From assembly GCF_001955715.1 (NCBI RefSeq), contig NZ_CP019239.1, positions 2,852,001 to 2,916,000 of the forward strand: a stretch of 64,000 bases of DNA. Reading direction: 5' to 3'. The position numbers and the translations under genes were made by a program. This DNA is from Rhodoferax saidenbachensis (GTDB lineage: Bacteria > Pseudomonadota > Gammaproteobacteria > Burkholderiales > Burkholderiaceae_C). Under the pieces are notes generated by a model. That model did no database searches, was not told the DNA's origin, and saw only the letters and a program-made list of their open reading frames with translations. Below are positions 1 through 64,000 of the stretch, piece by piece; position 1 is the stretch's first letter; the number at the start of each line of letters is the position of its first letter.

Positions 1-1580
<1,580 letters not shown>

Positions 1581-1583
1581 TGG

Positions 1584-1663
1584 CCGCCGCGCCGGGCCGC
1601 CCCAAGCAAGGCTGCGCCCCCTCGGGGGGCAGCGCAGTACACGCAGTGACAAGCGTGGGGGCA
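1584..1663. repeat. Gene-end dispersed repeat (GC-rich, inverted arms)
   Basis: This 80-bp segment fills the pyrG-kdsA gap. It contains CCGGGCCGCCCCAAGC, a CCCCCTCGGGGGG palindrome and the end GTGGGGGCACTA. The same blocks occur in reverse orientation at 8414-8488 (CCCCCACGC, GCCCAAGGGGGC, TTGGGGCGGCC). The G-rich end sits where the kdsA ribosome binding site must be. Probably a REP-like or terminator-like mobile repeat; the function is inferred. Confidence 0.6.
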
Positions 1664-1665
1664 CT

Positions 1666-2520
1666 ATGAAACTCTGCGGATTTGACGTCGGCCTGGAACA
1701 TCGCTTCTTCCTGATCGCGGGCACCTGCTCCATCGAAGGTTTGGAGATGTCCATTGACGTAGCAGGCCAGCTCAAGGAAGCCTGCACCGCACTGGGCATC
1801 CCCTTGATCTACAAGGGCTCGTTCGACAAGGCCAACCGCTCTTCCGGCACCACCAAACGTGGTGTCGGCATAGAGGCTGGCCTCAAAATCCTCGACGAGG
1901 TGCGCCGCCAGCTCCAATTGCCCGTCCTGACCGATGTGCATGATGCATCCCACGTGGCCGAAGTTGCCAGCGTGGTGGATGTATTGCAGACACCTGCCTT
2001 CCTGTGCCGCCAGACCGACTTCATCCGCGCCGTGGCCCAAGCCGGCAAGCCTGTGAACATCAAGAAGGGCCAGTTCCTCGCGCCCTGGGACATGAAGAAC
2101 GTCATCGACAAAGCCCGCGCTGCCGCTGAAGAAGTGGGGCTCTCGCCGGATCGTTTTTTGGCCTGCGAGCGTGGTGTGAGCTTTGGCTACAACAACCTCG
2201 TGGCCGATATGACCAGCCTGGCCGAGATGCGCAAGTCCGGTGCCCCCGTCGTGTTCGACGTGACCCATTCGGTACAAAAGCCCGGCGGCCAGGGTGCCAC
2301 CAGCGGCGGCGCCCGCGAGATGGTTCCCGTGTTGGCCCGCGCTGGTGCGGCCGTAGGTGTGGCAGGCTTCTTCATGGAGACCCACCCCCGCCCCGCCGAA
2401 GCCTGGTCCGACGGCCCGAACGCCGTGCCACTGCATAAGATGCGTGCGCTGCTCGAAACCTTGGTGGCGCTGGATTCCGTAACCAAAAAAACCCCGTTCC
2501 TGGAAGCCGATTTCAACTGA
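1666..2520 (+). CDS. kdsA: 3-deoxy-8-phosphooctulonate synthase
   Basis: KdsA condenses phosphoenolpyruvate with arabinose 5-phosphate to give KDO-8-phosphate, the first committed step of the KDO branch of lipopolysaccharide synthesis (cytosol). The 284-residue length is typical. Family features seen are [11 protein letters not shown] near the N-terminus, [12 protein letters not shown] (substrate-binding loop), [19 protein letters not shown] and the C-terminal [17 protein letters not shown]. The ATG follows a GTGGGGGC stretch supplied by the repeat upstream. It lies between pyrG and eno, a common betaproteobacterial order. Confident call. Confidence 0.97.
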
Positions 2521-2569
2521 ACGGCCCCATGATGGCGGACACCCTTTTTTTGACTTGAAACGAAAGTAG

Positions 2570-3856
<1,287 letters not shown>

Positions 3857-3870
3857 AACAGCTGCCGCCT

Positions 3871-4146
3871 ATGGGCCGTCGCCTCGTTCCTGTCGCCCTG
3901 GTTGCCCTGCTGCTGATCCTGCATGGGCAATTGTGGTTCGGGCGGGGCAGCGTGCCCAATGTGTCCAAACTCCAACACCAGTTGGACGAACAAAAGCGCA
4001 ACAACGCCCAGGCCGCAGTGGCCAACGACCGCCTGGGCGCAGAAATCCATGACCTGCGCGAAGGTCTGGAGATCGTGGAAGAAAAAGCACGGACCGAGCT
4101 GGGCATGGTCAAGTCCAACGAAATTTACGTCCAGATCGCCAAGTGA
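3871..4146 (+). CDS. ftsB: Cell division protein FtsB
   Basis: FtsB is a small bitopic divisome protein that forms a complex with FtsL and FtsQ and signals to the FtsWI septal synthase. The 91 residues show a short N-terminal cytoplasmic part, one membrane helix (about residues 5-22, VPVALVALLLILHGQLWFG), then a periplasmic coiled coil rich in Leu, Gln and Glu (residues 30-75) ending in TELGMVKSNEIYVQ, as is usual for the eno-linked FtsB of betaproteobacteria. Its stop overlaps the next gene start in a GTGA. Confidence 0.93.
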   Translation: MGRRLVPVALVALLLILHGQLWFGRGSVPNVSKLQHQLDEQKRNNAQAAVANDRLGAEIHDLREGLEIVEEKARTELGMVKSNEIYVQIAK

Positions 4147-4805
4147 GCACGGGGGATCGCAGGCCGCTGCGCATCGCCATCCTGGGCGCTGAAAGCACCG
4201 GCAAAACCCAGTTGGCACAGTCTCTGGTCGCGGCACTCCACAGCCAAGGGCTGGAAGCCACCTGGATTCCCGAAGCGCTGCGTGACTGGTGCGATGCCAT
4301 GGGCCGCACACCACGCCAGGAAGAGCAACGGGCCATTGCACAAACCCAGGCACAACGCGTGGCCAGCGCCACCACCCCATTGGTCATTGCAGACACTTCA
4401 CCGCTGATGACTGCCATCTACAGCGACCATCTGTGGGGCGACACATCGCTGTATCCGTACGCACTGGCGGAGCAGCGCGGCTACGGGCTCACCCTGCTGA
4501 CCGGACTGGACCTGCAATGGGTTCCAGACGGCATTCAACGCGACAGTGCCAGTGCGCGCATGCAAGTGGATGCGCGGCTGCGCGATGTTCTGCAACACAA
4601 CGCCATTGCCCACACTCTCGTGTATGGCAGCGGCGCAGAGCGTACCCAAAGCGCGCTACAGGCCGTTGAGCATGCACTACGTTTCGCAGGCTCTGCTGCA
4701 GTCCCTTCGTCAGGGTGGCACTGGAGTTGCGATACCTGCTCCGATGCCGATTGTGAACACCGCCTGTTTCGCAGGCTGTTGCCGGAGTCTTCAGTGCGGG
4801 TCTGA
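4143..4805 (+). CDS. NadR-like P-loop kinase/ATPase
   Basis: A 220-residue P-loop protein of the AAA_28/NadR kinase type. The Walker A motif GAESTGKT (residues 15-22) is the variant found in the ribosylnicotinamide kinase domain of NadR, and PLVIADTSP is a Walker B-like strand. The C-terminal part contains Cys residues in CDTCSDADCEHR, which could bind a metal. It starts with GTG overlapping the ftsB stop by 4 bp, so it is translationally coupled, and it converges on hslO with a 15-bp tail overlap. No nicotinamide-mononucleotide adenylyltransferase or HTH domain is present, so it is not full NadR. The substrate is unknown; a nucleoside or cofactor kinase is an inference. Confidence 0.75.
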   Translation: MSTGDRRPLRIAILGAESTGKTQLAQSLVAALHSQGLEATWIPEALRDWCDAMGRTPRQEEQRAIAQTQAQRVASATTPLVIADTSPLMTAIYSDHLWGDTSLYPYALAEQRGYGLTLLTGLDLQWVPDGIQRDSASARMQVDARLRDVLQHNAIAHTLVYGSGAERTQSALQAVEHALRFAGSAAVPSSGWHWSCDTCSDADCEHRLFRRLLPESSVRV

Positions 4806-5780
4806 ACCGCCGGGCACGATCTGTACCGGCGCCGTGAACAGCTGCGCTGCATCCACCGCATCAAAGCGATATTGCACACCGCAAAATTCGCAGGCCACTT
4901 CAATGTCGGCGCGCTCCGTCAAAATACTTTCGGCCTCATCGCGCCCCAGACTCACAATCATGCGCCCCACCCGCTCACGGCTGCAGGAACAGGAAAAGCG
5001 CGGCGCAGTAGCCCCCTCCAGCGGCTCAAACCGCGTGATGGGCTCTTCCCAGAACAACCTGCGCAAAATGGTTTCCACATCCAGCGTCAGCAACTCTTCG
5101 CGCTTGAGGCTGCTGGCCAGAATGGCGATGCGGTTGTAGTGCTCATTCAACCCAATCTCGTCTTCATTTTCCTTGCTGACCATGCTGCCTGACAAATTGC
5201 CGGAGCCCTGCATGGGCAGGCGCTGGATCAGCAGGCCGGCAGCCACTTTGTCATCGGCGGCCAGCACCAGCGTGGTGTCAAGCTGCTCACTCTGCAGCAT
5301 GTAATGCTCCAGCACCGCGCTCACTTTCTCGATCTTGTGGCGTTTGTCATCAAACAGTGGCACCACGCCTTGGTAGGGTTGCTGCCCCGGGAACTTGGTC
5401 GTGGGGTCCAGCGTGATGGCACAACGCCCTTCGTTGCCCACATTGACCATCTGGCTCAACGTGGCCGTGTCGTTGACGTCACCCACAACGGTAGCAGTAG
5501 CCCGCAGGGCCAGATCAGACTGCACTTCCACCACGGCCAGTTTGACCGGCCCATCGCCAAAAATTTGCAGCACCAGGGCCCCATCAAACTTGATATTGGC
5601 CTGCATCAGTGCGGCCGCTGCGGTCATTTCACCCAACATATCGCGCACGGGGACCGGATAGGCGCCTGTACCGCTGTTGGACGCACGCCGGCGCAAGATT
5701 TCGGTCCAGGTGTCGGTGAGCCGCACCACCATGCCGCGCACGGGCAGGCCGTCAAAGAGAAATTTATGGAGTTCAGACAT
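4791..5780 (-). CDS. hslO: Redox-regulated chaperone Hsp33
   Basis: Hsp33 is a cytosolic holdase activated by oxidation, when its zinc-binding cysteines form disulfides. The 329-residue protein has the N-terminal chaperone core (MSELHKFLFDGLPVRGMVVR at the start) and a C-terminal zinc site with CSCS at residues 264-267 and CEFC at 297-300, so all four redox cysteines are present. The spacing between the pairs fits the family. It is downstream of a gamma-carbonic anhydrase gene on the same strand with a 7-bp gap, so the two form an operon. The end overlaps the convergent P-loop gene. Confidence 0.96.
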   Translation of the reverse strand: MSELHKFLFDGLPVRGMVVRLTDTWTEILRRRASNSGTGAYPVPVRDMLGEMTAAAALMQANIKFDGALVLQIFGDGPVKLAVVEVQSDLALRATATVVGDVNDTATLSQMVNVGNEGRCAITLDPTTKFPGQQPYQGVVPLFDDKRHKIEKVSAVLEHYMLQSEQLDTTLVLAADDKVAAGLLIQRLPMQGSGNLSGSMVSKENEDEIGLNEHYNRIAILASSLKREELLTLDVETILRRLFWEEPITRFEPLEGATAPRFSCSCSRERVGRMIVSLGRDEAESILTERADIEVACEFCGVQYRFDAVDAAQLFTAPVQIVPGGSDPH

Positions 5781-5787
5781 CAGTAAC

Positions 5788-6312
5788 CTATCCCAGCTTC
5801 TTCAAGCCATTTTTAAAACGGTGCGCATTTTCTATGTAGTGCAAAGCACTTAACTTGAGCCCAGCCTGTTGCTCAGGCGTCAGCTCGCGCACCGCCTTGG
5901 CGGGGCTGCCAATGATCATGGAGCCGTCCGGAAACTCCTTGCCCTCGGTGACCAGCGAGCCGGCGCCGACAATGCAGCCCTTGCCAATCTTCGCCCCGTT
6001 GAGCACGATGGCGCCTATACCAATCAGGGAACCGTCCCCGATGGTGCAGCCATGCAGCATGACCTGGTGGCCCACGGTCACGTTCTCGCCGACCGTGAGG
6101 GGCTTGCCGATATCGGCGTGCAGCACGCTGGCGTCCTGGATGTTGGAGCCCCGCCCTATGCGGATGGTTTCCGTGTCGCCACGGAGGATGGCGCCAAACC
6201 ACACACTGCTGTCTTCAGCCAGCTCCACATTGCCCATCACCTGCGCGCTGTCTGCCACCCAGGCAGACGCCGCCACACGGGGCGCGATCTGGTCGAGTTC
6301 ATAAATTGCCAT
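5788..6312 (-). CDS. Gamma-carbonic anhydrase family protein (YrdA/PaaY type)
   Basis: A left-handed beta-helix protein of the hexapeptide-repeat superfamily, 174 residues. Repeated hexad turns run through the middle (for example NVTVGHQVMLHGCTIGDGSLIG). The histidines that bind Zn or Fe in gamma-carbonic anhydrases are present in LHADIG, VGHQVMLHGC. Members act as CO2 hydratases, or have unknown roles as in YrdA. It is the first gene of an operon with hslO. The ATG at 6312 lies 38 bp from the divergent DUF455 gene, so the two promoters overlap. Confidence 0.88.
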   Translation of the reverse strand: MAIYELDQIAPRVAASAWVADSAQVMGNVELAEDSSVWFGAILRGDTETIRIGRGSNIQDASVLHADIGKPLTVGENVTVGHQVMLHGCTIGDGSLIGIGAIVLNGAKIGKGCIVGAGSLVTEGKEFPDGSMIIGSPAKAVRELTPEQQAGLKLSALHYIENAHRFKNGLKKLG

Positions 6313-6350
6313 GTTATTTCCTGAAATTCGCTTTGCCTAGAATTGTAGGG

Positions 6351-7145
6351 ATGGAACTCCGACAGCGCGCACTACAGGCCTTTTGCATGGCCGACCCGGC
6401 CGAGAAAGCCCAAGCCACTCAGGCCTTGTGGCAGGCCACCGCCGAAATGCCACTCGATTGCCATGCCGCCTTCCCCTCCTCCACACCGGTGGGCAAACCC
6501 GATCGACCGGAACTGGTGCATCCCCAAAATGTGCCCCGGCGCTCCCCCTTCACCGCGGAGGGACATGCCGCCCTGATCCACTCCATCGCCCACATCGAGT
6601 TCAACGCCATCAATCTGGCGCTGGATGCGATCTGGCGCTTTGCAGGCATGCCCGAGGCGTACTACCGCGACTGGCTGCAGGTCGCGCAGGAAGAGGCCAA
6701 GCACTACATGCTGCTGCAAAGCCACCTGCAAACGCTGGGCTACGACTATGGTGATTTCAGCGCCCACGAAGGGCTGTGGACCGTGAGTGAGAGCACCCGC
6801 CATGACGTCGTCGCCCGCATGGCCCTGGTACCACGCACCATGGAGGCCCGCGGACTGGACGCCACACCGCAGGTCCAGACCAAGCTGCGCAAAGTGGGCA
6901 CACCCCAGGCCCTGGCCGCGGTGGATATCCTGGAAATCATCCTGCAGGAAGAAGTAGGCCATGTCGCCATTGGCAACCACTGGTACCACTGGCTGTGCCA
7001 ACGCGACGGCCTCGACCCGGCCCATTTCTACGCCCAGGCTGCCGTTCAGCACGGCGCGCCCCGGCTCAAGCCCCCATTCAATATCGCCGCCCGCCGACAG
7101 GCAGGCTTCAGCGAAGCAGAAATTCAGTCCTTGCCCCCGGTCTAG
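6351..7145 (+). CDS. DUF455 ferritin-like protein
   Basis: A 264-residue DUF455 protein with a ferritin-like four-helix fold. Metal-binding signatures are visible: HIEFNAINLALD, EEAKHYMLL and EEVGHVAIGNHWY provide the Glu and His ligands expected for a di-iron centre. The start is placed at the ATG of MELRQRALQAF (6351); a longer reading from 6306 would begin inside the divergent neighbour and adds 15 unconserved residues. The family is widespread in Burkholderiales, sometimes near tRNA-modification genes. Its reaction is not established. Fold confident, function unknown. Confidence 0.82.
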   Translation: MELRQRALQAFCMADPAEKAQATQALWQATAEMPLDCHAAFPSSTPVGKPDRPELVHPQNVPRRSPFTAEGHAALIHSIAHIEFNAINLALDAIWRFAGMPEAYYRDWLQVAQEEAKHYMLLQSHLQTLGYDYGDFSAHEGLWTVSESTRHDVVARMALVPRTMEARGLDATPQVQTKLRKVGTPQALAAVDILEIILQEEVGHVAIGNHWYHWLCQRDGLDPAHFYAQAAVQHGAPRLKPPFNIAARRQAGFSEAEIQSLPPV

Positions 7146-7171
7146 AATGGTCTGAATAGCCTGTCTCCACC

Positions 7172-8413
7172 ATGCCCGAAACCTCCTCCGTCAGCCCTCC
7201 CCCTGTATCCGGTGCGATAGCACGCCAGGCGATTCTCGACACCAGCGGCGCAGTCGTGGGTTATGAACTGTTTGACCGCTCGGTCCAGTCCAGCGCCCAT
7301 ACCGCGGCCAGTGATGCGCAACTGCTTTTCAATGCGCTCTCGAACGCCGACAACGACGCGCTGATCGCCAAGAAAACCCTGTTCATCAATTGCACCCATG
7401 ACAGCCTCGCTGGCGGTCATCTGGACTTGGTTGCGCCCGAGCGCCTGGTGCTGGAAATACCTCCGCTGGCGATTGCCCAGGTAGACCAAATCCAGACCCG
7501 TTTGCCCAATCTGCAGGAGTTGCAGCAGCGTGGTTTCCGTCTGGCGTTTGACTACTCGGTTCTCACCCAGCCTTACGAAGCCTGGCTGCCACTGGCGTCC
7601 TTCATCAAGTTTGACCTGTCGGTCCTCAAGCCCGACACCATCAGCACCTTTGTCAAACTTGCCCAGTCCCAGTCCGCTGCGCAACTGATTGCCGACAAGG
7701 TAGAAACCGCAGCCCAATTTACGTTTGTCTCACAGCTGGGTGTGCACCTGTTCCAGGGCTACTGGTTTGCGCGCCCGGTGGTGGTCGAAGGCCAGAGCGT
7801 GCGCCCGGCGCAAGCCACCATCCTGCAACTCATCAACATGGTGCGCAAACAGGCCAGCACCAACGAAATTGAGGAAGTCCTCAAACGCGACCCCACCCTG
7901 TCGTTCAACCTGTTGCGTTTCATCAATTCGGCAGGCTTTGGCCTGCGCACCGAAGTCACGTCGTTCAAACATGCCGTCATGTTGTTGGGGCTCAAACGGT
8001 TGTTCAAGTGGGCTGCCCTGCTGATGACCACCTCGCATGCGGGTGACACGCCGTCGGCTGTAGGCACGACAGCCGTTGTGCGCGGTCGCCTGATGGAACT
8101 GCTGGCCAGCGAGGTCCTATCGCCCGAGGAATGCGACAACGCATTTGTGGTGGGCGTTTTTTCACTGCTGGACACCATGCTGGGTATGTCCATGGAGGCC
8201 GCATTGGCCACACTGACGCTGCCTGACAGCGTCACCCAGGCACTGCTTCACAACACCGGCCCGTTGGCGCCTTTCCTGGAACTCACCGTGGCCTGTGAGT
8301 CCGGTGACGATGCCACCTTTGCCCGCGCCGCCACGATGCTGGGGCTGGACAGCAACCAGATCAACTGGGCGCATCTGCAAGCCCTCACTTGGGCCGAGAC
8401 ACTGGAGGATTAA
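7172..8413 (+). CDS. EAL/HDOD signalling protein with degenerate EAL domain
   Basis: A 413-residue two-domain signalling protein. Residues about 15-200 resemble an EAL (cyclic-di-GMP phosphodiesterase) domain, but the signature Glu-Ala-Leu is replaced (YELFDR) and metal ligands are poorly kept, so it is probably not an active enzyme. Residues about 215-400 form an HDOD domain (starts QLINMVRKQASTNEIEEVLK, with FLRFINSAGFG-like helices). This YuxH-type arrangement is common in betaproteobacteria and is thought to act through protein contacts. It stands alone, 26 bp after the DUF455 gene, and is followed by a dispersed repeat. Confidence 0.85.
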   Translation: MPETSSVSPPPVSGAIARQAILDTSGAVVGYELFDRSVQSSAHTAASDAQLLFNALSNADNDALIAKKTLFINCTHDSLAGGHLDLVAPERLVLEIPPLAIAQVDQIQTRLPNLQELQQRGFRLAFDYSVLTQPYEAWLPLASFIKFDLSVLKPDTISTFVKLAQSQSAAQLIADKVETAAQFTFVSQLGVHLFQGYWFARPVVVEGQSVRPAQATILQLINMVRKQASTNEIEEVLKRDPTLSFNLLRFINSAGFGLRTEVTSFKHAVMLLGLKRLFKWAALLMTTSHAGDTPSAVGTTAVVRGRLMELLASEVLSPEECDNAFVVGVFSLLDTMLGMSMEAALATLTLPDSVTQALLHNTGPLAPFLELTVACESGDDATFARAATMLGLDSNQINWAHLQALTWAETLED

Positions 8414-8488
8414 GCCCCCACGCTCCGCAGCTGCGCGGGTCGCTGCCCAAGGGGGCTAACTCGCCTTGGGGCGGCCAAGCGGCGAGTT
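8414..8488. repeat. Gene-end dispersed repeat, second copy (reverse orientation)
   Basis: The tail-to-tail gap between the EAL/HDOD gene and xerD is filled by blocks CCCCCACGC, GCCCAAGGGGGC and TTGGGGCGGCC, followed by AAGCGGCGAGTTG. These match the reverse complement of 1584-1663. Inverted GGGGGC/GCCCCC arms could act as a bidirectional terminator; that role is inferred. Confidence 0.6.
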
Positions 8489-8502
8489 GTCACGTTGCAC
8501 GA

Positions 8503-9405
8503 TTAACCTCTGGGATGGTGCTGCGCGTGCATGGCAGCCAGTCGTTCGCGGGCTACATGCGTGTAGATCGTGGTGGTGGAAATGTCCGCGTGCCCCAGCA
8601 ACATTTGCACCGCGCGCAGATCGGCACCGTGGTTAAGCAAATGCGTGGCAAACGCATGGCGCAAAGTGTGCGGCGACAGGGGTGCCCGTATGCCAGCCGC
8701 CGAGGCGTGTTTCTTGACCACCATCCAGAACATCACACGTGACATGGCCGTGCCGGGGTTGGTCCCGCGCACCGTGACAAACAGGTCGTCGGTTTGTTTG
8801 CCCGCCAGCAAGCCTGCTCGTGCTCCACCCAAATACTGGCGCAGCCAGTTGCTGGCAACCTCGCCAAACGGTACCAGGCGCTCCTTGCTGCCTTTGCCCA
8901 GCACGCGCAACACGTTTTCGTTCAATCCGACATTGAAGGTCTTCAGGGTCACCAGCTCGCTGACCCGCAGGCCGCTGGCGTACATCAGCTCCAACATGGT
9001 CCGGTCGCGCAGCCCCAGGGCGGTAGACGTATCGGGTGCCGCCAGCAGGGCCTCCACCTGCGCTTCGGTCAGGGTCTTGGGCACGCGCAAGGCCTGCTTG
9101 GCGGCGTTGAGCTTCAGCGTGGGGTCTTCGGTCACCATGCCTTCGCGCAGTGCCCAACGGAAAAAGCGCCTGAATACCGTCAGGCGCCGGTTGGAGGTTG
9201 TGGCCTTGCTTGCGGCGTGCTGGGCCGCGAAATAGGCTTGGATATGGTGCTCCTGCACCGCCAGCAAATCTGTACCCTGCAGCCAGTGGGCCAACAGGGT
9301 CAGGTCGCGGCGGTAGGCCTGAAGGGTGTTTTTGGACAACCCTTCTTCCAGCCACAAGGCATCAATAAAGCTGTCGACAGAGGTGATGCTCCCCTCAGAC
9401 GTCAT
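8503..9405 (-). CDS. xerD: Tyrosine site-specific recombinase XerD
   Basis: XerD acts with XerC at dif to resolve chromosome dimers at the septum. The 300-residue protein has an N-terminal SAM-like DNA-binding domain ([20 protein letters not shown]) and a C-terminal catalytic domain. The Arg is in [11 protein letters not shown], the His-x-x-Arg in [10 protein letters not shown] (about 246-249), a His in LLGHAD (about 272) and the nucleophile Tyr in TTTIYTHV (about 281). Length and the motif [13 protein letters not shown] fit XerD. Its ATG overlaps the stop of the upstream Bug-protein gene in an ATGA, so they may be transcribed together although the functions are unrelated. Confidence 0.94.
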
Positions 9406-10370
9406 TCGAGGCGCAAGTTGGCAGACTCCACCACTTTTTTGTACACCTCAAATTCGGCCTTGATCTGGGCCGTGAACTGCTCCGGCGTATTGCCAATCAC
9501 CAGCGAACCGGTTTCTTCAATGCGCTTGCGCACGGCCGGGTCTTCCAGAACCTTGCGCACCGCAGCGTTCACCTTGTCGACAACTTCCTTGGGCAGGCCC
9601 TTGGGGCCATAAATGCCGTAGAAGGCCATGCGATTCACCTGCTCCAGCCCCACTTCCTTGAAGGTGGGCACATTGGGCAACTGCGCCAGACGCTGGGGCG
9701 CAGCCACGACGATGGGCACCAAGCGGCCGCCCTGGATGAAAGGCAGCGCTGACGGCAGGTTGTCAAAAATGATCGGAACCTGTCCTGCAACGGTGTCATT
9801 CAACGCCGGACCCGCGCCGCGGTAAGGAATATGGGTGATGAAGGTATTGGTCTGGCTCTTGTAGAGCTCGGTCTGCAAGTGACCGATGCCACCGGTGCCT
9901 GAGGTCGCGTAAGAGTACTGGCCTGGGGCTTTCTTCAGCTCTGCAATAAACCCTTTGTAATCCTTGGCCGGAAAGCTGGGGTGCACCGCAATCACATTGG
10001 GCGTGGCCGCCACATTGATGATGGGTGTGAAATCGGTCAGCGGGTTGTACGGATTCTTGGGATTGATGGCCGGGTTGGCCGCCACGGTGGATACCGTAGC
10101 CACACCCAAAGAATAGCCGTCGGGGATTGCTTTGGCGGTCTCGTTCGCACCCACGACGCCACCACCACCGGGCTTGTTCTCCACAATCACACTCTGTCCC
10201 AGCACTTTGCCCAGTGGATCTGCAATCACCCGGGCAATGATGTCCGTGGTGCCGCCCGGCGCAAACGGCACCTGCAACTTGATGATCTTGTTCGGATAAC
10301 CCTGCGCCAAAGCGGCAGAGGATGCAGCAACCAAGCTGAACGCAAGCAAAACACGACGGGACATAGTCAT
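9402..10370 (-). CDS. Bug-family (TctC-type) solute-binding protein
   Basis: A 322-residue periplasmic protein of the Bug/TctC family, which deliver carboxylates to tripartite tricarboxylate transporters. A Sec signal peptide (about residues 1-22, ending SSAALAQG) is followed by the family hallmark [16 protein letters not shown] and [15 protein letters not shown]. These genes are hugely amplified in Burkholderiales, and most are orphans, as here: no TctA/TctB partner is in the window. The ligand is unknown. It is divergent from the AEC exporter across about 100 bp. Confidence 0.92.
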
Positions 10371-10476
10371 CTCCTAGAGGATTTCGGCAATGGTACTACC
10401 GGGCACATTTCCCAGCGCTTACAAAGCCTCCCCGTGAAAACCCGAACACGAAGGCGTGGCTGCTATCCTCGGCCGG

Positions 10477-11388
10477 GTGAATTACGCCCAACTCCTTTTT
10501 CCCGATTTCTCGCTGATTTTGTGTGGCTACCTAGTGTGCCGCTATACCGCACTCAACCGCACGGTGTGGGAGCAGGTGGAGGCGCTGGTGTACTACTTTC
10601 TTTTTCCGGTGCTGCTTTTCCAGTCCATCGTCAAAAGCCCGCTGGACCTGCGTGCGGCGTCCAGCCTGATAGGTGCGGGCTGGACCATGGGGTTGGTGGG
10701 CATTGCCATGGCCTACTCCCTGGTGCACCTGCCCTGGCTGCGCACCCACATCAACCGCCAGGACCACGCAGCCAGTGCACAGGTCGCGTTCCGCTTCAAT
10801 TCTTTCATCGGCCTGGCGCTGGCCGAACGGATCGCCGGACCACAAGGCCTGCTGCTGATTGCGGTGTTGATTGGTGTATGCGTGCCACTTTTCAATGTGG
10901 CCGCCGTGTGGCCCATGGCGCGCCACGCGCAGCGTGGCTTTGTACGAGAACTGGTGCGCAACCCGCTCATCATTGGCACGGCCGCCGGCCTGACGGCCAA
11001 TCTGCTGGGGTTTTCGATTCCCGTCTGGCTGGAGCCCACCGTCACCCGTATTGGTGCCGCGTCGTTGGCCCTGGGCCTGATGGCCGCCGGGGCCGGCATG
11101 CAGTTTGGGGCCCTGGCACGCGCCAAGACGCTGGCTGTGGCGGTACTGTCCATACGCCACTTCTTTTTGCCTTTGGTGGCACTGGGACTGGCACGCGGCT
11201 TTGGGCTGACGGAGGTGCAGACCACCGTGCTGCTGGCCTTCTCGGCCCTGCCCACGGCGTCCAGTTGTTATGTGCTGGCCAACCGCATGGGCTACGACGG
11301 TTCGTATGTGGCAGGTCTGGTCACGCTGTCCACGCTGCTGGGCGTGGTCAGCCTGCCATTTGCACTGGGTGTGCTGCGCGCTCTTTAG
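10477..11388 (+). CDS. AEC family auxin-efflux-carrier-type transporter
   Basis: An inner-membrane carrier of the AEC family (about 304 residues, roughly ten hydrophobic segments in two repeats). The helix-breaking pattern and terms such as FRFNSFIGLALAERIAG and SALPTASSCYVLANRMG are typical; the latter is the conserved second-half signature. The substrate is unknown; relatives move malonate, malate or amino acids. The start is uncertain: GTG at 10477 gives VNYAQLLFPDF, which matches the family start best, and a GTG at 10456 would add seven residues. It converges with the next gene, with a 4-bp overlap of stop codons. Confidence 0.85.
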   Translation: MNYAQLLFPDFSLILCGYLVCRYTALNRTVWEQVEALVYYFLFPVLLFQSIVKSPLDLRAASSLIGAGWTMGLVGIAMAYSLVHLPWLRTHINRQDHAASAQVAFRFNSFIGLALAERIAGPQGLLLIAVLIGVCVPLFNVAAVWPMARHAQRGFVRELVRNPLIIGTAAGLTANLLGFSIPVWLEPTVTRIGAASLALGLMAAGAGMQFGALARAKTLAVAVLSIRHFFLPLVALGLARGFGLTEVQTTVLLAFSALPTASSCYVLANRMGYDGSYVAGLVTLSTLLGVVSLPFALGVLRAL

Positions 11389-12191
11389 ACCGCTAGCACC
11401 GAGGCCAGCGGCATGGTCTTGAGGCCGCGCGTGCGGGCCTGCTCCAGGAACGCTTCTCCAGCCGCTTCAAAACCTGCCACCGGGCTCATGCAGTCCGTCA
11501 GCAGCACCGTTTGCCGCAGGCGCTGGGTCGGCATGTAGGCCACCATGTCATGCACGGACTCCGCCACACAATGGCTCAGCGCTTCGCCAGCCACCAGCAG
11601 GGTCTCAGCGCCCCCCGTCAGACGGTGCATCAACGACTGGTTCAACGCCGTGCGGGCATCGTCCGGGCGCGGGACCTCTGCACGAAACGCGCTGTACTGT
11701 TCAGTCATGGGGTTTAAGCCCTTGAGCACTTTTTCACAGGTGCGCCCTGTCACCAGTTCCCAATGCGCAATGCTCTGCGCCAACCCGGAATGGATGTTGT
11801 GGCCCCAGGTCCCCAGCACGCAGTGCACCGGCCAGACCAGCAGTTGGCGATGACCCGTCGCTTCGAGTTTTTGCAGATAGGCCAGGGTCTGCTGCGCGCG
11901 TGACGCATCACGGGGCCGGAAGCGACCTGCCTGGACGTCGGCAGCCGAGATGGGCGTAAAAGGCGCAACCGGCGTGCCATCGGCCTGCAGCCAGTACGTC
12001 ACGCGCTCAATACCCACGCTGGCATGGGAGTCCAGTGTCACGGTCAGTGACTGCACGGCAGCCACGTTCTGGTGCAGCCACTGTGCCAGGCGGTCCATGT
12101 CTGCATTGGCACCGGGCACCGGCAGGGCCGCGCCAGCTATGTCCAGAAAATCGTTCTGGGGGTCCACCACCAACAAATCAAAAGTAGTCAT
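11385..12191 (-). CDS. Isochorismatase/nicotinamidase-fold cysteine hydrolase
   Basis: A 268-residue cysteine hydrolase. The catalytic triad expected for nicotinamidases is visible: Asp in VVDPQNDF near residue 10, Lys in EKVLKGLNP, and Cys in ALSHCVAESVHDMV. The WPVHCVLGTWGH stretch is the usual metal or substrate loop of PncA-like enzymes. It may deamidate nicotinamide, but the insert between residues 60 and 110 is longer than in PncA, so another amide substrate is possible. The ATG at 12191 (MTTFDLLVVDP) was chosen because upstream codons overlap queG. It lies 10 bp after queG on the same strand. Confidence 0.83.
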   Translation of the reverse strand: MTTFDLLVVDPQNDFLDIAGAALPVPGANADMDRLAQWLHQNVAAVQSLTVTLDSHASVGIERVTYWLQADGTPVAPFTPISAADVQAGRFRPRDASRAQQTLAYLQKLEATGHRQLLVWPVHCVLGTWGHNIHSGLAQSIAHWELVTGRTCEKVLKGLNPMTEQYSAFRAEVPRPDDARTALNQSLMHRLTGGAETLLVAGEALSHCVAESVHDMVAYMPTQRLRQTVLLTDCMSPVAGFEAAGEAFLEQARTRGLKTMPLASVLAV

Positions 12192-12201
12192 GTTCGCCAA
12201 T

Positions 12202-13314
12202 TTATTCCAACTCCGGCGCTTGCGCCATGGCCCACTGCACATGTTCGCGCACCACGGCATCCGCATGCTCCAGCCGGGTACCCAATGCCGCCAGCAGGGA
12301 TTCTCGCCGAAGCGCATCGCCCCCCCCCTGGCGCAGGGCGTTGCCCAGCGCCACTGCCACATTGCGCAGCCAGCGCGCATGGCCGATGCGGCGTATCGGG
12401 CTGCCCTCGGTGCGGCGCAAAAACTCTTCTTCGGTCCAACCCAACAGCGCACCCAGTTGCTGCCCACTCAGGCCCTCGCGCGGGTCAAAGTCGGCCAGCG
12501 CGCTGCGCTGGGCAAACTTGTTCCAGGGGCAGACCAGTTGGCAGTCGTCGCAGCCATAAATGCGGTTGCCCATCAGCGGGCGCAGTTCCAGCGGAATGGG
12601 GCCCGCATGCTCAATCGTCAGGTACGAGATGCAGCGCCGCGCATCCAGGCGCTGTGGTGCAAGAATAGCCTGCGTCGGGCAGATGCTGATACAGGCATTG
12701 CAGGTGCCGCAGTGCTCCTGCACCGGGCTGCTTGTTGGCAGTGCGATATCAACATAAATTTCGCCAAGGAAAAACATGGAGCCGGCTTCGCGGTTCAGCA
12801 GCAGCGTGTGTTTGCCGCGCCAGCCCTGCCCGCTGCGCGCGGCAAGCTCGGCTTCCAGCACCGGGGCCGAGTCGGTGAACACGCGGTGGCCCAGCGGGCC
12901 GATGTGTGCTGCGATACGGTCGGTGAGTTTTTGCAGTCGGCTGCGCAAGACCTTGTGGTAGTCGCGCCCCCGGGCGTAGAGCGACACAATGCCCTCGCCC
13001 GGGCGCTCCAGCCGTGCCAGCTCTTCGCCCTGCCAATCCGTGGGCGTGGCTGCAGGCAGGTAGTCCATGCGTGCGGTGATCACGCTCAGCGTGCCGGGCA
13101 CCAGCTCGGCCGGGCGCGCGCGTTTGAGGCCGTGGTTCGCCATATAGGCCATGTCACCGTGGTAACCACGCGCCAACCAGGCCAACAAACCGGGCTCCGC
13201 CGACGATAAATCCACATCGGCCACGCCAATTTGGGAGAATCCCAGTTCCCGGGCCCAGGCCTGTATTTGAGAAACCAGCTGGTTACCGTCGAATTGAGTG
13301 CTGTTGATCGTCAC
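12202..13314 (-). CDS. queG: Epoxyqueuosine reductase
   Basis: QueG reduces epoxyqueuosine to queuosine in the wobble position of Asp, Asn, His and Tyr tRNAs, using cobalamin and two 4Fe-4S clusters. The 370-residue protein shows the DUF1730 cobalamin domain (SVITARMDYLP, YARGRDYHKVLRSRL) and ferredoxin-type clusters CGTCNACISICPTQA and CDDCQLVCPWNKF, followed by a HEAT-like C-terminus. The start is the GTG at 13314 (VTINSTQFDG). A longer open frame exists upstream, but it runs antisense to tsaE. It is divergent from tsaE with only 33 bp between starts. Confidence 0.94.
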   Translation of the reverse strand: MTINSTQFDGNQLVSQIQAWARELGFSQIGVADVDLSSAEPGLLAWLARGYHGDMAYMANHGLKRARPAELVPGTLSVITARMDYLPAATPTDWQGEELARLERPGEGIVSLYARGRDYHKVLRSRLQKLTDRIAAHIGPLGHRVFTDSAPVLEAELAARSGQGWRGKHTLLLNREAGSMFFLGEIYVDIALPTSSPVQEHCGTCNACISICPTQAILAPQRLDARRCISYLTIEHAGPIPLELRPLMGNRIYGCDDCQLVCPWNKFAQRSALADFDPREGLSGQQLGALLGWTEEEFLRRTEGSPIRRIGHARWLRNVAVALGNALRQGGGDALRRESLLAALGTRLEHADAVVREHVQWAMAQAPELE

Positions 13315-13347
13315 CTCCCCATTGTAGAAACCACCGCCCCTGCGGCG

Positions 13348-13836
13348 GTGCACAGCGCCGTTGGCAGCCAGGAATGGGCCGATGAACTCGCCACCCAGGT
13401 GTTTGCCAGCCGCCTCGCGGCACAGCCGGGCGTGGGCCTGGCCTTCATCGCCCTGCATGGCGACCTGGGCGCCGGCAAGACCACGCTGGTGCGCCATCTG
13501 CTGCATGCGCTGGGTGTGCAGGGCCGTATCAAAAGCCCCACCTACGCCGTGGTGGAGCCCTATGAGCTGCCCGACCTCAACATCTGGCACTTTGACTTTT
13601 ACCGCTTCAACGACCCGCGCGAGTGGGAAGACGCGGGCTTTCGCGACATCTTTGCCAGCCCCGGCCTCAAGCTGGCCGAGTGGCCCGAAAAAGCCGCCGC
13701 CATGTTGCCCACCGCAGACCTCGACGTGCACATCCAAACCGCCGCCGACGCAACCCGCCTGGTCACGCTCACCGCGCACACCCCGCTGGGCGTGGATCTG
13801 CTGCAGGGCATTGCGGCCCATGGAGCCCCGGTTTGA
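13348..13836 (+). CDS. tsaE: tRNA threonylcarbamoyladenosine synthesis ATPase TsaE
   Basis: TsaE is the ATPase that works with TsaB-TsaD to make the t6A base at position 37 of ANN-decoding tRNAs. Walker A GDLGAGKTT and the SPTYAVVEPY, FDFYRF and GLKLAEWPEKA motifs are typical. The GTG at 13348 was chosen because it puts the P-loop about 38 residues in, as in other TsaE proteins, and avoids overlap with queG; TTG at 13294 or 13231 are alternatives. Its stop overlaps the amiC start (TTGA), so the two are coupled. Confidence 0.9.
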   Translation: MHSAVGSQEWADELATQVFASRLAAQPGVGLAFIALHGDLGAGKTTLVRHLLHALGVQGRIKSPTYAVVEPYELPDLNIWHFDFYRFNDPREWEDAGFRDIFASPGLKLAEWPEKAAAMLPTADLDVHIQTAADATRLVTLTAHTPLGVDLLQGIAAHGAPV

Positions 13837-15209
13837 AGCGCCGCGACCTGCTCCAGCAAGGCAGCATCGTGCTGGTATTGGGCCTGCCCGAGCTGGTGCT
13901 CTCCGCAGACGGCCCCAACATCGTCACGGTGCGGGTGTGGCCCGCGCCCGAATACTCCCGCGTGACCATCGAGTCCGACGCCGCGCTCAAGACCAAACAA
14001 ACCTTTGTACCCAGCCCACCCCGGCTGGCGGTGGACATTGAGGGCATCACGCTGAATCCAGCGCTCAAGGAACTGGTCGCCAAGGTCAAGGCCGACGACC
14101 CCAACATCGCCGGCATCCGCGTGGGCCAGTTCACCCCCAGCATCGTGCGCCTCGTGGTCGACCTCAAGCAAGCGATACGCCCCCAGGTGTTCTCACTCGC
14201 GCCGGTGGCGGCCTACCAACACCGGCTGGTGTTTGACCTGTACCCCGAAAAAGAAGCAGACCCGCTGGAAGCATTGATTGCCGAGCGACTGCAGGACAAG
14301 CCATCCGCAACCCCCGCCCCCACTGCAGCGGCGTCCGCCGCGCGGCCTGCGGGTGACCCGCTGGGCGACCTGATTGCCCAGCAGACCCAGAAAACGCCAT
14401 CGCCCGCCAAGCCCAAGCCCGACCCCAAATCCGCTACGAATTCGATAGCTGGTGGCGCAACATCCACGGGGGCTGAGGCTACAGAACGCTTGATTATTGT
14501 GGCGCTGGACCCGGGCCATGGCGGTGAAGACCCGGGTGCTGTAGGCCCCGGCGGCACGCGTGAGAAAGACGTGGTGCTCAAGCTGGCCCACCTGCTACGC
14601 GAACGCATCAACAACGCCACCGTCAACGGCAACGCCATGCGTGCCTACCTCACGCGCGATGCCGACTTCTTTGTCCCGCTGGGCACCCGCGTGCAAAAGG
14701 CCCGCCGCGTACAGGCCGACCTGTTTGTTAGTCTGCATGCCGACGCTTTTTTTACGCCTGACCCACAGGGCGCCAGCGTGTTTGCGCTGAGCCAAGGCGG
14801 CGCATCCAGCAGCGCGGCGCGCTGGATGGCGGCCAAGGAAAACAAGGCGGATTTGATTGGTGGCCTCAACGTCAAGGCCAAGGATGCAACGGTTCAGCGT
14901 GCCCTTTTAGACATGAGCACCACGGCCCAGATCAACGACAGCCTCAAGCTCGGCAAAAACCTGCTCGGTGAAATCGGCCGCGTCGGCAAGCTGCACAAGG
15001 CCAAGGTCGAGCAAGCCTCGTTTGCGGTGCTCAAGGCCCCCGATATTCCCAGCGTGCTGGTGGAAGCCGCCTTCATCAGCAACCCGTCGGAAGAAGCCAA
15101 GCTCAACAGCGACGTTTACCAGAACCAGTTGGCCGATGCGCTGATGCGTGGCATTGAGGCGTATTTTGCGAAAAATCCGCCACTGGCGCGGAATCGGACG
15201 ACGAGTTAG
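13833..15209 (+). CDS. amiC: N-acetylmuramoyl-L-alanine amidase (AmiC type)
   Basis: A periplasmic zinc amidase that splits septal peptidoglycan during daughter-cell separation. The 458 residues start with a twin-arginine-like signal (KRRDLLQQG), then an AMIN domain (about residues 30-135), a low-complexity Pro/Ala linker (about 150-215) and an Amidase_3 domain. That domain has the zinc motif DPGHGGEDPGAVGP, a catalytic His in VSLHADAF and the Glu in LVEAAFISN. The TTG start at 13833 overlaps the tsaE stop; a frame open from further upstream is antisense-free but lies within tsaE. The linker carries a 48-bp dispersed repeat (14433-14480). The IS30 element lies just 18 bp after the stop. Confidence 0.93.
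   Translation: MKRRDLLQQGSIVLVLGLPELVLSADGPNIVTVRVWPAPEYSRVTIESDAALKTKQTFVPSPPRLAVDIEGITLNPALKELVAKVKADDPNIAGIRVGQFTPSIVRLVVDLKQAIRPQVFSLAPVAAYQHRLVFDLYPEKEADPLEALIAERLQDKPSATPAPTAAASAARPAGDPLGDLIAQQTQKTPSPAKPKPDPKSATNSIAGGATSTGAEATERLIIVALDPGHGGEDPGAVGPGGTREKDVVLKLAHLLRERINNATVNGNAMRAYLTRDADFFVPLGTRVQKARRVQADLFVSLHADAFFTPDPQGASVFALSQGGASSSAARWMAAKENKADLIGGLNVKAKDATVQRALLDMSTTAQINDSLKLGKNLLGEIGRVGKLHKAKVEQASFAVLKAPDIPSVLVEAAFISNPSEEAKLNSDVYQNQLADALMRGIEAYFAKNPPLARNRTTS
14433..14480 (+). repeat. 48-bp dispersed repeat, copy in amiC linker
   Basis: Starts GCTACGAATTCGATAGC and contains GGCGCAACATCCACGGGGGC. It is aligned without gaps to the family consensus GCTAT-N7-ATAGC / TGCTTGCGCAAT / GGGCTACAGGC. 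It sits in codon frame 0 and encodes ATNSIAGGATSTGAEA in the disordered linker between AMIN and amidase domains. Confidence 0.7.
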
Positions 15210-15227
15210 CGGGTGGCTGCTTTGCGG

Positions 15228-15253
15228 GGCGGATTCAACCGGTCGATGCAACA
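15228..15253 (+). repeat. IS30 left terminal inverted repeat
   Basis: 26 bp identical, as reverse complement, to 16429-16454. It contains the transposase stop codon (complement of 15235-15237). Confidence 0.9.
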
Positions 15254-16393
15254 AGTTGGCTGAATCGTTCAGCAGGCGTTTCATAGTCTAGTGTCATCCG
15301 TGGACGCTCGTTAAGCCTTCTCGCCACCGCATTGAGTTGGGCCTGTGAGTATCCAGATATGTCTACTCCCTTGGGGAAGTACTGTCTCAGCAGACCGTTC
15401 GTATTCTCATTGCTCCCACGCTGCCAAGGGCTGCGGGGATCACAGAAGTAAACACTGATGTCTGTGGCCAAGGTGAAGCGCTTGTGGCCTGCCATCTCCT
15501 TGCCACGATCCCAGGTCAATGACTTGTACAGCTCATGGGGCAACTTGCGCGCATGCTTGATCAGTGCATTGACGACCGTCTCAGTATCTTTGCTGGCAAC
15601 CTTCACCAGCATTACGTAGCGGGTCTGCCGCTCAACCAGTGTCGCAATCTGGGTGTTGATACTTCCAAAGAGCAAGTCACCTTCCCAATGGCCTGGCACG
15701 GCCCGGTCTTCCACCGAAGCTGGACGCTCGCTGATGGACACCGTGTCTGTGATCTTGCCGTGGTTGTCTGTCTTCTGGGTGTGGTGGCGCGAACGGCGCA
15801 TGGCCCGGGTGCGTCTCAAATGCTGCAGTAGCTCCTTGTTCAAGGCGCCACGGGCTTGAATAAAGAGGCTGCGGTAGATGGTTTCGTGTGACACGTGGTA
15901 GTTCCCGTCGCACGGATAAGTATGCTTCAACCATCCTGCGATCTGCTGCGGTGCCCACTGCCGCTGGAGCTTGCCTGCCACGATGTGGGCCAGGCTTGGG
16001 TTCTGAACCAACTTGCAGCGCTTGGGGCGGTGCGCTCTGTCCCAGGCGGCCTGGTCAGCTTGGGTTGCTCGGTAGCCGCTTTGACCGCCGTTGCGCAATA
16101 TCTCTCTGCTGACGGTTGATGGCGCTCGCCCAAGCCGGGAGGCAATTGAGCGGATCGACTGCCCTGTCACCAGTGCGCGTGATATCTCTTCCCGCTCGGC
16201 CAAGCTCAGCACTAGCGCAGAGCGGCTACGCTGTGGTGGGCATATTCCACCAGTCTCAGCGAGGATACGATTGACGGATGAGTGGTTACGGTTAAACAAC
16301 TGCGCAATCTGCTGCAGATTCACCTTTCTTCCAGCGTTCCCACATCAAAGCCTTCTGGCTTTCCGTGTAGTAAATCCTTGTTCTGTATTTCAT
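15235..16393 (-). pseudogene. IS30 transposase with N-terminal frameshift
   Basis: IS30-family DDE transposase. The main open part (15235-16323, 362 residues) has an HTH (LQQIAQLFNRNHSSVNRIL), a second HTH (SIRSIASRLGRAPSTVSREI) and the rve-type catalytic domain with VPGHWEGDLL (first Asp), LTWDRGKEM (second Asp) and RGSNENTNGLLRQY (Glu). The natural start is the ATG at 16393: it has AAGGAG 7 bp upstream and encodes MKYRTRIYYTESQKALMWER, the conserved N-terminus. That frame breaks after KKGES near 16315, where the sequence lacks two bases compared with the expected GES-LQQ junction, and terminates a few codons later. Reinitiation at the GTG at 16323 could give a shortened protein without the first 24 residues. 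Function is doubtful. Confidence 0.85.
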
Positions 16394-16428
16394 TGGCAAC
16401 ACTCCTTCTGCTCACGCAGGTTTTAGTG

Positions 16429-16454
16429 TGTTGCATCGACCGGTTGAATCCGCC
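16429..16454 (-). repeat. IS30 right terminal inverted repeat
   Basis: Reverse complement of 15228-15253, 26 of 26 bases. It lies upstream of the transposase start, and the promoter would be between here and 16400. Confidence 0.9.
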
Positions 16455-16571
16455 GGCGGAAGCGGACGCTCAAAAAATCACCCGAATGGGGGATGGTCAA
16501 GCTGGTTCCGAGGCGTGAGAATCGTGAATTCTGTGGCCCATCCCGTCTAATATGTTCCGAAACCACTCGAT

Positions 16572-16587
16572 ACATTATTCGTTAGGG
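16572..16587 (+). repeat. Cassette-boundary-like 16-bp repeat, copy 1
   Basis: ACATTATTCGTTAGGG occurs here and, identically, at 17222-17237, each time just before a gene start. Its end GTTAGGG differs from the integron attC core GTTRRRY only in the last base. AGGG also lies 8 nt before the GTG at 16595 and could serve as ribosome binding site. Cassette-site meaning is inferred. Confidence 0.45.
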
Positions 16588-16594
16588 CTCAATC

Positions 16595-17017
16595 GTGGAC
16601 CAAGTCATTGCATTCAGCGTAATCGAGACACACACAAGTCCGTGGCATGCGCACATTGGGAGAGCACTGCTTGAGTCCGAAGGCATACCTGCATTTCTGG
16701 GCAGTGAGCACATAGTCAGCGCTTGGTGGCCTATGTCTCGTGTTTTTGGTGGAGTGCGTTTGCTTGTTCGTCGTGAGGACGTTGCGCATGCACAAAGCAT
16801 CCTTGCGCTGCGCGACCAGGGTCACTTGGAGGCTGCGTTAGTCGAAGAATTCCCGCCGGAGTTGCGGCGCTGCGCTTCTTGCGGTTCCGAAGAGTTCTTT
16901 GAGCGCCGCAACTGGCCGGCAATTGCTCTTGCATTCGTTCTGCTGCTCGTGTGCAGGGCAATCTTTCCTCCGGCGAAATACATAAAGTGCAAGTTGTGTG
17001 GCGAGCGTGGGCAGTGA
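16595..17017 (+). CDS. DUF2007-type protein with zinc ribbon and membrane segment
   Basis: A 140-residue protein. The N-terminal half resembles the DUF2007 (putative signal-transducing) fold: HAHIGRALLESEGIPAFLG and GGVRLLVRREDVAHAQSIL are its usual elements. Then comes CASC (about residue 94), a single hydrophobic segment (about 111-126, AIALAFVLLLVCRAIF) and CKLC near the end; the two Cys pairs could close a zinc ribbon around the membrane helix. It starts with GTG. The gene is AT-richer than the housekeeping genes around it and is bounded by cassette-like motifs. Function unknown. Confidence 0.7.
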   Translation: MDQVIAFSVIETHTSPWHAHIGRALLESEGIPAFLGSEHIVSAWWPMSRVFGGVRLLVRREDVAHAQSILALRDQGHLEAALVEEFPPELRRCASCGSEEFFERRNWPAIALAFVLLLVCRAIFPPAKYIKCKLCGERGQ

Positions 17018-17215
17018 GATATAACCTATCCGTCAACCCGGACTCCCACGGGCGTCCGCTTCCTCCGGGCGCACCTAGTGGTCGCCGGTTACTTTTACGT
17101 TACGACTGCTTCTGAGCGCAACGGATTTCTGCATTCAGTCTGTAGACGCCTCGGCTCTGCGGCGAAACCGGACTTTCCGCTACAAAATTCAGTTTGATAC
17201 TGGTTTCAATGAACT
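17018..17215. other. Non-coding stretch between the two cassette-like genes
   Basis: 198 bp without a plausible gene. It begins with ATATAAC two bases after the stop of the preceding gene and leads into the second 16-bp repeat. If the genes are integron cassettes this should be the attC site, but it is longer than usual (attC sites are about 60-140 bp) and no convincing long foldback was found by eye. It may instead hold a degraded attC or a promoter. Confidence 0.35.
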
Positions 17216-17746
17216 TTGCGCACATTATTCGTTAGGGGGCCAAGAATTACCAAGCCAATCATTCGACGCTACGAACCGGAAGACTGGTCACGCCTATGGC
17301 CTCTTCTCCACTCCACATTCGCGGCTGGTGATACCTATGCATTTGCGCCAGACAGTACAGAGGCCGAGATTAAAAAGGTATGGATTGAAGCGCCGCTCGC
17401 CACCTACGTCGTCTTCGCGGACGATGGTTCATTGCTCGGTACCTACAAACTGCAATCGAATCAACCCGGTCTAGGCTCGCATGTCAGCAACTGCGGATAC
17501 GTCGTCGCAGCCAACGCGCGAGGTCAAGGTATCGCATCAACGATGTGCGAACACTCCCAGGCCGAGGCGATCAGACTTGGATTTAAAGCAATGCAGTTCA
17601 ACTTGGTTGTTTCAACCAACGAAGTGGCAGTTCGCCTCTGGAAGAAGCATGGCTTTGCCATCGTCGGCACCCTGCCCGGCGCGTTTCAACACAAAGTTAA
17701 AGGCTACGTCGATGCCTATGTCATGTTCAAACCGCTGGCCGCATAA
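17216..17746 (+). CDS. GNAT family N-acetyltransferase
   Basis: An acyl-CoA-dependent N-acetyltransferase. After the start the protein reads TKPIIRRYEPEDWSRLWPLL (beta1-alpha1). The acetyl-CoA P-loop is NARGQGIASTMCEHSQ (R-G-Q-G-I-A, motif A), followed by NLVVSTNEVAVRLWKKHGF (motif B). Homologues begin near TKPIIRRY, which has no ATG, GTG or TTG. Either TTG 17216 is used, giving an N-terminus read across the 16-bp repeat, or translation starts at the ATT at 17246, which has AGGGGG 5-6 nt upstream. The substrate is unknown. The stop lies inside GCATAAC. It converges on dedA with an 8-bp gap. Confidence 0.82.
   Translation: MRTLFVRGPRITKPIIRRYEPEDWSRLWPLLHSTFAAGDTYAFAPDSTEAEIKKVWIEAPLATYVVFADDGSLLGTYKLQSNQPGLGSHVSNCGYVVAANARGQGIASTMCEHSQAEAIRLGFKAMQFNLVVSTNEVAVRLWKKHGFAIVGTLPGAFQHKVKGYVDAYVMFKPLAA
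17222..17237 (+). repeat. Cassette-boundary-like 16-bp repeat, copy 2
   Basis: Identical to 16572-16587, immediately before the GNAT reading frame; its GTTAGGGGG end forms a good ribosome binding site for an ATT start at 17246. See the first copy for the attC comparison. Confidence 0.45.
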
Positions 17747-17754
17747 CACGTCCC

Positions 17755-18399
17755 TCAAGCAGACGTCTTGAACCGGCTCCCCAGCGCCCCAAACACAATC
17801 ACCAGCCCCGGAATCAAAATCATCGCCCAGATGATCTTGTCGAGGTTGTGTTTGACCCAGGGGAAGCTGCCGAGGAAGTAACCGGCGGTACAAACGCCGA
17901 CCACCCACAACACGGCGCCCACGATATTGAACAGCGTGAACCTGGTGCGGCCCATCTCTGCCACGCCACCGACAAACGGCACGAAGGTGCGCAAGAACGG
18001 CATGAAGCGGGCGGCAATGATGGTGAAGCCGCCGTAGGTTTCGTAGAAGGCGTGGGCCTTGTCAAACGCCGCCTTGTTGAAGAAGCGGGAATGCTCCCAG
18101 CGAAACACCTTGGGGCCAAAGTAGCGGCCTATGGAGTAATTGCACTGGTCGCCCAGAATGGCAGCCACCAGCAGCACAGGCACGGCCATCGAAAAACTCA
18201 TGAGCCCTGCACCACACATGGTGCCCACCACAAACAGCAGCGAATCCCCGGGCAGGAAAGGCATGACCACCACGCCGGTTTCGACAAAGATGATCAGGAA
18301 CAGGAGTGCGTAGACCCACCAGCCGTAGTTCTGCACAAACACCTCAAGGTATTTGTCCACATGCAAGATGAAATCGAAGAGCGCCATGATGAGATCCAT
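17755..18399 (-). CDS. DedA family membrane protein
   Basis: DedA/SNARE-associated family inner-membrane protein, 214 residues, with about five membrane segments. The family signatures ETGVVVMPFLPGDSLLF and RYFGPKVFRWEHSRFF, plus FYETYGGFTIIAARFMPFLRTFVPFVGG with its conserved Gly, Arg and Pro residues, are all present. Members contribute to undecaprenyl-phosphate or lipid flipping and to membrane-potential homeostasis. ATG at 18399 or 18387 (MALFDF) is possible. It is a single gene, convergent with the GNAT gene. Confidence 0.93.
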   Translation of the reverse strand: MDLIMALFDFILHVDKYLEVFVQNYGWWVYALLFLIIFVETGVVVMPFLPGDSLLFVVGTMCGAGLMSFSMAVPVLLVAAILGDQCNYSIGRYFGPKVFRWEHSRFFNKAAFDKAHAFYETYGGFTIIAARFMPFLRTFVPFVGGVAEMGRTRFTLFNIVGAVLWVVGVCTAGYFLGSFPWVKHNLDKIIWAMILIPGLVIVFGALGSRFKTSA

Positions 18400-18456
18400 G
18401 GCGCGGATTATCCCTGCCCCCGTGCGTACGGGTGGGATACAAAGCCCCCTATGAGG

Positions 18457-18909
18457 TTAGGCGAATAGATTGAAGCGCGAAACGGCTTGCTTCAGGCCAC
18501 CAAACATGCCGGCCTGTGCGGAAGCTTGCCCGGCTGCCGTGCCTTCACCCGATGGAAACGATGCCTTGCCCGACTCGAAGTCACGCAGGGTGTTCACGGC
18601 GGAGGCCACAAATTGCTCGGCGGGTGTGGCGTCAGCAGGCAGTTTGGCCTTGCCAGCCAACACACCGTCGCGGCCATAGGTGCCGGCAGCCTGGGCGCGT
18701 TGCGAGCTTTCCAGATCGACGGAAACACCAGGTGCGACGGGTTTGGCGTCTACCACCGCAGGCCGGCTGGGCGCAGTGCGTGCGGTTGGGCTGGCGGAGG
18801 CAAGCGCAGTCGTGCGGTCTGCCGCGGGTGTGGGCGTATCAGCCTTGCCCGCAGGCACCTGAGGGGTGGCGGGTGGAAAAGTCAGATGGTTCAGACGTTG
18901 GATTTGCAT
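18457..18909 (-). CDS. Hypothetical Ala/Pro-rich protein
   Basis: A 150-residue protein that I do not recognise. It begins MQIQRLNHLTFPPATPQVP, has a long low-complexity Ala/Pro/Thr/Val part (residues 15-75) and a conserved-looking tail: TPAEQFVASAVNTLRDFESG and a Gly-rich end QAGMFGGLKQAVSRFNLF. There is no signal peptide or membrane segment. The start at 18909 is supported by AAGGGG 7 nt upstream; a longer open frame runs to 19449 but crosses a hairpin cluster and is not credible. It may be a surface or flagellar-associated small protein, but nothing shows this directly. Confidence 0.6.
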   Translation of the reverse strand: MQIQRLNHLTFPPATPQVPAGKADTPTPAADRTTALASASPTARTAPSRPAVVDAKPVAPGVSVDLESSQRAQAAGTYGRDGVLAGKAKLPADATPAEQFVASAVNTLRDFESGKASFPSGEGTAAGQASAQAGMFGGLKQAVSRFNLFA

Positions 18910-18986
18910 GGCGGTCCCCTTGCGCAGTAGTGGGTGCACACAGTGTCGCCAGGGTCGACTTTTGACTAGCGCGGAAATAAAGCCCG

Positions 18987-19056
18987 AAAAGCAGTGCTTT
19001 TGCAGAAAAGCGTAGCTTTCACTAAAAACGCAGTTTTTAGTGAAAACTGCGTTTTT
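18987..19056. promoter_or_regulatory. Cluster of four hairpins, two mutually exclusive
   Basis: Within 70 bp of the 220-bp divergent gap: AAAAGC-AGT-GCTTTT (18987-19001), AAAGC-GTA-GCTTT (19007-19019), CACTAAAAAC-GCA-GTTTTTAGTG (19020-19042) and AAAAACGCAGTTTT-TAGTG-AAAACTGCGTTTTT (19024-19056, perfect 14-bp stem). The last two share bases and cannot form together, as in an attenuator or antiterminator. It could also be a mobile palindromic repeat. The function is inferred. Confidence 0.55.
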
Positions 19057-19129
19057 CAGACCCCAAACCCAAAACAGGCGCGCAGGCCACGATTGACGCC
19101 ACCGCGCCGCTGTGCTTATCCTGCCCTCC

Positions 19130-19597
19130 ATGCCATACACCATAGAACCCATAGGCCAAGTAAGCGCCATCCGCCCCCACGCCGAAGACGACTTCTGGGG
19201 TGGCGAAGAAGCTTGCATCACGCTAAACGCGCGCTTTGCGGCGGATGCGCTGCAGGGCATCACCGAGTTTTCCCACGTGGAAGTGCTGTACCTGTTCCAC
19301 GCTGTGGACGAAGCAAAAATAGTCAGCGGCGCACGCCACCCGCGCAACAACCCCGACTGGCCCGCCGTGGGCATCTTTGCCCAGCGCGGCAAAAACCGCC
19401 ACAACCGGCTGGGCAGCACCATCTGCCGCGTGCTGCGCTGCGAAGGCACCCAACTCTACGTGGCCGAGCTGGACGCCATCGACGGCACACCGGTCATAGA
19501 CCTCAAGCCCGTCATGGCTGAATTTTTGCCGCGCACGGAAGTTCAGCAGCCCGCGTGGTCGCACGCACTGATGCGCGAATACTGGCTGCACAAATAG
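19130..19597 (+). CDS. trmO: tRNA (N6-threonylcarbamoyladenosine37-N6)-methyltransferase TrmO-like
   Basis: A 155-residue TsaA/YaeB-like protein. TrmO uses S-adenosylmethionine to methylate t6A37 in tRNA-Thr. The family core is clear: IGQVSAIRPHAEDDFWGG, FSHVEVLYLFHAV, RHPRNNPDWPAVGIFAQR and HNRLGSTICRVL, then GTPVIDLKPV. It lacks the C-terminal domain of the 235-residue E. coli protein, as many bacterial members do. ATG 19130 (MPYTIEPIGQ) fits the family better than an upstream TTG. The window also holds tsaE, which makes the substrate base. It is divergent from the hypothetical gene across the hairpin cluster. Confidence 0.83.
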   Translation: MPYTIEPIGQVSAIRPHAEDDFWGGEEACITLNARFAADALQGITEFSHVEVLYLFHAVDEAKIVSGARHPRNNPDWPAVGIFAQRGKNRHNRLGSTICRVLRCEGTQLYVAELDAIDGTPVIDLKPVMAEFLPRTEVQQPAWSHALMREYWLHK

Positions 19598-19641
19598 CCT
19601 CACAGCCCAAACGCCGACAGGGCCCCGCCTAAAATGCCGGG

Positions 19642-21621
19642 GTGAACGCGCCTTTGTCCTCCCCTCCCCGCCGCCCCATCCGCGAACTGCCCGACGAACT
19701 GATCAGCCAGATTGCCGCTGGCGAGGTGGTGGAACGCCCGGCCAGCGTGGTGCGCGAGCTGGTGGACAACGCGCTGGACGCGGGTGCCACCCAGGTCACG
19801 CTGCGGCTGCTGGCTGGCGGCGTGCGCCTGATCAGCGTAGAAGACGACGGCCAGGGCATCCTGCGCGACGAACTACCCATTGCCTTCAAACGCCACGCCA
19901 CCAGCAAGATCGGCAACCTGCGTGATCTGGAGTCGGTGGCCACCATGGGTTTCCGTGGCGAGGCACTGGCCGCTATTAATTCCATAGCTGATTGCGCAAT
20001 CCTGTCGCGGGCTAGCGGCATAAACGATGCCTATTTGCTCGATGGCCGCACCGGTGAACTCAAACCCGTGGCGCGCAGCCAGGGCACCACGGTCGAGGTC
20101 AAAGAGCTGTTCTTCAGCACCCCGGCACGCCGTAAATTCCTCAAAACCGACGCCACCGAGCTGGCCCACTGCATAGAAGCCGTGCGCCGCCACGCGCTGG
20201 CCCGCCCGGACGTGGGTTTTGCCATCTGGCACGAGGGCAAGCTGATTGAGCAATGGCGCCGCTGTGAGCAGACGGACCCACTGGCCGCACTGGACCAGCG
20301 CTTGTCAGACGTGCTAGGCCCCGAGTTTCTGGCGCAAAGCATCCGTGTGGACTGGCACAGCCGCCAGACCAGTGAATTCAGCAGCGTGCCCCTGCGCGTC
20401 TGGGGCCGCGTGGGTGTGCCCGACGCCGCCCGCTCGCGCGCCGACCAGCAGTTCTGCTACGTCAACGGCCGTTTTGTGCGCGACAAGGTGCTGACCCACG
20501 CCGCGCGCAGCGCGTACGAGGACGTGTTGCATGGCCACCGCCAGCCGGTGTATGCGCTGTACCTGAGCATGGACCCGGCGCGTGTGGACGTGAACGTGCA
20601 CCCCACCAAGATCGAAGTACGCTTTCGCGACAGCCGCGAGGTGCACCAGGCCGTGCGCCACGCCGCAGAAGATGTGCTGGCCGCTCCGCGCGCCGGTACA
20701 GCGGCAGGTGCGGCAGACGGGCATGCAGTAGCCCCATCGCTGCTTTCCGCTGGAAATTTTGTGCCAGGACTTGGGGTTTTGCCAAAAGTGCCTGTAGCCC
20801 CCATGTACTCTGCGCAACCAGCTATCAAATTTGAAGCAGATGGCGGACTGGTGGGTCACCGAGTCAGCGATGTAGGGGCCCTGTGGCAGCCTTCTTCGGC
20901 GCAGGCCGCATCCAACTTCCCCGTTCGGGCTGAGCCTGTCGAAGCATCCACCAGCCCTTCGACAAGCTCAGGGCGAGCGGCATCTGGAACGGATAACACT
21001 CCCCTGCCTCAAGGCGACTGGCCCCTGGGCCGCGCCGTCGCGCAACTGCAAGGCATCTACATCCTGGCCGAAAACGCCCAGGGCCTGGTGATTGTGGACA
21101 TGCACGCCGCCCACGAACGCATCGTCTACGAGCGGCTGAAAAACCAGTTGGCCCTGACGGCGCCCGATGGCACCGTGCACCCGCTGGCCAGCCAGCCACT
21201 CTTGATTCCCGCCACCTTTGCCGCCACGCCCGACGAGGTAGCCACGGCCGAGGCGCATGCCGCCACGCTGCACACGCTGGGCCTGGAGATCAGCCCGTTC
21301 TCGCCCAAGACGCTGGCCGTGCGCGCCGTACCCACCACGCTGGCGCAGGGCGACGCGGTGGAACTGGCCCGCAGCGTGCTGGCCGAACTGGCCCAGCACG
21401 ACGCCAGCACCGTGATCCAGCGTGCGCAAAACGAAATCCTCGGCACCATGGCCTGCCACGGCGCGGTACGCGCCAACCGCCGGCTCACGCTTGAAGAAAT
21501 GAACGCCCTGCTGCGCGACATGGAGGCCACCGAGCGCAGCGACCAATGCAACCACGGCCGCCCCACCTGGCGCCAGCTCACCATCCGCGAACTGGATGGC
21601 CTGTTTTTACGCGGACGCTAA
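19642..21621 (+). CDS. mutL: DNA mismatch repair protein MutL
   Basis: MutL couples MutS mismatch recognition to strand incision. The 659 residues show the N-terminal GHKL ATPase (ERPASVVRELVDNALDAGAT; EDDGQGI; GFRGEALAAINSI), a transducer domain ending near residue 345, a variable linker (about 350-455) and a C-terminal dimerisation domain. DMHAAHERIVYE, ACHGAVRANR and QCNHGRPTW match the DQHA(X)2E(X)4E, ACR and CPHGRP endonuclease motifs, so this MutL is probably a nicking enzyme, as expected where MutH is absent. It starts with GTG. Two 48-bp repeats (19972-20019, 20790-20837) and one TCGAAG palindrome (20921-20980) are read in frame; the linker is unusually repeat-derived. Confidence 0.95.
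   Translation: MNAPLSSPPRRPIRELPDELISQIAAGEVVERPASVVRELVDNALDAGATQVTLRLLAGGVRLISVEDDGQGILRDELPIAFKRHATSKIGNLRDLESVATMGFRGEALAAINSIADCAILSRASGINDAYLLDGRTGELKPVARSQGTTVEVKELFFSTPARRKFLKTDATELAHCIEAVRRHALARPDVGFAIWHEGKLIEQWRRCEQTDPLAALDQRLSDVLGPEFLAQSIRVDWHSRQTSEFSSVPLRVWGRVGVPDAARSRADQQFCYVNGRFVRDKVLTHAARSAYEDVLHGHRQPVYALYLSMDPARVDVNVHPTKIEVRFRDSREVHQAVRHAAEDVLAAPRAGTAAGAADGHAVAPSLLSAGNFVPGLGVLPKVPVAPMYSAQPAIKFEADGGLVGHRVSDVGALWQPSSAQAASNFPVRAEPVEASTSPSTSSGRAASGTDNTPLPQGDWPLGRAVAQLQGIYILAENAQGLVIVDMHAAHERIVYERLKNQLALTAPDGTVHPLASQPLLIPATFAATPDEVATAEAHAATLHTLGLEISPFSPKTLAVRAVPTTLAQGDAVELARSVLAELAQHDASTVIQRAQNEILGTMACHGAVRANRRLTLEEMNALLRDMEATERSDQCNHGRPTWRQLTIRELDGLFLRGR
19972..20019 (+). repeat. 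48-bp dispersed repeat, copy in mutL ATPase domain
   Basis: Starts GCTATTAATTCCATAGC, contains GATTGCGCAATCC and ends GCGGGCTAGCGGC. It encodes AINSIADCAILSRASG directly after GFRGEAL, a conserved ATPase motif region that is not an insertion relative to other MutL proteins. It is in codon frame 0, like the amiC and miaA copies. It shares nearly all of bases 15-31 with the miaA copy. Confidence 0.65.
20790..20837 (-). repeat. 48-bp dispersed repeat, copy in mutL linker
   Basis: In reverse complement it starts GCTTCAAATTTGATAGC, contains TGGTTGCGCA and ends GGGGGCTACAGGC. On the coding strand it encodes VPVAPMYSAQPAIKFEA in the variable MutL linker. It uses the same codon frame as the reverse copies in the permease (48406) and exporter (60232). 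Confidence 0.75.
20921..20980. repeat. TCGAAG-type palindromic repeat inside mutL
   Basis: CCGTTCGGGCTGAGCCTGTC followed by GAAG, a spacer, then CTTCGACAAGCTCAGGGCGA: two inverted halves. In frame it gives PVRAEPVEAS...STSSGRA in the linker. Further copies are at 21642, 39312, 54055 and 63231. Confidence 0.8.
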
Positions 21622-21641
21622 GACGTCAATCAACAACCCCT

Positions 21642-21736
21642 CCCGTTCGGCCTGAGCTTGTCGAAGGCTTGTGGCACTGAGCGCTGCGCTTCGACCCTTC
21701 GACAAGCGCAGGACAGGCCAAGCTCAGCGCGAACGG
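21642..21736. repeat. TCGAAG-type palindromic repeat after mutL
   Basis: Two inverted halves, CCGTTCGGCCTGAGCTTGTC plus GAAGG, and CAAGCTCAGCGCGAACGG, with an inner TTCGACCCTTCGACAAGC. It fills most of the 132-bp gap between mutL and the MFS gene, and ends 17 bp before the MFS start. A terminator function is possible. Confidence 0.75.
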
Positions 21737-21753
21737 ATGATTTCTGAAAAAAA

Positions 21754-22956
21754 ATGAACCCCATGAAAACCAACTTCTTCAAAACCGCCGTCGTCCTCGG
21801 CCTGATCTCCGCCATCGGGCCGTTTGCCATTGACATGTACCTGCCCGCCCTTCCCTCCATCGGGCAGACGCTGGGCGCCAGCATGGGTGCGGTGCAGGCC
21901 AGCTTGATGGCTTTCTTCATTGCGTTGGGCATTGGCCAAATGGTCTATGGCCCGTTGTCCGACATGTTCGGTCGCAAGCTGCCGCTGTACTCCAGCCTGC
22001 TGGTGTTTGGCCTGGGCAGCATCGGCTGCGCACTGGCACCCGACATCCAGACCCTGATCGTCATGCGTTTTATCCAGGGCCTGGGCGCGAGTGCCGGCAT
22101 GGTCATCCCACGCGCCATCGTGCGCGACCTGCACACCGGCGTGGACGCGGCGCGGCTGATGTCCATGCTGATGCTGGTGTTCAGTGTCTCGCCCATCCTC
22201 GCACCGCTGGTCGGCAGTGTGTTGATCGAATGGAACGGCTGGCGTACGGTGTTCTGGGCCGTCACGCTGATTGCGATCTTCAGCACCGTGCTGCTGCGCA
22301 CCAGCCTGCCCGAGACACGCCCACCCGAACAGCGCCTGGACAGCTCGGTACGCAGTGCGTTTGCCGCCTGGGGCGAATTGCTGCGCGACCGCCATTTCCT
22401 CGGCCTGGTGTTCATCGGTGCGTTCGGCATGGGCAGCTTCTTTGCCTACCTAGCCAACTCGCCCTTTGTGATGATTGACCACTACGGCCTGACACCGCGC
22501 CAGTACAGCATTGCCTTTGCGGTGAATGCCGCATCGTTCATTGGCGTGTCGCAGTTCACCGGCAAGTTGGCCGCGCGCTTTGGCCTGCGCAAGATGGTCA
22601 ACGTGGCCGTTACCGGCTACGCGCTGGTCATGCTCTTTTTGCTGTTGCAAAACCTGGCCGGTGTGGACCGTCTGGACGTGCTGATCGTCACCATGCTGAT
22701 TGGCTTTGGCTTTCTGGGCCTGGTCGTGCCTGCCACTTCGGTCTTGGCGCTGGACAACCATGGCGCCATCGCAGGCAGCGCATCGGCCCTGATGGGCACG
22801 CTGCAGTTTCTGACCGGTGCGGTGGTGATGGCCATCACAGGCCAGTTTGTGGACGGCAGCGCCCGCCCCATGGTGGTGGCCCTCACCAGCTGTGCACTGA
22901 TCGCCTGGACCATCACGCGCCTCACGCTGGGCGGCAAGCAACCCGCAACGGCCTGA
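21754..22956 (+). CDS. Bcr/CflA family MFS drug exporter
   Basis: A 12-helix major facilitator protein, 400 residues, of the Bcr/CflA drug-resistance group. The family start (FAIDMYLPALPSIGQTLGAS), the A-motif-like loop YGPLSDMFGRKLPLY between helices 2 and 3, and RAIVRDLHTG are present. It uses proton antiport to expel drugs or metabolites; the substrate is unknown. ATG 21754 or 21763 (MKTNFF) are possible. It is followed by a small HNH gene 5 bp later. A second Bcr/CflA gene lies at 25305. Confidence 0.9.
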   Translation: MNPMKTNFFKTAVVLGLISAIGPFAIDMYLPALPSIGQTLGASMGAVQASLMAFFIALGIGQMVYGPLSDMFGRKLPLYSSLLVFGLGSIGCALAPDIQTLIVMRFIQGLGASAGMVIPRAIVRDLHTGVDAARLMSMLMLVFSVSPILAPLVGSVLIEWNGWRTVFWAVTLIAIFSTVLLRTSLPETRPPEQRLDSSVRSAFAAWGELLRDRHFLGLVFIGAFGMGSFFAYLANSPFVMIDHYGLTPRQYSIAFAVNAASFIGVSQFTGKLAARFGLRKMVNVAVTGYALVMLFLLLQNLAGVDRLDVLIVTMLIGFGFLGLVVPATSVLALDNHGAIAGSASALMGTLQFLTGAVVMAITGQFVDGSARPMVVALTSCALIAWTITRLTLGGKQPATA

Positions 22957-22961
22957 GAACC

Positions 22962-23186
22962 GTGAGCAAGCTGTCTCACACCCGCGACAAGATCTACAAA
23001 ACCGTGGCACGGCAGATGCACGGCGTGGTGCCTTGCTGGGTCTGTGGTGAACATGTGCCGCCTGAGGCTTCGACGCTGGAGCACATCCAGCCGTTGAGCG
23101 AGGGTGGGAATAGCCATCTGGAGAATCTGGCGATCAGCCATGCCACCTGTAACCATCAGCGGCATCAGAAGGCGCGGTCCAGCTAA
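22962..23186 (+). CDS. Small HNH endonuclease-like protein
   Basis: A 74-residue protein with one HNH module: CWVCGEHV (zinc Cys pair), the LEHIQPLSEGG catalytic strand (His in EHI), NLAISHATCNHQRHQ with the last zinc Cys and His, and the central Asn in HLENLAISH. Its size matches stand-alone HNH proteins of Burkholderiales. It starts with GTG 5 bp after the MFS stop, so it is co-transcribed. Whether it acts as a nuclease, and on what, is unknown. A long inverted repeat starts about 30 bp after it. Confidence 0.72.
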   Translation: MSKLSHTRDKIYKTVARQMHGVVPCWVCGEHVPPEASTLEHIQPLSEGGNSHLENLAISHATCNHQRHQKARSS

Positions 23187-23214
23187 GGCTGATCTTTTTT
23201 GCTTTGATCGGGTA

Positions 23215-23440
23215 GTTTGTTTTTTTGGCATGTCGGGTTATGCGCCCGACAGCGCACTCACTTTTCTTGCTTCGCCAAGAAAAGTAAGCAAAAGAAGGCG
23301 AGCCGGATTCGTCGGCCCTACGCTTCGCTACGGGCACGCTGCGTTGCTCGGTTTGGGCGGGGTCTGGCTCGAACTCGCCCTGCGGGCTCAGACAATCGCC
23401 AGCCCTAATCCGCCCAAACCTGCGCTACTCGCCTCCTCAT
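23215..23440 (+). repeat. Long inverted repeat, left arm (dispersed element)
   Basis: Contains GGCATGTCGGGTTATGCGCC, CGACAGCGCACTCACTTTTC, CTTCGCCAAGAAAAGTAAGC and GGGGTCTGGCTCGAACTCG. These recur in opposite orientation at 23570-23786 with interruptions. Similar sequence is common between genes in Comamonadaceae. The 693-bp gap 23187-23879 has no credible gene; every open frame in it comes from this repeat. Confidence 0.75.
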
Positions 23441-23569
23441 TACGGCGCTACCGCCAATCCAACAGCCAGATACCAAATACCGAACTTCGTCCGCGCTGCG
23501 CGCGGACGGGTATTCACCTCGCCGTGCCGAGCGCAGCGATGGCGCGTAGGTCGCCCCACTCCCTTCTGT

Positions 23570-23786
23570 ATGCGCCGAGGAGCACAGGGGGCAGTGGATC
23601 AGGGCTGGCGATTGTTTGAGCGTAGCGAGTTCGAGCCAGACCCCACTGAACCCGAGCACCGCAGGTTGCCCCGGCGCAGCCGGGGTCGCAGACAGTAGGG
23701 TCGCCTTTCTTTTGGTGACTTTTCTTTGGCGAAGCAAAGAAAAGTTACTGCGCTGTCGGGCGCACATCCCGACACGCCAAACAAAC
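23570..23786 (-). repeat. Long inverted repeat, right arm (dispersed element)
   Basis: In reverse complement it reads GGCGTGTCGGGATGTGCGCC, CGACAGCGCAGTAACTTTTC, CTTCGCCAAAGAAAAG and GGGGTCTGGCTCGAACTCGC, matching the left arm. A CCCCGGCTGCGCCGGGG palindrome lies inside. About 130 bp of unrelated sequence separate the arms. Confidence 0.75.
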
Positions 23787-23879
23787 CAACCACCTCACCA
23801 GAAAATAAGAAAACCAAGAAATAGGGTTATGCCAACCCCACCGAATGCACCAATTTGGCGCACGTAAAATCCCCCCTCC

Positions 23880-25295
23880 ATGCCCCAAGAAACCACTACA
23901 CGCACCACCCGCATCCGCACTGAAATTCAAGCCCTCTGGCAACTCGCCTGGCCCATCCTGATCGGGCAACTGGCCAACGTGGGCATGGCCGTGGTCGACG
24001 TGGCGATGGCCGGGCATGCGTCGGCACAGGATCTGGCCGGTGTCTCGCTCGGTGTGTCCATCTGGAACATGGTGATCATCACCATCATGGGCGTGATGAT
24101 GTCCGTCAGCCCGCTGGTGGCCCACCACGTGGGTGCCAAGAAATTCAGCCAAGTGCCACACGTGGTGCGCCAGGGCATGTGGAAGGCGCTGGGCGTGGGC
24201 TTGATTGCGTTTGTGCTGGCCAATCTGTCCGTGGTGGTGTTTGACCACCTGGAACTGGAACCCGTGGTGCGCGAGATGGCCAAGAACTTTGTGCACATCA
24301 CCAGTTTTGCACTGCCCGCCTTTGCTTGCTACCGCGTGCTGTACGGCTACAGCGCCAGCCTGAACCAGACCAAACCGCTGATGGCCACGGCCATTGGGGC
24401 ACTCTTACTGAACATCTTCATCAACTGGCTGCTGGTGTACGGCAACTGGGGCTTTCCGCGCATGGGGGGTCTGGGCTGCGCCTGGTCCACGTTGCTGTGC
24501 GTGTGGTTCAACTTTCTGGGCCTGCTGTGGTGGATGCACCGCGCGCCGGCCTATCGCAGCACCTGGCCCTTTGGTAAGTACGAGGCGCCGCACTGGCCCA
24601 AGGTGGGCAGCCTGCTCAAGCTGGGCTTGCCGATTGGTGTGACCTACTTTGCCGAGACCAGTGCCTTCAGCGGTATCTCGCTGCTGATCGCCAAGTTTGG
24701 CAGCACCGCTGTCGCCGCGCACCAGATTGCACTGAACTTCACTTCGCTGGTCTTCATGGTGCCGCTGAGCCTGGGCGTGGCCCTGCTCACCCGCGTGGGC
24801 CAGTCGCTGGGTGCTGGGGACCCGGTAGCCGCGCGGTTCCGCGCCTGGGTGGGCGTCATCGCCTCGCTGGCATTTGCGGCGGTGTCGGCCTTTGGCATGG
24901 CGGTGTTCAACCAGCATATTGCCGGGGCCTACACCAGCGATGCGCACGTTGCTGCACTGGCCGCACAGTTGCTACTGCTGGCGGCCCTGTTCCAGCTGTG
25001 TGATTCTTCGCAAGTCGTCTTGAGTTGCGCCATTCGGGGCTACAAGGTCACGCGCAGCCCCATGGTGATTCACCTCACGGCGTTCTGGGTGGTTGCCATT
25101 CCGCTGGGCTGTGTGCTGGGCCTGGCGCCTGCGTGGCTGCCCTGGCGCCCCGCCGCGCCGATGGAGGCACAGGGCTTCTGGATTGCATTGGTGGTAGGTC
25201 TCACGGTCGCAGCCATCGGGCTTGCGGTGTTGCTGCGCAATGTGGCCAACCGGCATTTGCCCCATGCGGTCGGTACGCCACGCACATCCACATAA
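23880..25295 (+). CDS. MATE family efflux transporter (NorM type)
   Basis: A 471-residue inner-membrane multidrug/cation antiporter of the MATE family with about 12 helices in two homologous halves. Signatures are LAWPILIGQLANVGMAVVDV, GHASAQDLAGVSLG and YGYSASLNQTKPLM, and in the second half GLPIGVTYFAETSAFSG, HQIALNFTSLVFMVPLSLG and CAIRGYKVTRSPM. The substrate is unknown; the family exports cationic drugs and metabolites using Na+ or H+. It is part of an exporter cluster, with Bcr/CflA genes on both sides; the following one begins 9 bp later. Confidence 0.93.
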   Translation: MPQETTTRTTRIRTEIQALWQLAWPILIGQLANVGMAVVDVAMAGHASAQDLAGVSLGVSIWNMVIITIMGVMMSVSPLVAHHVGAKKFSQVPHVVRQGMWKALGVGLIAFVLANLSVVVFDHLELEPVVREMAKNFVHITSFALPAFACYRVLYGYSASLNQTKPLMATAIGALLLNIFINWLLVYGNWGFPRMGGLGCAWSTLLCVWFNFLGLLWWMHRAPAYRSTWPFGKYEAPHWPKVGSLLKLGLPIGVTYFAETSAFSGISLLIAKFGSTAVAAHQIALNFTSLVFMVPLSLGVALLTRVGQSLGAGDPVAARFRAWVGVIASLAFAAVSAFGMAVFNQHIAGAYTSDAHVAALAAQLLLLAALFQLCDSSQVVLSCAIRGYKVTRSPMVIHLTAFWVVAIPLGCVLGLAPAWLPWRPAAPMEAQGFWIALVVGLTVAAIGLAVLLRNVANRHLPHAVGTPRTST

Positions 25296-25304
25296 ACTCC
25301 CTGC

Positions 25305-26513
25305 ATGCCACAACGCCAAACTACCAACACCATGCCCTCCGGGCTGATCGTGCTGGTGCTCTCTCTGCTGCTGGGCATCCAGCCCGTCACCACCGATTTG
25401 TATTTGCCCGCCCTGCCCGGCCTGACACAGGGCTTTGGCGCCAGCATGGCGCAGGCGCAGCTCACGCTGACCGCGCTGCTGCTGGCCTTTGGCCTGTCGC
25501 AGCTGATCTGGGGTCCGTTGTCGGACCGTTTTGGCCGCCGCCCCATTCTGCTGGTGGGCCTGTCTGCCTATGTGCTGGCGGCGGTAGGCAGCGCCTTTGC
25601 ACCCAGCATGGAGTTGCTGATCGTCTGGCGCGGCGTGCAGGGCGCTGCCATGGGCGCAGCCGTGATGTGCGCACGCGCCATCGTGCGCGACCTGTACCTG
25701 CCCGCGCAGGGCGCCAGCGTGATGTCCAAGGGCCTGAGCGGACTGGGCGTGATTGCCTGCCTGTGTGCACCGCTGGGCGGACTGCTCACAGCATTGTGGA
25801 GCTGGCACGCGGCCCTGCTGGCGCTGGCCGCATTTGGTGCACTGGCGCTGGCCCTGGTGGCCTGGCGCTTTGAAGAAACCATTCCCCGCAAAAACCCGCT
25901 GGCGCTACAGCCAGTTACCCTGGTGCGCACCTGGGCCGACATCCTGCGCAACCCGACGTTTCTGGCGTTCTCGGCGCTGTCCGTCTGTTCGTACGCTGGC
26001 CTGTTCACCTTTCTGGCGGCTTCCTCGTTTGTGTTCATCCACCTGCTGGGTTTCAGCCCCACGCAGTTTGGCCTGGTGATGCTGGCCATGTCGGCCACTT
26101 ACCTCAGCGCCACCTTTTTGTGCCGACGCCTGCTGCTGCGCTTTGGCGTGCGCCGCACAGTGGCCATTGCAGGTGCGCTCTCGGTCAGTGGCGGCACGCT
26201 GATGGGGGTGCTGGCGCTAGCGGGCGTGCAATCGGGCTGGGCCATCATCATCCCGCACGGCATCTTCATGCTGGGCCATGGCATCCACCAGCCGTGTGGC
26301 CAAAGTGGCGCGGTGGGCCCTTTCCCCCAAGCAGCAGGCGCAGCCTCGGCGCTCAACGGTTTCCTGATGATGGTGGCGGCCTTCTGCGTAGGCCAATGGC
26401 TGGGTACGCACATGGACGGCACGGCCCATCCGCTGGTCTACGGCATCTGGTTCTGGAGCGTGCTGATTGCCCTCAGTGCGTGGACGCTGGTGCAGAAATA
26501 TGGCAAGTCCTGA
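25305..26513 (+). CDS. Bcr/CflA family MFS drug exporter (second copy)
   Basis: A 402-residue, 12-helix MFS protein. It has [20 protein letters not shown], the loop [17 protein letters not shown] and [15 protein letters not shown]. It is related to, but clearly different from, the gene at 21754, so it is not a recent duplicate. It is probably co-transcribed with the MATE gene (9-bp gap) and overlaps the miaA start by 14 bp. The substrate is unknown. Confidence 0.9.
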
Positions 26514-27468
26514 GCCCCTGCCCTACATCGCACTGGCCGGCCCCACGGCGGCCGGCAAGACCGCGGCCGCGCTGGCCATTGCAGAGGAGCACGCGGTAGA
26601 AATCATCAGCGTCGATTCCGCGCTGGTCTACCGCGGCATGGACATCGGCACAGCCAAACCCAGCGCTGCAGAACTCGCCGCCGTACCGCACCACCTGATC
26701 AATATCCGCGACCCACTGCACGCCTACAGCGCCGCCGAGTTTGTGCGCGACGCCGAGGCGCTGATGGCCGACATCCGCGCGCGCGGCAAGCTTCCGCTGC
26801 TGGTGGGCGGCACCATGCTGTATTTCAAGGCACTGTTTGACGGCATAGACCCCATGCCGTCTGCCAACCCGGAAGTGCGTGCGCAACTGGAGCAGGAGGC
26901 GCAGGCCAAAGGCTGGCCCGCCATGCACGCCGAGCTGGCGCTGGTCGACCCCATCACCGCCGCCCGTCTGGCACCCGCTGACAGCCAGCGTATCCAGCGC
27001 GCACTGGAGGTGTACCGGGTGTCAGGCCAACCGCTCTCGCACTTTCACGCCACCCAAAACGCTATCAAAACAGAAGCTGCTTGCGCAATCCCCGTGCGGG
27101 CTACAGCCCTAATTTCCTTGGAACCCGACGACCGCGCCTGGCTGCACAACCGCATTGCCCAGCGTTTTGACGCGATGCTGGCGCAAGGTTTTCTGGACGA
27201 AGTGCAGGCCCTGCGCGCGCGCGGCGACCTGCACCCGGACTTGCCATCGATGCGCTGCGTCGGTTACCGCCAGGCATGGGAAGCGCTGGATGGTTTGTGG
27301 CCCATGGCCGAGCTGCGCGACAAGGGCATCTTTGCCACACGCCAACTGGCCAAGCGGCAGATCACCTGGCTGCGCTCCATGCCACAGCGCCAGGTCGTGG
27401 CCTGCGACCAACCCGATGCGCTGGACCAGGTGCTGCACAAAGTACGCAAGCTGCTGGAACCGACATGA
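26500..27468 (+). CDS. miaA: tRNA dimethylallyltransferase MiaA
   Basis: MiaA transfers a dimethylallyl group to A37 of UNN-decoding tRNAs. The 322-residue protein shows a P-loop (GPTAAGKT, residues 14-21), [29 protein letters not shown], and in the C-terminal half [17 protein letters not shown] and [18 protein letters not shown] 26500 ([10 protein letters not shown]) was chosen; it overlaps the upstream MFS stop. A 48-bp repeat (27061-27108) encodes [16 protein letters not shown] between HFHATQN and LISLEPDDR, where other MiaA proteins have a shorter unconserved stretch. It is followed by an ABC ATPase with ATGA overlap. Confidence 0.95.
27061..27108 (+). repeat. 48-bp dispersed repeat, copy in miaA
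   Basis: Starts GCTATCAAAACAGAAGC, then TGCTTGCGCAATCCCC and GCGGGCTACAGCC. In codon frame 0, no stop in that frame. One of the copies closest to the consensus. Confidence 0.8.
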
Positions 27469-28115
27469 CCCTCCGCGTGCAGGCCTTAAGCAAACACTAT
27501 GGCGACACACCGGTGTTTGCCAACGTGTCGCTGGACGTGGCACCGGGCGAGTTTGTGGCCATCGTCGGTGAATCAGGCGTGGGCAAGTCCACGCTGCTCA
27601 ACTGCATGGCCGGGCTGGACCACTGGGACAGCGGCAGCGTGCATTTGGACGGTGCAGACTTGGGCCTACTTACTGACGATGCGCGCGCCCTGCTGCGCCG
27701 TGACAAGGTAGGTTTTGTGTTCCAGGCTTTCCACGTGTTGCCGCACCTGGACGTGGCGCAAAACGTGGCCCTGCCGCTGCTGCTGTTGGGCACGCCGGAC
27801 GATGCGCGTGTGGAAGCCATGCTGGAGTCAGTCGGGCTGGGCGGCCTGGGCAGCCGCCTGCCGCAGCAACTCAGCGGCGGGCAACTGCAGCGCGTGGCGA
27901 TTGCCCGCGCGCTGGTGCACCGCCCCTCGCTGCTGCTGGCCGACGAGCCCACCGGCAACCTGGACCCGACCACCGCCGCACTGGTGATGCGCGCGCTGGT
28001 GGAGCAGACCCGTCTGCATGGCGCGTCGCTGGTGCTGGTGACCCACTCGCATGCCGCCACGCAGCAGGCCGACCGGGTGCTGACGCTGCGCGCAGACGGT
28101 ATCGCCGCACGCTAG
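27465..28115 (+). CDS. ABC transporter ATPase, LolD/AttE type
   Basis: A 216-residue ATPase of the LolD/MacB/FtsE class that powers mechanotransmission-type ABC systems. Walker [11 protein letters not shown]-loop [13 protein letters not shown], signature [15 protein letters not shown], Walker [14 protein letters not shown] and H-loop [11 protein letters not shown] are all intact. No permease is adjacent, which is unusual for this class: it is coupled to miaA (ATGA overlap), with the arc operon after it. The best partner in the window is the FtsX-type permease at 46535-49120, with the AttH-like protein at 57387. That assignment is inferred. Confidence 0.9.
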
Positions 28116-28205
28116 TGCTTGCGTGCGCTAGCGCACAGGCGCACGCCGCCAGATCGCCCAAAGTCCATCTTTAGCGCTACACGCTACCGGTTGAATGCCA
28201 AACCG

Positions 28206-28219
28206 TTGACAGAGATCAA
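28206..28219 (+). promoter_or_regulatory. FNR/ANR box upstream of arcDABC
   Basis: TTGACAGAGATCAA matches the FNR/ANR consensus TTGAT-N4-ATCAA in 9 of 10 bases. Its centre lies about 69 bp before the arcD ATG. A class II promoter (site at -41.5) would put the start of transcription near 28254 and a weak -10 at CATTAG (28243-28248). This predicts oxygen-limited induction of arginine fermentation. Confidence 0.72.
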
Positions 28220-28281
28220 TGGATCCGTCCGCTGAAGGCGCACATTAGTTCATGCACTTCAACCATTCAGGAGACAAAGTC

Positions 28282-29751
28282 ATGGCACGTTCCAATCCGG
28301 GCACCAGCGCCCCACCCAGAACATCGCCTACCGGCAACCGCGTCCCGGGCCCGCTAGGCCTGGGCCTGCTGGTCGCCCTGGTGGTGGGCTCCATCATTGG
28401 CAGCGGCATCTTTGGTCTGCCGCAAAACATGGCGTCCGGCGCAGGTGCTGGCGCCATCCTGATCGGTTGGGCTGTGACCGGCCTGGGCATGTTGATGCTT
28501 GCACTCACCTACCAGATGCTCGCGCTACGCAAACCCGCACTGGACAACGGCGTGTACGCTTACGCACGTGCACTCTCCGGTGAATATGTAGGCTTCAATT
28601 CGGCCTGGGGCTACTGGGTCAGCGCCTGGATCGGCAACGTGGGTTACCTGGTCGCGGCCTTTGGCGCACTGGGCTACTTTTTCCCGGTGTTTGGGGCGGG
28701 CAATACGCCAGCGGCCATCGCCGGTGCATCCGTGGTGCTGTGGCTCATCCATCTGCTGGTGCTGCGCGGTATCCAGGGCGCTACGGTGCTCAATGCGGTG
28801 GTCACGCTGGCCAAGGTGCTTCCCCTGTTGCTGTTCATCGGATTTGTGGCTCTGGCATTCCAGGGCGGCACCTTCCACCTGAATTTCTGGGGCGACGCCA
28901 AACTGGGCTCGGTACTGGACCAGGTCAAGAGCACTATGCTGGTCACCGTCTGGGTATTCATCGGCATTGAAGGCGCCAGCGTCTACTCTGCACGCGCACG
29001 CGAGCGCAAGGATGTGGGGCGCGCCACCGTGCTGGGCTTCCTGATCACCCTGCTGCTGCTGATGGCCGTGTCCCTGCTGTCGCTGGGCATCTTTACCCAA
29101 CCTGAACTGGCCGCGCTGAAGAACCCGTCCATGGCTGGCGTGCTGGAAAAAGCCGTTGGTACCTGGGGCGCCATCCTGATCTATGTGGGGCTGATCGTGT
29201 CGGTGGGTGGTGGTTTTCTGGCCTGGATGCTGCTGGCCGCAGAGTCGCTCTTTACCCCTGCAGGCGGCGGTGAAATGCCCGAGTGGCTGGCGCGCCAAAA
29301 CGGGAACGGCGTGCCCGCCAACGCGCTCTGGCTGACCAACGGCATGGTGCAAATTTTCCTGCTCGTCACGCTGGTTTCCAATGCCTCGTACCTGGCGCTG
29401 ATTTCCTTGTCGACGGCCATGATTCTGGTGCCCTACCTGTTCAGCGCCATCTATGGCCTGGCGGTGGCGTGGCGTGGCGAAGGCCCTGGCGAAACGGCGC
29501 TGCGCCGTGGCGACATACCGATTGCGGCGCTCGCATCGGTCTATTGCCTCTGGCTGCTGTATGCCGCTGGCCTCAAATATGTGCTGCTCAGTGCCCTGCT
29601 CTATGCACCCGGTGCCGCCCTCTACCTATGGGCCAAGAAGCAACGCGGCGAGCGCGCATTCACCCCCGTGGAGTGGGGCATTCTGGCCGTGCTGTTGGTG
29701 CTGGCGGGCGTCGCTGCCTACCTGCTGGGCACCGGTGGTTTGACGCTGTAA
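28282..29751 (+). CDS. arcD: Arginine/ornithine antiporter
   Basis: A 489-residue amino-acid/polyamine/organocation family antiporter with about 12-13 membrane helices. [20 protein letters not shown] is the APC substrate-binding signature in helix 1. ArcD imports arginine and exports ornithine without energy cost in the arginine deiminase pathway. ATG 28282 has GGAG upstream and gives a protein starting [12 protein letters not shown]; an upstream in-frame ATG at 28252 lies close to the predicted transcription start. It is first in arcDABC. Confidence 0.93.
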
Positions 29752-29771
29752 CACACCGCAGGAGCCCAACC

Positions 29772-30989
29772 ATGCCCCAAGGTGTTTTCTCGGAAGTAGG
29801 ACGGCTGCGCAAGGTCCTGGTCTGCCGGCCTGGACTCGCGCAGAGCCGCCTCACCCCCGCCAACTGCAGGGAACTGCTGTTTGACGATGTGCTGTGGGTG
29901 GCGCAGGCGAAGAACGATCACTACGCCTTCACCAGCGCCATGGCCGAGCGCGGCGTGGCCGTGCTGGAGCTGCATGCGCTGCTGGCTACCGTGGTCGCCA
30001 ATCCCGTCGCCCGCACCTGGCTGCTGGACCGCAAACTGGCACCCGACTTTGTCGACCCCGAGCTGACGGCGCAGTTGCGCCCATGGCTGGAAAGCCTGCC
30101 GCCAGAGCGCCTGGCCGAACACCTCATTGGTGGCCTGGCGCGTGCCGAATTGCCGTTCGAACCCGAAGGCCTGATGGCGCGCTGTGCCCAGCCCTCGGAC
30201 CTGTTGCTGGCGCCCCTGCCCAACACACTGTTTACCCGCGACAGCAGTTGCTGGATTCACGATGGCGTGGTCCTGAGCCCCATGTATTGGTCCGCGCGGC
30301 GGCAGGAAACCCTGTTGCTCACCGCGGTCTACCGCTTCCACCCGGAGTTTGCGGGGACCACCACCGAATGGTGGGGCGACCCGGATCAAGACCATGGGCT
30401 GGCTTCACTGGAAGGTGGCGATGTTATGCCCCTGGGCAATGGCGTGGTGCTGATCGGCATGGGCGAGCGCACCGCACCGCAGGCCGTCAGTCAACTGGCA
30501 CGCCAGCTCTTTGCCCGCGGCAGCGCAACCCGGGTGCTGGCAGCACAGATGCCCAAGTCCCGCGGCGCCATGCATCTGGACACGGTGTTCACCTTCTGCG
30601 ATGTCGATCTGGTCACAATCTTTCCGGACGTGGTGCACGCTATCCAGACCCACAGCCTGCGCCCCGGTGCCACGAAAGGCAGCCTCGATGTGCGCACCGA
30701 AACGCACCCGTTTCTGGAGGTCGTGGCCGAGGCCATGGGCCTGCCCAAACTACGCGTGGTCGTGACAGGCGGCGACGCCTACGAAGCCGAGCGCGAACAG
30801 TGGGACGACGGCAACAACCTGCTGGCCCTGGCGCCAGGCGTTGTCATGGCCTACAACCGCAATACCTATACCAACACCCTGCTGCGCAAGGCAGGTGTTG
30901 AAGTCATCACCATCCCCAGCGGGGAACTCGGGCGCGGCCGGGGTGGCAGCCACTGCATGTCCTGCCCCATCGAACGTGACCCGCTCTGA
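29772..30989 (+). CDS. arcA: Arginine deiminase
   Basis: ArcA hydrolyses arginine to citrulline and ammonia, the first step of the deiminase pathway. The 405-residue protein begins with the family motif [13 protein letters not shown] and has [10 protein letters not shown], the catalytic Glu/His region [11 protein letters not shown], and the nucleophile Cys (about residue 395) in [18 protein letters not shown] 29772 follows AGGAG. A longer frame open from 29283 runs inside arcD and was not used. It is 20 bp after arcD and 17 bp before arcB. Confidence 0.97.
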
Positions 30990-31006
30990 CCCGCACAGGA
31001 CACCCC

Positions 31007-32005
31007 ATGAGCTTCAATCTCCGCAACCGCAACTTTCTGGACCTCCAGACATTTGCCCCCCGCGACATCCGCTTCCTGCTCGATCTGGCCGCAGAACTCA
31101 AGCGCGCCAAATATGCCGGCAACGAGCAGCCGCGGCTCAAGGGCAAGAACATTGCACTGATCTTTGAGAAGGCCTCCACACGCACGCGTTGCGCCTTCGA
31201 AGTCGCCATGCACGACCAGGGCGGCCACGTAACCTACATCGATCCGGTGAGCTCCCAGCTGGGGCACAAGGAATCACTGAAAGACACGGCCCGCGTGTTG
31301 GGGCGGCTCTACGACGGCATTGAATACCGCGGCTTTCACCAGAGCGCCGTAGAAGACCTGGCGCGCTTTGCCCATGTGCCGGTCTGGAACGGGCTGACGG
31401 ACGAAGCCCACCCCACGCAGATCCTGGCCGACCTGCTGACCATGGAAGAGTTTGGGGAGAAACCACTGCACGAACTGTCGTTTTGCTACCTGGGCGATGC
31501 ACGTTTCAATATGGGCTGTTCGCTGCTGATTGGCGGCGTGCAGATGGGCATGGATGTGCGCATTGCAGCCCCCGTCGCACTGCAACCGCCCGCAGAACTG
31601 GTGGCCCGGATGCGCGAGCTCGCCCGCACCACCGGCGCCCGCATCACGATCGAGACGGATCCGCTCAAGGCGGTTGCGGGCGCAGACTTTCTTTACACCG
31701 ACGTCTGGGTGTCCATGGGCGAACCGCAAGAGGTCTGGAAAGACCGCATTGCGCAGCTCCTGCCCTACCAGGTCAACACCGCACTGATGCAAGCCACGGG
31801 CAAACCACGCACACGTTTCATGCATTGCCTGCCCGCTTTCCACAACGTGGAGACGGAAGTGGGCCGCCAGATTCAGGCGCGCTACGGCCTCTGCGAACTG
31901 GAGGTGACCGACGCGGTCTTTGAATCCGATGCGTCCGTCGTATTCACCCAAGCCGAGAACCGCATGCACACCATCAAGGCAGTGCTGGTGGCCACACTGG
32001 CATGA
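31007..32005 (+). CDS. arcB: Ornithine carbamoyltransferase, catabolic
   Basis: In this pathway the enzyme runs in the catabolic direction, splitting citrulline with phosphate to ornithine and carbamoyl phosphate. The 332-residue protein has the carbamoyl-phosphate motif [24 protein letters not shown], and the ornithine motif HCLPAFHN. The [17 protein letters not shown] region matches the catabolic (arcB) group. Its end overlaps the arcC start by 4 bp. The location between arcA and arcC supports the catabolic role. Confidence 0.95.
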
Positions 32006-32913
32006 GACTGGTGGTGGCACTGGGCGGCAATGCACTGCTGCGCCGTGGCGAGCCGCTCTCGGCGGCCAATCAGTTGGCCAATATTCGCGTGGCCGCCGCC
32101 CAACTGGCACGCGTTGCCAGCCAGCATGCGATGGTGCTGACCCATGGCAATGGGCCGCAGGTGGGGCTCCTAGCCCTGCAAGGCGCGGCCTATACCGCAG
32201 TGGCGACCTATCCGCTGGATGTGCTGGGCGCAGAGACAGAGGGCATGATTGGCTATCTGCTGGAGCAGGAGTTGTCCAACCGGCTACCCGCTACGCGACG
32301 GGTGGCCACACTGCTCACACGCGTCGAGGTGGATCCGCAGGACCCAGCATTTGCGCACCCGACCAAACCCATTGGTCCGGTTTACACCGCTGAACAGGCC
32401 CAGGAACTGGCTGCGAACCGCCACTGGACCATGGCCGCCGATGGTGCAGGCACGCGGCGCGTGGTGGCCTCCCCCCTACCGCTGCGCGTGCTGGGGGTGG
32501 ACACCATCGAGACGCTGCTGGCCCATGACACACTGGTGATTGCGGCCGGTGGCGGCGGCATACCGGTGGCCCGCCAGGGCGATAACCCGGACCTTCAGGG
32601 CGTGGAAGCGGTCATCGACAAGGACCTGTGCAGCAGCCTGCTGGCGCGTGCGCTGCACGCCGACTGCCTGCTGATCGCCACCGATGTGGAAGGCATTTAC
32701 CTGGACTGGGGCCAACGCACCCAACACCTGCTGCAACACACCACACCGCAAGAATTGGCAACGCTTGCATTCCCCGCCGGATCGATGGGCCCCAAGGTCG
32801 CTGCGGCTAGCGCGTTTGTTGCCGCTACGGGCAAGCGCGCCATCATCGGCTCACTGCAACAGATCGAAGCCATGCTGCAAGGCCAGGCCGGCACACAGGT
32901 GCGTCCGGACTGA
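32002..32913 (+). CDS. arcC: Carbamate kinase
   Basis: ArcC transfers phosphate from carbamoyl phosphate to ADP, giving the ATP yield of arginine fermentation. The 303 residues show [51 protein letters not shown] and [12 protein letters not shown], all family signatures, with [13 protein letters not shown] near the C-terminus. It is the last gene of arcDABC; no clear terminator hairpin is visible in the 24 bp before the convergent esterase gene. Confidence 0.96.
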
Positions 32914-32937
32914 CCTTGGATTTCCGCTAACGCTGGG

Positions 32938-34317
32938 CTAGTTGGCTTTCAGGAAGTCAGCCACTTCCAGCAGGATCAGCTCGTTGTCATCGGCCTTGTT
33001 GGGCTCGCGGCTGCTGGAGAACGGCAGGTTGTTGTCGTTGCCCACGATGATGTGCGTCGCGTCCACCACATCCACGTTTTCAATCGTGAAGAAGGGGAAG
33101 GTCAACACGCCGTTGTTCAGCGGTTTGCGCGCCAGGTGGTTGGGGTCGGCGATTGCCATCAGGTCGATGTAGCCGATCTTGCGCAACGGGCCACCCACAT
33201 TGGCTTCATTGAGCTCTACCTTGTAGACGCGCTTGAACTTGGCAATGTCGTGGAAGCAGTCGGTGCGCTTCTGGCCTTCGGGGCAGGCCTTGTCGGCCGT
33301 GCCTTCGCCGTTGTCGCGCTCGATGATCAGGCCCGTCGTGCCATCAATCATGTTGAAGTCACCAATGGCGTTGCTGTTGGCTTCCAGCACGTACTTCCAG
33401 TGGCGGCCGGTCCAGTTCTGGCTCTTCACGTCAAACTCCAGCACGCGCAGGTATTCCTTGTCGCCCAGCTTTTCGTTGGACTTGGTGGCTGCGTCGTACA
33501 GCGAACCTTCCAGCAGTGCATACAGCTTGCTGCCATCGGGTGACGATGCCATACCCTCAAAGCCCTTGGAGCGGCGCACCTGGAAGTCCACCGCGCCACC
33601 GGGAACACCCGGCGTGGTGACTGCGGGATGGTCGGGGGAACGCACCACCTTGCCGTCCACCACGGTGTCAAACACGGCCAGCACCTTGCCCTTCATGTCG
33701 GCCTTGATCAGGAAGGGGCCAAACTCGTCACCAATCCACAGCGCGCCACCGGCCAACTGGAAGCTTTCGGTGTCAAAGTCGCTGCCCGTCAGGTAGCGCT
33801 TTTTCGTGCCTTCATGAACGATGCGAAATGGCACTTTTTTGTCGGGGTCGTGCAGGAAGATGGTTTCCTGGCGCTTCAGGTTACCGGCCTTGAAATCCAC
33901 GCGGTAGCGGTTGAGGTACAGCATCGCATCGGGCGAATTGGCCTTGGCACCAAAGCCGTTGTCCGTCAGTATCCAGAAGCTGCCATCGGCCATGCGTTTG
34001 ATGCCGGAGTGGCCTTGCAATGGCTGGCCCTTGAATGGCACGGACACGCCCGTGGGGCGGCCGGCAGAGAGGCCTTCTACCGTGCCCAGCGTGTCCACGC
34101 GTTTACCGGTGGTGAACTTCCCGCTGATCTGCAGGTCTTGCGGCGCGTCTTTGGGCGCAGCCAGGAACGACTGGGCTGGCAGCACCGCGTGGCCGGCCAG
34201 CGTGGCGGGAAATGCGGTTTGCGCATGCAACGAAGCGGTGGCCAGCGCAGCAATGGCGGCGAGACCGAGCGGCCACAGGCGTGAGGGAGAAACATGGAAG
34301 AGGTTGCGCGACAGCAT
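32938..34317 (-). CDS. Secreted phytase-like esterase domain protein
   Basis: A 459-residue exported protein of the 'esterase-like activity of phytase' family (PF13449 type), a beta-propeller. A signal peptide ends near ATASLHAQT (residue about 33). Family parts include GHSGIKRMADGSFWILTDNG, GGALWIGDEFGPFLIKADM and KGFEGMASSPDGSKLYAL. The family is linked to phosphoester release; substrate unproven. A good ribosome binding site (AAAGGA) precedes the ATG, and a candidate Pho box lies 47 bp upstream, consistent with phosphate-starvation control. Confidence 0.83.
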   Translation of the reverse strand: MLSRNLFHVSPSRLWPLGLAAIAALATASLHAQTAFPATLAGHAVLPAQSFLAAPKDAPQDLQISGKFTTGKRVDTLGTVEGLSAGRPTGVSVPFKGQPLQGHSGIKRMADGSFWILTDNGFGAKANSPDAMLYLNRYRVDFKAGNLKRQETIFLHDPDKKVPFRIVHEGTKKRYLTGSDFDTESFQLAGGALWIGDEFGPFLIKADMKGKVLAVFDTVVDGKVVRSPDHPAVTTPGVPGGAVDFQVRRSKGFEGMASSPDGSKLYALLEGSLYDAATKSNEKLGDKEYLRVLEFDVKSQNWTGRHWKYVLEANSNAIGDFNMIDGTTGLIIERDNGEGTADKACPEGQKRTDCFHDIAKFKRVYKVELNEANVGGPLRKIGYIDLMAIADPNHLARKPLNNGVLTFPFFTIENVDVVDATHIIVGNDNNLPFSSSREPNKADDNELILLEVADFLKAN

Positions 34318-34363
34318 GAATGTCCTTTGAAGTAATGCAAAGCCGCGATACTGCGCACGCCGT

Positions 34364-34381
34364 ATGACATCGCTGTGACAT
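34364..34381 (-). promoter_or_regulatory. Candidate Pho box
   Basis: Read on the minus strand this is ATGTCAC-AGCG-ATGTCAT: two 7-bp direct repeats 11 bp apart, as in the PhoB consensus CTGTCAT-N4-CTGTCAT. The N4 is GC-richer than usual. It is 47 bp upstream of the phytase-like esterase start and about 60 bp upstream of the divergent solute-binding gene. Confidence 0.5.
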
Positions 34382-34437
34382 TTACGGCCCGGGCATTTGC
34401 GCGGATACTGCGGCTTCGCTCACCGCAAAGCATTTCC

Positions 34438-35205
34438 ATGACGCAACGCCGCACCCTCCTTCAGGCCGGGGCCGCCCTGGCATTGGGCTCCTGCCTGCCT
34501 GCACGCGCCGCCGCTCCGTTTCACATGGCGTATTTCGAAACCTACAGCCCCTTAAGTTTTCGCCAGGGCAGCGCGCTGCAAGGCATCTTGCTGGACGTGA
34601 TCGAAGAGGTGCTGCACAAGCGCATGCGCGTGGCGGTCGACCACAAGGGCTACCCCTGGAACCGCGCCCAGTTGATGGTGCAACACGGCGAGGCCGATGC
34701 CATCTGCACCATTGCCACGCCCGAGCGGCTGGAATACGCCGTGGCTGCCGAAGAACCCGTGGTGTCGCCGCGCCGACGCGTCTTTGTGCGCGCCAGCCAT
34801 CCCATGCTGGCGCAGATACGCCAGGTGAAAGACCTGGACGAACTGCGCCAGCTCAACCTCTCCGTGGTGTCCTACGCCGGCAATGGCTGGGCCAAGACCA
34901 ACCTCACAGACTTCAAGGTGGAACAGGGCATAGACTTTGAGAGCGCGTTGAAAATGCTGATCGCCAAGCGCGGCGATGTGTTCATCGACAACTCGTTCAC
35001 CATGCAGTACAGCCTGGCGCGCATGCCCGGCGGCAACGACATCCTCATGATGCCGGCCAACCTGGACCAGTCCCATTTCCAGCTGCTGGTCAGCAAGAAG
35101 TCCACGCACCTAGGCTTGCTGCCCGCGTTTGATGCGGCGCTGCGCCAGTTCAAACGCACACCGCAGTACGCACGGATCTACCAACGCTACGGCGTGCAAC
35201 CGTAG
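34438..35205 (+). CDS. Periplasmic solute-binding protein (family 3 type)
   Basis: A 255-residue protein of the amino-acid-type (SBP_bac_3) binding fold. ATG 34438 gives a Tat/Sec signal MTQRRTLLQAGAALALGSCL...ARA; then FHMAYFETYSPLSF and GILLDVIEEVLHKRM form lobe 1, and the second lobe carries DVFIDNSFTMQYSL. No transporter is adjacent, so it may be a stand-alone sensor or enzyme-like member. Ligand unknown. It is divergent from the phytase-like gene and may share the Pho box. Confidence 0.78.
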   Translation: MTQRRTLLQAGAALALGSCLPARAAAPFHMAYFETYSPLSFRQGSALQGILLDVIEEVLHKRMRVAVDHKGYPWNRAQLMVQHGEADAICTIATPERLEYAVAAEEPVVSPRRRVFVRASHPMLAQIRQVKDLDELRQLNLSVVSYAGNGWAKTNLTDFKVEQGIDFESALKMLIAKRGDVFIDNSFTMQYSLARMPGGNDILMMPANLDQSHFQLLVSKKSTHLGLLPAFDAALRQFKRTPQYARIYQRYGVQP

Positions 35206-35314
35206 CACCCTTCTCCGGCCGGCGTTGCCGGGTAAAACCACCCTTCCGCTCCCGCTTCACCACAAGCCGCTACAGTCGCGGCTTCGCTTTTATTTCTCGG
35301 GTCTGCTTTTCCCT

Positions 35315-36205
35315 ATGTTTCGATTTCTGCAAACCCGCTGGCTGGCGCTGGCGGGCAACTCCCGTGGTGTGCTGCTGGTCATGTCGGCCATGTTCTGCTG
35401 GTCGGTGCTGGACGCCTGCAACAAACAACTGATGGAAACCGGCATTCCACCGCAACAAGTGCTGTTTCTGCAGGCCACCGTGGTGCTGCTGATGGTGCTG
35501 CCACTGATCGCCTGGACCCGCGGCCGCATCATCGCCACGAAGAACCCGCGCATGCATTTGCTGCGTGCAGGCTTCATCGTCACCTCGGCCTGGTGCGCCG
35601 CCTATGCGGTGTCGCACCTGCCGCTGGCCGAGGCCAGCGCCTACCTGATGACCGGTGCCTTGTTCATGCTGCCGCTGGGTGTGTGGCTGCTGGGCGAACA
35701 GCCGCACTGGCTGCGCTGGTTGGGCGTAGCCGTGGGTTTTGGGGGTGTGCTGGCCATCCTGCAACCCGGAGCCACGGCCTTTCACAGTGCGTCGCTGGTC
35801 GCACTGTTTGGTGCACTCATGGAAGCCATGCTGGGCGTGGTGCTCAAGAAGTATTCAGGCCAGGAACACCCGATTGCCGTGCTGACCTGGAGCCAGGTCG
35901 CCTGCTGGATCACCTTTGGCCTGTTCAGTGGCTTTGCACTGCCCACCGTACCCATGGAACTGTGGATTCTTTTGCCGGTGATCGGGCTGTCGGCCTCAGG
36001 CATTTACCTTTCGTATTTCTATGCCTACCGTGCGGGCGACGCCTCGGCCGTGGAAGCGGGCAGCTTCACGCTGCTGCTGTTCAGCCCGGCGCTGGGTTAC
36101 CTGTTCTTTGCGGAAGTGCCGGACGCGGGCTTCTGGATGGGTGCCGGACTGCTGGTCTGTGGCATTGCGCTGGTCATCATCGAGCCCAAAGGCCACGCCC
36201 ACTAA
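35315..36205 (+). CDS. EamA/DMT family transporter
   Basis: A 296-residue drug/metabolite transporter with ten predicted helices as two EamA repeats (AMFCWSVLDACNKQLM near the start, then SAYLMTGALFMLPLGVWLLG; second repeat ALFGALMEAMLGVVLKKYSG, AVEAGSFTLLLFSPALGYLF). The ATG at 35315 was chosen because an open frame extending back to 35129 lies over the end of the preceding gene. It probably exports a metabolite; substrate unknown. Confidence 0.88.
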   Translation: MFRFLQTRWLALAGNSRGVLLVMSAMFCWSVLDACNKQLMETGIPPQQVLFLQATVVLLMVLPLIAWTRGRIIATKNPRMHLLRAGFIVTSAWCAAYAVSHLPLAEASAYLMTGALFMLPLGVWLLGEQPHWLRWLGVAVGFGGVLAILQPGATAFHSASLVALFGALMEAMLGVVLKKYSGQEHPIAVLTWSQVACWITFGLFSGFALPTVPMELWILLPVIGLSASGIYLSYFYAYRAGDASAVEAGSFTLLLFSPALGYLFFAEVPDAGFWMGAGLLVCGIALVIIEPKGHAH

Positions 36206-36324
36206 TCTATACCTGCCTTGTACGGCGGGCACAATGGGCCTTGTTTGTACTGCGCGCACGATTCTTGCTGGCTCTGGGGCAGACGCGTTTGGCGCACACC
36301 GATCCACCCACCTAAGGACACTTC

Positions 36325-37029
36325 ATGGCTTCACTCAACTTCATTGGCGGCGAAAAAGGCGGCGTGGGCAAGTCTGTCACCGCCCGGGTGCTGGCCCAGT
36401 ACTTCATCGACAAGGGCCAACCCTTCACCGGTTTTGACACCGACCGCTCGCACAACTCCTTCACCCGCTTTTACGCCGACTACGCTTCCCCGGTGATCGT
36501 GGACAGCTACGAGGGCCTGGACATGCTGGTCGGCGCGTTTGAAGACATGGGCGAAGGTGAAGCGCAGCCCAGCGTCATCGTCGACCTGGCCGCACAAACC
36601 GCCGCCCCGCTGTCACGCTGGATCAAGGACTCGGATTTGCTGACGCTCTTGGCCAGCATGGGCGTGACCGTCAACTTCTGGCATCTGGTCGACGCCGGCC
36701 GCGACTCGGTGGACCTGCTGGACAAACTGGTCACCACCTACGGCGCAGGCCCGAACTACATCGTGGTCAAAAACCAGGGCCGTGGGTCCGACTTTTCATT
36801 GTTGGCCGAATCCGCCGCGCTGAAGAATGCCCTGAGCCTGGGCGGCAAACTCATCAGCCTGCCCGCGTTGCACGAAGCCAGCATGGTCAAGATAGACCGC
36901 CAGAACATGAGCTTCTGGGCCGCGCTCAACACGCGTGGCGGGCCCGATGCACTGGGCATGCTGGAGCGCCAGCGCGTGAAAACCTGGTTGGCCAATACCT
37001 ACAGTGTCCTCAACGGACTGGCGCTTTAG
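36325..37029 (+). CDS. ParA/MinD-like P-loop ATPase, orphan
   Basis: A 234-residue deviant Walker-A ATPase: FIGGEKGGVGKSVTARVLAQ carries the KGGVGKS motif. The Walker A' Asp is in FDTDRSHNSF and the Walker B strand is PSVIVDLAAQT. No parB, no centromere-like site and no plasmid genes are near, so a role in plasmid partition is not supported. It resembles TraL/MobD-like ATPases and widespread chromosomal proteins of unknown role. It converges on thiQ with a 4-bp gap. Confidence 0.75.
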   Translation: MASLNFIGGEKGGVGKSVTARVLAQYFIDKGQPFTGFDTDRSHNSFTRFYADYASPVIVDSYEGLDMLVGAFEDMGEGEAQPSVIVDLAAQTAAPLSRWIKDSDLLTLLASMGVTVNFWHLVDAGRDSVDLLDKLVTTYGAGPNYIVVKNQGRGSDFSLLAESAALKNALSLGGKLISLPALHEASMVKIDRQNMSFWAALNTRGGPDALGMLERQRVKTWLANTYSVLNGLAL

Positions 37030-37033
37030 CGCC

Positions 37034-37693
37034 CTACCAAACCACCTGCAACGCGCAATCCGTCAACCGGTACCCGCGCTGCCCCATGGCACGCGCCTCC
37101 GTCTCATCGTGCGTCACCAGCACGGTGGCAATGTTGAGGTCGGCAATACGCTGACTGAACTCCTCGCGAAGTTGCAGGCGTAGCGCAGCATCCAGCGCAG
37201 AAAAAGGTTCATCGAGCAGCAGCACACGCGGCTGCGTGATGAGGGCACGGGCCAGCGCCACGCGCTGCTGTTCACCCCCCGAGAGTTGCCAGACTTTGGC
37301 CTGCGCAAACGCACCCAGGCCAAAACGCTGCAGCATGTCCTGCGCCTGCGTACGCGCTTCACGTTTGCTCTGCCCCTGCTCCACCAGACCAAAAGCCACG
37401 TTGTCCTGCACATTCAAATGCGGGAACAGCGCGAAGTCCTGGAACATCAGCGCAAAGTGGCGCCGCTCGGGCGGCAGCGCGGTGATGTCTTCGCCATTGA
37501 AACGCACGCAGCCCGCATCCAGCGGCTCCAGCCCGGCCAGCACCTTGAGCAGCGTGCTCTTGCCGCTGCCCGAGGGGCCGAGGATGGCGGCCGTTTCGCC
37601 AGGACGCACGGTGAGGTTCAGGTTGTGCAGCAACACGCGTGTATCGCCACGCGTGGGCTGCCAGGTTTTGTGGAGAGATTGCAGTTCAAGCAT
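37034..37693 (-). CDS. thiQ: Thiamine ABC transporter ATPase
   Basis: A 219-residue importer ATPase: GPSGSGKSTLLKVLAGLEPL (Walker A), MFQDFALFPHLNV (Q-loop), LSGGEQQRVALARALI (signature), VLLLDEPFSALDA (Walker B) and VLVTHDETEARAM (H-loop). It drives the ThiP permease. The assignment to thiamine comes from the operon thiBPQ and the TPP riboswitch before thiB. ATG 37693 overlaps the thiP stop by 8 bp, indicating coupling. The open frame upstream of this ATG lies in thiP. Confidence 0.9.
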   Translation of the reverse strand: MLELQSLHKTWQPTRGDTRVLLHNLNLTVRPGETAAILGPSGSGKSTLLKVLAGLEPLDAGCVRFNGEDITALPPERRHFALMFQDFALFPHLNVQDNVAFGLVEQGQSKREARTQAQDMLQRFGLGAFAQAKVWQLSGGEQQRVALARALITQPRVLLLDEPFSALDAALRLQLREEFSQRIADLNIATVLVTHDETEARAMGQRGYRLTDCALQVVW

Positions 37694-39281
37694 GGGTTTC
37701 TTCCTCAGAGCCCTGCCACTCAATGGCAACAAAGGCCAGCAGCGCGAGCGCCATAAGCACACAGGCCAGTACCAACGCGGCGTCCATATTGGCGGCGCCG
37801 GGGCGGCCCAGGTGCTGGTAAATCAGGGTCGTGAGCGTGGCCCATTCGGGGCGCGATAAAAACAGGGTCACGGCAAACTCGCCGACGGCCGTGGCAGCCG
37901 CAAATGCCATGCCGCGGCGCAGGGCCGGTGCCAGCAGTGGCAAGGTGACACGCAAAAAGGTGCGGGCGGGTGATGCACCGAGCGAACGCGCCGCGTCGGC
38001 ATACGACGCCGGCAGACTGTCCAGACGCGACGCGACCGACTTGGCGATGAACGGGTACGCCAGCAGCGCATAGGCCGCCACCAACAAGCCGAAACTGCCG
38101 CTCCATTGCGGGTACAGCAGCAACAGGCCAAACGCCACCATCACCGGCGACACCACAAAAGGTAGGAACACCAGGGTGCGCAGTAACACCGAGCGGCGTG
38201 CCGCCAGTGCATGCAGCAAGCCCAGCACGGTGGCCAGTGCCAGCGCCAGCGTGGAGAAACGCAAGGTGTTCCACAGTGCTGCCAGCGTGTCGTCCTCCAC
38301 CAGAACCACCCAGGCAGATGCTCCTGAAATAAGAGCACGCCACGCAATCGCCACAAGGGGCGCAGCACAAAACAATGCTAAAACCAGCAACGCAGCCGCC
38401 ACCGCACCCCACTGCCCTGTACCCCGCGGCGCACGGCGTGCCAGGTGGTCGGCGCGCGCTGGCGTGGCCAGACGTCGTTCGATCAGCGCATAGGCCAGCG
38501 CCACCAGCACGGTCAGTGCCACCATCCAGGTAGCCAGCACCCCAGCCTGCGCCAGCTGCAGCTCGTGCGCCACCAGGGTGTAGATCTCGACCTCCGCCGT
38601 GGCGTATTGCTGGCCACCCAGCACCAGCGCCAGACCAAAACCGGCAAAACAGTACAGGAACACTAGGCACATCGCCGACATCAGCCACGGCGCGATGGCA
38701 GGCCACTCCACGCGCCAGAACGCACGCCAGGGCGTGGCCCCAAGGCTGCGCGCCGCGGCCACGCGCGCCGCGCTGACCTGGCCCAGCGCATCCGTGGCGG
38801 CGCGCACCACCACACACAGGTTGAAAAACAGATTGCCGTAGAGCAGCAGCCAGGGTGTGCCCTGCAAATCCGGTCCACCCAGCCCCACCAACACACCACG
38901 CGGGCCCAGCAAGGCCAGCACGCCCAGCGCCGCCACCAGCGTAGGCACAACAAACGGCAGCATCAGTGCATGCAGCACCAGGCTGCGCCCGGGAAATTCA
39001 AACCGCGCCAGCACCCAGGCCACCGGCAGACCCAGCAGCAGCGCCGCCACACAGGTGATGGCCGCCTGCAAGAAAGACCACACAATGCGCCAGCGCAAAT
39101 ACGGGTCCAGCCAGGGCGTCCAGAGTGCGGCCAGCCCATGTGCCCCGCCCTCACCGGTGCCCGCAGTCCACCCCTCCGCCAGCAGGCGCAATGCGGGCGC
39201 CACCAGCACCACCAGCAAAAAAGCCAGTGGTAGCAGCGCGAGCCAAGCGGGCGCAGTGGTGCGAGGGCGAGAGGGATTCAT
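37686..39281 (-). CDS. thiP: Thiamine ABC transporter permease
   Basis: A 531-residue fused double permease with two copies of the binding-protein-dependent transport fold (about 12 helices). EAA-like loops are visible as AARSLGATPWRAFWRVEWP and ARSLGASPARTFLRVTLPLL, each followed by Pro or Ala. It forms the channel of ThiBPQ. A stretch at 38320-38367 may be a degenerate 48-bp repeat. The 158-bp gap before it, after thiB, contains a TCGAAG palindrome, which may reduce read-through. Confidence 0.9.
   Translation of the reverse strand: MNPSRPRTTAPAWLALLPLAFLLVVLVAPALRLLAEGWTAGTGEGGAHGLAALWTPWLDPYLRWRIVWSFLQAAITCVAALLLGLPVAWVLARFEFPGRSLVLHALMLPFVVPTLVAALGVLALLGPRGVLVGLGGPDLQGTPWLLLYGNLFFNLCVVVRAATDALGQVSAARVAAARSLGATPWRAFWRVEWPAIAPWLMSAMCLVFLYCFAGFGLALVLGGQQYATAEVEIYTLVAHELQLAQAGVLATWMVALTVLVALAYALIERRLATPARADHLARRAPRGTGQWGAVAAALLVLALFCAAPLVAIAWRALISGASAWVVLVEDDTLAALWNTLRFSTLALALATVLGLLHALAARRSVLLRTLVFLPFVVSPVMVAFGLLLLYPQWSGSFGLLVAAYALLAYPFIAKSVASRLDSLPASYADAARSLGASPARTFLRVTLPLLAPALRRGMAFAAATAVGEFAVTLFLSRPEWATLTTLIYQHLGRPGAANMDAALVLACVLMALALLAFVAIEWQGSEEETHA
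38320..38367 (+). repeat. Possible degenerate 48-bp repeat in thiP
   Basis: Shares the core CACGCAATCGCCACAAGGGG and the GCT...AGAGC start with the family, but only about 27 of 48 bases match the miaA copy. It may be chance; listed with low confidence. Confidence 0.3.
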
Positions 39282-39311
39282 ATGGACTTACGGGCGCGCC
39301 AGCACACCCAA

Positions 39312-39385
39312 TCGTTCGGGCTGAGCTTGGCCTGCCCTGAGCCCGTCGAAGGGTCGAAGCCCTTCGACGGGCTCAGGGCGAACGG
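39312..39385. repeat. TCGAAG-type palindromic repeat between thiB and thiP
   Basis: TCGTTCGGGCTGAGC, CTGAGCCCGTCGAAGG and the inverted CCTTCGACGGGCTCAGGGCG then AACGG. Perfect 12-bp arms in the middle (GAGCCCGTCGAAGG/CCTTCGACGGGCTC). It lies inside the thiBPQ operon. Confidence 0.85.
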
Positions 39386-39439
39386 GGGAAAGGTGCACGG
39401 CGGCGAGAGATAGCGGCATGCCATCAAACAATGAGCGTC

Positions 39440-40474
39440 TTACTTCAACACCACCTTGGTCCAGCGGCTCACCCAAGCCGCACCCTTGGTGGCGATGTCG
39501 CGTTCGCCAGGGCTGTGGAACACCGTGGGTTCGGGCGCGAACTTCATCACGTCCACCCGCGCCACACCGGCTTCCACCGGGTACATCCACATCTCGGTCT
39601 GCATCTGGGTTTGCACGGCGGCGGAGCGCAGGAACTCTATGAACTTGCCTGCGGCTTCGCGCTCCTTGCCACCCTTGACCAGAGCCACACCTTCAACCTG
39701 GCGGAACACGGCGCCGGGGATGGACAGACTGCCTGTGGGTGGCTCTGTAGGTTTGTCCTTGGCGTAGAACAGCTCAGCGGCAGGGCTGGCGGAGTAACTC
39801 ACCACCAGCGGGTACTTGCCACCGTTGCGGCTGAACTCGGTGTAATAGGCCTCGCTCCAGCCCTTGGCCACCTTCACACCGTTGGTCCGCATGCGGGCCC
39901 ACCAGTCAAAAGCTTTTTCTTCGCCCAGCGCGCCAATGGTGGCCAGCAGAAATGCATTGCCGGGGCTTGAGGTGGCGGGGTTTTGCACTACCAGCAGCTT
40001 GGCGTAGGCTGGCTGTGCCAGTTCGTCCAACGTCTTGGGCAGTGCCAGGCCACTCTTGGCAAACCAGGCTTTGTCAAAGTTCACCGTGACATAACCATAG
40101 TCCACCGGCACCAGCCCGGCGGGCAACGGCGCCGACGTTTCGCGGCTGGTGGCAGAGCCTGCATAGGCGTCCAGCACACCCGCGGCCAGGGCCTTGGGTG
40201 CCAGCGCGTTGTCGATGCCGTAGACCACGTCGGCAATTGGCTCGGCTTTGGTCAATATAAGTTTGTTGAGCATCTCGCCCGCATCGCCACCTTTGGTGAT
40301 GCGCAGCGTGATGCCGGTGTTGGTCTCAAACTGCTTGAGCAGCGGCTTGGGCACGGTGAAAGAGCTGTGCGTCAGCACCCGCAGTTCGGCGGCATGCACG
40401 GAAGTGCCAAGCCCCACGGTCACCAATGCCACAGCGCAGGTGATGCCCAGAAAAGAAAAAATCCCGCGTTTCAT
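39440..40474 (-). CDS. thiB: Thiamine-binding periplasmic protein
   Basis: A 344-residue periplasmic thiamine/TPP-binding protein. A signal peptide (FLGITCAVALVTVGLGTSVH, cut near AAEL) is followed by the family features LRVLTHSSFTVPKPLLKQFE, ADVVYGIDNALAPKAL, VPVDYGYVTVNFDKAWF and VVSYSASPAAELFY. ATG 40474 was chosen over the TTG 3 bp upstream. The TPP riboswitch lies about 80 bp upstream, so thiamine availability should shut off thiBPQ. Confident. Confidence 0.94.
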   Translation of the reverse strand: MKRGIFSFLGITCAVALVTVGLGTSVHAAELRVLTHSSFTVPKPLLKQFETNTGITLRITKGGDAGEMLNKLILTKAEPIADVVYGIDNALAPKALAAGVLDAYAGSATSRETSAPLPAGLVPVDYGYVTVNFDKAWFAKSGLALPKTLDELAQPAYAKLLVVQNPATSSPGNAFLLATIGALGEEKAFDWWARMRTNGVKVAKGWSEAYYTEFSRNGGKYPLVVSYSASPAAELFYAKDKPTEPPTGSLSIPGAVFRQVEGVALVKGGKEREAAGKFIEFLRSAAVQTQMQTEMWMYPVEAGVARVDVMKFAPEPTVFHSPGERDIATKGAAWVSRWTKVVLK

Positions 40475-40552
40475 CAAGTACCTACTTTCAATGCGCCAAC
40501 GCAGGTCGCATCAAAAGCCGACACCCCAGAAAACCACGGGATCAAGGCTCTT

Positions 40553-40634
40553 CACACTTCCTACGCTGGCATGACCCAGATCAGGTGAGTGGGGTATTTC
40601 TCAGTCCGTTCCAAAAGAACAGACACCCCCGGTG
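40553..40634 (-). promoter_or_regulatory. TPP riboswitch (THI element) before thiB
   Basis: Read on the minus strand: CGGGGGTGTCTGTTC, then GGACTGAGAAATACCC, then CACCTGATCTGGGTCATGCC and AGCGTAGGAAG. These are the GGGGTG-CTGAGA-ACCC and ACCTGATCTGG-TAATGCCAGCGTAGGGA signatures with one or two changes. It lies about 80 bp before the thiB start. A control at translation initiation is likely, since no clear terminator follows. Confidence 0.93.
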
Positions 40635-40666
40635 AAGCCCGGATTGTAGGTGCAGGTGCGCCTGGC

Positions 40667-41137
40667 TCAGAAATTGGGCTTGGCCACCATCAGATAAAAC
40701 ACGATGACCATGGCAACAAACGCGGGGTAGCCCAGCATTTCCCATCGACGGGCGTAGCGCCAATAGGCGGGGTCCAACTCGGTCTGGTGCTGGACAGCGT
40801 TGTGTGCCATTGCCGCCATGCGGATTTGCAACCAGACCACCGGCAGCCAGCAAGCCCCGGCAAAGAAGTAAAGCAGTACCGAGCTTGCAAGCCAGGGCGT
40901 GGATAACGGGAAGCCAGCCCAGTAAGCCATAAGGAAGCCAGTCGCCGGTTGCATGAGTACCGCAGGGGCCGTAAACCACCAGTCTGCCCGCACGACCAAG
41001 CGGGCAACCACTGACTGCGCAGCCAGCACATTGCTGCGATTCACAAAAAACATATAGAAGGCGGAACCAAAACCTGTCCCCACCAACACCACGCTGGACA
41101 GGATGTGAACCCATTTCACCAACAAATAGGTATTCAT
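40667..41137 (-). CDS. DUF2269 membrane protein
   Basis: A 156-residue DUF2269 protein with four helices (MNTYLLVKWVHILSSVVLVG at the start, then WWFTAPAVLMQPATGFLMAY, SSVLLYFFAGACWLPVVWLQ and FVAMVIVFYLMVAKPNF). The His in KWVHILSS and the Gln/Pro pair in LMQPATG are conserved family residues. It is last of a four-gene minus operon and overlaps the preceding gene by 4 bp (ATGA). Function unknown. Confidence 0.8.
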   Translation of the reverse strand: MNTYLLVKWVHILSSVVLVGTGFGSAFYMFFVNRSNVLAAQSVVARLVVRADWWFTAPAVLMQPATGFLMAYWAGFPLSTPWLASSVLLYFFAGACWLPVVWLQIRMAAMAHNAVQHQTELDPAYWRYARRWEMLGYPAFVAMVIVFYLMVAKPNF

Positions 41138-41499
41138 GCGGGCCTCCGCATCAAAACCCACAGCACAGCTGCAATAGGTAAATTTTTGGTCAGTGGCCCC
41201 AGAGGATGCAGCCACAACGCGGGGACCATGGCGGAAGCCACGACGGTCATGCACAACATGACAAGCAGGGCCAGTCCATACACACGCCGCACCGGCTTGA
41301 GAAGCAAAAGCAGCCCGAGTACGACATCCAGCACTGCACCGGCCAGCGTCAGTGTGTTGGCCATACGCACATCCGTCACGCCACCTGCAAGCAATAAGGC
41401 GCGGCTCTGGCCATGCAGCTCCCACACGCTGACCACAGCCGTGGCCAGCCACACAAAGACCAGGCTATAACGCAGCCACCTTAGCTCAGAGTGCGTCAT
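41134..41499 (-). CDS. DoxX-like membrane protein
   Basis: A 121-residue protein with four helices: LRYSLVFVWLATAVVSVWEL, the middle TLTLAGAVLDVVLGLLLLLK, VYGLALLVMLCMTVVASAM and NLPIAAVLWVLM. The length and LDVVLGL helix resemble the DoxX/DUF4149-type family. It overlaps the SRPBCC gene by 14 bp and the DUF2269 gene by 4 bp, so it is co-translated. Function unknown. Confidence 0.7.
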   Translation of the reverse strand: MTHSELRWLRYSLVFVWLATAVVSVWELHGQSRALLLAGGVTDVRMANTLTLAGAVLDVVLGLLLLLKPVRRVYGLALLVMLCMTVVASAMVPALWLHPLGPLTKNLPIAAVLWVLMRRPA

Positions 41500-41992
41500 G
41501 CGCTTTATTTTCCTTTTGCCAATCTGCGATCTCCTGCGAATGCCTTACCAGGAAAGTCTGCAACCGCGCAAAGCGTTTGCGTGTCTGGTGTTCGAAGACT
41601 GTATTCACGACAGGGCCGAGAAGCCATGTTGTCCAACGCGGTCCCACTTCGAATGTATAGGTGTAAATCAGTACGGAGTTTCGGGCATCCTGGTCTTTGT
41701 GGCGCATAGATGCTGCCCATCGGGAAAAAGGAAACGACGTTCCGACCATCGAGGCGGCAGCCAGATACGGCCGGTCAAAACTCACGAATCGGGTTTGCAT
41801 GGACAAAGCACGCATCCAGCCTCCGCCTGAGTTCTCGGTTACTGCCCCTACATAGGGACATGGCGCACCACCCAGCACCTGGGTTGCACTCACCAATGAG
41901 TCCCACCGATGCCGCCAATGATGAAAGTGAAATGCATCAAACACAATGTCCGCACTGGCTGGCATGGTGAATTCCATTTTGCGATGCACCAT
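41486..41992 (-). CDS. SRPBCC (START-like) domain protein
   Basis: A 168-residue protein of the Bet v1/START-like fold (MVHRKMEFTMPASADIVFDA, FHFHHWRHRWDSLVSATQVL). The C-terminal helix (RKRFARLQTFLVRHSQ) closes the hydrophobic cavity. Members bind lipids or act as cyclases/dehydratases. It lies 4 bp after the saccharopine-dehydrogenase-like gene in the same operon; the pair may act on the same hydrophobic substrate (inference). Confidence 0.75.
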   Translation of the reverse strand: MVHRKMEFTMPASADIVFDAFHFHHWRHRWDSLVSATQVLGGAPCPYVGAVTENSGGGWMRALSMQTRFVSFDRPYLAAASMVGTSFPFSRWAASMRHKDQDARNSVLIYTYTFEVGPRWTTWLLGPVVNTVFEHQTRKRFARLQTFLVRHSQEIADWQKENKAHDAL

Positions 41993-41996
41993 TTTC

Positions 41997-43115
41997 TCAA
42001 CCCTCTTCCACCATATCCGTCACCATGCCCCACTTGTCAAACTCGGGTGTGAAATCGCGCAGCACATGCAAACCTAGGCAGGGTCGTGCCCCCGGCTGCA
42101 TGGACTCACCCGCGGCGAGTCGACGAGCCAACAGGATCGCAGCCATACAAGGGATCTCAGGGCCATGGTCGTTATCGGCGGCGATGTGCCAGGCGCGTTT
42201 GTCCGGCACGCCAGCGCCATCCAAACCGGCTACGCGCACCACCATGCCCCCCAACTTTGAACCCAGAGGATCAAAAACCTTCGCACCGGCATTGAGTAGT
42301 CTCGCGAAGGACGAAGGATTTTTCAGCAGCCCGTGCTGGCGCAGCCAAGCCAGGAATGCAAAGGCGCGTTGTGCCAGCCCTACCTCTACCGCGGCACGGA
42401 ACACCATGCGGTCTTGCACCCGGTAGTGCGCAGGGAATAGCTCAAGATCGGGGATGTCGCACACGGCGCCCTGCCTGGGCTTCAGTCGTTGAAACTCCAC
42501 GCGCTGCGGACTGCCCCAGCCAATCTGGGACTGCCATTGGCCACCGTTCCACAATTGAATGGGGGCGCCGCAGTAGCTCAGCACCGCCTCCAGCGTGGCC
42601 ACACCGCGTGGTGCGGTTTGTGCCGGGGCAATGCAGATATCAATACTGTCGATGCGCTGCCAGCCGCGGCACAAAAAATCCACCACGGCAGACGACAGCG
42701 CAGGCACGGTGCTGGCACCGCTGATGGCCACCCGCTTGGCCTCCGCGAACGGAGCCTGCATGGTCTTTGCAAAATCGCACACAAAACGCCGACCGTCAGC
42801 CAGATCAATGTAGTGCGCACCGGCCTTGGCACACGCAATAGCCACTGCATAGTCTTGGCCCTGAAACGGGCCAGCGGTGTGGATCAGCAGTTCGACCTGG
42901 TGTTCGCGCAGCATCTCCGAAAAATCAGGGCTCTGGCAATCCACCACCGCAGCGCTGGCACCTGTGCCGTGCACATGGTTGAGTTCTGCAGCTAAGGCAG
43001 AAGCACGGCTTCCATCACGCCCAGCGACCAACACGGTTATGGAATGATCTGCTGCCAGGGCACGACAGATGCGCGCGCCAAAGTTTCCATACCCTCCCAA
43101 CACCATCACTCTCAT
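41997..43115 (-). CDS. Saccharopine-dehydrogenase-like NAD(P)-binding protein
   Basis: A 372-residue protein with an N-terminal Rossmann fold (VMVLGGYGNFGARICRAL; the GxGxxG is GGYGNFG) and the saccharopine-dehydrogenase NADP-binding family features LLIHTAGPFQGQDYAVAIAC and YIDLADGRRFVCDFAK. The C-terminal part has PCLGLHVLRDF. It is a short-form member, so not true saccharopine dehydrogenase; the substrate is unknown. First gene of the operon with the SRPBCC, DoxX-like and DUF2269 genes; its start overlaps the DUF1501 stop by 4 bp. Confidence 0.83.
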   Translation of the reverse strand: MRVMVLGGYGNFGARICRALAADHSITVLVAGRDGSRASALAAELNHVHGTGASAAVVDCQSPDFSEMLREHQVELLIHTAGPFQGQDYAVAIACAKAGAHYIDLADGRRFVCDFAKTMQAPFAEAKRVAISGASTVPALSSAVVDFLCRGWQRIDSIDICIAPAQTAPRGVATLEAVLSYCGAPIQLWNGGQWQSQIGWGSPQRVEFQRLKPRQGAVCDIPDLELFPAHYRVQDRMVFRAAVEVGLAQRAFAFLAWLRQHGLLKNPSSFARLLNAGAKVFDPLGSKLGGMVVRVAGLDGAGVPDKRAWHIAADNDHGPEIPCMAAILLARRLAAGESMQPGARPCLGLHVLRDFTPEFDKWGMVTDMVEEG

Positions 43116-44596
43116 GCAGGCATTCCCATAAATCCCAAATCAATAGGATAGTCTGTCCGACCAGCCCCTGCGCCAAACTGCCGCAGGTTCGGCAGTATGC
43201 CGCCCAGCTCCTGCGGCCCCACACCAAACCAGCGCGCCAGCGTGGCAGCGTACTGGTCTACCGAGGTGCTGGGCAGCAGGCGGCCCTGGCCGACGTGCCA
43301 TTGGTCTTGCGGCGCGGCGGTGTTGCCTATGCTGACGGGCGGCGGTGCACCGTAGAAGGCACGACCCTTGACCGCGCCACCCACGACCAAGTGGTGGCCG
43401 CCCCAGCCGTGGTCGGAACCATCGCCGTTGGACGTGAGCGTGCGGCCGAAGTCGGAGGCGGTGAACGCGGTCACGTTCTGCGCCACGCCCAACTCCACGG
43501 TGGCGCGGTAAAACGCCGCCATGGCTTCGCTCACGCGGCCCATCAGCACGGGCTGCTGCGCAATCAGGTTGTCGTGCAGGTCAAAGCCGCCCAGCGACAC
43601 CATGAACACCTGGCGCTTGGCGCCCAACACATCGCGGCCCTGGATCAGGCGCGCCACCATCTTCAACTGATCAGCCAGCGGGTTGCCGGTGGGGAACGCT
43701 GTCATCAGCGGCGCAGTACCTCCGCTCTGGCTGCCAGCCAGCGCAGCGGCCACGTGTACCTCGGCCTCGCGCGAGCGCTGCATCACACGCACGTATTCGT
43801 TCTCCAGCGGATGCGTGCTGGGCTCGGAGATCATCTCGGAAAGCAGGTTCTTCACGGCCTTGGAGCCGTAGACCGCGTTATCGCTGGCGGCACGCACACG
43901 CACCGCACCGCCGGTGCTGACCTGGTACTGCAGCGCCGAGTCGCCCGACAAAAACACCGCATTGCCGGTGACCGACATGCAGGTGAACAAGGACTTGGCA
44001 TTGCTGCGCAAAGCCAGGTCGCCCAGGTGCCCACCCCAACCCACCGTAGAGCCCTCAGGCGAGGACGATTGCCAGATGGACTGCTGGTCGTTGTGCGAGA
44101 ACAGCTTGGGCGGCAGCGGGTAGGTCTTACGGTCCGGGCTGTTGAACTGCGTGCGTGTAAGCGGCACCACCAGTGGCCCCACATTGAGTTGCACCGCGGC
44201 CTGACCGGCGTTGAACAGATCGGCCAGCCCCGTCATGGCCGGGTGCAGCGCGTACTGGCGCCCGTCTGCTAGCGGCGTGCCGGGCTGTAAGAGCGTGCGC
44301 TGCAAGTCGGCGTGCGCCAGGGCGATGCCGCCCCCAGCCTCGCCCGCCCCACCGCGTACGGTGGCGTATTGGGCATAGCTGGCGGGGTCAAACGTGACCA
44401 CGGTGTTGGCATAGTCGTTGCCGCCGTAGAGGAAGACACAGACCAGGGCTTTGTAATCGGTGGCAGTGGCTGCAGCGGCCTCGCCCAGGGCGGCCAGGTT
44501 GAGCGCGGTGGGCAAGGCGGTGCCAGCCAGCGTGAGTTGTCCCGCACGTTGCAGGAAAGCACGGCGGGTGTGGAGATGCGGTTGGAGCAAATGCAT
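43112..44596 (-). CDS. DUF1501 Tat-exported protein
   Basis: A 494-residue DUF1501 protein with a twin-arginine signal (TRRAFLQRAGQLTLAGTALP). The core has the family motifs VCVFLYGGNDYANTVV, FSHNDQQSIWQSSSPEG, ENEYVRVMQRSREAEVHVAA, FDLHDNLIAQQPVLMG and DGSDHGWGGHHLVVGG; DUF1501 belongs to the alkaline phosphatase/sulfatase superfamily. It is 9 bp after the DUF1800 gene, the classical partner pair, and overlaps the downstream dehydrogenase gene. The substrate is unknown; the pair has been linked to cell-surface or extracellular processes. Confidence 0.88.
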   Translation of the reverse strand: MHLLQPHLHTRRAFLQRAGQLTLAGTALPTALNLAALGEAAAATATDYKALVCVFLYGGNDYANTVVTFDPASYAQYATVRGGAGEAGGGIALAHADLQRTLLQPGTPLADGRQYALHPAMTGLADLFNAGQAAVQLNVGPLVVPLTRTQFNSPDRKTYPLPPKLFSHNDQQSIWQSSSPEGSTVGWGGHLGDLALRSNAKSLFTCMSVTGNAVFLSGDSALQYQVSTGGAVRVRAASDNAVYGSKAVKNLLSEMISEPSTHPLENEYVRVMQRSREAEVHVAAALAGSQSGGTAPLMTAFPTGNPLADQLKMVARLIQGRDVLGAKRQVFMVSLGGFDLHDNLIAQQPVLMGRVSEAMAAFYRATVELGVAQNVTAFTASDFGRTLTSNGDGSDHGWGGHHLVVGGAVKGRAFYGAPPPVSIGNTAAPQDQWHVGQGRLLPSTSVDQYAATLARWFGVGPQELGGILPNLRQFGAGAGRTDYPIDLGFMGMPA

Positions 44597-44605
44597 GGCG
44601 GGCTC

Positions 44606-46414
44606 CTATTTCTGAACCAGGTACTGGGGTGCGGCCATGGTCAACAGCACGGCGGCGGCCACACGGTCCAGACGTTTGTCGGGTGGGCTCGTGGCATTCA
44701 GCGGTGTGGCGTTCAGGGCTGTGACCATGCGGGCCTGCAGGGCCGCTGGCAACTGGCCCGCACACAACAAAAGATTCAACCGTGCCACCAGCGCTTTGGC
44801 ATCCGGTGCCAGGGCTAGCTCCGTGGAGTAGCTGGCTTTGATGTCAAAGCCACTCTTCTGGCTCTTGGAGTTGCTGACGTTGTTGGGCAGATCAGGGTCA
44901 TTCACATAAATGCCATTGCGCACCACGCCCTGCAGGTAGTTGATGTACCCCGCCACGCTGCTCTCGGTGACGATCTGGAACTCCGGTGCCGACGCACCGG
45001 CAGCGGCCATTTGGGTCGCGGGTGGCACGTAGCCGGGGCGAAAAAAATTGAACACCGAAGGAGAGCGCAGCGGGCTTTGCCCCAGTTGCGTGGCCGGATT
45101 GCTGAGGTCCCCCATCTTCCAACTGCCTTGCGCGGACGTGATGCCAAAGGTCCTGCCCCACTGCACCAGGCGCAGCATGGGCTCACGCAAGTGCCCAAAA
45201 CGCGGATCACGCAGACCCGCCGGGCTGCGCGCCTCATCGTCAAGCAGGATGGCGGCGAACATGGCGCGCAAGTCACCGCGCACACCCGCCCCGTTGTCGG
45301 CAAAGACAGCGCTCACACGCGCCACATAGGCCGGGCTGGGGTTGCTGGTGACCAGGCGCTGGATCATCTGCCGCCCGAGGAACGGACCGACGTTGGGGTG
45401 GTGGAACAAGGCGTCCAGGGCGATCTTGAGGGCGTCTCCACCCGATGTTTTCGCCGGGATGACGGTGCCCAGAAAGCGCGCCTCCAGCTCAGAATGGCGG
45501 TTGGCCGTGAAGGCCATGCGCTGTTTGGCAAAGTTGGTATTGCCCACCTTGCGTTTGCCTTCGGGGTCTATCACCACGGTGACGTTTTGCCGCTGGTCAA
45601 AGTCGTAACCCGTGAACACGCGGGCCAGCTGCGTCACATCGCTCTGCGCGTAGGTCTCCAGTCGCTGACCATTCGCACCGGTCTTCTCGCTGCCGTCCGG
45701 GTTCAGTTGCACCAGGCCGATGGTGAAGAGCTGCATCACCTCGCGCGCGTAGTTTTCATCGGGCACACGGCCGGTGGCAGCGTTCTCCTTTTGGTTGCCC
45801 TTGGTGTTGAGGTAGTGGCCCATGGCCGGGTTCAGCGTCACCTCTTCCAGCAGATCGCGGAAGTTGCCCAGCGCGTGGCGCGCCAGCGTGTCCCAGTAGT
45901 GCGCCAGGGCGTGGCTGCGCCAAGCAAAGTCCAGCCCCGTGAGCGACACCACAAAAAACTCGGACAAGGCCAGGGCCAGCCGCTTGCGTACCGCGTCGGG
46001 TGCGGTCATAAGCTGGTTCCAAAGCATGTAGTCGCCGGGGTAGAAGTGGTCGAAGTAACGCGTGGTGTTGTCAATAACGCCGTAGCCGCGTTCGTTGAGC
46101 CAATCCCAGCCGGTCTGCCCTAGCGGCGCATCAAACTGCTGCGCCAGCCAGTCAGCATAGGTGTGCTGCTGCACGGCAGCGATCTCGGCGTCCGACGCCG
46201 AAAACTGGGCCTGCAACAAAAAGCGCGCGGCTTCCTCGGGCGTGTTCGCGCGGCTGTATTGCTGACCCGGACGCTGCAACAGCCGGCCACCCGGTGTGGA
46301 ACAGGCCGCCAGCAGACCTGCCAGACCCGTTAGCGCGGCACGCTGGACCCAGCGTTCAGTGGCCAGGTCCGCAACGGCTTCGGTGGCAAGGGTGTCGGTT
46401 TCTTCGTACGGCAT
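44606..46414 (-). CDS. DUF1800 protein with lipobox
   Basis: A 602-residue DUF1800 protein. ATG 46414 (MPYEETDTLA) was chosen. Residues about 25-45 (QRAALTGLAGLLAACSTPGG) contain a lipobox-like LAAC, suggesting a lipoprotein. Family features are AARFLLQAQFSASDAEI, FVVSLTGLDFAWRSHALAHY, EEVTLNPAMGHYLNTKGNQ, NYAREVMQLFTIGL and FHHPNVGPFLGRQMIQRLV. Always found upstream of DUF1501, as here. Function unknown. Confidence 0.85.
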   Translation of the reverse strand: MPYEETDTLATEAVADLATERWVQRAALTGLAGLLAACSTPGGRLLQRPGQQYSRANTPEEAARFLLQAQFSASDAEIAAVQQHTYADWLAQQFDAPLGQTGWDWLNERGYGVIDNTTRYFDHFYPGDYMLWNQLMTAPDAVRKRLALALSEFFVVSLTGLDFAWRSHALAHYWDTLARHALGNFRDLLEEVTLNPAMGHYLNTKGNQKENAATGRVPDENYAREVMQLFTIGLVQLNPDGSEKTGANGQRLETYAQSDVTQLARVFTGYDFDQRQNVTVVIDPEGKRKVGNTNFAKQRMAFTANRHSELEARFLGTVIPAKTSGGDALKIALDALFHHPNVGPFLGRQMIQRLVTSNPSPAYVARVSAVFADNGAGVRGDLRAMFAAILLDDEARSPAGLRDPRFGHLREPMLRLVQWGRTFGITSAQGSWKMGDLSNPATQLGQSPLRSPSVFNFFRPGYVPPATQMAAAGASAPEFQIVTESSVAGYINYLQGVVRNGIYVNDPDLPNNVSNSKSQKSGFDIKASYSTELALAPDAKALVARLNLLLCAGQLPAALQARMVTALNATPLNATSPPDKRLDRVAAAVLLTMAAPQYLVQK

Positions 46415-46534
46415 ACAAGTCCCGCTGGCAGTCAACGGCTGCCCCTGCGCCCATGGTAACCATCGCTCCAAACGAGCGACGGCATTTACTGCAGCTTTAC
46501 GCTAGGCTAGGAGCTGTTCACAGGCCCCAAACCC

Positions 46535-49120
46535 ATGTTGCTACCTTTGCTTACGACTTTCTCCTGGCAGGAGCTGCGCCAGCACCCCTGGCGCAACGCA
46601 GCGGCCGTGGTGTCGGTGATGCTGGGGGTGGCGCTGGCGTTTGCAGTGCACTTGATCAATGCTTCGGCGCTGGACGAGTTCTCGCAGGCCGTGCGTTCAG
46701 TAGGCGGCCAGCCCGACCTGGAACTGCGCACCGCCACGGGCAGCGCCAGCAGTGTGGACGTCGCACTGTGGAGCCGGCTGCTGCACCACCCCGACGTGGC
46801 GGTGGCCGCACCGGTGCTGGAGCTCAGCACCTACGCCGTGCGCGCGGGCCAGAAAACCCTGCTGCGCGTGGTGGGCGTGGACGCGCTGCAGGTGGCCGCG
46901 GTGGCGCCAGACCTGCTGCCCCTGCCCACTGCCCATGCAGACCGCCTGGCTTTCTTCGCACCCGACGCGGTTTTTCTCAACCCGCTGGCGCGCCAGGCGC
47001 TGCCCGGTGCCACGGTGCAGTTGCAGCAGGGCCTGCGACTGCACACCCTGCAGGTCGCTGGCAGCGTGCAGGCCGGTGGTGCGCCGCTGGCGGTGATGGA
47101 CATTGCCGCCGTGCAAAGCCTGTTTGGCCGCAACGACCTGAGCCGCGTGGATGTCCGGCTGCGCGCGGGTGTGGACCGTGCCCGCTTTGTGCGCGACGTC
47201 ACGGGCGCCACCGACTGGCCGGCCGGTGCCACGCTGCGCGCGCCCGGCGATGCGGTGGAACGCATCAGCAACCTGTCGCGCGCCTACCGCGTGAACCTGA
47301 CCGTGCTGGCGCTGGTGGCGCTGTTCACCGGGGGCTTTCTGGTGTTCTCCGTATTGGCGCTGAGCGTGGCGCGGCGCGCGCAGCAGTTTGCGCTCTTGGG
47401 TGTGCTGGGCCTGACCGGCCGGCAGCGGCTGCAACTGGTGCTGCTGGAGGCGGGGGCGCTGGGCAGTATTGGCAGCCTGCTGGGCCTGGCGCTAGGCAGT
47501 GCGCTGGCCGCACTCGCGTTGCGCCTGTTGGGCGGTGACTTGGGTGGTGGATTCTTTGCGGGCAGCGCACCGGCCTTGCAATGGAGTGGTTTGGCAGCGC
47601 TGGTGTTTGGCCTGCTGGGCGTGGCTGCGGCCCTAGTGGGGGCCTGGGCTCCCGCTCGGCTGGCGCAGCAGTTGCCACCGGCGCAAACCCTCAAGGGCCT
47701 GGGCACACCAGATGCGAACCACCACCGCGCCTGGCTGGGCGCGGCGCTGCTGGTGGCGGGCGGCCTGCTGGCGCTGCTGCCCCCGGTTTGGGACATCCCG
47801 CTGGCGGCGTACCTGAGCGTGGCGTGCCTGTTGCTGGGCGGCATCACCGCATTGCCCGCTGCCGTGGGCTGGGTACTGGACGGCGTGGCACCCTTCGTGG
47901 CGCGCCACGCCCTGCCACTTTTAGCGGTGGAGCGCGCGCGCCGCGTGCGCGAAAGTGCCGCGGTGGCGGTGAGCGGCGTGGTGGCGTCGCTCAGCCTGGC
48001 GGTGGCACTGACCGTGATGGTGGCGAGCTTCCGCACCTCCGTGACAACCTGGTTGGACGCGGTGCTGCCTGCGGCCCTGTATGTGCGCACCGCCACCAGT
48101 GGCAGCGCAGCGGACACGGCCTACTTGGACCCGGCGTTTGTGCAAGGCGCCGCAAAGGTGCCGGACGTGGAGCGCCTGAGCACCCAGCGCACGTTATCGC
48201 TCACGCTGGACCCGGCCCAACCGGCCATTGCGCTGCTGGTGCGCCCGCTGCGCGATGCCCAGACGGGCGCACTGAACCTGCCGTTGGTGGGCAACCCAGT
48301 GCCGGTGCCCGCAGGGCGTGTAGGCGTGTACGTGAGCGAAGCCATGCTGGACCTCTACGCTGCGCGGGTGGGACACGACCTGCCTGCACTTTCAGCATCT
48401 TTTAGGCCTCCAGCTCCCGTGGATATTGCGCAACCAGCTACTTTTTTTGTAGCGGGTGTGTGGCGCGACTATGCCCGCCAGTTTGGCACTGTGGCCATGG
48501 ATCCGGCCGACTTTGCACGCTACAGCCGCGACACACGGGTCAACGACATCGCCTTTTGGCTGCACCCGCAGGCGGATGTGCCGCAGGTGCAAGAACAGTT
48601 GCGCGCGCTGGCCAACCAACTGGCCAACACCCCGGACGGTGCGGCGGGCAACTTGCTGGAGTTTGGTTCGGCGGCCGAGATCCGCGCCACCAGCCTGAAG
48701 ATTTTTGACCGCAGCTTTGCCGTGACCTACTGGCTGCAGGCGGTGGCGATTGGCATTGGGCTGTTTGGTGTGGCGGCCAGCTTCAGCGCGCAAGTGCTGG
48801 CGCGGCGCAAGGAGTTTGGGCTGCTGGTGCACCTGGGGCTCACACGGCGGCAGATTCTGCGCGTGGTGGCTTTGGAGGGCATGGCCTGGACCTCGCTCGG
48901 TGCCCTGGCCGGTGTAGCACTTGGCTTGGCGGTGGCCGTGGTGCTGGTGCATGTGGTGAACCCGCAGAGCTTTCACTGGACCATGGAGCTGGCCCTGCCC
49001 TGGGGTCGGCTGGCGGCGCTGGCCGCTGCCGTGGTGGTGGCAGGAACAACAACGGCCTGGCTGTCAGGCCAGGCCGCTGCGGGGCGCGATGCGGTGATGG
49101 CGGTGAAAGAGGACTGGTGA
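46535..49120 (+). CDS. Large FtsX-family ABC permease (AttFG/LolCE-like)
   Basis: An 861-residue permease with two FtsX-type halves: an N-terminal helix (RNAAAVVSVMLGVALAFAVH), a periplasmic domain (about 40-255), a block of three helices starting VNLTVLALVALFTGGFLVF, a middle helix region (about 420-480) and a second FtsX domain at the end (AVAIGIGLFGVAASFSAQVL, EGMAWTSLGALAGVALG). This architecture is that of mechanotransmission-type transporters such as LolCE, MacB and AttFG. There is no ATPase next to it; the LolD/AttE-type ATPase at 27465 is a likely partner (inferred). A 48-bp repeat lies in the second periplasmic part (48406-48453). Confidence 0.85.
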   Translation: MLLPLLTTFSWQELRQHPWRNAAAVVSVMLGVALAFAVHLINASALDEFSQAVRSVGGQPDLELRTATGSASSVDVALWSRLLHHPDVAVAAPVLELSTYAVRAGQKTLLRVVGVDALQVAAVAPDLLPLPTAHADRLAFFAPDAVFLNPLARQALPGATVQLQQGLRLHTLQVAGSVQAGGAPLAVMDIAAVQSLFGRNDLSRVDVRLRAGVDRARFVRDVTGATDWPAGATLRAPGDAVERISNLSRAYRVNLTVLALVALFTGGFLVFSVLALSVARRAQQFALLGVLGLTGRQRLQLVLLEAGALGSIGSLLGLALGSALAALALRLLGGDLGGGFFAGSAPALQWSGLAALVFGLLGVAAALVGAWAPARLAQQLPPAQTLKGLGTPDANHHRAWLGAALLVAGGLLALLPPVWDIPLAAYLSVACLLLGGITALPAAVGWVLDGVAPFVARHALPLLAVERARRVRESAAVAVSGVVASLSLAVALTVMVASFRTSVTTWLDAVLPAALYVRTATSGSAADTAYLDPAFVQGAAKVPDVERLSTQRTLSLTLDPAQPAIALLVRPLRDAQTGALNLPLVGNPVPVPAGRVGVYVSEAMLDLYAARVGHDLPALSASFRPPAPVDIAQPATFFVAGVWRDYARQFGTVAMDPADFARYSRDTRVNDIAFWLHPQADVPQVQEQLRALANQLANTPDGAAGNLLEFGSAAEIRATSLKIFDRSFAVTYWLQAVAIGIGLFGVAASFSAQVLARRKEFGLLVHLGLTRRQILRVVALEGMAWTSLGALAGVALGLAVAVVLVHVVNPQSFHWTMELALPWGRLAALAAAVVVAGTTTAWLSGQAAAGRDAVMAVKEDW
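48406..48453 (-). repeat. 48-bp dispersed repeat, copy in FtsX-type permease
   Basis: In reverse complement it starts GCTACAAAAAAAGTAGC, then TGGTTGCGCAATATCC and GGGAGCTGGAGGC. Coding strand gives RPPAPVDIAQPATFFVA, in the same codon frame as the mutL linker copy. Confidence 0.78.
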
Positions 49121-49386
49121 GAGCCTGTTTACGATCTAGACGGGGTCACGCAAGTACCTTTTCGGGAGGGGCTGCTAGGCGCAAAACGCAGTCGGGCTGG
49201 TGCCCGGCAAGGCTTTGCAACACCGCAGACCGCCCGAAAAGACACTTGCCCTGCGGGTTGGGACGAAATCGGGCGATTTGCCCACCAAACCCCTTGCATG
49301 GGCATGAGCCCATGCGGCGTGGTCTTGGCAGGCAACTCATCCCGATTGCGTCCCAACGTGACCCCGTATAGATCGTAAACAAGCTC
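49121..49386. mobile_element. MITE-like foldback element
   Basis: A 266-bp non-coding element starting directly after the permease stop. Terminal inverted repeats of 30 bp (49121-49150 and 49357-49386, 28 of 30 match; core TGTTTACGATCTA and ACGGGGTCACG). Inside are further inverted pairs: 49151-49166 with 49233-49248, 49257-49282 with 49331-49357, and a perfect GCATGGGC-ATGA-GCCCATGC at 49296-49315. No credible gene and no clear target duplication. Transposase source unknown. It covers nearly all of the gap to dctP. Confidence 0.65.
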
Positions 49387-49409
49387 TACGCCCCACCACC
49401 CATCTGCAC

Positions 49410-50441
49410 TTACTTCTTGGCGCGGATCTTGGTGAGCTCGCCTTGGGTTTCGTTCCACAGGTCCATACCAATGTCGGCACCAATCTGGGCGTACACGCGG
49501 GTCAGCTTGTCACGCATGCGGGCGGACTCGGCAGGCGACAGTTCGTTGACTTGCATGCCTTTGGCCTTCAGGTCGGCCACGGCGCTGGCGGCTTCGGCGC
49601 GGGTGTCCTTGCGCTCAAAGTCACGACTCAGTTTGGCGGCGTCGCTGAGGATTTTTTGCTCATCCTTGGACAACTGGTCCCACCACTTCTTGCTGGCCAT
49701 CACGATCCAGGGGCTGTACACGTGGTTGGTCACCGTCATGTACTTCTGTACTTCGTAGAACTTGCTCGACAGAATCGTGTTGAAGGGGTTTTCCTGGCCA
49801 TCCACGGTGTTGGTTTCGAGTGCGCTGAACAACTCGGAGAAGGCCATGGGCACGGCGTTGGCACCCAGGGTCTTGAAGCTGTTCAGGAACACGTTGTTCT
49901 GCATCACGCGCAGCTTGATACCTTCCAGGTCTTCCACCTTGTTGATAGCGCGTTTGCTGTTGGTCAGGTTGCGGAAACCGTTTTCCCAATAGGCCAGGCC
50001 GACCAGTCCCTTGTCCTGCAGCTTGTTGCGGATCTTGTCGCCAATGGGGCCGTCCAGGAGTGCATCCGCTTCCTTGGCATTGCTGATTAAAAAGGGCGTA
50101 TCCCACAGCGCCATTTCCTTGGTGATACCCACCAGCGTGGCTGTGGAGCCGACCATCATTTCCTGCGCGCCGCCGATCAGCGAGTTCTGCATCTGCACGT
50201 CCGGGCCCAGTGCGGAGGCACCAATGGCGCGCACCTTCATCTTGCCGCCGGAGGCTTTTTCAACCGCCTCGGCAAACACCTTGGAGGCGCGGCCCTGGTT
50301 GCTTTGTTCGTTGAGTCCGTAGCCAAAGCGGATCAGACGCGGTTTGATGTCTTGCGCCAACGCGGGCAGCGCAGCGCTGAAGACGGCGGCACCGGCCACG
50401 GCCAGCACGGCGCGGCGGATCAGGGTGGTGGAAGCTTTCAT
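49410..50441 (-). CDS. TRAP transporter solute-binding protein (DctP type)
   Basis: A 343-residue periplasmic DctP-type protein. Signal peptide VLAVAGAAVFSAALPALAQD, then LIRFGYGLNEQSNQGRASKV. NGFRNLTNSKRAINKVEDL and AFSELFSALETNTVDGQENP are the DctP family signatures, including the conserved carboxylate-binding Arg region. It is last of the gntK-dctQ-dctM-dctP operon on the minus strand. The ligand is probably an aldonate such as gluconate, because gntK is in the operon (inferred). Confidence 0.93.
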   Translation of the reverse strand: MKASTTLIRRAVLAVAGAAVFSAALPALAQDIKPRLIRFGYGLNEQSNQGRASKVFAEAVEKASGGKMKVRAIGASALGPDVQMQNSLIGGAQEMMVGSTATLVGITKEMALWDTPFLISNAKEADALLDGPIGDKIRNKLQDKGLVGLAYWENGFRNLTNSKRAINKVEDLEGIKLRVMQNNVFLNSFKTLGANAVPMAFSELFSALETNTVDGQENPFNTILSSKFYEVQKYMTVTNHVYSPWIVMASKKWWDQLSKDEQKILSDAAKLSRDFERKDTRAEAASAVADLKAKGMQVNELSPAESARMRDKLTRVYAQIGADIGMDLWNETQGELTKIRAKK

Positions 50442-50520
50442 GGAATGTCTCCTGGGTAGGTGTTGTTGTGAAAGAAAACGGGAACAGAACGAGAAGAGAG
50501 CAGGAACAGCGGAACGGAAC

Positions 50521-51813
50521 TCAGCGCATCCACGCCACGGGCGCGATCACGATTTGCGGGAACAGGACGAACAGGAAAAGAATCAGCGTGTAGGTAATGA
50601 GAAAGGGGTTCACGCCCTTGATCACCTGGTGCAGCGGCAAACGCCCCACCCCCGCCACCACGTTGAGCACGGTGCCCACGGGCGGCGTGATGAGACCGAT
50701 GGCGCCGTTGAGCACAAACATCAGGCCGAAATACACCGGGTCGATGCCGGCCTTCACGGCAATGGGCAGCATCACCGGCGCAAAGATCAGAATGGTGGGC
50801 GTGAGGTCCAGCGCGGTGCCCACGAGGATCAACACCAGCATCATCACCATCATCAGGAGGCGCGGGCTCTCTACCAGCGGGCCGAGCCAACCGGTCAGCA
50901 CATTCGGCAAATCGGCCAGCGTGATCATGTAGCTGGCCACTTGCGCACCGGCACACAGGAACATCACGATGGCCGTCGTCTTGGCCGCCCGCACCAGCAC
51001 GCCGTAGACCGCCGTGATTTTCATCTCACGGTGGATGAACAAGGCCACCACCAGCGCGTAGAACGCGGCCACCACCGCCGCCTCGGTGGGGGTGAAGACA
51101 CCGCTCTTCATGCCTCCAATGATGATCAGCGGCATCAGCATCGCCCAGAACGCCTTGCGTGTGGCTTGCAGGCGTTCGCGCATGGGCAGCGGCTGGCCTT
51201 CGGGCAAATCGATTTTGCGCAGCACCAGTTTCCAGGCCACGATGAGGCCCACACCCATGATGAGTCCCGGCACGATGCCCGAAATAAACAGCGCCGAGAT
51301 GGAGGTATTGGTGGTCACACCATAGATCACAAACGGCATGCTGGGTGGAATGATGGGCGCGATGATGCCGCCCGAAGCAATCAGCCCCGCCGAGGTGTGC
51401 ATGGGGTAGCCCTGCTGGCGCATCATGGGCATCAGGATGGTGGCCAGCGCGGCCGTGTCGGCCAAGGCGGAGCCGCTCATGCTGGCCATGAGCACCGCTG
51501 CACCAATAGCCACAAAACCCAGGCCACCGCGGATATGCCCGACCCAGGCCTGCGCCATGGCGATGATGCGCCGGCTGATGCCTCCGCTGTTCATCAGCTC
51601 ACCGGCCAGGATGAAGAAAGGCACCGCCAGCAGCGGAAAACTGTCTACCCCAGCCACCAGGTTCTGGGCCAGCAACTGCGTGTCCCAGAAGTCCAGTACC
51701 CAGGCCATGGCAGCGCCCGTCAGTACCAGGGACAGGGCCATGTTCATGCCGATGCCCATGAGCGCCAGCATGCCGACGCAAAACACAATAAAAGCGAGTC
51801 CTTCGTTGCTCAT
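50521..51813 (-). CDS. TRAP transporter large permease (DctM type)
   Basis: A 430-residue inner-membrane protein with about 12 helices; DctM family signatures VPFFILAGELMNSGGISRRI, GSALADTAALATILMPMM, GGIIAPIIPPSMPFVIYG, and in the second half TPTEAAVVAAFYALVVALF and DLTPTILIFAPVMLPI. It is the sodium-coupled transport subunit. ATG 51813 (MSNEGLAFIVF) was chosen over an upstream open frame that overlaps dctQ. It begins 4 bp after dctQ. Confidence 0.94.
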   Translation of the reverse strand: MSNEGLAFIVFCVGMLALMGIGMNMALSLVLTGAAMAWVLDFWDTQLLAQNLVAGVDSFPLLAVPFFILAGELMNSGGISRRIIAMAQAWVGHIRGGLGFVAIGAAVLMASMSGSALADTAALATILMPMMRQQGYPMHTSAGLIASGGIIAPIIPPSMPFVIYGVTTNTSISALFISGIVPGLIMGVGLIVAWKLVLRKIDLPEGQPLPMRERLQATRKAFWAMLMPLIIIGGMKSGVFTPTEAAVVAAFYALVVALFIHREMKITAVYGVLVRAAKTTAIVMFLCAGAQVASYMITLADLPNVLTGWLGPLVESPRLLMMVMMLVLILVGTALDLTPTILIFAPVMLPIAVKAGIDPVYFGLMFVLNGAIGLITPPVGTVLNVVAGVGRLPLHQVIKGVNPFLITYTLILFLFVLFPQIVIAPVAWMR

Positions 51814-51817
51814 CACA

Positions 51818-52333
51818 TCAGTCCATCTCTGCGCCATGACCGAGGTCAAGCGCCGTGCGTTGCACCAGTTCCCACAAGGCCATGACGCCAATCGCCATTG
51901 CACACAACAGGGCCGGTAGCGGTAGCAGCAGGCTGGGATAACCCATCACCACCGAGTAGCTGCCCCAGCCCACCACGACCTGCTGCCAGGCGCCCACGCC
52001 CAGCAATACACAGGCCAGCAGGACCAGCAGACGGATCACCGCCGTCATCACGGCCAGCGCCAGCGGTCTCTTTTGCAGCATGGCCACCAGGCTGGTGAAG
52101 GCCATGTGTTCACCCGCCGGATAGGCCGCCGTGGCGCCAATAAACACCATCCAGACAAAGAGCAAGCGCGACAACTCTTCGCTGGCGGCCACCCCACTGC
52201 CAAAGCCGTAACGCAACACCACGTTCACAAACACGGACACGGCCATCACGCCCAGACACAGCGCCAAAAGGGCTTGGGTCACATGGACAAACTTGCTGGG
52301 CGCTGCGGCCTCGTCATGGATCGGTTCAGTCAT
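51818..52333 (-). CDS. TRAP transporter small permease (DctQ type)
   Basis: A 171-residue four-helix small TRAP subunit. FVHVTQALLALCLGVMAVSV starts the first helix, and SEELSRLLFVWMVFIGATAA is the family signature. ATG 52333 overlaps the gntK stop by 4 bp, so it is co-translated with gntK. It precedes dctM by 4 bp. Confidence 0.9.
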   Translation of the reverse strand: MTEPIHDEAAAPSKFVHVTQALLALCLGVMAVSVFVNVVLRYGFGSGVAASEELSRLLFVWMVFIGATAAYPAGEHMAFTSLVAMLQKRPLALAVMTAVIRLLVLLACVLLGVGAWQQVVVGWGSYSVVMGYPSLLLPLPALLCAMAIGVMALWELVQRTALDLGHGAEMD

Positions 52334-52833
52334 GCAGGCTCCTGTGCAGTGGCCAGCCATTCGGTCACCGCAATCTGTAGTTGGGTCAGGGCAAGGGTGG
52401 CATCCAGGCGCAATACGCCAGCCTCGCCCACGGGGGATTCGAGCGTGGCGAACTGGTTGTCCACCAGCTTGGTCGAAAAGAAATGGGCTGCACGCGCACT
52501 CACGCGGGCCTGCGCCTCGGCCTGGCCAATGTCCAGAAACACGAAACGCAAACCGGGCGCAGCCTGGCGCAGTCGGTCGCGGTACGCGCGCTTGAGGGCC
52601 GAGCAGGTCACCACCACACCGCTGGGTCGGGCCTGCAGTTGCGCCCCTAGCGTGGCCAGCCAGTCGGCGCGGTCGGCGTCGGTCAGTGCAATGCCACGGG
52701 CCATCTTGTCGCGATTGGCAGGGCTGTGGTAGTCGTCGCCCTCCACCAGCGGCAGGCCGGTGGCCTGGGCCACGGCCTCACCCAGACTGGACTTGCCGCA
52801 ACCGGAAACTCCCATGATGACAATGGAATGCAT
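52330..52833 (-). CDS. gntK: Gluconokinase
   Basis: GntK phosphorylates gluconate to 6-phosphogluconate, feeding the Entner-Doudoroff or pentose phosphate pathway. The 167-residue protein has the P-loop VIMGVSGCGKSSLGEA, VEGDDYHSPANRDKMARGIA and VTCSALKRAYRDRLR, with RAAHFFSTKLVDNQFATLE near the C-terminus. ATG 52833 was chosen. First gene of the gntK-TRAP operon. A perfect palindromic operator begins 13 bp before its start, so the LacI-type regulator next door should repress it. Confidence 0.95.
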   Translation of the reverse strand: MHSIVIMGVSGCGKSSLGEAVAQATGLPLVEGDDYHSPANRDKMARGIALTDADRADWLATLGAQLQARPSGVVVTCSALKRAYRDRLRQAAPGLRFVFLDIGQAEAQARVSARAAHFFSTKLVDNQFATLESPVGEAGVLRLDATLALTQLQIAVTEWLATAQEPA

Positions 52834-52845
52834 AAATGGCGTGGA

Positions 52846-52863
52846 TTGGATAGCGCTATCCAA
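52846..52863. promoter_or_regulatory. Palindromic LacI-type operator, proximal to gntK
   Basis: TTGGATAGCGCTATCCAA, an 18-bp perfect palindrome. Its core GGATAGCGCTATCC is repeated at 52954-52967. It is typical of LacI/GntR operator symmetry with central CG and lies just upstream of gntK. Confidence 0.8.
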
Positions 52864-52953
52864 AAGTATTCAAAAAAAAGCGATTGACAGGCTTTGGCCC
52901 ACTTTTCTGAGTGAGAACTGCGCTTAGGGGTTTGTCCGTGGCCTGTCAAAGCG

Positions 52954-52967
52954 GGATAGCGCTATCC
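52954..52967. promoter_or_regulatory. Palindromic LacI-type operator, proximal to lacI-type gene
   Basis: GGATAGCGCTATCC, perfect 14-bp palindrome with the same core as 52846-52863. Centres are 106 bp apart, about ten helical turns, which would allow DNA looping by a tetramer. It is 43 bp before the regulator start, suggesting autoregulation. Confidence 0.8.
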
Positions 52968-53010
52968 TATGCGAAGATATTTGCATGCCATTCAGTAGTT
53001 TCCCTAGGCC

Positions 53011-54033
53011 ATGACCGCTCCCATCCGCCCCCGCGCAACTGGCCGCGTCACGCTCTCGGACGTAGCGCATTTGGCCGGCGTCAGCCCCATCACCGTCTCG
53101 CGCGCGCTGCGCGGCGAGCGGGCCGTGGCGGCCGAGCTGGTTGCCAAGGTGCAGGCCGCTGCCGACACTTTGGGCTATATGCCCAACCCGGCGGCACGGG
53201 CGCTGGCGTCCGGTCAGAGCAGCCATGTGGCGGTGCTGATCCCCATGCTGTCCAACGCGCTGTTTGTGAACCTGCTGGAGGCCTTGCAGAACACGCTGCG
53301 CCAGGCCGGCTACCAGACACTGATAGGCATCACCTACTACGACCCGAGCGAAGAAGAGAGCCTGCTGCGTGAACAGTTGTTGCACCGCCCGGCCGGACTC
53401 ATCGTCACCGGGCTGGAGCGCAGCGACGCCACACGCAGCCTGATCGCCCAAAGCGGTGTGCCCTGTGTGCACCTGATGACAGCGCAGGCCTCCGAAGGAA
53501 CCTATTGCGTGGGGTTTTCACAGTTTGATGCGGGCCACGACATGACACGCCATTTGCTGGACAAGGGCTACCGGCGCATTGCCTTTGCCGCGACCCAACT
53601 GGACCCGCGTACCCTGCAGCGCCTGGAAGGCTGGCGCCACGCTTTGCAGTCGGCAGGCCGCTACGACGCCACGCTGGAGTGGCTGAACCCGGCGCCCTCT
53701 TCCCTGTCGCTGGGCGCGCGCATGTTTGAACAAATCATGGGGCAACAGCCGCCGGTGGACGCCATCTTCTTTTGCAACGATGACCTGGCGCAGGGCGCGC
53801 TGCTGGCCGCTTTGCGTATGGGAGTAGCCGTGCCACAGCGGGTCGCGATTGCCGGTTTCAACGACCTCACGGGCAGCGACCAGATGGTGCCGCCACTGAC
53901 CACCGTGCGTACGCCGCGCGCCGAGATCGGACAGGCCGCCGGGCAAATGCTGGTGGCGCTGATGCAAGGAGAAACGGTGCCCACACCTTGCCTGGACCTG
54001 GGTTATGTGCTGCAGGCGCGGGACAGCGCATAA
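53011..54033 (+). CDS. LacI-family transcriptional regulator (gluconate-type)
   Basis: A 340-residue LacI-family repressor. Residues about 13-33 form the HTH (VTLSDVAHLAGVSPITVSRA) and the hinge follows (NPAARALASGQS). The C-terminal effector domain is of periplasmic-binding-protein fold with FFCNDDLAQGALLAAL. Divergent from gntK-dctQMP, with two palindromes between, so it most likely controls gluconate uptake and phosphorylation (like GntR of E. coli). The ligand is inferred. Confidence 0.9.
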   Translation: MTAPIRPRATGRVTLSDVAHLAGVSPITVSRALRGERAVAAELVAKVQAAADTLGYMPNPAARALASGQSSHVAVLIPMLSNALFVNLLEALQNTLRQAGYQTLIGITYYDPSEEESLLREQLLHRPAGLIVTGLERSDATRSLIAQSGVPCVHLMTAQASEGTYCVGFSQFDAGHDMTRHLLDKGYRRIAFAATQLDPRTLQRLEGWRHALQSAGRYDATLEWLNPAPSSLSLGARMFEQIMGQQPPVDAIFFCNDDLAQGALLAALRMGVAVPQRVAIAGFNDLTGSDQMVPPLTTVRTPRAEIGQAAGQMLVALMQGETVPTPCLDLGYVLQARDSA

Positions 54034-54054
54034 AGCAACACGGAACAAGCACTT

Positions 54055-54135
54055 CCGTTCGGGCTGAGCCTGTCGAAGCCTTCTACAAGTCGTTAATTTG
54101 TAAGGGCTGCGTTTCGACAAGCTCAACGCGAACGG
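54055..54135. repeat. TCGAAG-type palindromic repeat after the LacI gene
   Basis: CCGTTCGGGCTGAGCCTGTC plus GAAG, a spacer, then TTTCGACAAGCTCAACGCGA and ACGG. It fills most of the tail-to-tail gap between the LacI gene and the DUF2917 gene and could be a bidirectional terminator. Confidence 0.85.
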
Positions 54136-54155
54136 ACTTATTCAGCAAAACCGAC

Positions 54156-54638
54156 TCAGGGCGCGTTGGACTCCAGGCACGTCTGCACTTTGCCCCGGCC
54201 CGCCACCAGAAACTCGCGGTAGCCCGCCAGCCCCACCAACAGCCGGCCCAGGGCGCGCGCCACCTGTCCCAAGCCCTGCCCCAGATCACGCACCGGGGCC
54301 ACCACGGCCTGTTGCCAGCGCGCTGCAGCGGCGCTCACGGGCGCGGGTTCCCACACCAGCGTTGTGCTCGCCGCGCCGCCGGAAGGCCAGGACTCGATCA
54401 CCACGCCCTCACCGGCCAGCATGGACAGATTCATTCCGGGCATGACAAAAAAGTCACCCGCATCATCCGCCGGATTCCAGCGTGCCGCCGGGCTCCAGGG
54501 TGAGGGGTTGAAAGTCGCCCAGGCCCGCCCGGCCGTCACGCGCAATACTCCGTTGGACTGGGGGTAAAACGTGACAGCGCAGCCCTTGGCGAGTTGCCAG
54601 GGGGCAGAAGATTGGGATGCATGGACGCTGGATGACAT
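54156..54638 (-). CDS. DUF2917 protein
   Basis: A 160-residue DUF2917 protein: WQLAKGCAVTFYPQSNGVLR, VTAGRAWATF and DFFVMPGMNLSMLAGEGVVI form a cupin-like beta region; the C-terminal half is helix-rich. The start is supported by AAGGAG 7 nt upstream. It is divergent from a LysR-type regulator with a clear palindromic operator between, a gene pair seen in other Burkholderiales. Function unknown; control by the LysR protein is inferred. Confidence 0.8.
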   Translation of the reverse strand: MSSSVHASQSSAPWQLAKGCAVTFYPQSNGVLRVTAGRAWATFNPSPWSPAARWNPADDAGDFFVMPGMNLSMLAGEGVVIESWPSGGAASTTLVWEPAPVSAAAARWQQAVVAPVRDLGQGLGQVARALGRLLVGLAGYREFLVAGRGKVQTCLESNAP

Positions 54639-54712
54639 GGCGGGCTCCTTTCGTATTCGGTCCATGAATGATCGCGCCCCAGCCCCCCACAGTCCAATGA
54701 ATTCGGGATATG

Positions 54713-54739
54713 CTATTCATTCCATTTACGCATGAATAG
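54713..54739. promoter_or_regulatory. LysR-type operator
   Basis: CTATTCAT-N11-ATGAATAG, perfect 8-bp arms giving the T-N11-A core of LysR-type sites. It lies 9 bp before the LysR gene start and 75 bp before the DUF2917 start, fitting autoregulation and control of the divergent gene. Confidence 0.75.
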
Positions 54740-54748
54740 AAAATTGCC

Positions 54749-55720
54749 ATGGCCACCACCCCAAGCCTTGTTCCTGAAAGCCACATGCGCACCCGCCCGA
54801 TCGCCGTGGGCCATCTGCGTGCGCTGGAGGCGGTAGCGCGCCACCTGAACTTTCGTGCTGCGGCGGACGAACTGGCACTCACCCAAAGTGCGGTGAGCCG
54901 CCAAGTGCAGTCGCTGGAAGAAGAGGTGGGCGTAGCCCTGTTTTTGCGCCACACGCGCGCGGTGGAGCTCACCAGCGCCGGATCACAATTGCTGCGCGCG
55001 GTGGTCCCCTCGCTGGAGCGCATTGACAGTGCGGTGCGACTGATACGCCGCACGGCCGGGCGCAAAAGTGTGGCGATTTCGACCTGGGCGTCGTTTGCCT
55101 CGATGTGGCTGATTCCGCGCCTGGAGGCGTTTCAGCGCGAATACCCGGACATCGACATCCGCATCGACGCCACCGACATCCCGGTGGACCTGGACACCAG
55201 CGACGTCGACCTGGCCCTGCGCTACACGCGCCCCGAAGCCGTGCCCGCAGGCGGCGTGCGCCTGTTTGGTGAACAACTCACGCCAGTGGCCAGCCCCTGG
55301 CTGCTCAAGAGCGGCAAGCCCCTGCGCAAAGGCGAAGACCTGGCGCACTTTGCGCTGCTCGAAGCCAGCGACTCCCACCGCACCCACAACCTGGAGTGGC
55401 TGAGCTGGCGACGCTGGCTGGACACGCACAAGCTGCGCAAGCTGGAACCCAAACGCTGGATGTATTTCAACTACGCGCACCAGATTGCCCAAGCCGCCCT
55501 CACCGGCCAAGGCGTGGCGCTGGCGCGCATGACGCTGGTGGCCGACAGCCTGGCCAGCGGTGACCTGGTGGAAGTGCTGCCCGACCATCGGTTGGACACC
55601 CCCCTGGCCTACTTCATGATCGTCGGGCCACGCAGCAGCGGGCGGCCGGAGATTCAGGCGTTTTGCGAATGGTTGCAGGTGCAGGCAGCCATCACACGCA
55701 AAGCGATTGGGGAAGCGTAG
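54749..55720 (+). CDS. LysR-family transcriptional regulator (GcvA-like)
   Basis: A 323-residue LysR regulator. The HTH is in RALEAVARHLNFRAAADELA...LTQSAVSRQVQSLEEEVG; the GcvA-type effector domain follows (ISTWASFASMWLIPRLEAFQ, DIDIRIDATDIPVDLDTSDV). The last part has the usual HQIAQAALTGQGVALARMTL. Divergent from DUF2917. Ligand unknown. Confidence 0.92.
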   Translation: MATTPSLVPESHMRTRPIAVGHLRALEAVARHLNFRAAADELALTQSAVSRQVQSLEEEVGVALFLRHTRAVELTSAGSQLLRAVVPSLERIDSAVRLIRRTAGRKSVAISTWASFASMWLIPRLEAFQREYPDIDIRIDATDIPVDLDTSDVDLALRYTRPEAVPAGGVRLFGEQLTPVASPWLLKSGKPLRKGEDLAHFALLEASDSHRTHNLEWLSWRRWLDTHKLRKLEPKRWMYFNYAHQIAQAALTGQGVALARMTLVADSLASGDLVEVLPDHRLDTPLAYFMIVGPRSSGRPEIQAFCEWLQVQAAITRKAIGEA

Positions 55721-55796
55721 CAGCGCGTTTCACCAACCATTTCCCCGATTGCCTGACGCCAGAACTTCTCCGACAATGCCGACAAGAGGTACATGC

Positions 55797-56393
55797 ATGA
55801 AGCCACTCCACATTCTGGCGCTGTCGATGGCGGTCCTTGCCGCACCGCAGGCCTATGCAGAAAACGACACGCTGCTGATCAAACGCCCCGCCGAGTTGCG
55901 CCAGGCACCGGGCGAAAGTTCCCCCAGCCTGCAGGCGCTGCCGGTGCAAACCCCGGTGACCCGCCTGCCCGCACGGCAAGGTGCGTGGATCCAGGTCAAG
56001 ACCGCCGCAGGCGCCACCGGCTGGGTGCACATGTTTGATGTGGGCACAACCAGCGCCACCACCAGCGCGGGCAACACCGCCTCGGGTGCGCTGCGTGGCC
56101 TCACCAACTTTTTCAACCGCGGCAGTGCGCAAAGCAGCGGCACAACTACCACTGCCACCTCTACCGTGGGCATACGCGGTCTGGGCGCCGAAGACATCAA
56201 CAACGCCCAGCCCAACTTGGCCGCACTGACGCAAGTGGAAGGCATGCGCACCGACGCCACGCAGGCACGCCGTTTTGCCACCGAAGCCCCACTCAAGGCG
56301 CAGGTGGTGGAGGCCTTGCCCGCACCCACCCCACCGCCAGCACCTCCTGCGGCAACCAGCGGTGGCTTCAAACGCGGTGGGGACTCACAATGA
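55797..56393 (+). CDS. Secreted SH3b domain protein
   Basis: A 198-residue exported protein: a signal peptide (LHILALSMAVLAAPQAYAEN), then one SH3b domain (about residues 25-85, LRQAPGESSPSLQALPVQ...VTRLPARQGAWIQVKTAAGA, TGWVHMFDV), then a low-complexity Thr/Ser/Ala stretch and a conserved tail IRGLGAEDINNAQPNLAALT followed by a Pro-rich end. SH3b domains bind peptidoglycan or peptides. ATG 55797 fits the signal peptide. It overlaps the M48 gene by 4 bp, so the two act together, possibly at the cell envelope. Confidence 0.82.
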   Translation: MKPLHILALSMAVLAAPQAYAENDTLLIKRPAELRQAPGESSPSLQALPVQTPVTRLPARQGAWIQVKTAAGATGWVHMFDVGTTSATTSAGNTASGALRGLTNFFNRGSAQSSGTTTTATSTVGIRGLGAEDINNAQPNLAALTQVEGMRTDATQARRFATEAPLKAQVVEALPAPTPPPAPPAATSGGFKRGGDSQ

Positions 56394-57373
56394 CCACCCA
56401 CTTCACGCCCCGGCTGTATCGCGGCCTGCAAGCTGTGGCTTTGGCCTGCTTGTTCACCAGCCTGCCCGTACACGCACAAGACGCAGGCAAGGCCCTGGGT
56501 GGCCTGTTCAACAACCTGCTCAACCAGGGCAGCCAAGGCAACCAGGCCAAGCCAAGCGGTGGCCTGGGCGGCATGCTCAACATCGGTGGCGGCAACAACG
56601 CCACCCAGGGCGTCAACGTGGGCGATCTCGCCAACCTGCTGAACCAGTCCCTGGAAGACATTGACGAGCCCAAGGAAATCGAGATGGGACGCAACCTGGC
56701 CTCAGTACTGCTGGGCGCCAAGCCGCTGCACTCCAACATGGCGCTGCAGCGCTATGTGAACCGTCTGGGCCGCTGGATCAGCCTGCAGTCGCCCCGGCCC
56801 GATCTGCCCTGGAGTTTTGCGGTGCTGGACGATACCGGCTACAACGCCTTTGCCGCACCAGGCGGCTTTGTGTTTGTCACCAAGGGGCTGATCGACAGCG
56901 TGGCTGACGAGGCCGAGCTGGCCGGCATTCTGGCGCACGAAATCACCCACGTGGTGGCCAAACACCACCTCAAGGCGCTGCGCAAGAACGCGCGGGCCGG
57001 CCTGGTCTCGCAGGTGCTGGCCTCGCAAATCAACCGCAATGTGCCGGCCGGTCTGTCGTCTGCACTGGTCGGGCTGGGGCGAGACCTCTACGCCAAGGGC
57101 CTGGACCAGGAAGACGAGTTGGACGCCGACCGCTCTGGCGTGGCCCTGGCCGCGCGTGCGGGCTTTGACCCCTATGGTCTGGTGGCCGTGCTGCAGCAGT
57201 TGCGCACCGCCGCCGCAGACGACCCCATGTTTGCCCTGTCGCTGAGCACCCACCCACCGGCCCAGGTGCGGCTGGACCAGTTGGAGCTGGCCATGGGCCA
57301 ACGGCTGGACAGCTTCTCGGGCAAGGCCGCCGTCACCGTGAAACAGCGGTTGGCGCGCGCGGGCAACCGCTGA
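56390..57373 (+). CDS. M48 family metalloprotease
   Basis: A 327-residue M48 peptidase with signal peptide (AVALACLFTSLPVHAQ). The zinc site is LAHEITHVVAKHH with HExxH (about residues 183-187) and the third ligand Glu in LDQEDELDADRSGVALA. A Gly/Asn-rich stretch (40-75) precedes the catalytic domain. Related to BepA/LoiP-type envelope quality-control proteases. Coupled to the SH3b protein gene; the AttH-like gene follows by 13 bp. Confidence 0.9.
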   Translation: MTTHFTPRLYRGLQAVALACLFTSLPVHAQDAGKALGGLFNNLLNQGSQGNQAKPSGGLGGMLNIGGGNNATQGVNVGDLANLLNQSLEDIDEPKEIEMGRNLASVLLGAKPLHSNMALQRYVNRLGRWISLQSPRPDLPWSFAVLDDTGYNAFAAPGGFVFVTKGLIDSVADEAELAGILAHEITHVVAKHHLKALRKNARAGLVSQVLASQINRNVPAGLSSALVGLGRDLYAKGLDQEDELDADRSGVALAARAGFDPYGLVAVLQQLRTAAADDPMFALSLSTHPPAQVRLDQLELAMGQRLDSFSGKAAVTVKQRLARAGNR

Positions 57374-57386
57374 GCGCGCGCACCCT

Positions 57387-58475
57387 ATGCTGAGCCGCCG
57401 CGCCCTGCTGGCGGCCCCGGCGCTGGCCTGCGCCTGGCCGGCAGCCTGGGCCTTGCCACCCGCCACGCTGCGCTTCCCGCGCGACGCAGGTAGCCACAAC
57501 GACTTTGCCACCGAGTGGTGGTACCTCACCGGGTATGCCAACGTCGCAGGTCAACCAGCCGCACTGGGCTATCAGGTGACTTTTTTCCGCCGCCGCGTGG
57601 CCGCCACGCAGGACATGCCGTCGCGCCTGGCCGCCAAACAACTGCTGTTTGCCCATGCCGCAGTCACCGACGTGCAGGGCAAGAAACTCTGGCACGACCA
57701 GCGCATCGCCCGCTGGTCGGGTGAAACCGCTGGCGGCAACCCCGCAGACACCGCGTCTGCCAGCACACAGGACACCGGTGTGCTGTTGCGCGACTGGTCC
57801 TTGCGCCGCAACGGCGCCGACCTGCAGGCGCAGATCCCGGCAGGTGACTTCACGCTGAACCTGCAGTTCAAGGCCAACCAACCCGTGCTGCTGCAGGGGC
57901 AAGACGGCTTGTCACGCAAGGGCCCTGAGGAGAAGCAGGCCAGCTACTACTACAGCCTGCCGCAACTGCAGGTCAGCGGCAGCATTGGGCTGAAGGGCAA
58001 GACCCACACACTGGAGCCCGGCAGCACGGCCTGGCTGGACCACGAATGGAGCCAGGAGGTGCTGCACCCGCAAGCGGTGGGCTGGGACTGGATCGGCATC
58101 AACCTGTTGGACGGCAGCGCGCTCACGGCCTTCCAGTTGCGTGACAAAGAAGGGCGCGCGTTGTGGGACGGTGGCTCGTTTCGCAGCGCATCAGGCACGC
58201 GGTATGGGTTCTCGCGTGGCGAGGTGTTGTTCCGGCCCGTGCGCACCTGGCGCAGCGCCTTGAGCAAAGCCGGCTACCCGGTGAAGTGGATCGTGCGCAC
58301 CCCGGCTGATTTCTACACCGTCAAAGCCGTGGTCGACAACCAGGAGCTCGACAGCCGTGGCTCCACGGGCGCCATCTACTGGGAGGGCCTCTGCGAAGTG
58401 TGGGACAGCAATGGCAAGCTGGTCGGGCGTGGGTATCTGGAAATGACGGGGTATGCAGCAACGCTGAAGCTCTGA
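57387..58475 (+). CDS. AttH/CrtC-family lipocalin-like exported protein
   Basis: A 362-residue exported protein of the AttH/CrtC (carotenoid 1,2-hydratase-like) family with two lipocalin-like domains. Tat-like/Sec signal MLSRRALLAAPALACAWPAA, then NDFATEWWYLTGYANVAGQP, PAALGYQVTFFRRRVA, LDHEWSQEVLHPQAVGWDWI and YWEGLCEVWDSNGKLVGRGY; all are family signatures. AttH partners with an ATPase and an FtsX-type permease in AttEFGH-like systems. Here the ATPase (27465) and permease (46535) are elsewhere in the window. It follows the M48 protease by 13 bp. No carotenoid genes are nearby, so CrtC activity is unlikely. Confidence 0.86.
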   Translation: MLSRRALLAAPALACAWPAAWALPPATLRFPRDAGSHNDFATEWWYLTGYANVAGQPAALGYQVTFFRRRVAATQDMPSRLAAKQLLFAHAAVTDVQGKKLWHDQRIARWSGETAGGNPADTASASTQDTGVLLRDWSLRRNGADLQAQIPAGDFTLNLQFKANQPVLLQGQDGLSRKGPEEKQASYYYSLPQLQVSGSIGLKGKTHTLEPGSTAWLDHEWSQEVLHPQAVGWDWIGINLLDGSALTAFQLRDKEGRALWDGGSFRSASGTRYGFSRGEVLFRPVRTWRSALSKAGYPVKWIVRTPADFYTVKAVVDNQELDSRGSTGAIYWEGLCEVWDSNGKLVGRGYLEMTGYAATLKL

Positions 58476-58489
58476 TGCTTGCGTCAATT

Positions 58490-58538
58490 GCTATTATTTT
58501 GCTAGCTGCTTGCGCACATCCCATAAGGGCTACAGGCC
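58490..58538 (+). repeat. 48-bp dispersed repeat, intergenic copy 1
   Basis: GCTATTATTTTGCTAGC, TGCTTGCGCACATCCC and AAGGGCTACAGGCC, 49 bp with one extra base. It lies after the AttH-like gene, tail-to-tail with the VOC gene. A second copy flanks the other side of the VOC gene in direct orientation. Confidence 0.8.
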
Positions 58539-58566
58539 TATTTTCTATAAATTCTCCGGTACAGGC

Positions 58567-58971
58567 TCAGGCTGCGTCTGCTTCCGGGGTATGGCATGCC
58601 ACGCCAATCTTGTTGCCATCGGGATCGCGGAAATAAGCCCCGTAGTAGTGGGCGTGGTAGTGCGGCCGGGGGCCGGGCTCACCTTCGCTGGAGCCACCCA
58701 AGGCAAGCGCCGTCTGGAAGGCGGTGCGAACCATGTCACGATTGGCCGCCAGAAACGCCACCATCTGGCCATTGCCCGGATCGTGCGGCTGCCCGTCATA
58801 AGGTTTGCAGATCACAAACAGCGGACGCGTACCACCCGTACTGTGCCAACCGGCCCAGGGCTTGTCGCGCTCGCAGAAGCGCAACTCCAGCCCCAGGCTT
58901 TGCATCACCGCGCTGTAGAACTCAAAGGCCCGGTCGAAATCGCTGACACTGACAAAGAGATGTGAAAACAC
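58567..58971 (-). CDS. VOC family protein (glyoxalase/bleomycin-resistance fold)
   Basis: A 134-residue VOC protein: HLFVSVSDFDRAFEFYSAVM starts the first beta-alpha-beta-beta-beta unit; VRTAFQTALALGGSSEGEPG, HYHAHYYGAYFRDPDGNKIG the second, with metal ligands His, Tyr and Glu positions. The GTG at 58971 was chosen because it has AAGGAA upstream and homologues start there; a longer open frame exists upstream. Function (fosfomycin-type resistance, glyoxalase or dioxygenase) cannot be told. Flanked by two direct copies of the 48-bp repeat. Confidence 0.85.
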   Translation of the reverse strand: MFSHLFVSVSDFDRAFEFYSAVMQSLGLELRFCERDKPWAGWHSTGGTRPLFVICKPYDGQPHDPGNGQMVAFLAANRDMVRTAFQTALALGGSSEGEPGPRPHYHAHYYGAYFRDPDGNKIGVACHTPEADAA

Positions 58972-59102
58972 AGGGGTTCCTTCCTGGTACTTGGGGTATC
59001 GCCAACGGCATGCCCGCAGCTGCGGCAGGCAGTCCGCATCTGCATGGTTTATAACTGGCTGCATCCGGCTGGCAACAAACTGAAACAAATCGCAAAGCCA
59101 TT

Positions 59103-59150
59103 GCTACAAATAGAATAGCTGCTTGCGCAATACTCATGAGGGCTAGCGGC
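59103..59150 (+). repeat. 48-bp dispersed repeat, intergenic copy 2
   Basis: GCTACAAATAGAATAGC, TGCTTGCGCAATACTC and AGGGCTAGCGGC. It lies between the VOC and MsbA-like genes; direct repeat of 58490-58538, about 610 bp apart. Confidence 0.8.
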
Positions 59151-59212
59151 ATATTTCACACTATTTCTCCAGCCACCTTGCACCCAGCGCTCTCACCCCC
59201 ATCTAGGCAGCC

Positions 59213-60991
59213 ATGACTTCTTCCGATCGCCCCAAGGCCACCAATCCCAAATCCCTCTCCGGCCTGCTGCCTTTTCTGGTGCCGTACCGCGGGCGCATAG
59301 CGCTGGCGCTGCTCTTCCTGGTGCTGGCGGCAGTCGCCACGCTGGCATTTCCGCTGGCGCTGCGCAGCCTGATTGATGGCGGGCTGGTGCAGAGCGACAA
59401 GGGCGCACAGGTGATGGCGCTACGTGAACACTTTGCGGCGCTGTTTGCCGTGGCCGTGGCGCTGGGGCTGTTTTCGGCGTGCCGCTTTTACATGGTGAGC
59501 TGGCTGGGCGAGCGTGTCACCGCCGACATGCGCAATGCGGTCTACAGCCATGTGCTCAAACAAAGTCCCGAGTTTTTTGAAACCACGCAAACCGGCGAAG
59601 TGCTGTCGCGCCTGTCGGCCGACACGACGCTGGTGCAGACCGTGGTGGGCTCGTCACTCTCCATGGGCCTGCGCAATGCGGTGATGGGCATTGGTGCGCT
59701 GGCCGTGCTGGTGTGGACCAACCCGGTGGTGATGTTGCAGGTGCTGGTGGTGCTGGTGTTGATCGTGCTGCCCAGCCTGTGGTTTGGCCGCCGTGTGCGC
59801 AAGCTCTCGCGCGCCTCACAAGACCGCGTGGCCGACTCCAGCGCGATTGCCGCCGAAGTGCTCAACGCGATTCCCGTGGTGCAAAGCTACACGGCAGAGG
59901 GGCGCGAGACCGCACGCTTTGTCACCTCCACCGACAACGCGTTTGAAACCGCAACCAAACGTAGCCTGATGCGTTCGGTGCTGGTCGCGTTCATCATCAT
60001 CGCCACCAGTGCTGCATTGCTGTGGGGCCTGTACCAGGGCACACAGGCGGTGGCCGAAGGGCGCATCAGCGCCGGCCATCTGGGCCAGACCGTGGTCTAC
60101 GTGATCATTCTGGCCAGCGCGTTCGCCGTGCTGGGCGAGGTCTATGGCGACCTGCTGCGCGCGGCAGGTGCCACCGAGAGGTTGATGGAATTGCTGGGCA
60201 CGCAATCGCCCATCACTTCGCCCTCCAATCCGGATGTAGCCCTTATGCCGACTGCGGGAAGTGCTATCAAATTTGAAGCGATTGACTTCCACTACCCGTC
60301 ACGCCCGCTGCAACCCGCGCTGCAAAACTTCAGTCTCAACGTGTTGCCCGGCCAGACCGTGGCCATCGTCGGACCCAGTGGCGCGGGCAAGAGCACGGTG
60401 TTCCAGTTGCTGCTGCGTTATTACGACCCGCAGAGCGGCAACATCGTGTTGGATGGTGTGGAAACGCGCCAGCAGTCATTGGATGCGCTGCGTCAGCGCG
60501 TGGGCATCGTGCCGCAGGACGCGGTGATCTTCTCCAGCAGCGCGCTGGAAAACATCCGCTACGGCAAGCCCGATGCGACGGATGCCGAAGTCAAGGCCGC
60601 AGCCCAAGCCGCCTTCGCCCACGAATTCATCCAGGACCTGCCCGAGGGCTACGACACCTTCCTCGGTGAGCGCGGTGTGCGCCTGTCGGGCGGTCAGCGC
60701 CAGCGCATCGCCATTGCCCGCGCCATGCTGAAAAACCCACCCCTGCTACTGCTGGACGAAGCCACCAGCGCGCTGGACGCCGAGAGCGAACGCATGGTGC
60801 AGGCTGCACTGGAATCGGCCATGCGCGACCGCACCACGCTGGTCATCGCCCACCGCCTGGCCACGGTGCAAAAGGCCGATCGGATCGTGGTGCTGGACCA
60901 CGGCAAGCTGGTGGAACAGGGCACGCATGCTGAGCTGGTGGCGCGCGGTGGCGTCTACGCCGGACTGGCGGCGCTGCAATTCAACGCCTGA
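59213..60991 (+). CDS. MsbA-like ABC exporter (fused TMD-NBD)
   Basis: A 592-residue half-transporter: six helices (residues about 25-315) then an ATPase. Walker A GPSGAGKSTVFQLLLRYYDP, Q-loop GIVPQDAVIFSSSALENIRY, signature LSGGQRQRIAIARAMLKNPP, Walker B LLLDEATSALDAESER, H-loop VIAHRLATVQ, all complete. It resembles the MsbA-related group TIGR02204, which export lipids or drugs. ATG 59213 fits. A 48-bp repeat (60232-60279) spans the junction between the two domains. No partner is adjacent; it functions as a homodimer. Confidence 0.93.
   Translation: MTSSDRPKATNPKSLSGLLPFLVPYRGRIALALLFLVLAAVATLAFPLALRSLIDGGLVQSDKGAQVMALREHFAALFAVAVALGLFSACRFYMVSWLGERVTADMRNAVYSHVLKQSPEFFETTQTGEVLSRLSADTTLVQTVVGSSLSMGLRNAVMGIGALAVLVWTNPVVMLQVLVVLVLIVLPSLWFGRRVRKLSRASQDRVADSSAIAAEVLNAIPVVQSYTAEGRETARFVTSTDNAFETATKRSLMRSVLVAFIIIATSAALLWGLYQGTQAVAEGRISAGHLGQTVVYVIILASAFAVLGEVYGDLLRAAGATERLMELLGTQSPITSPSNPDVALMPTAGSAIKFEAIDFHYPSRPLQPALQNFSLNVLPGQTVAIVGPSGAGKSTVFQLLLRYYDPQSGNIVLDGVETRQQSLDALRQRVGIVPQDAVIFSSSALENIRYGKPDATDAEVKAAAQAAFAHEFIQDLPEGYDTFLGERGVRLSGGQRQRIAIARAMLKNPPLLLLDEATSALDAESERMVQAALESAMRDRTTLVIAHRLATVQKADRIVVLDHGKLVEQGTHAELVARGGVYAGLAALQFNA
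60232..60279 (-). repeat. 48-bp dispersed repeat, copy in MsbA-like exporter
   Basis: In reverse complement it starts GCTTCAAATTTGATAGC, then a divergent middle, and ends AAGGGCTACATCC. It encodes PDVALMPTAGSAIKFEA at the TMD-NBD junction, where KFEAIDFHYPSRP begins the conserved first strand of the ATPase. Same codon frame as the other reverse copies. Confidence 0.65.
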
Positions 60992-61010
60992 GCCTCTAAC
61001 GCTGTTCGCA

Positions 61011-61039
61011 TTGAATCTGCAGGGGTGCGCTTGTAGAAT
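61011..61039 (+). promoter_or_regulatory. Sigma-70-type promoter for the small hypothetical genes
   Basis: TTGAAT, 17 bp spacer, TAGAAT: close to TTGACA-N17-TATAAT. It lies 40 bp before the ATG at 61079, with a GGAG ribosome binding site 10 nt before that ATG. Confidence 0.5.
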
Positions 61040-61078
61040 GGAAGGGTTCTCAGCCGCACAACCTACCAGGAGTTTCCT

Positions 61079-61297
61079 ATGGCAGACGTAAGCAGCGTAA
61101 AACAGCAACCGGTTCAGCCCGCCCAGGCGCCCAAGCGCACCGAGGCCGCACAACGGCCCCAAAACGCCGACACCAAAGAGAAAACGGCGGAGGCCAAGCC
61201 CCCGCAAGAAGCCAAACCACCCCAGGAAAGCCAACCCCGCCCCACCATCAATGGGCAGGGCCAGACCATTGGCGGCCGCCTGAGCGTCACGGCCTGA
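61079..61297 (+). CDS. Hypothetical Pro/Gln-rich small protein
   Basis: A 72-residue, highly charged Pro/Gln/Lys-rich protein without hydrophobic segments: probably disordered. The tail NGQGQTIGGRLSVTA is mirrored by the tail of the next gene. It has a good ribosome binding site and its own promoter. I do not recognise it. It is 24 bp before the coiled-coil gene, in one operon. Confidence 0.6.
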   Translation: MADVSSVKQQPVQPAQAPKRTEAAQRPQNADTKEKTAEAKPPQEAKPPQESQPRPTINGQGQTIGGRLSVTA

Positions 61298-61321
61298 TCT
61301 CCCTGCTCTGAGGCTACGGCC

Positions 61322-61747
61322 ATGGTTGCGATCACCGCCACCACCAGCGCATCGCCCTCCCTGCAAGCGAGCCTGAGCAAGGTACGCCTGGAGCAGGCGC
61401 GCAGAGAAGCCGACCGCGCCGAAGCGGACGCCCAGGACTTGCGTGCCCAGGCGGACGAAGCCGAACGCGAAGCCCGCAACGGCCGTGACAAGGTGCGACA
61501 GCTCAGCTCCAGCAACACCGCCACCACCAGCGCCTCCACAGACCGCACCACTTACACGCAGCAATTGCGTGCCGCAGTCGTCTCGGAAACGCCGCCCAAG
61601 GTGCAGAACTTCATGGAGCGCATGTACAAGGCCACCAGTGACAAGTTCACTGCCGACGGCAACCCGCTCAAGACCAACGCAGACGAGAACACCGTCGTCA
61701 ACAGCCAGGGGCAGGCCACAGGCCGCATCCTCAACGTACGGGCCTGA
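61322..61747 (+). CDS. Hypothetical coiled-coil protein
   Basis: A 141-residue protein: a long Glu/Arg/Ala coiled coil (about residues 12-62, [20 protein letters not shown]) then a Thr/Ser linker and a conserved-looking part [20 protein letters not shown]. The tail [15 protein letters not shown] matches that of the preceding gene (N-x-Q-G-Q-x2-G-x2-L-x-V-x-A). No signal or membrane helix. Function unknown; the pair is co-transcribed. There is no sign of a flagellar or phage neighbourhood to explain it. Confidence 0.6.
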
Positions 61748-61892
61748 GCCCACGTCAGCCCCACGGAGCCTGGGCCTTGGCTTTTGGCTGGTTATTCATT
61801 ATTTGCATAGTTCAAGAGATTCTTGGCCTTGGACAGCGATGCGGCCCACTTCTACAGTGCGGACTTCGACACACCTCCCACAAGGAAACTCC

Positions 61893-63209
61893 ATGTCTCA
61901 GCCCAACGGCGCCACCCCTTACGCCAACCCCTACAACCATGCCCTGCCCTCCTACCTGCAGGCCGATAACCTCGGCCCCTGGGGCATTTACCTGCAGCAG
62001 GTCGATCGCGTCATTCCCTACCTGGGCCACCTGGCCCGCTGGGCAGAAACACTCAAGCGCCCCAAACGCGCGCTGGTGGTGGACGTACCCATCCAGTTGG
62101 ACAACGGCACCGTGGCCCACTTTGAAGGCTACCGCGTACAGCACAACACCTCGCGCGGCCCCGGCAAAGGAGGCGTGCGTTTCCACCAGGACGTGACCAT
62201 GTCCGAAGTGATGGCCCTGTCGGCCTGGATGTCCATCAAAAACGCCGCAGTGAATGTGCCCTACGGCGGCGCCAAGGGCGGTATCCGTGTGGACCCCAAG
62301 ACCCTGTCCATGGGTGAGCTGGAGCGCATGACACGCCGCTACACCAGCGAGATCGGCATCATTATTGGGCCGACCAAGGACATCCCCGCACCGGACGTGA
62401 ACACCAACGAGCAGATCATGGCCTGGATGATGGACACCTACTCCATGAACGAAGGCGCCACCGCCACTGGCGTGGTCACCGGCAAGCCAGTCGATCTGGG
62501 TGGCTCACTGGGCCGCCGCGAGGCCACAGGCCGCGGCGTTTACACGGTAGGTGTAGAAGCGGCGCAGCACATCGGCCTGGACATTGCCACGGCACGCGTG
62601 GCCGTACAGGGCTTCGGCAATGTGGGCGGCATCGCTGGCAAGTTGTTTGCCCAAGCCGGTGCCAAGGTGGTGGCAGTGCAGGACCACGGCGGCACGATTT
62701 ACCGCGAAGCCGGACTCGATGTGCCCAACCTGCTGGCCCACGTGGCAGCGAACGGCACCGTCGCCGGATTTGCCGGCGCCGAGGTCATTGCCAACGACGC
62801 TTTCTGGGACGTGGACTGCGACATCCTGATTCCCGCGGCCCTCGAAGGCCAGATCACCGCCGCCAACGCGGGGCGCATCAAAGCCCGCCTGGTCATCGAA
62901 GGCGCCAACGGCCCCACCACACCGGCTGCCGATGACATCCTGCAGGAACGCAACATCCTGGTGCTGCCCGACGTGATTGCCAACGCCGGCGGCGTGACGG
63001 TGAGCTACTTCGAGTGGGTGCAGGATTTCTCCAGCTTCTTCTGGAGCGAAGACGAAATCAACGCACGCCTGGTACGCATCATGAAAGAAGCCTTTGCAGG
63101 CGTCTGGAGTGTGGCGCAGGACAACAAGGTGAGTTTGCGCACGGCGACGTTTATCGTGGCTTGCAAACGCATCCTGCATGCGCGTGAACTTCGCGGTTTG
63201 TATCCCTGA
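61893..63209 (+). CDS. gdhA: Glutamate dehydrogenase
   Basis: A 438-residue Glu/Leu/Phe/Val dehydrogenase catalysing reversible oxidative deamination of glutamate to 2-oxoglutarate. [19 protein letters not shown] and [20 protein letters not shown] include the catalytic Lys; [20 protein letters not shown] is the NAD(P)-binding Rossmann motif. ATG 61893 ([20 protein letters not shown]) is preceded by AAGGAA. It is a single gene; arginine-derived ammonia from arcDABC and glutamate metabolism link loosely. Cofactor preference cannot be told from sequence alone. Confidence 0.95.
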
Positions 63210-63230
63210 AGTTGTGCGTTCGGAAAGCAT

Positions 63231-63257
63231 CCGTTCGCCCTGAGCCTGTCGAAGGGC
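63231..63257. repeat. TCGAAG-type repeat, half copy after gdhA
   Basis: CCGTTCGCCCTGAGCCTGTC plus GAAGGGC, one half of the palindromic repeat family, without a clear second half. Confidence 0.7.
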
Positions 63258-63322
63258 TGGGGAAACTCCCCTGCTTTGCTTCCGCAGCAGACACGGCGCG
63301 AGTGCCTCCGTTCGTGTCCCCC

Positions 63323-63346
63323 GCCCGAAGGCTTACGCCTTCGGGC
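63323..63346 (+). terminator. Hairpin after gdhA, terminator-like
   Basis: GCCCGAAGGC-TTAC-GCCTTCGGGC: perfect 10-bp stem with 4-nt loop, followed by TCCTCCTTT. It lies 114 bp after the gdhA stop. It lacks a long T-run, so it may be only a repeat. Confidence 0.5.
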
Positions 63347-63608
63347 TCCTCCTTTACCTCACTGCGACACTCACGCCATGCCTGCTGCTCTGGGTAGGTG
63401 ACGTCTCAATTTCGCAGATTCACCCGAATGGAGTTGGCAAGATACAGTGACCCAGCACATTTGGCACAGACCTCGTCAGTCAAGTATTTGCGCATGCTTT
63501 GCTTGCTACCATTTTTAACGGAGCAAACTATTCAATAGGAACAGTCACAAATGCTTGTTTTCCAGTTGGATCACCAACTTGTTTCACAGCACCTTATGGT
63601 GTACGTTA
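63347..63608. other. AT-richer gap before the terminal ORF
   Basis: About 260 bp with no firm gene. An open stretch without start (63451-63609) would read ...LLATIFNGANYSIGTVTNAC..., ending YGVR at a TAG just before the GTTAGGC motif; it may be a remnant of a gene or chance. Base composition is clearly lower in GC than gdhA. Confidence 0.4.
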
Positions 63609-63615
63609 GTTAGGC
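63609..63615 (+). other. Integron-type core site GTTAGGC before terminal ORF
   Basis: GTTAGGC matches GTTRRRY exactly. It lies 10 nt before the GTG start at 63626. Together with ATCTAAC at 63959-63965 it frames the ORF the way an integron gene cassette is framed. Seven-base motifs are common by chance, so the call rests on the pairing. Confidence 0.4.
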
Positions 63616-63625
63616 CGTTTGGTAT

Positions 63626-63964
63626 GTGAAACTCTTCCTTCGCACTTTCGCTGACTGTGAAAGCCAAAATACTGCACAGGCCATATCAGCACGGCTTCTC
63701 TTAGCTTTGTCAAGATTCTCCCCTGAACCAGCAAACTTCCCCGCGCCATACTGGAAACTGCCTGAGCAATTCGAGTTCACATTTGTGCTGTCCCCTGCAA
63801 ACAAATCTTCATTTCAAGCCATTGTCTCGGCATCTTCCGGCGGCTGGTATCACGATGAAGGTGGCCATGAGCTCTCCTCCATATGGATTCGAAAGAACGA
63901 TCATTCTTTTCTAGTCCCAGAGGTAAGCTGGGCCCACATTGAACTTCATGAAACAGCGATCTAA
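63626..63964 (+). CDS. Hypothetical protein in cassette-like context
   Basis: A 112-residue protein, MKLFLRTFADCESQNTAQAI at the start (GTG codon), with KLPEQFEFTFVLSPANKSSF and SSGGWYHDEGGHELSSIWIR later. It is AT-rich compared with neighbours, has no signal peptide or membrane helix, and looks like a small soluble alpha/beta protein. I do not recognise the family. It starts 10 nt after GTTAGGC and its stop lies inside ATCTAAC, a pattern of integron cassettes. Confidence 0.6.
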   Translation: MKLFLRTFADCESQNTAQAISARLLLALSRFSPEPANFPAPYWKLPEQFEFTFVLSPANKSSFQAIVSASSGGWYHDEGGHELSSIWIRKNDHSFLVPEVSWAHIELHETAI

Positions 63965-63965
63965 C
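63959..63965 (+). other. Integron-type core site ATCTAAC overlapping the stop
   Basis: ATCTAAC fits RYYYAAC exactly and contains the stop TAA of the terminal ORF; it continues AACGCGTGGCATGGAG, consistent with the start of an attC site. The rest lies beyond the window, so it cannot be confirmed. Confidence 0.4.
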
Positions 63966-64000
63966 AACGCGTGGCATGGAGTTTCGCTAGCTATTGCTCA

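Follow-up and report, generated by a model that had tools for sequence, protein, structure and literature searches.

A dispersed ~64-bp repeat motif of Rhodoferax saidenbachensis overwrites codons in unrelated genes: a possible DNA-level signal

Results

The window, the whole stretch of 64,000 nucleotides of the Rhodoferax saidenbachensis genome analysed here, carries copies of one repeat motif in and between unrelated genes. A forward-strand copy (14427..14497) lies in the amiC-like gene (13833-15209), in frame 0 of the linker before the conserved LDPGHGG region. The gene at 19642-21621, which we take to be mutL from its GFRGEAL motif, carries copy 1 (19969..20038, forward strand) directly after GFRGEAL, without an indel relative to copyless genus members, and copy 2 (20779..20843, reverse strand) in the variable region, in reverse orientation. 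The miaA-like gene (26500-27468) has a forward-strand copy (27054..27124) and the FtsX-type permease gene (46535-49120), for which no NCBIfam match was found, a reverse-strand copy (48390..48456); the names amiC-like, miaA-like, and FtsX-type are taken from a first-pass annotation of the window. Two forward-strand copies are intergenic, one just after the ORF 57387-58475 (58485..58557) and one just before an MsbA-related exporter gene (59100..59169), and this exporter gene (59213-60991; best NCBIfam match MsbA_rel, slightly under its cut-off) contains a weak reverse-strand copy (60235..60284). Another weak copy (38312..38389, forward strand) runs reverse to an ABC-transporter permease gene (37686-39281), whose best NCBIfam matches are below their cut-offs.

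All eight copies listed by the first-pass annotation are present where it placed them. Under the family sequence model, seven were detected in the window at E ~1e-12 or better and the copy at 60232 at E 0.0012; the model alignment included six of the eight, 58490 and 60232 being left out. The ninth copy at 38320, previously called doubtful, is taken as real because it scores 11.6 bits by matrix, while the reversed 464-kb control holds nothing of 5 or above, and because better copies (scores 19.1, 32.1, and 20.1) occupy the matching place in three relatives. The repeat unit had been given as 48 bp, which is too short: the conserved span is ~64 bp, from an AATT-like left edge to ATTTGaC..A at the right.

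The motif was detected in Rhodoferax and other Comamonadaceae. In 464 kb of the R. saidenbachensis genome (the window and 20 evenly spaced 20-kb stretches) we found 67 copies of at least 10 bits and none in the reversed control, a frequency that is not at chance level. The density of ~1 per 7 kb (~1.5 per 10 kb) extrapolates to ~600 copies per genome. The motif is over-represented, dispersed throughout the chromosome on both strands, and holds ~59-62 bits over ~64 columns, while ~14 bits would, by our own estimate, suffice to locate 600 sites. Among the 38 best-scoring copies the columns are near-independent except for neighbours, and no subfamilies were seen; among unselected copies, similarity is more unequal than with shuffled columns.

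Placement by our own codon-usage gene caller, used in place of the annotation, put 36 of the 67 copies in genes, 29 between genes, and 2 at edges; since 87.6% of the sampled sequence was called coding, copies are enriched outside genes. Within genes, 17/19 reverse copies share one frame and 12/17 forward copies another, and the preferred frames are the stop-free frames of the consensus, as read from the consensus itself. This agrees with the first-pass description of a true repeat family within unrelated genes, with two preferred frames.

Agreement of the coding copies with the non-coding consensus is highest at the third codon position (0.87, versus 0.80 and 0.75 at the other two; the non-coding consensus scored on the same 25 copies that built it gives 0.92). 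Fourfold sites are G or C in 140/424 cases in strong columns versus 5253/6300 in flanks (three species comparisons pooled), and their likeness between species is 0.64-0.69 in strong columns versus 0.52-0.56 in flanks. The motif overwrites existing codons, best at third positions.

An in-frame insertion of 48 bp, similar to the Rickettsia palindromic elements (RPE), had been proposed. RPE add tens of residues, the repeat being translated in frame inside unrelated genes; our motif is also translated in frame inside unrelated genes, but codons are overwritten without an insertion of RPE size. For 20 of the 37 sampled coding copies, alignment with a copyless orthologue was possible (42 comparisons), and the net length difference around the copy was -5 to +9 aa, exactly 0 in 18 of the 42 comparisons and in at least one comparison at 11 of the 20 sites. 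No site reached 16 aa, and with a maximum of +9 aa the RPE-like insertion is ruled out for the coding copies; the repeats are not coding insertion elements.

The first-pass annotation had also considered that copyless orthologues could carry the same codons because the protein sequence demands them. For mutL (19972) this holds for the peptide, which is nearly the same in copyless genus members, but not for the codons, which are GC-rich and not those of the motif; the motif is thus not dictated by the protein alone. Copy 2 of mutL was found in 10/10 and copy 1 in 7/10 other motif-bearing genera, and both were absent in 6/6 genera without the motif at the cut-off used. Genome-maintenance genes made up 5/30 scanned copy genes at E 1e-10 (4/30 at the stricter control cut-off) and 0/40 controls at E 1e-60, where 16 of the 40 controls got no name and a dGTPase among them was left uncounted. 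The 30 genes were scanned out of 34, leaving out mutL, amiC, miaA, and one small gene, and three of the five copies in genome-maintenance genes (recG, mutS, glycosylase) are weak.

The non-coding copies bring in the possibility of an old mobile element (MITE, REP, or RPE-like), inserted long ago and now kept. The gap between two genes that we take to be glyA and nrdR contains a full copy here, whereas in four relatives it is shorter by 73-78 alignment columns, and two further non-coding sites show gaps of 47-72. Such an element would also fit an information content above the need of a recognition site, the unequal similarity of the unselected copies, and the copies on some plasmid records. We consider it unlikely, given the lack of 16-22 aa insertions at coding sites and of subfamilies among the 38 best copies, and with most testable sites common to several species. 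In blastn searches at E 0.01, no phage records and only 4 plasmid records were matched, and each genome has 1-3 Y1 transposases whether or not it bears the motif. REP/BIME and MITEs are short, reach a high copy number, and are often intergenic, and our motif is similarly short, numerous, and frequent between genes; it differs from them in that Y1 transposases do not track it, a result that counts against the RAYT/REP reading, in the absence of subfamilies among its best copies, and in that about half of its copies are genic.

Motif matches were counted in 29 chosen genomes (genus members and three outgroups). At least 100 matches were found in 14 genus genomes and none in nine genus genomes and the three outgroups; the exceptions to this all-or-none distribution are three genus genomes with 1, 1, and 13 matches. 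On plasmid pOS401 of strain OS-4, 4 copies were detected in 300 of 305 kb, whereas 312 kb of the OS-4 chromosome hold 48. Eleven copies are on a linear 31.9-kb record that is labelled as a Rhodoferax antarcticus plasmid and carries pabB among other genes, and one copy is on a 7.2-kb plasmid of Polaromonas that has repA and parA. To judge by pOS401, plasmids are poorer in the motif, but not free of it.

The distribution over the chromosome and both strands, together with the far higher density on the chromosome of strain OS-4 than on pOS401, could be explained by binding sites of a chromosome-organising or replication/segregation protein, i.e., ~600 multi-part sites for a nucleoid complex, with the dialect tracking the evolution of the protein. 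The three GCTA/TAGC blocks resemble half-sites, in our own reading, and the copies are spaced slightly more evenly than expected at random (counts in 20 stretches of 20 kb with a mean of 2.95 and a variance of 1.42). We rate this explanation as somewhat unlikely, as copies also occur on the other plasmid records and strand bias is inconsistent among the 150 best hits (50 minus and 23 plus in the first half of the chromosome, 39 and 38 in the second), although the latter excludes oriented signals only. An oriented signal of the Chi/KOPS type is ruled out by this inconsistent bias per chromosome half.

Most testable copies, i.e., those with both flanks found in the sampled part of the relative's genome, are at the same places in other species: 26/31 in the relative G007, 31/34 in G034, and 27/33 in G001. 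At column 38, picked post hoc as the most different column, R. saidenbachensis has G and G007 has C at 24 of the 26 shared sites (A versus C at a 25th); G034 has C at 27/31 shared sites, and G001 is mixed, with C at 11/27. The conserved Ala codons at this column are GCC here but GCG in 7/7 cases in G007, 8/8 in G034, and 4/9 in G001, against a background of 391/1960 (G007) and 427/1980 (G034). The dialect difference is clear for R. saidenbachensis versus G007 or G034; own-dialect preference is weak or absent in the copies of G001 and G015, and likewise between G007 and G034. The species matrices were iterated from the R. saidenbachensis matrix, which very different dialects would escape.

Dispersed gene conversion between copies, homogenising a functionless repeat, would also give rise to dialects and to columns that agree across many sites. 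We find this improbable: the low-information columns of the best copies do not travel together beyond neighbours, and copying of whole tracts would bring amino-acid changes, while 13/21 coding sites keep their amino acid at column 38 in the G007 comparison.

The complementary arms GCTAT and ATAGC suggested an RNA element (terminator, stabiliser, or small RNA), and 8/25 non-coding copies lie between convergent genes versus 28/175 such gaps generally. This explanation appears very improbable, given that copies occur in both orientations inside genes and that no Rfam family exceeded its cut-off at the motif places. Paired changes in the arms were looked for in 244 copies of five species and none was found, and the RNA hairpin was rejected for this lack of covariation.

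Discussion

The shared places, the silent overwriting of codons, the base changing in step, the absence of subfamilies, and the nearly all-or-none distribution among genomes suggest one DNA-level signal. We tentatively favour the explanation that the copies are sites of a single ~64-bp signal for a putative trans-acting reader, perhaps in DNA uptake or recombination. Selection or molecular drive would hold the copies in place. The reader could confer specificity on natural transformation, at the uptake or the recombination of DNA from kin, and alleles without the motif would then be replaced by DNA with the current motif. If the reader changed, the sites would move to a new dialect; if it were lost, they would decay, in some cases with the peptide persisting, as suggested by mutL of the copyless relatives.

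The known uptake sequences, DUS and USS, occur at ~1 per kb, and the Haemophilus uptake motif covers ~30 bases including flanks. Unlike them, our motif has a density of 1.5 per 10 kb, is ~64 bp long versus 9-12 bases, belongs to a different bacterial family, and has copies on some plasmid records. The likeness is one of sequence features: hundreds of dispersed sites, both genic and intergenic, that are conserved at aligned positions, with species dialects and genome-maintenance genes included, as for DUS of Neisseriaceae and USS of Pasteurellaceae (Neisseria, Haemophilus), for which dialects, core-genome placement, and an excess in genome-maintenance genes are described (PMC2397512, PMC3630211). 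In the Comamonadaceae, natural transformation is reported for Verminephrobacter eiseniae, and the authors of that study suspect it to be sequence-specific (PMC4212676).

We compared competence proteins between genomes. ComEC was present in 10/10 genomes, with or without the motif, and ComP_DUS-type pilins were above the cut-off in 29/31 genomes, motif-bearing and motif-free alike; neither ComEC nor ComP-type pilins set the motif-bearing genomes apart. A diverged, motif-specific pilin receptor may be involved. The length, the 59-62 bits, the plasmid copies, the 47-78 bp non-coding gaps, and the weak G001 and G015 dialects are counted against the uptake reading.

Part of the motif family has probably been seen earlier. 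The pair ATAGCT(N)22CAAAAG of Polaromonas naphthalenivorans, with 125 copies, 18 of them genic, was listed as a potential novel motif, as two pieces only, in one genome and without a mechanism (PMC5217627). Its spacing places CAAAAG on motif columns 41-46 (TAGAGG here); the literal pair was not found in nine Polaromonas loci. The BRE repeats, reported in Rhodoferax, Polaromonas, and Acidovorax with some genic copies, are described as ~90 bp long, 69% GC in Bordetella, and arranged in tandem arrays (PMC3110155), features that differ from those of our motif. The string AGCTGCTTGCGC was absent from the open-access library searched, subscription papers being outside its scope.

With a little more reserve, we suggest a novel type of system: a long, multi-part ~64-bp signal at hundreds of fixed sites in many genera of one bacterial family, possibly written into silent codon positions with dialects in step between some species, whose putative reader would be outside the known uptake-pilin systems. 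To our knowledge, two bacterial groups have self-recognition in natural transformation, and an uptake signal in this family would be the third, with a motif unlike the others. Should the motif serve to organise the chromosome, coding sequences would have been reshaped by a densely placed signal. In both cases, the copies would be a natural record of a DNA-level constraint rewriting protein genes, the dialects and genome-wide absences could be mapped on a tree, opening the search for the reader, and peptides specific to a clade, for instance AINSIADCAILSRA of MutL, may have arisen as by-products of such a motif.

Extent and number of motif copies

The first-pass annotation had described a 48-bp repeat family with eight clear copies in the window and a doubtful ninth at 38320. 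All nine are real and the family stands, but its conserved part is longer, about 64 bp, as derived from 38 places on the 4.26-Mb chromosome (the copy at 59103 among them). The layout is an AATT-like edge, GCTAY-N7-RTAGC, TGCTTGCGCA, a spacer, GGGCTAgAGGCC and ATTTGaC. A position-weight matrix was built on 43 copies, these 38 and five from the window, and was run over the window and twenty 20-kb stretches at even intervals (464 kb). It found 67 matches of at least 10 bits, some of them copies used in its training, and 57 of at least 40 bits; the reversed sequence gave none at 5 bits or more. Extrapolation from the 464 kb suggests about 600 copies per genome. Our own gene caller (434 called genes, covering 87.6% of the sequence) places 36 of the 67 copies inside genes, 29 in intergenic DNA and two at edges. 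Copies are spaced somewhat more evenly than chance would give (20 stretches, mean of 2.95 with a variance of 1.42).

A 2017 scan lists ATAGCT(N)22CAAAAG of Polaromonas naphthalenivorans among potential novel motifs, with a spacing that fits our motif columns 13-18 and 41-46, and names Rhodoferax ferrireducens as richest in motif pairs (PMC5217627). In the open literature searched, neither the motif family nor its dialects or copies within genes turned out to be described.

Coding copies and overwritten codons

A copyless orthologue could be aligned for 20 of the 37 coding copies, giving 42 comparisons. The in-frame insertion of 48 bp, suggested earlier by likeness to the Rickettsia palindromic elements, found no support there, the net length change never reaching 16 amino acids (zero in 18 of 42 comparisons, full range -5 to +9). 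The alignments show that coding copies are overwritten codons. Codon match to the non-coding consensus is 0.80, 0.75 and 0.87 at positions 1, 2 and 3; fourfold sites carry G or C in 140 of 424 cases under strong columns and in 5253 of 6300 in the flanks, and their between-species identity is 0.64-0.69 under strong columns, compared with 0.52-0.56 for flank sites and 0.50-0.61 for sites under weak columns. The forward frame encodes a lipobox-like IAAC, and one copy (about 992-1069 of fetched stretch L021, genome 2653402-2653474) follows soon after an ATG, our translation being MSKFTTKFIAACALSMGAAGLFYTNSALAQA, signal-peptide-like.

Among motif-bearing species, coding sites can be present or absent at equal length (relatives G001 and G034 against this genome; fetched stretch L121, 2165), but at some non-coding sites the difference is a gap of 47-78 bp, so that sites are gained or lost in two ways. 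The clearest gap, with a copy here and none in four relatives, lies between genes that we take to be glyA and nrdR. The motif may have had an element-like past. There is no sign of recent spread within genes, and Y1 transposase numbers do not track the motif (1-3 per genome with or without it).

An RNA element was rejected: varying arm pairs were paired less often than expected (244 copies, five species). Neighbouring columns apart, pairwise structure in the 38 best copies was no greater than in shuffled columns; unselected copy sets showed an excess, which in our reading may reflect mixed copy quality.

The mutL copies

MutL proteins of two outgroup genomes and of 28 members of the genus, among them this genome, align around copy 19972 without a 16-residue gap. 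Motif codons are present in 14 members (matrix score 37 to 64); the remaining 14 encode almost the same peptide with GC-rich codons (-27 to +10), and the outgroups have a different peptide (below -40). In other motif-bearing genera for which a mutL locus was obtained (an eleventh yielded no locus and is outside the count), the reverse mutL copy is present in 10 of 10, barely above the 14-bit cut-off in G087, and the forward copy in 7 of 10, at the expected distance and orientation (read from strand). Neither was found at 14 bits in six genera without the motif. Since copyless members keep nearly the same peptide and other genera hold the copies, the peptide of copyless Rhodoferax may be what a lost motif left behind.

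Occurrence, shared places and dialects

An exact-pattern search of the named collection gave at least 120 stretches with the motif; the genera named among the 80 matches listed are Rhodoferax, Polaromonas, Curvibacter, Acidovorax, Variovorax, Ottowia, Giesbergeria and Simplicispira. Grouped by label, these 80 loci have a density of 0-2.5 per 10 kb, the fetching copy of each excluded. In a sample of 120 genomes of the family, this one counted, 19 match at a strict cut-off. Presence is nearly all-or-none among 29 relatives of our choosing: at least 100 matches in 14 genus members, zero in nine members and three outgroups, and 1, 1 and 13 in three members. The G023 genome, a fragmented assembly whose own mutL lacks the motif, has 13 high-scoring copies, which may come from contamination or recent import.

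Of 68 copies compared with relatives' stretches fetched by gene tags, those with both flanks found were shared at 26/31 (G007), 31/34 (G034), 27/33 (G001) and 9/11 (G015) places; the rest fell beyond the fetched DNA or had no assignable place. Species consensus sequences differ. At column 38, picked afterwards as the most different, G here stands against C at 24 of 26 shared sites in G007 (one further A against C) and 25 of 31 in G034 (two further C from A or T), whilst G001 shows a mixture, 11 of its 27 sites having C. The amino acid is unchanged at 13 of 21 coding sites (G007), and conserved GCC alanines here become GCG in 7/7 cases in G007 (background 0.20), 8/8 in G034 (0.22) and 4/9 in G001. 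Between some species the letters differ in step. Against a simple dialect story count the near absence of dialect difference between G007 and G034 copies, the moderate preference of G001 copies for their own matrix, and a preference of G015 copies, in 6 of 9 pairs, for the matrix of this genome (few sequences).

Plasmid and phage records, and further features of the window

Phage records gave no blastn match; four plasmid records matched. The matrix found 4 copies in 300 kb scanned of pOS401 of Comamonadaceae bacterium OS-4, two of them in a stretch with a metZ-purF-cvpA-dedD-folC block, and 48 in 312 kb of the OS-4 chromosome. A 7.2-kb Polaromonas plasmid has one copy. NZ_CP019241.1, a linear 31.9-kb record labelled Rhodoferax antarcticus plasmid, has 11, a density more than double that on the chromosomes of the sampled relatives; it carries pabB, an FtsX-like permease and adjoining toxin-antitoxin and transposase genes. 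Because of pabB and the permease the record may be a piece of chromosome; alternatively, it may be a truly motif-rich element. By these counts plasmid DNA is poorer in one tested case, not motif-free.

The window also holds a GC-rich second repeat family (CCGTTCG.GCTGAGC.TGTCGAAG and reverse) at 20921-20980, 21643-21735, 39313-39385, 54055-54135 and 63231-63260, possibly related to the beta-proteobacterial repeat element BRE; it, too, occurs in the variable region of mutL, and it forms inverted pairs. Nested long inverted repeats (arms 46-58 nt) lie within one 600-bp stretch at 23211-23794, and an imperfect 56-nt inverted repeat lies at 49120-49387. An IS30 family transposase gene (15238-16098) is enclosed by perfect 26-nt inverted repeats (15228-15253 and 16429-16454), and a TPP riboswitch lies on the minus strand at 40540-40640.

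Likeness to DNA uptake signals

Genome-maintenance genes with copies include mutL (twice), mutS, recG, xseA, dprA and the DNA-deoxyinosine glycosylase gene, the recG, mutS and glycosylase copies being weak. Repair-gene names occurred in 0 of 40 length-weighted, copy-free controls; as the cut-off for naming these was stricter and 16 remained without a name, the excess is suggestive only. Transformation is reported for a relative, Verminephrobacter eiseniae, with sequence specificity suspected by the authors (PMC4212676). Pilins over the cut-off of the ComP_DUS (DNA uptake receptor) family occur in 29 of 31 relatives' genomes searched. ComEC and ComP-type pilins showed no link to motif presence.

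Being dispersed, orthologously kept, dialect-forming and written over silent positions, the sites resemble DNA uptake sequences (PMC2397512, PMC3630211); the present motif differs in being longer, with information far above need. Its length, this excess, the missing ComEC/ComP-type pilin link and the plasmid copies make this a likeness rather than proven membership; by analogy, the motif would work like an uptake or recognition signal.
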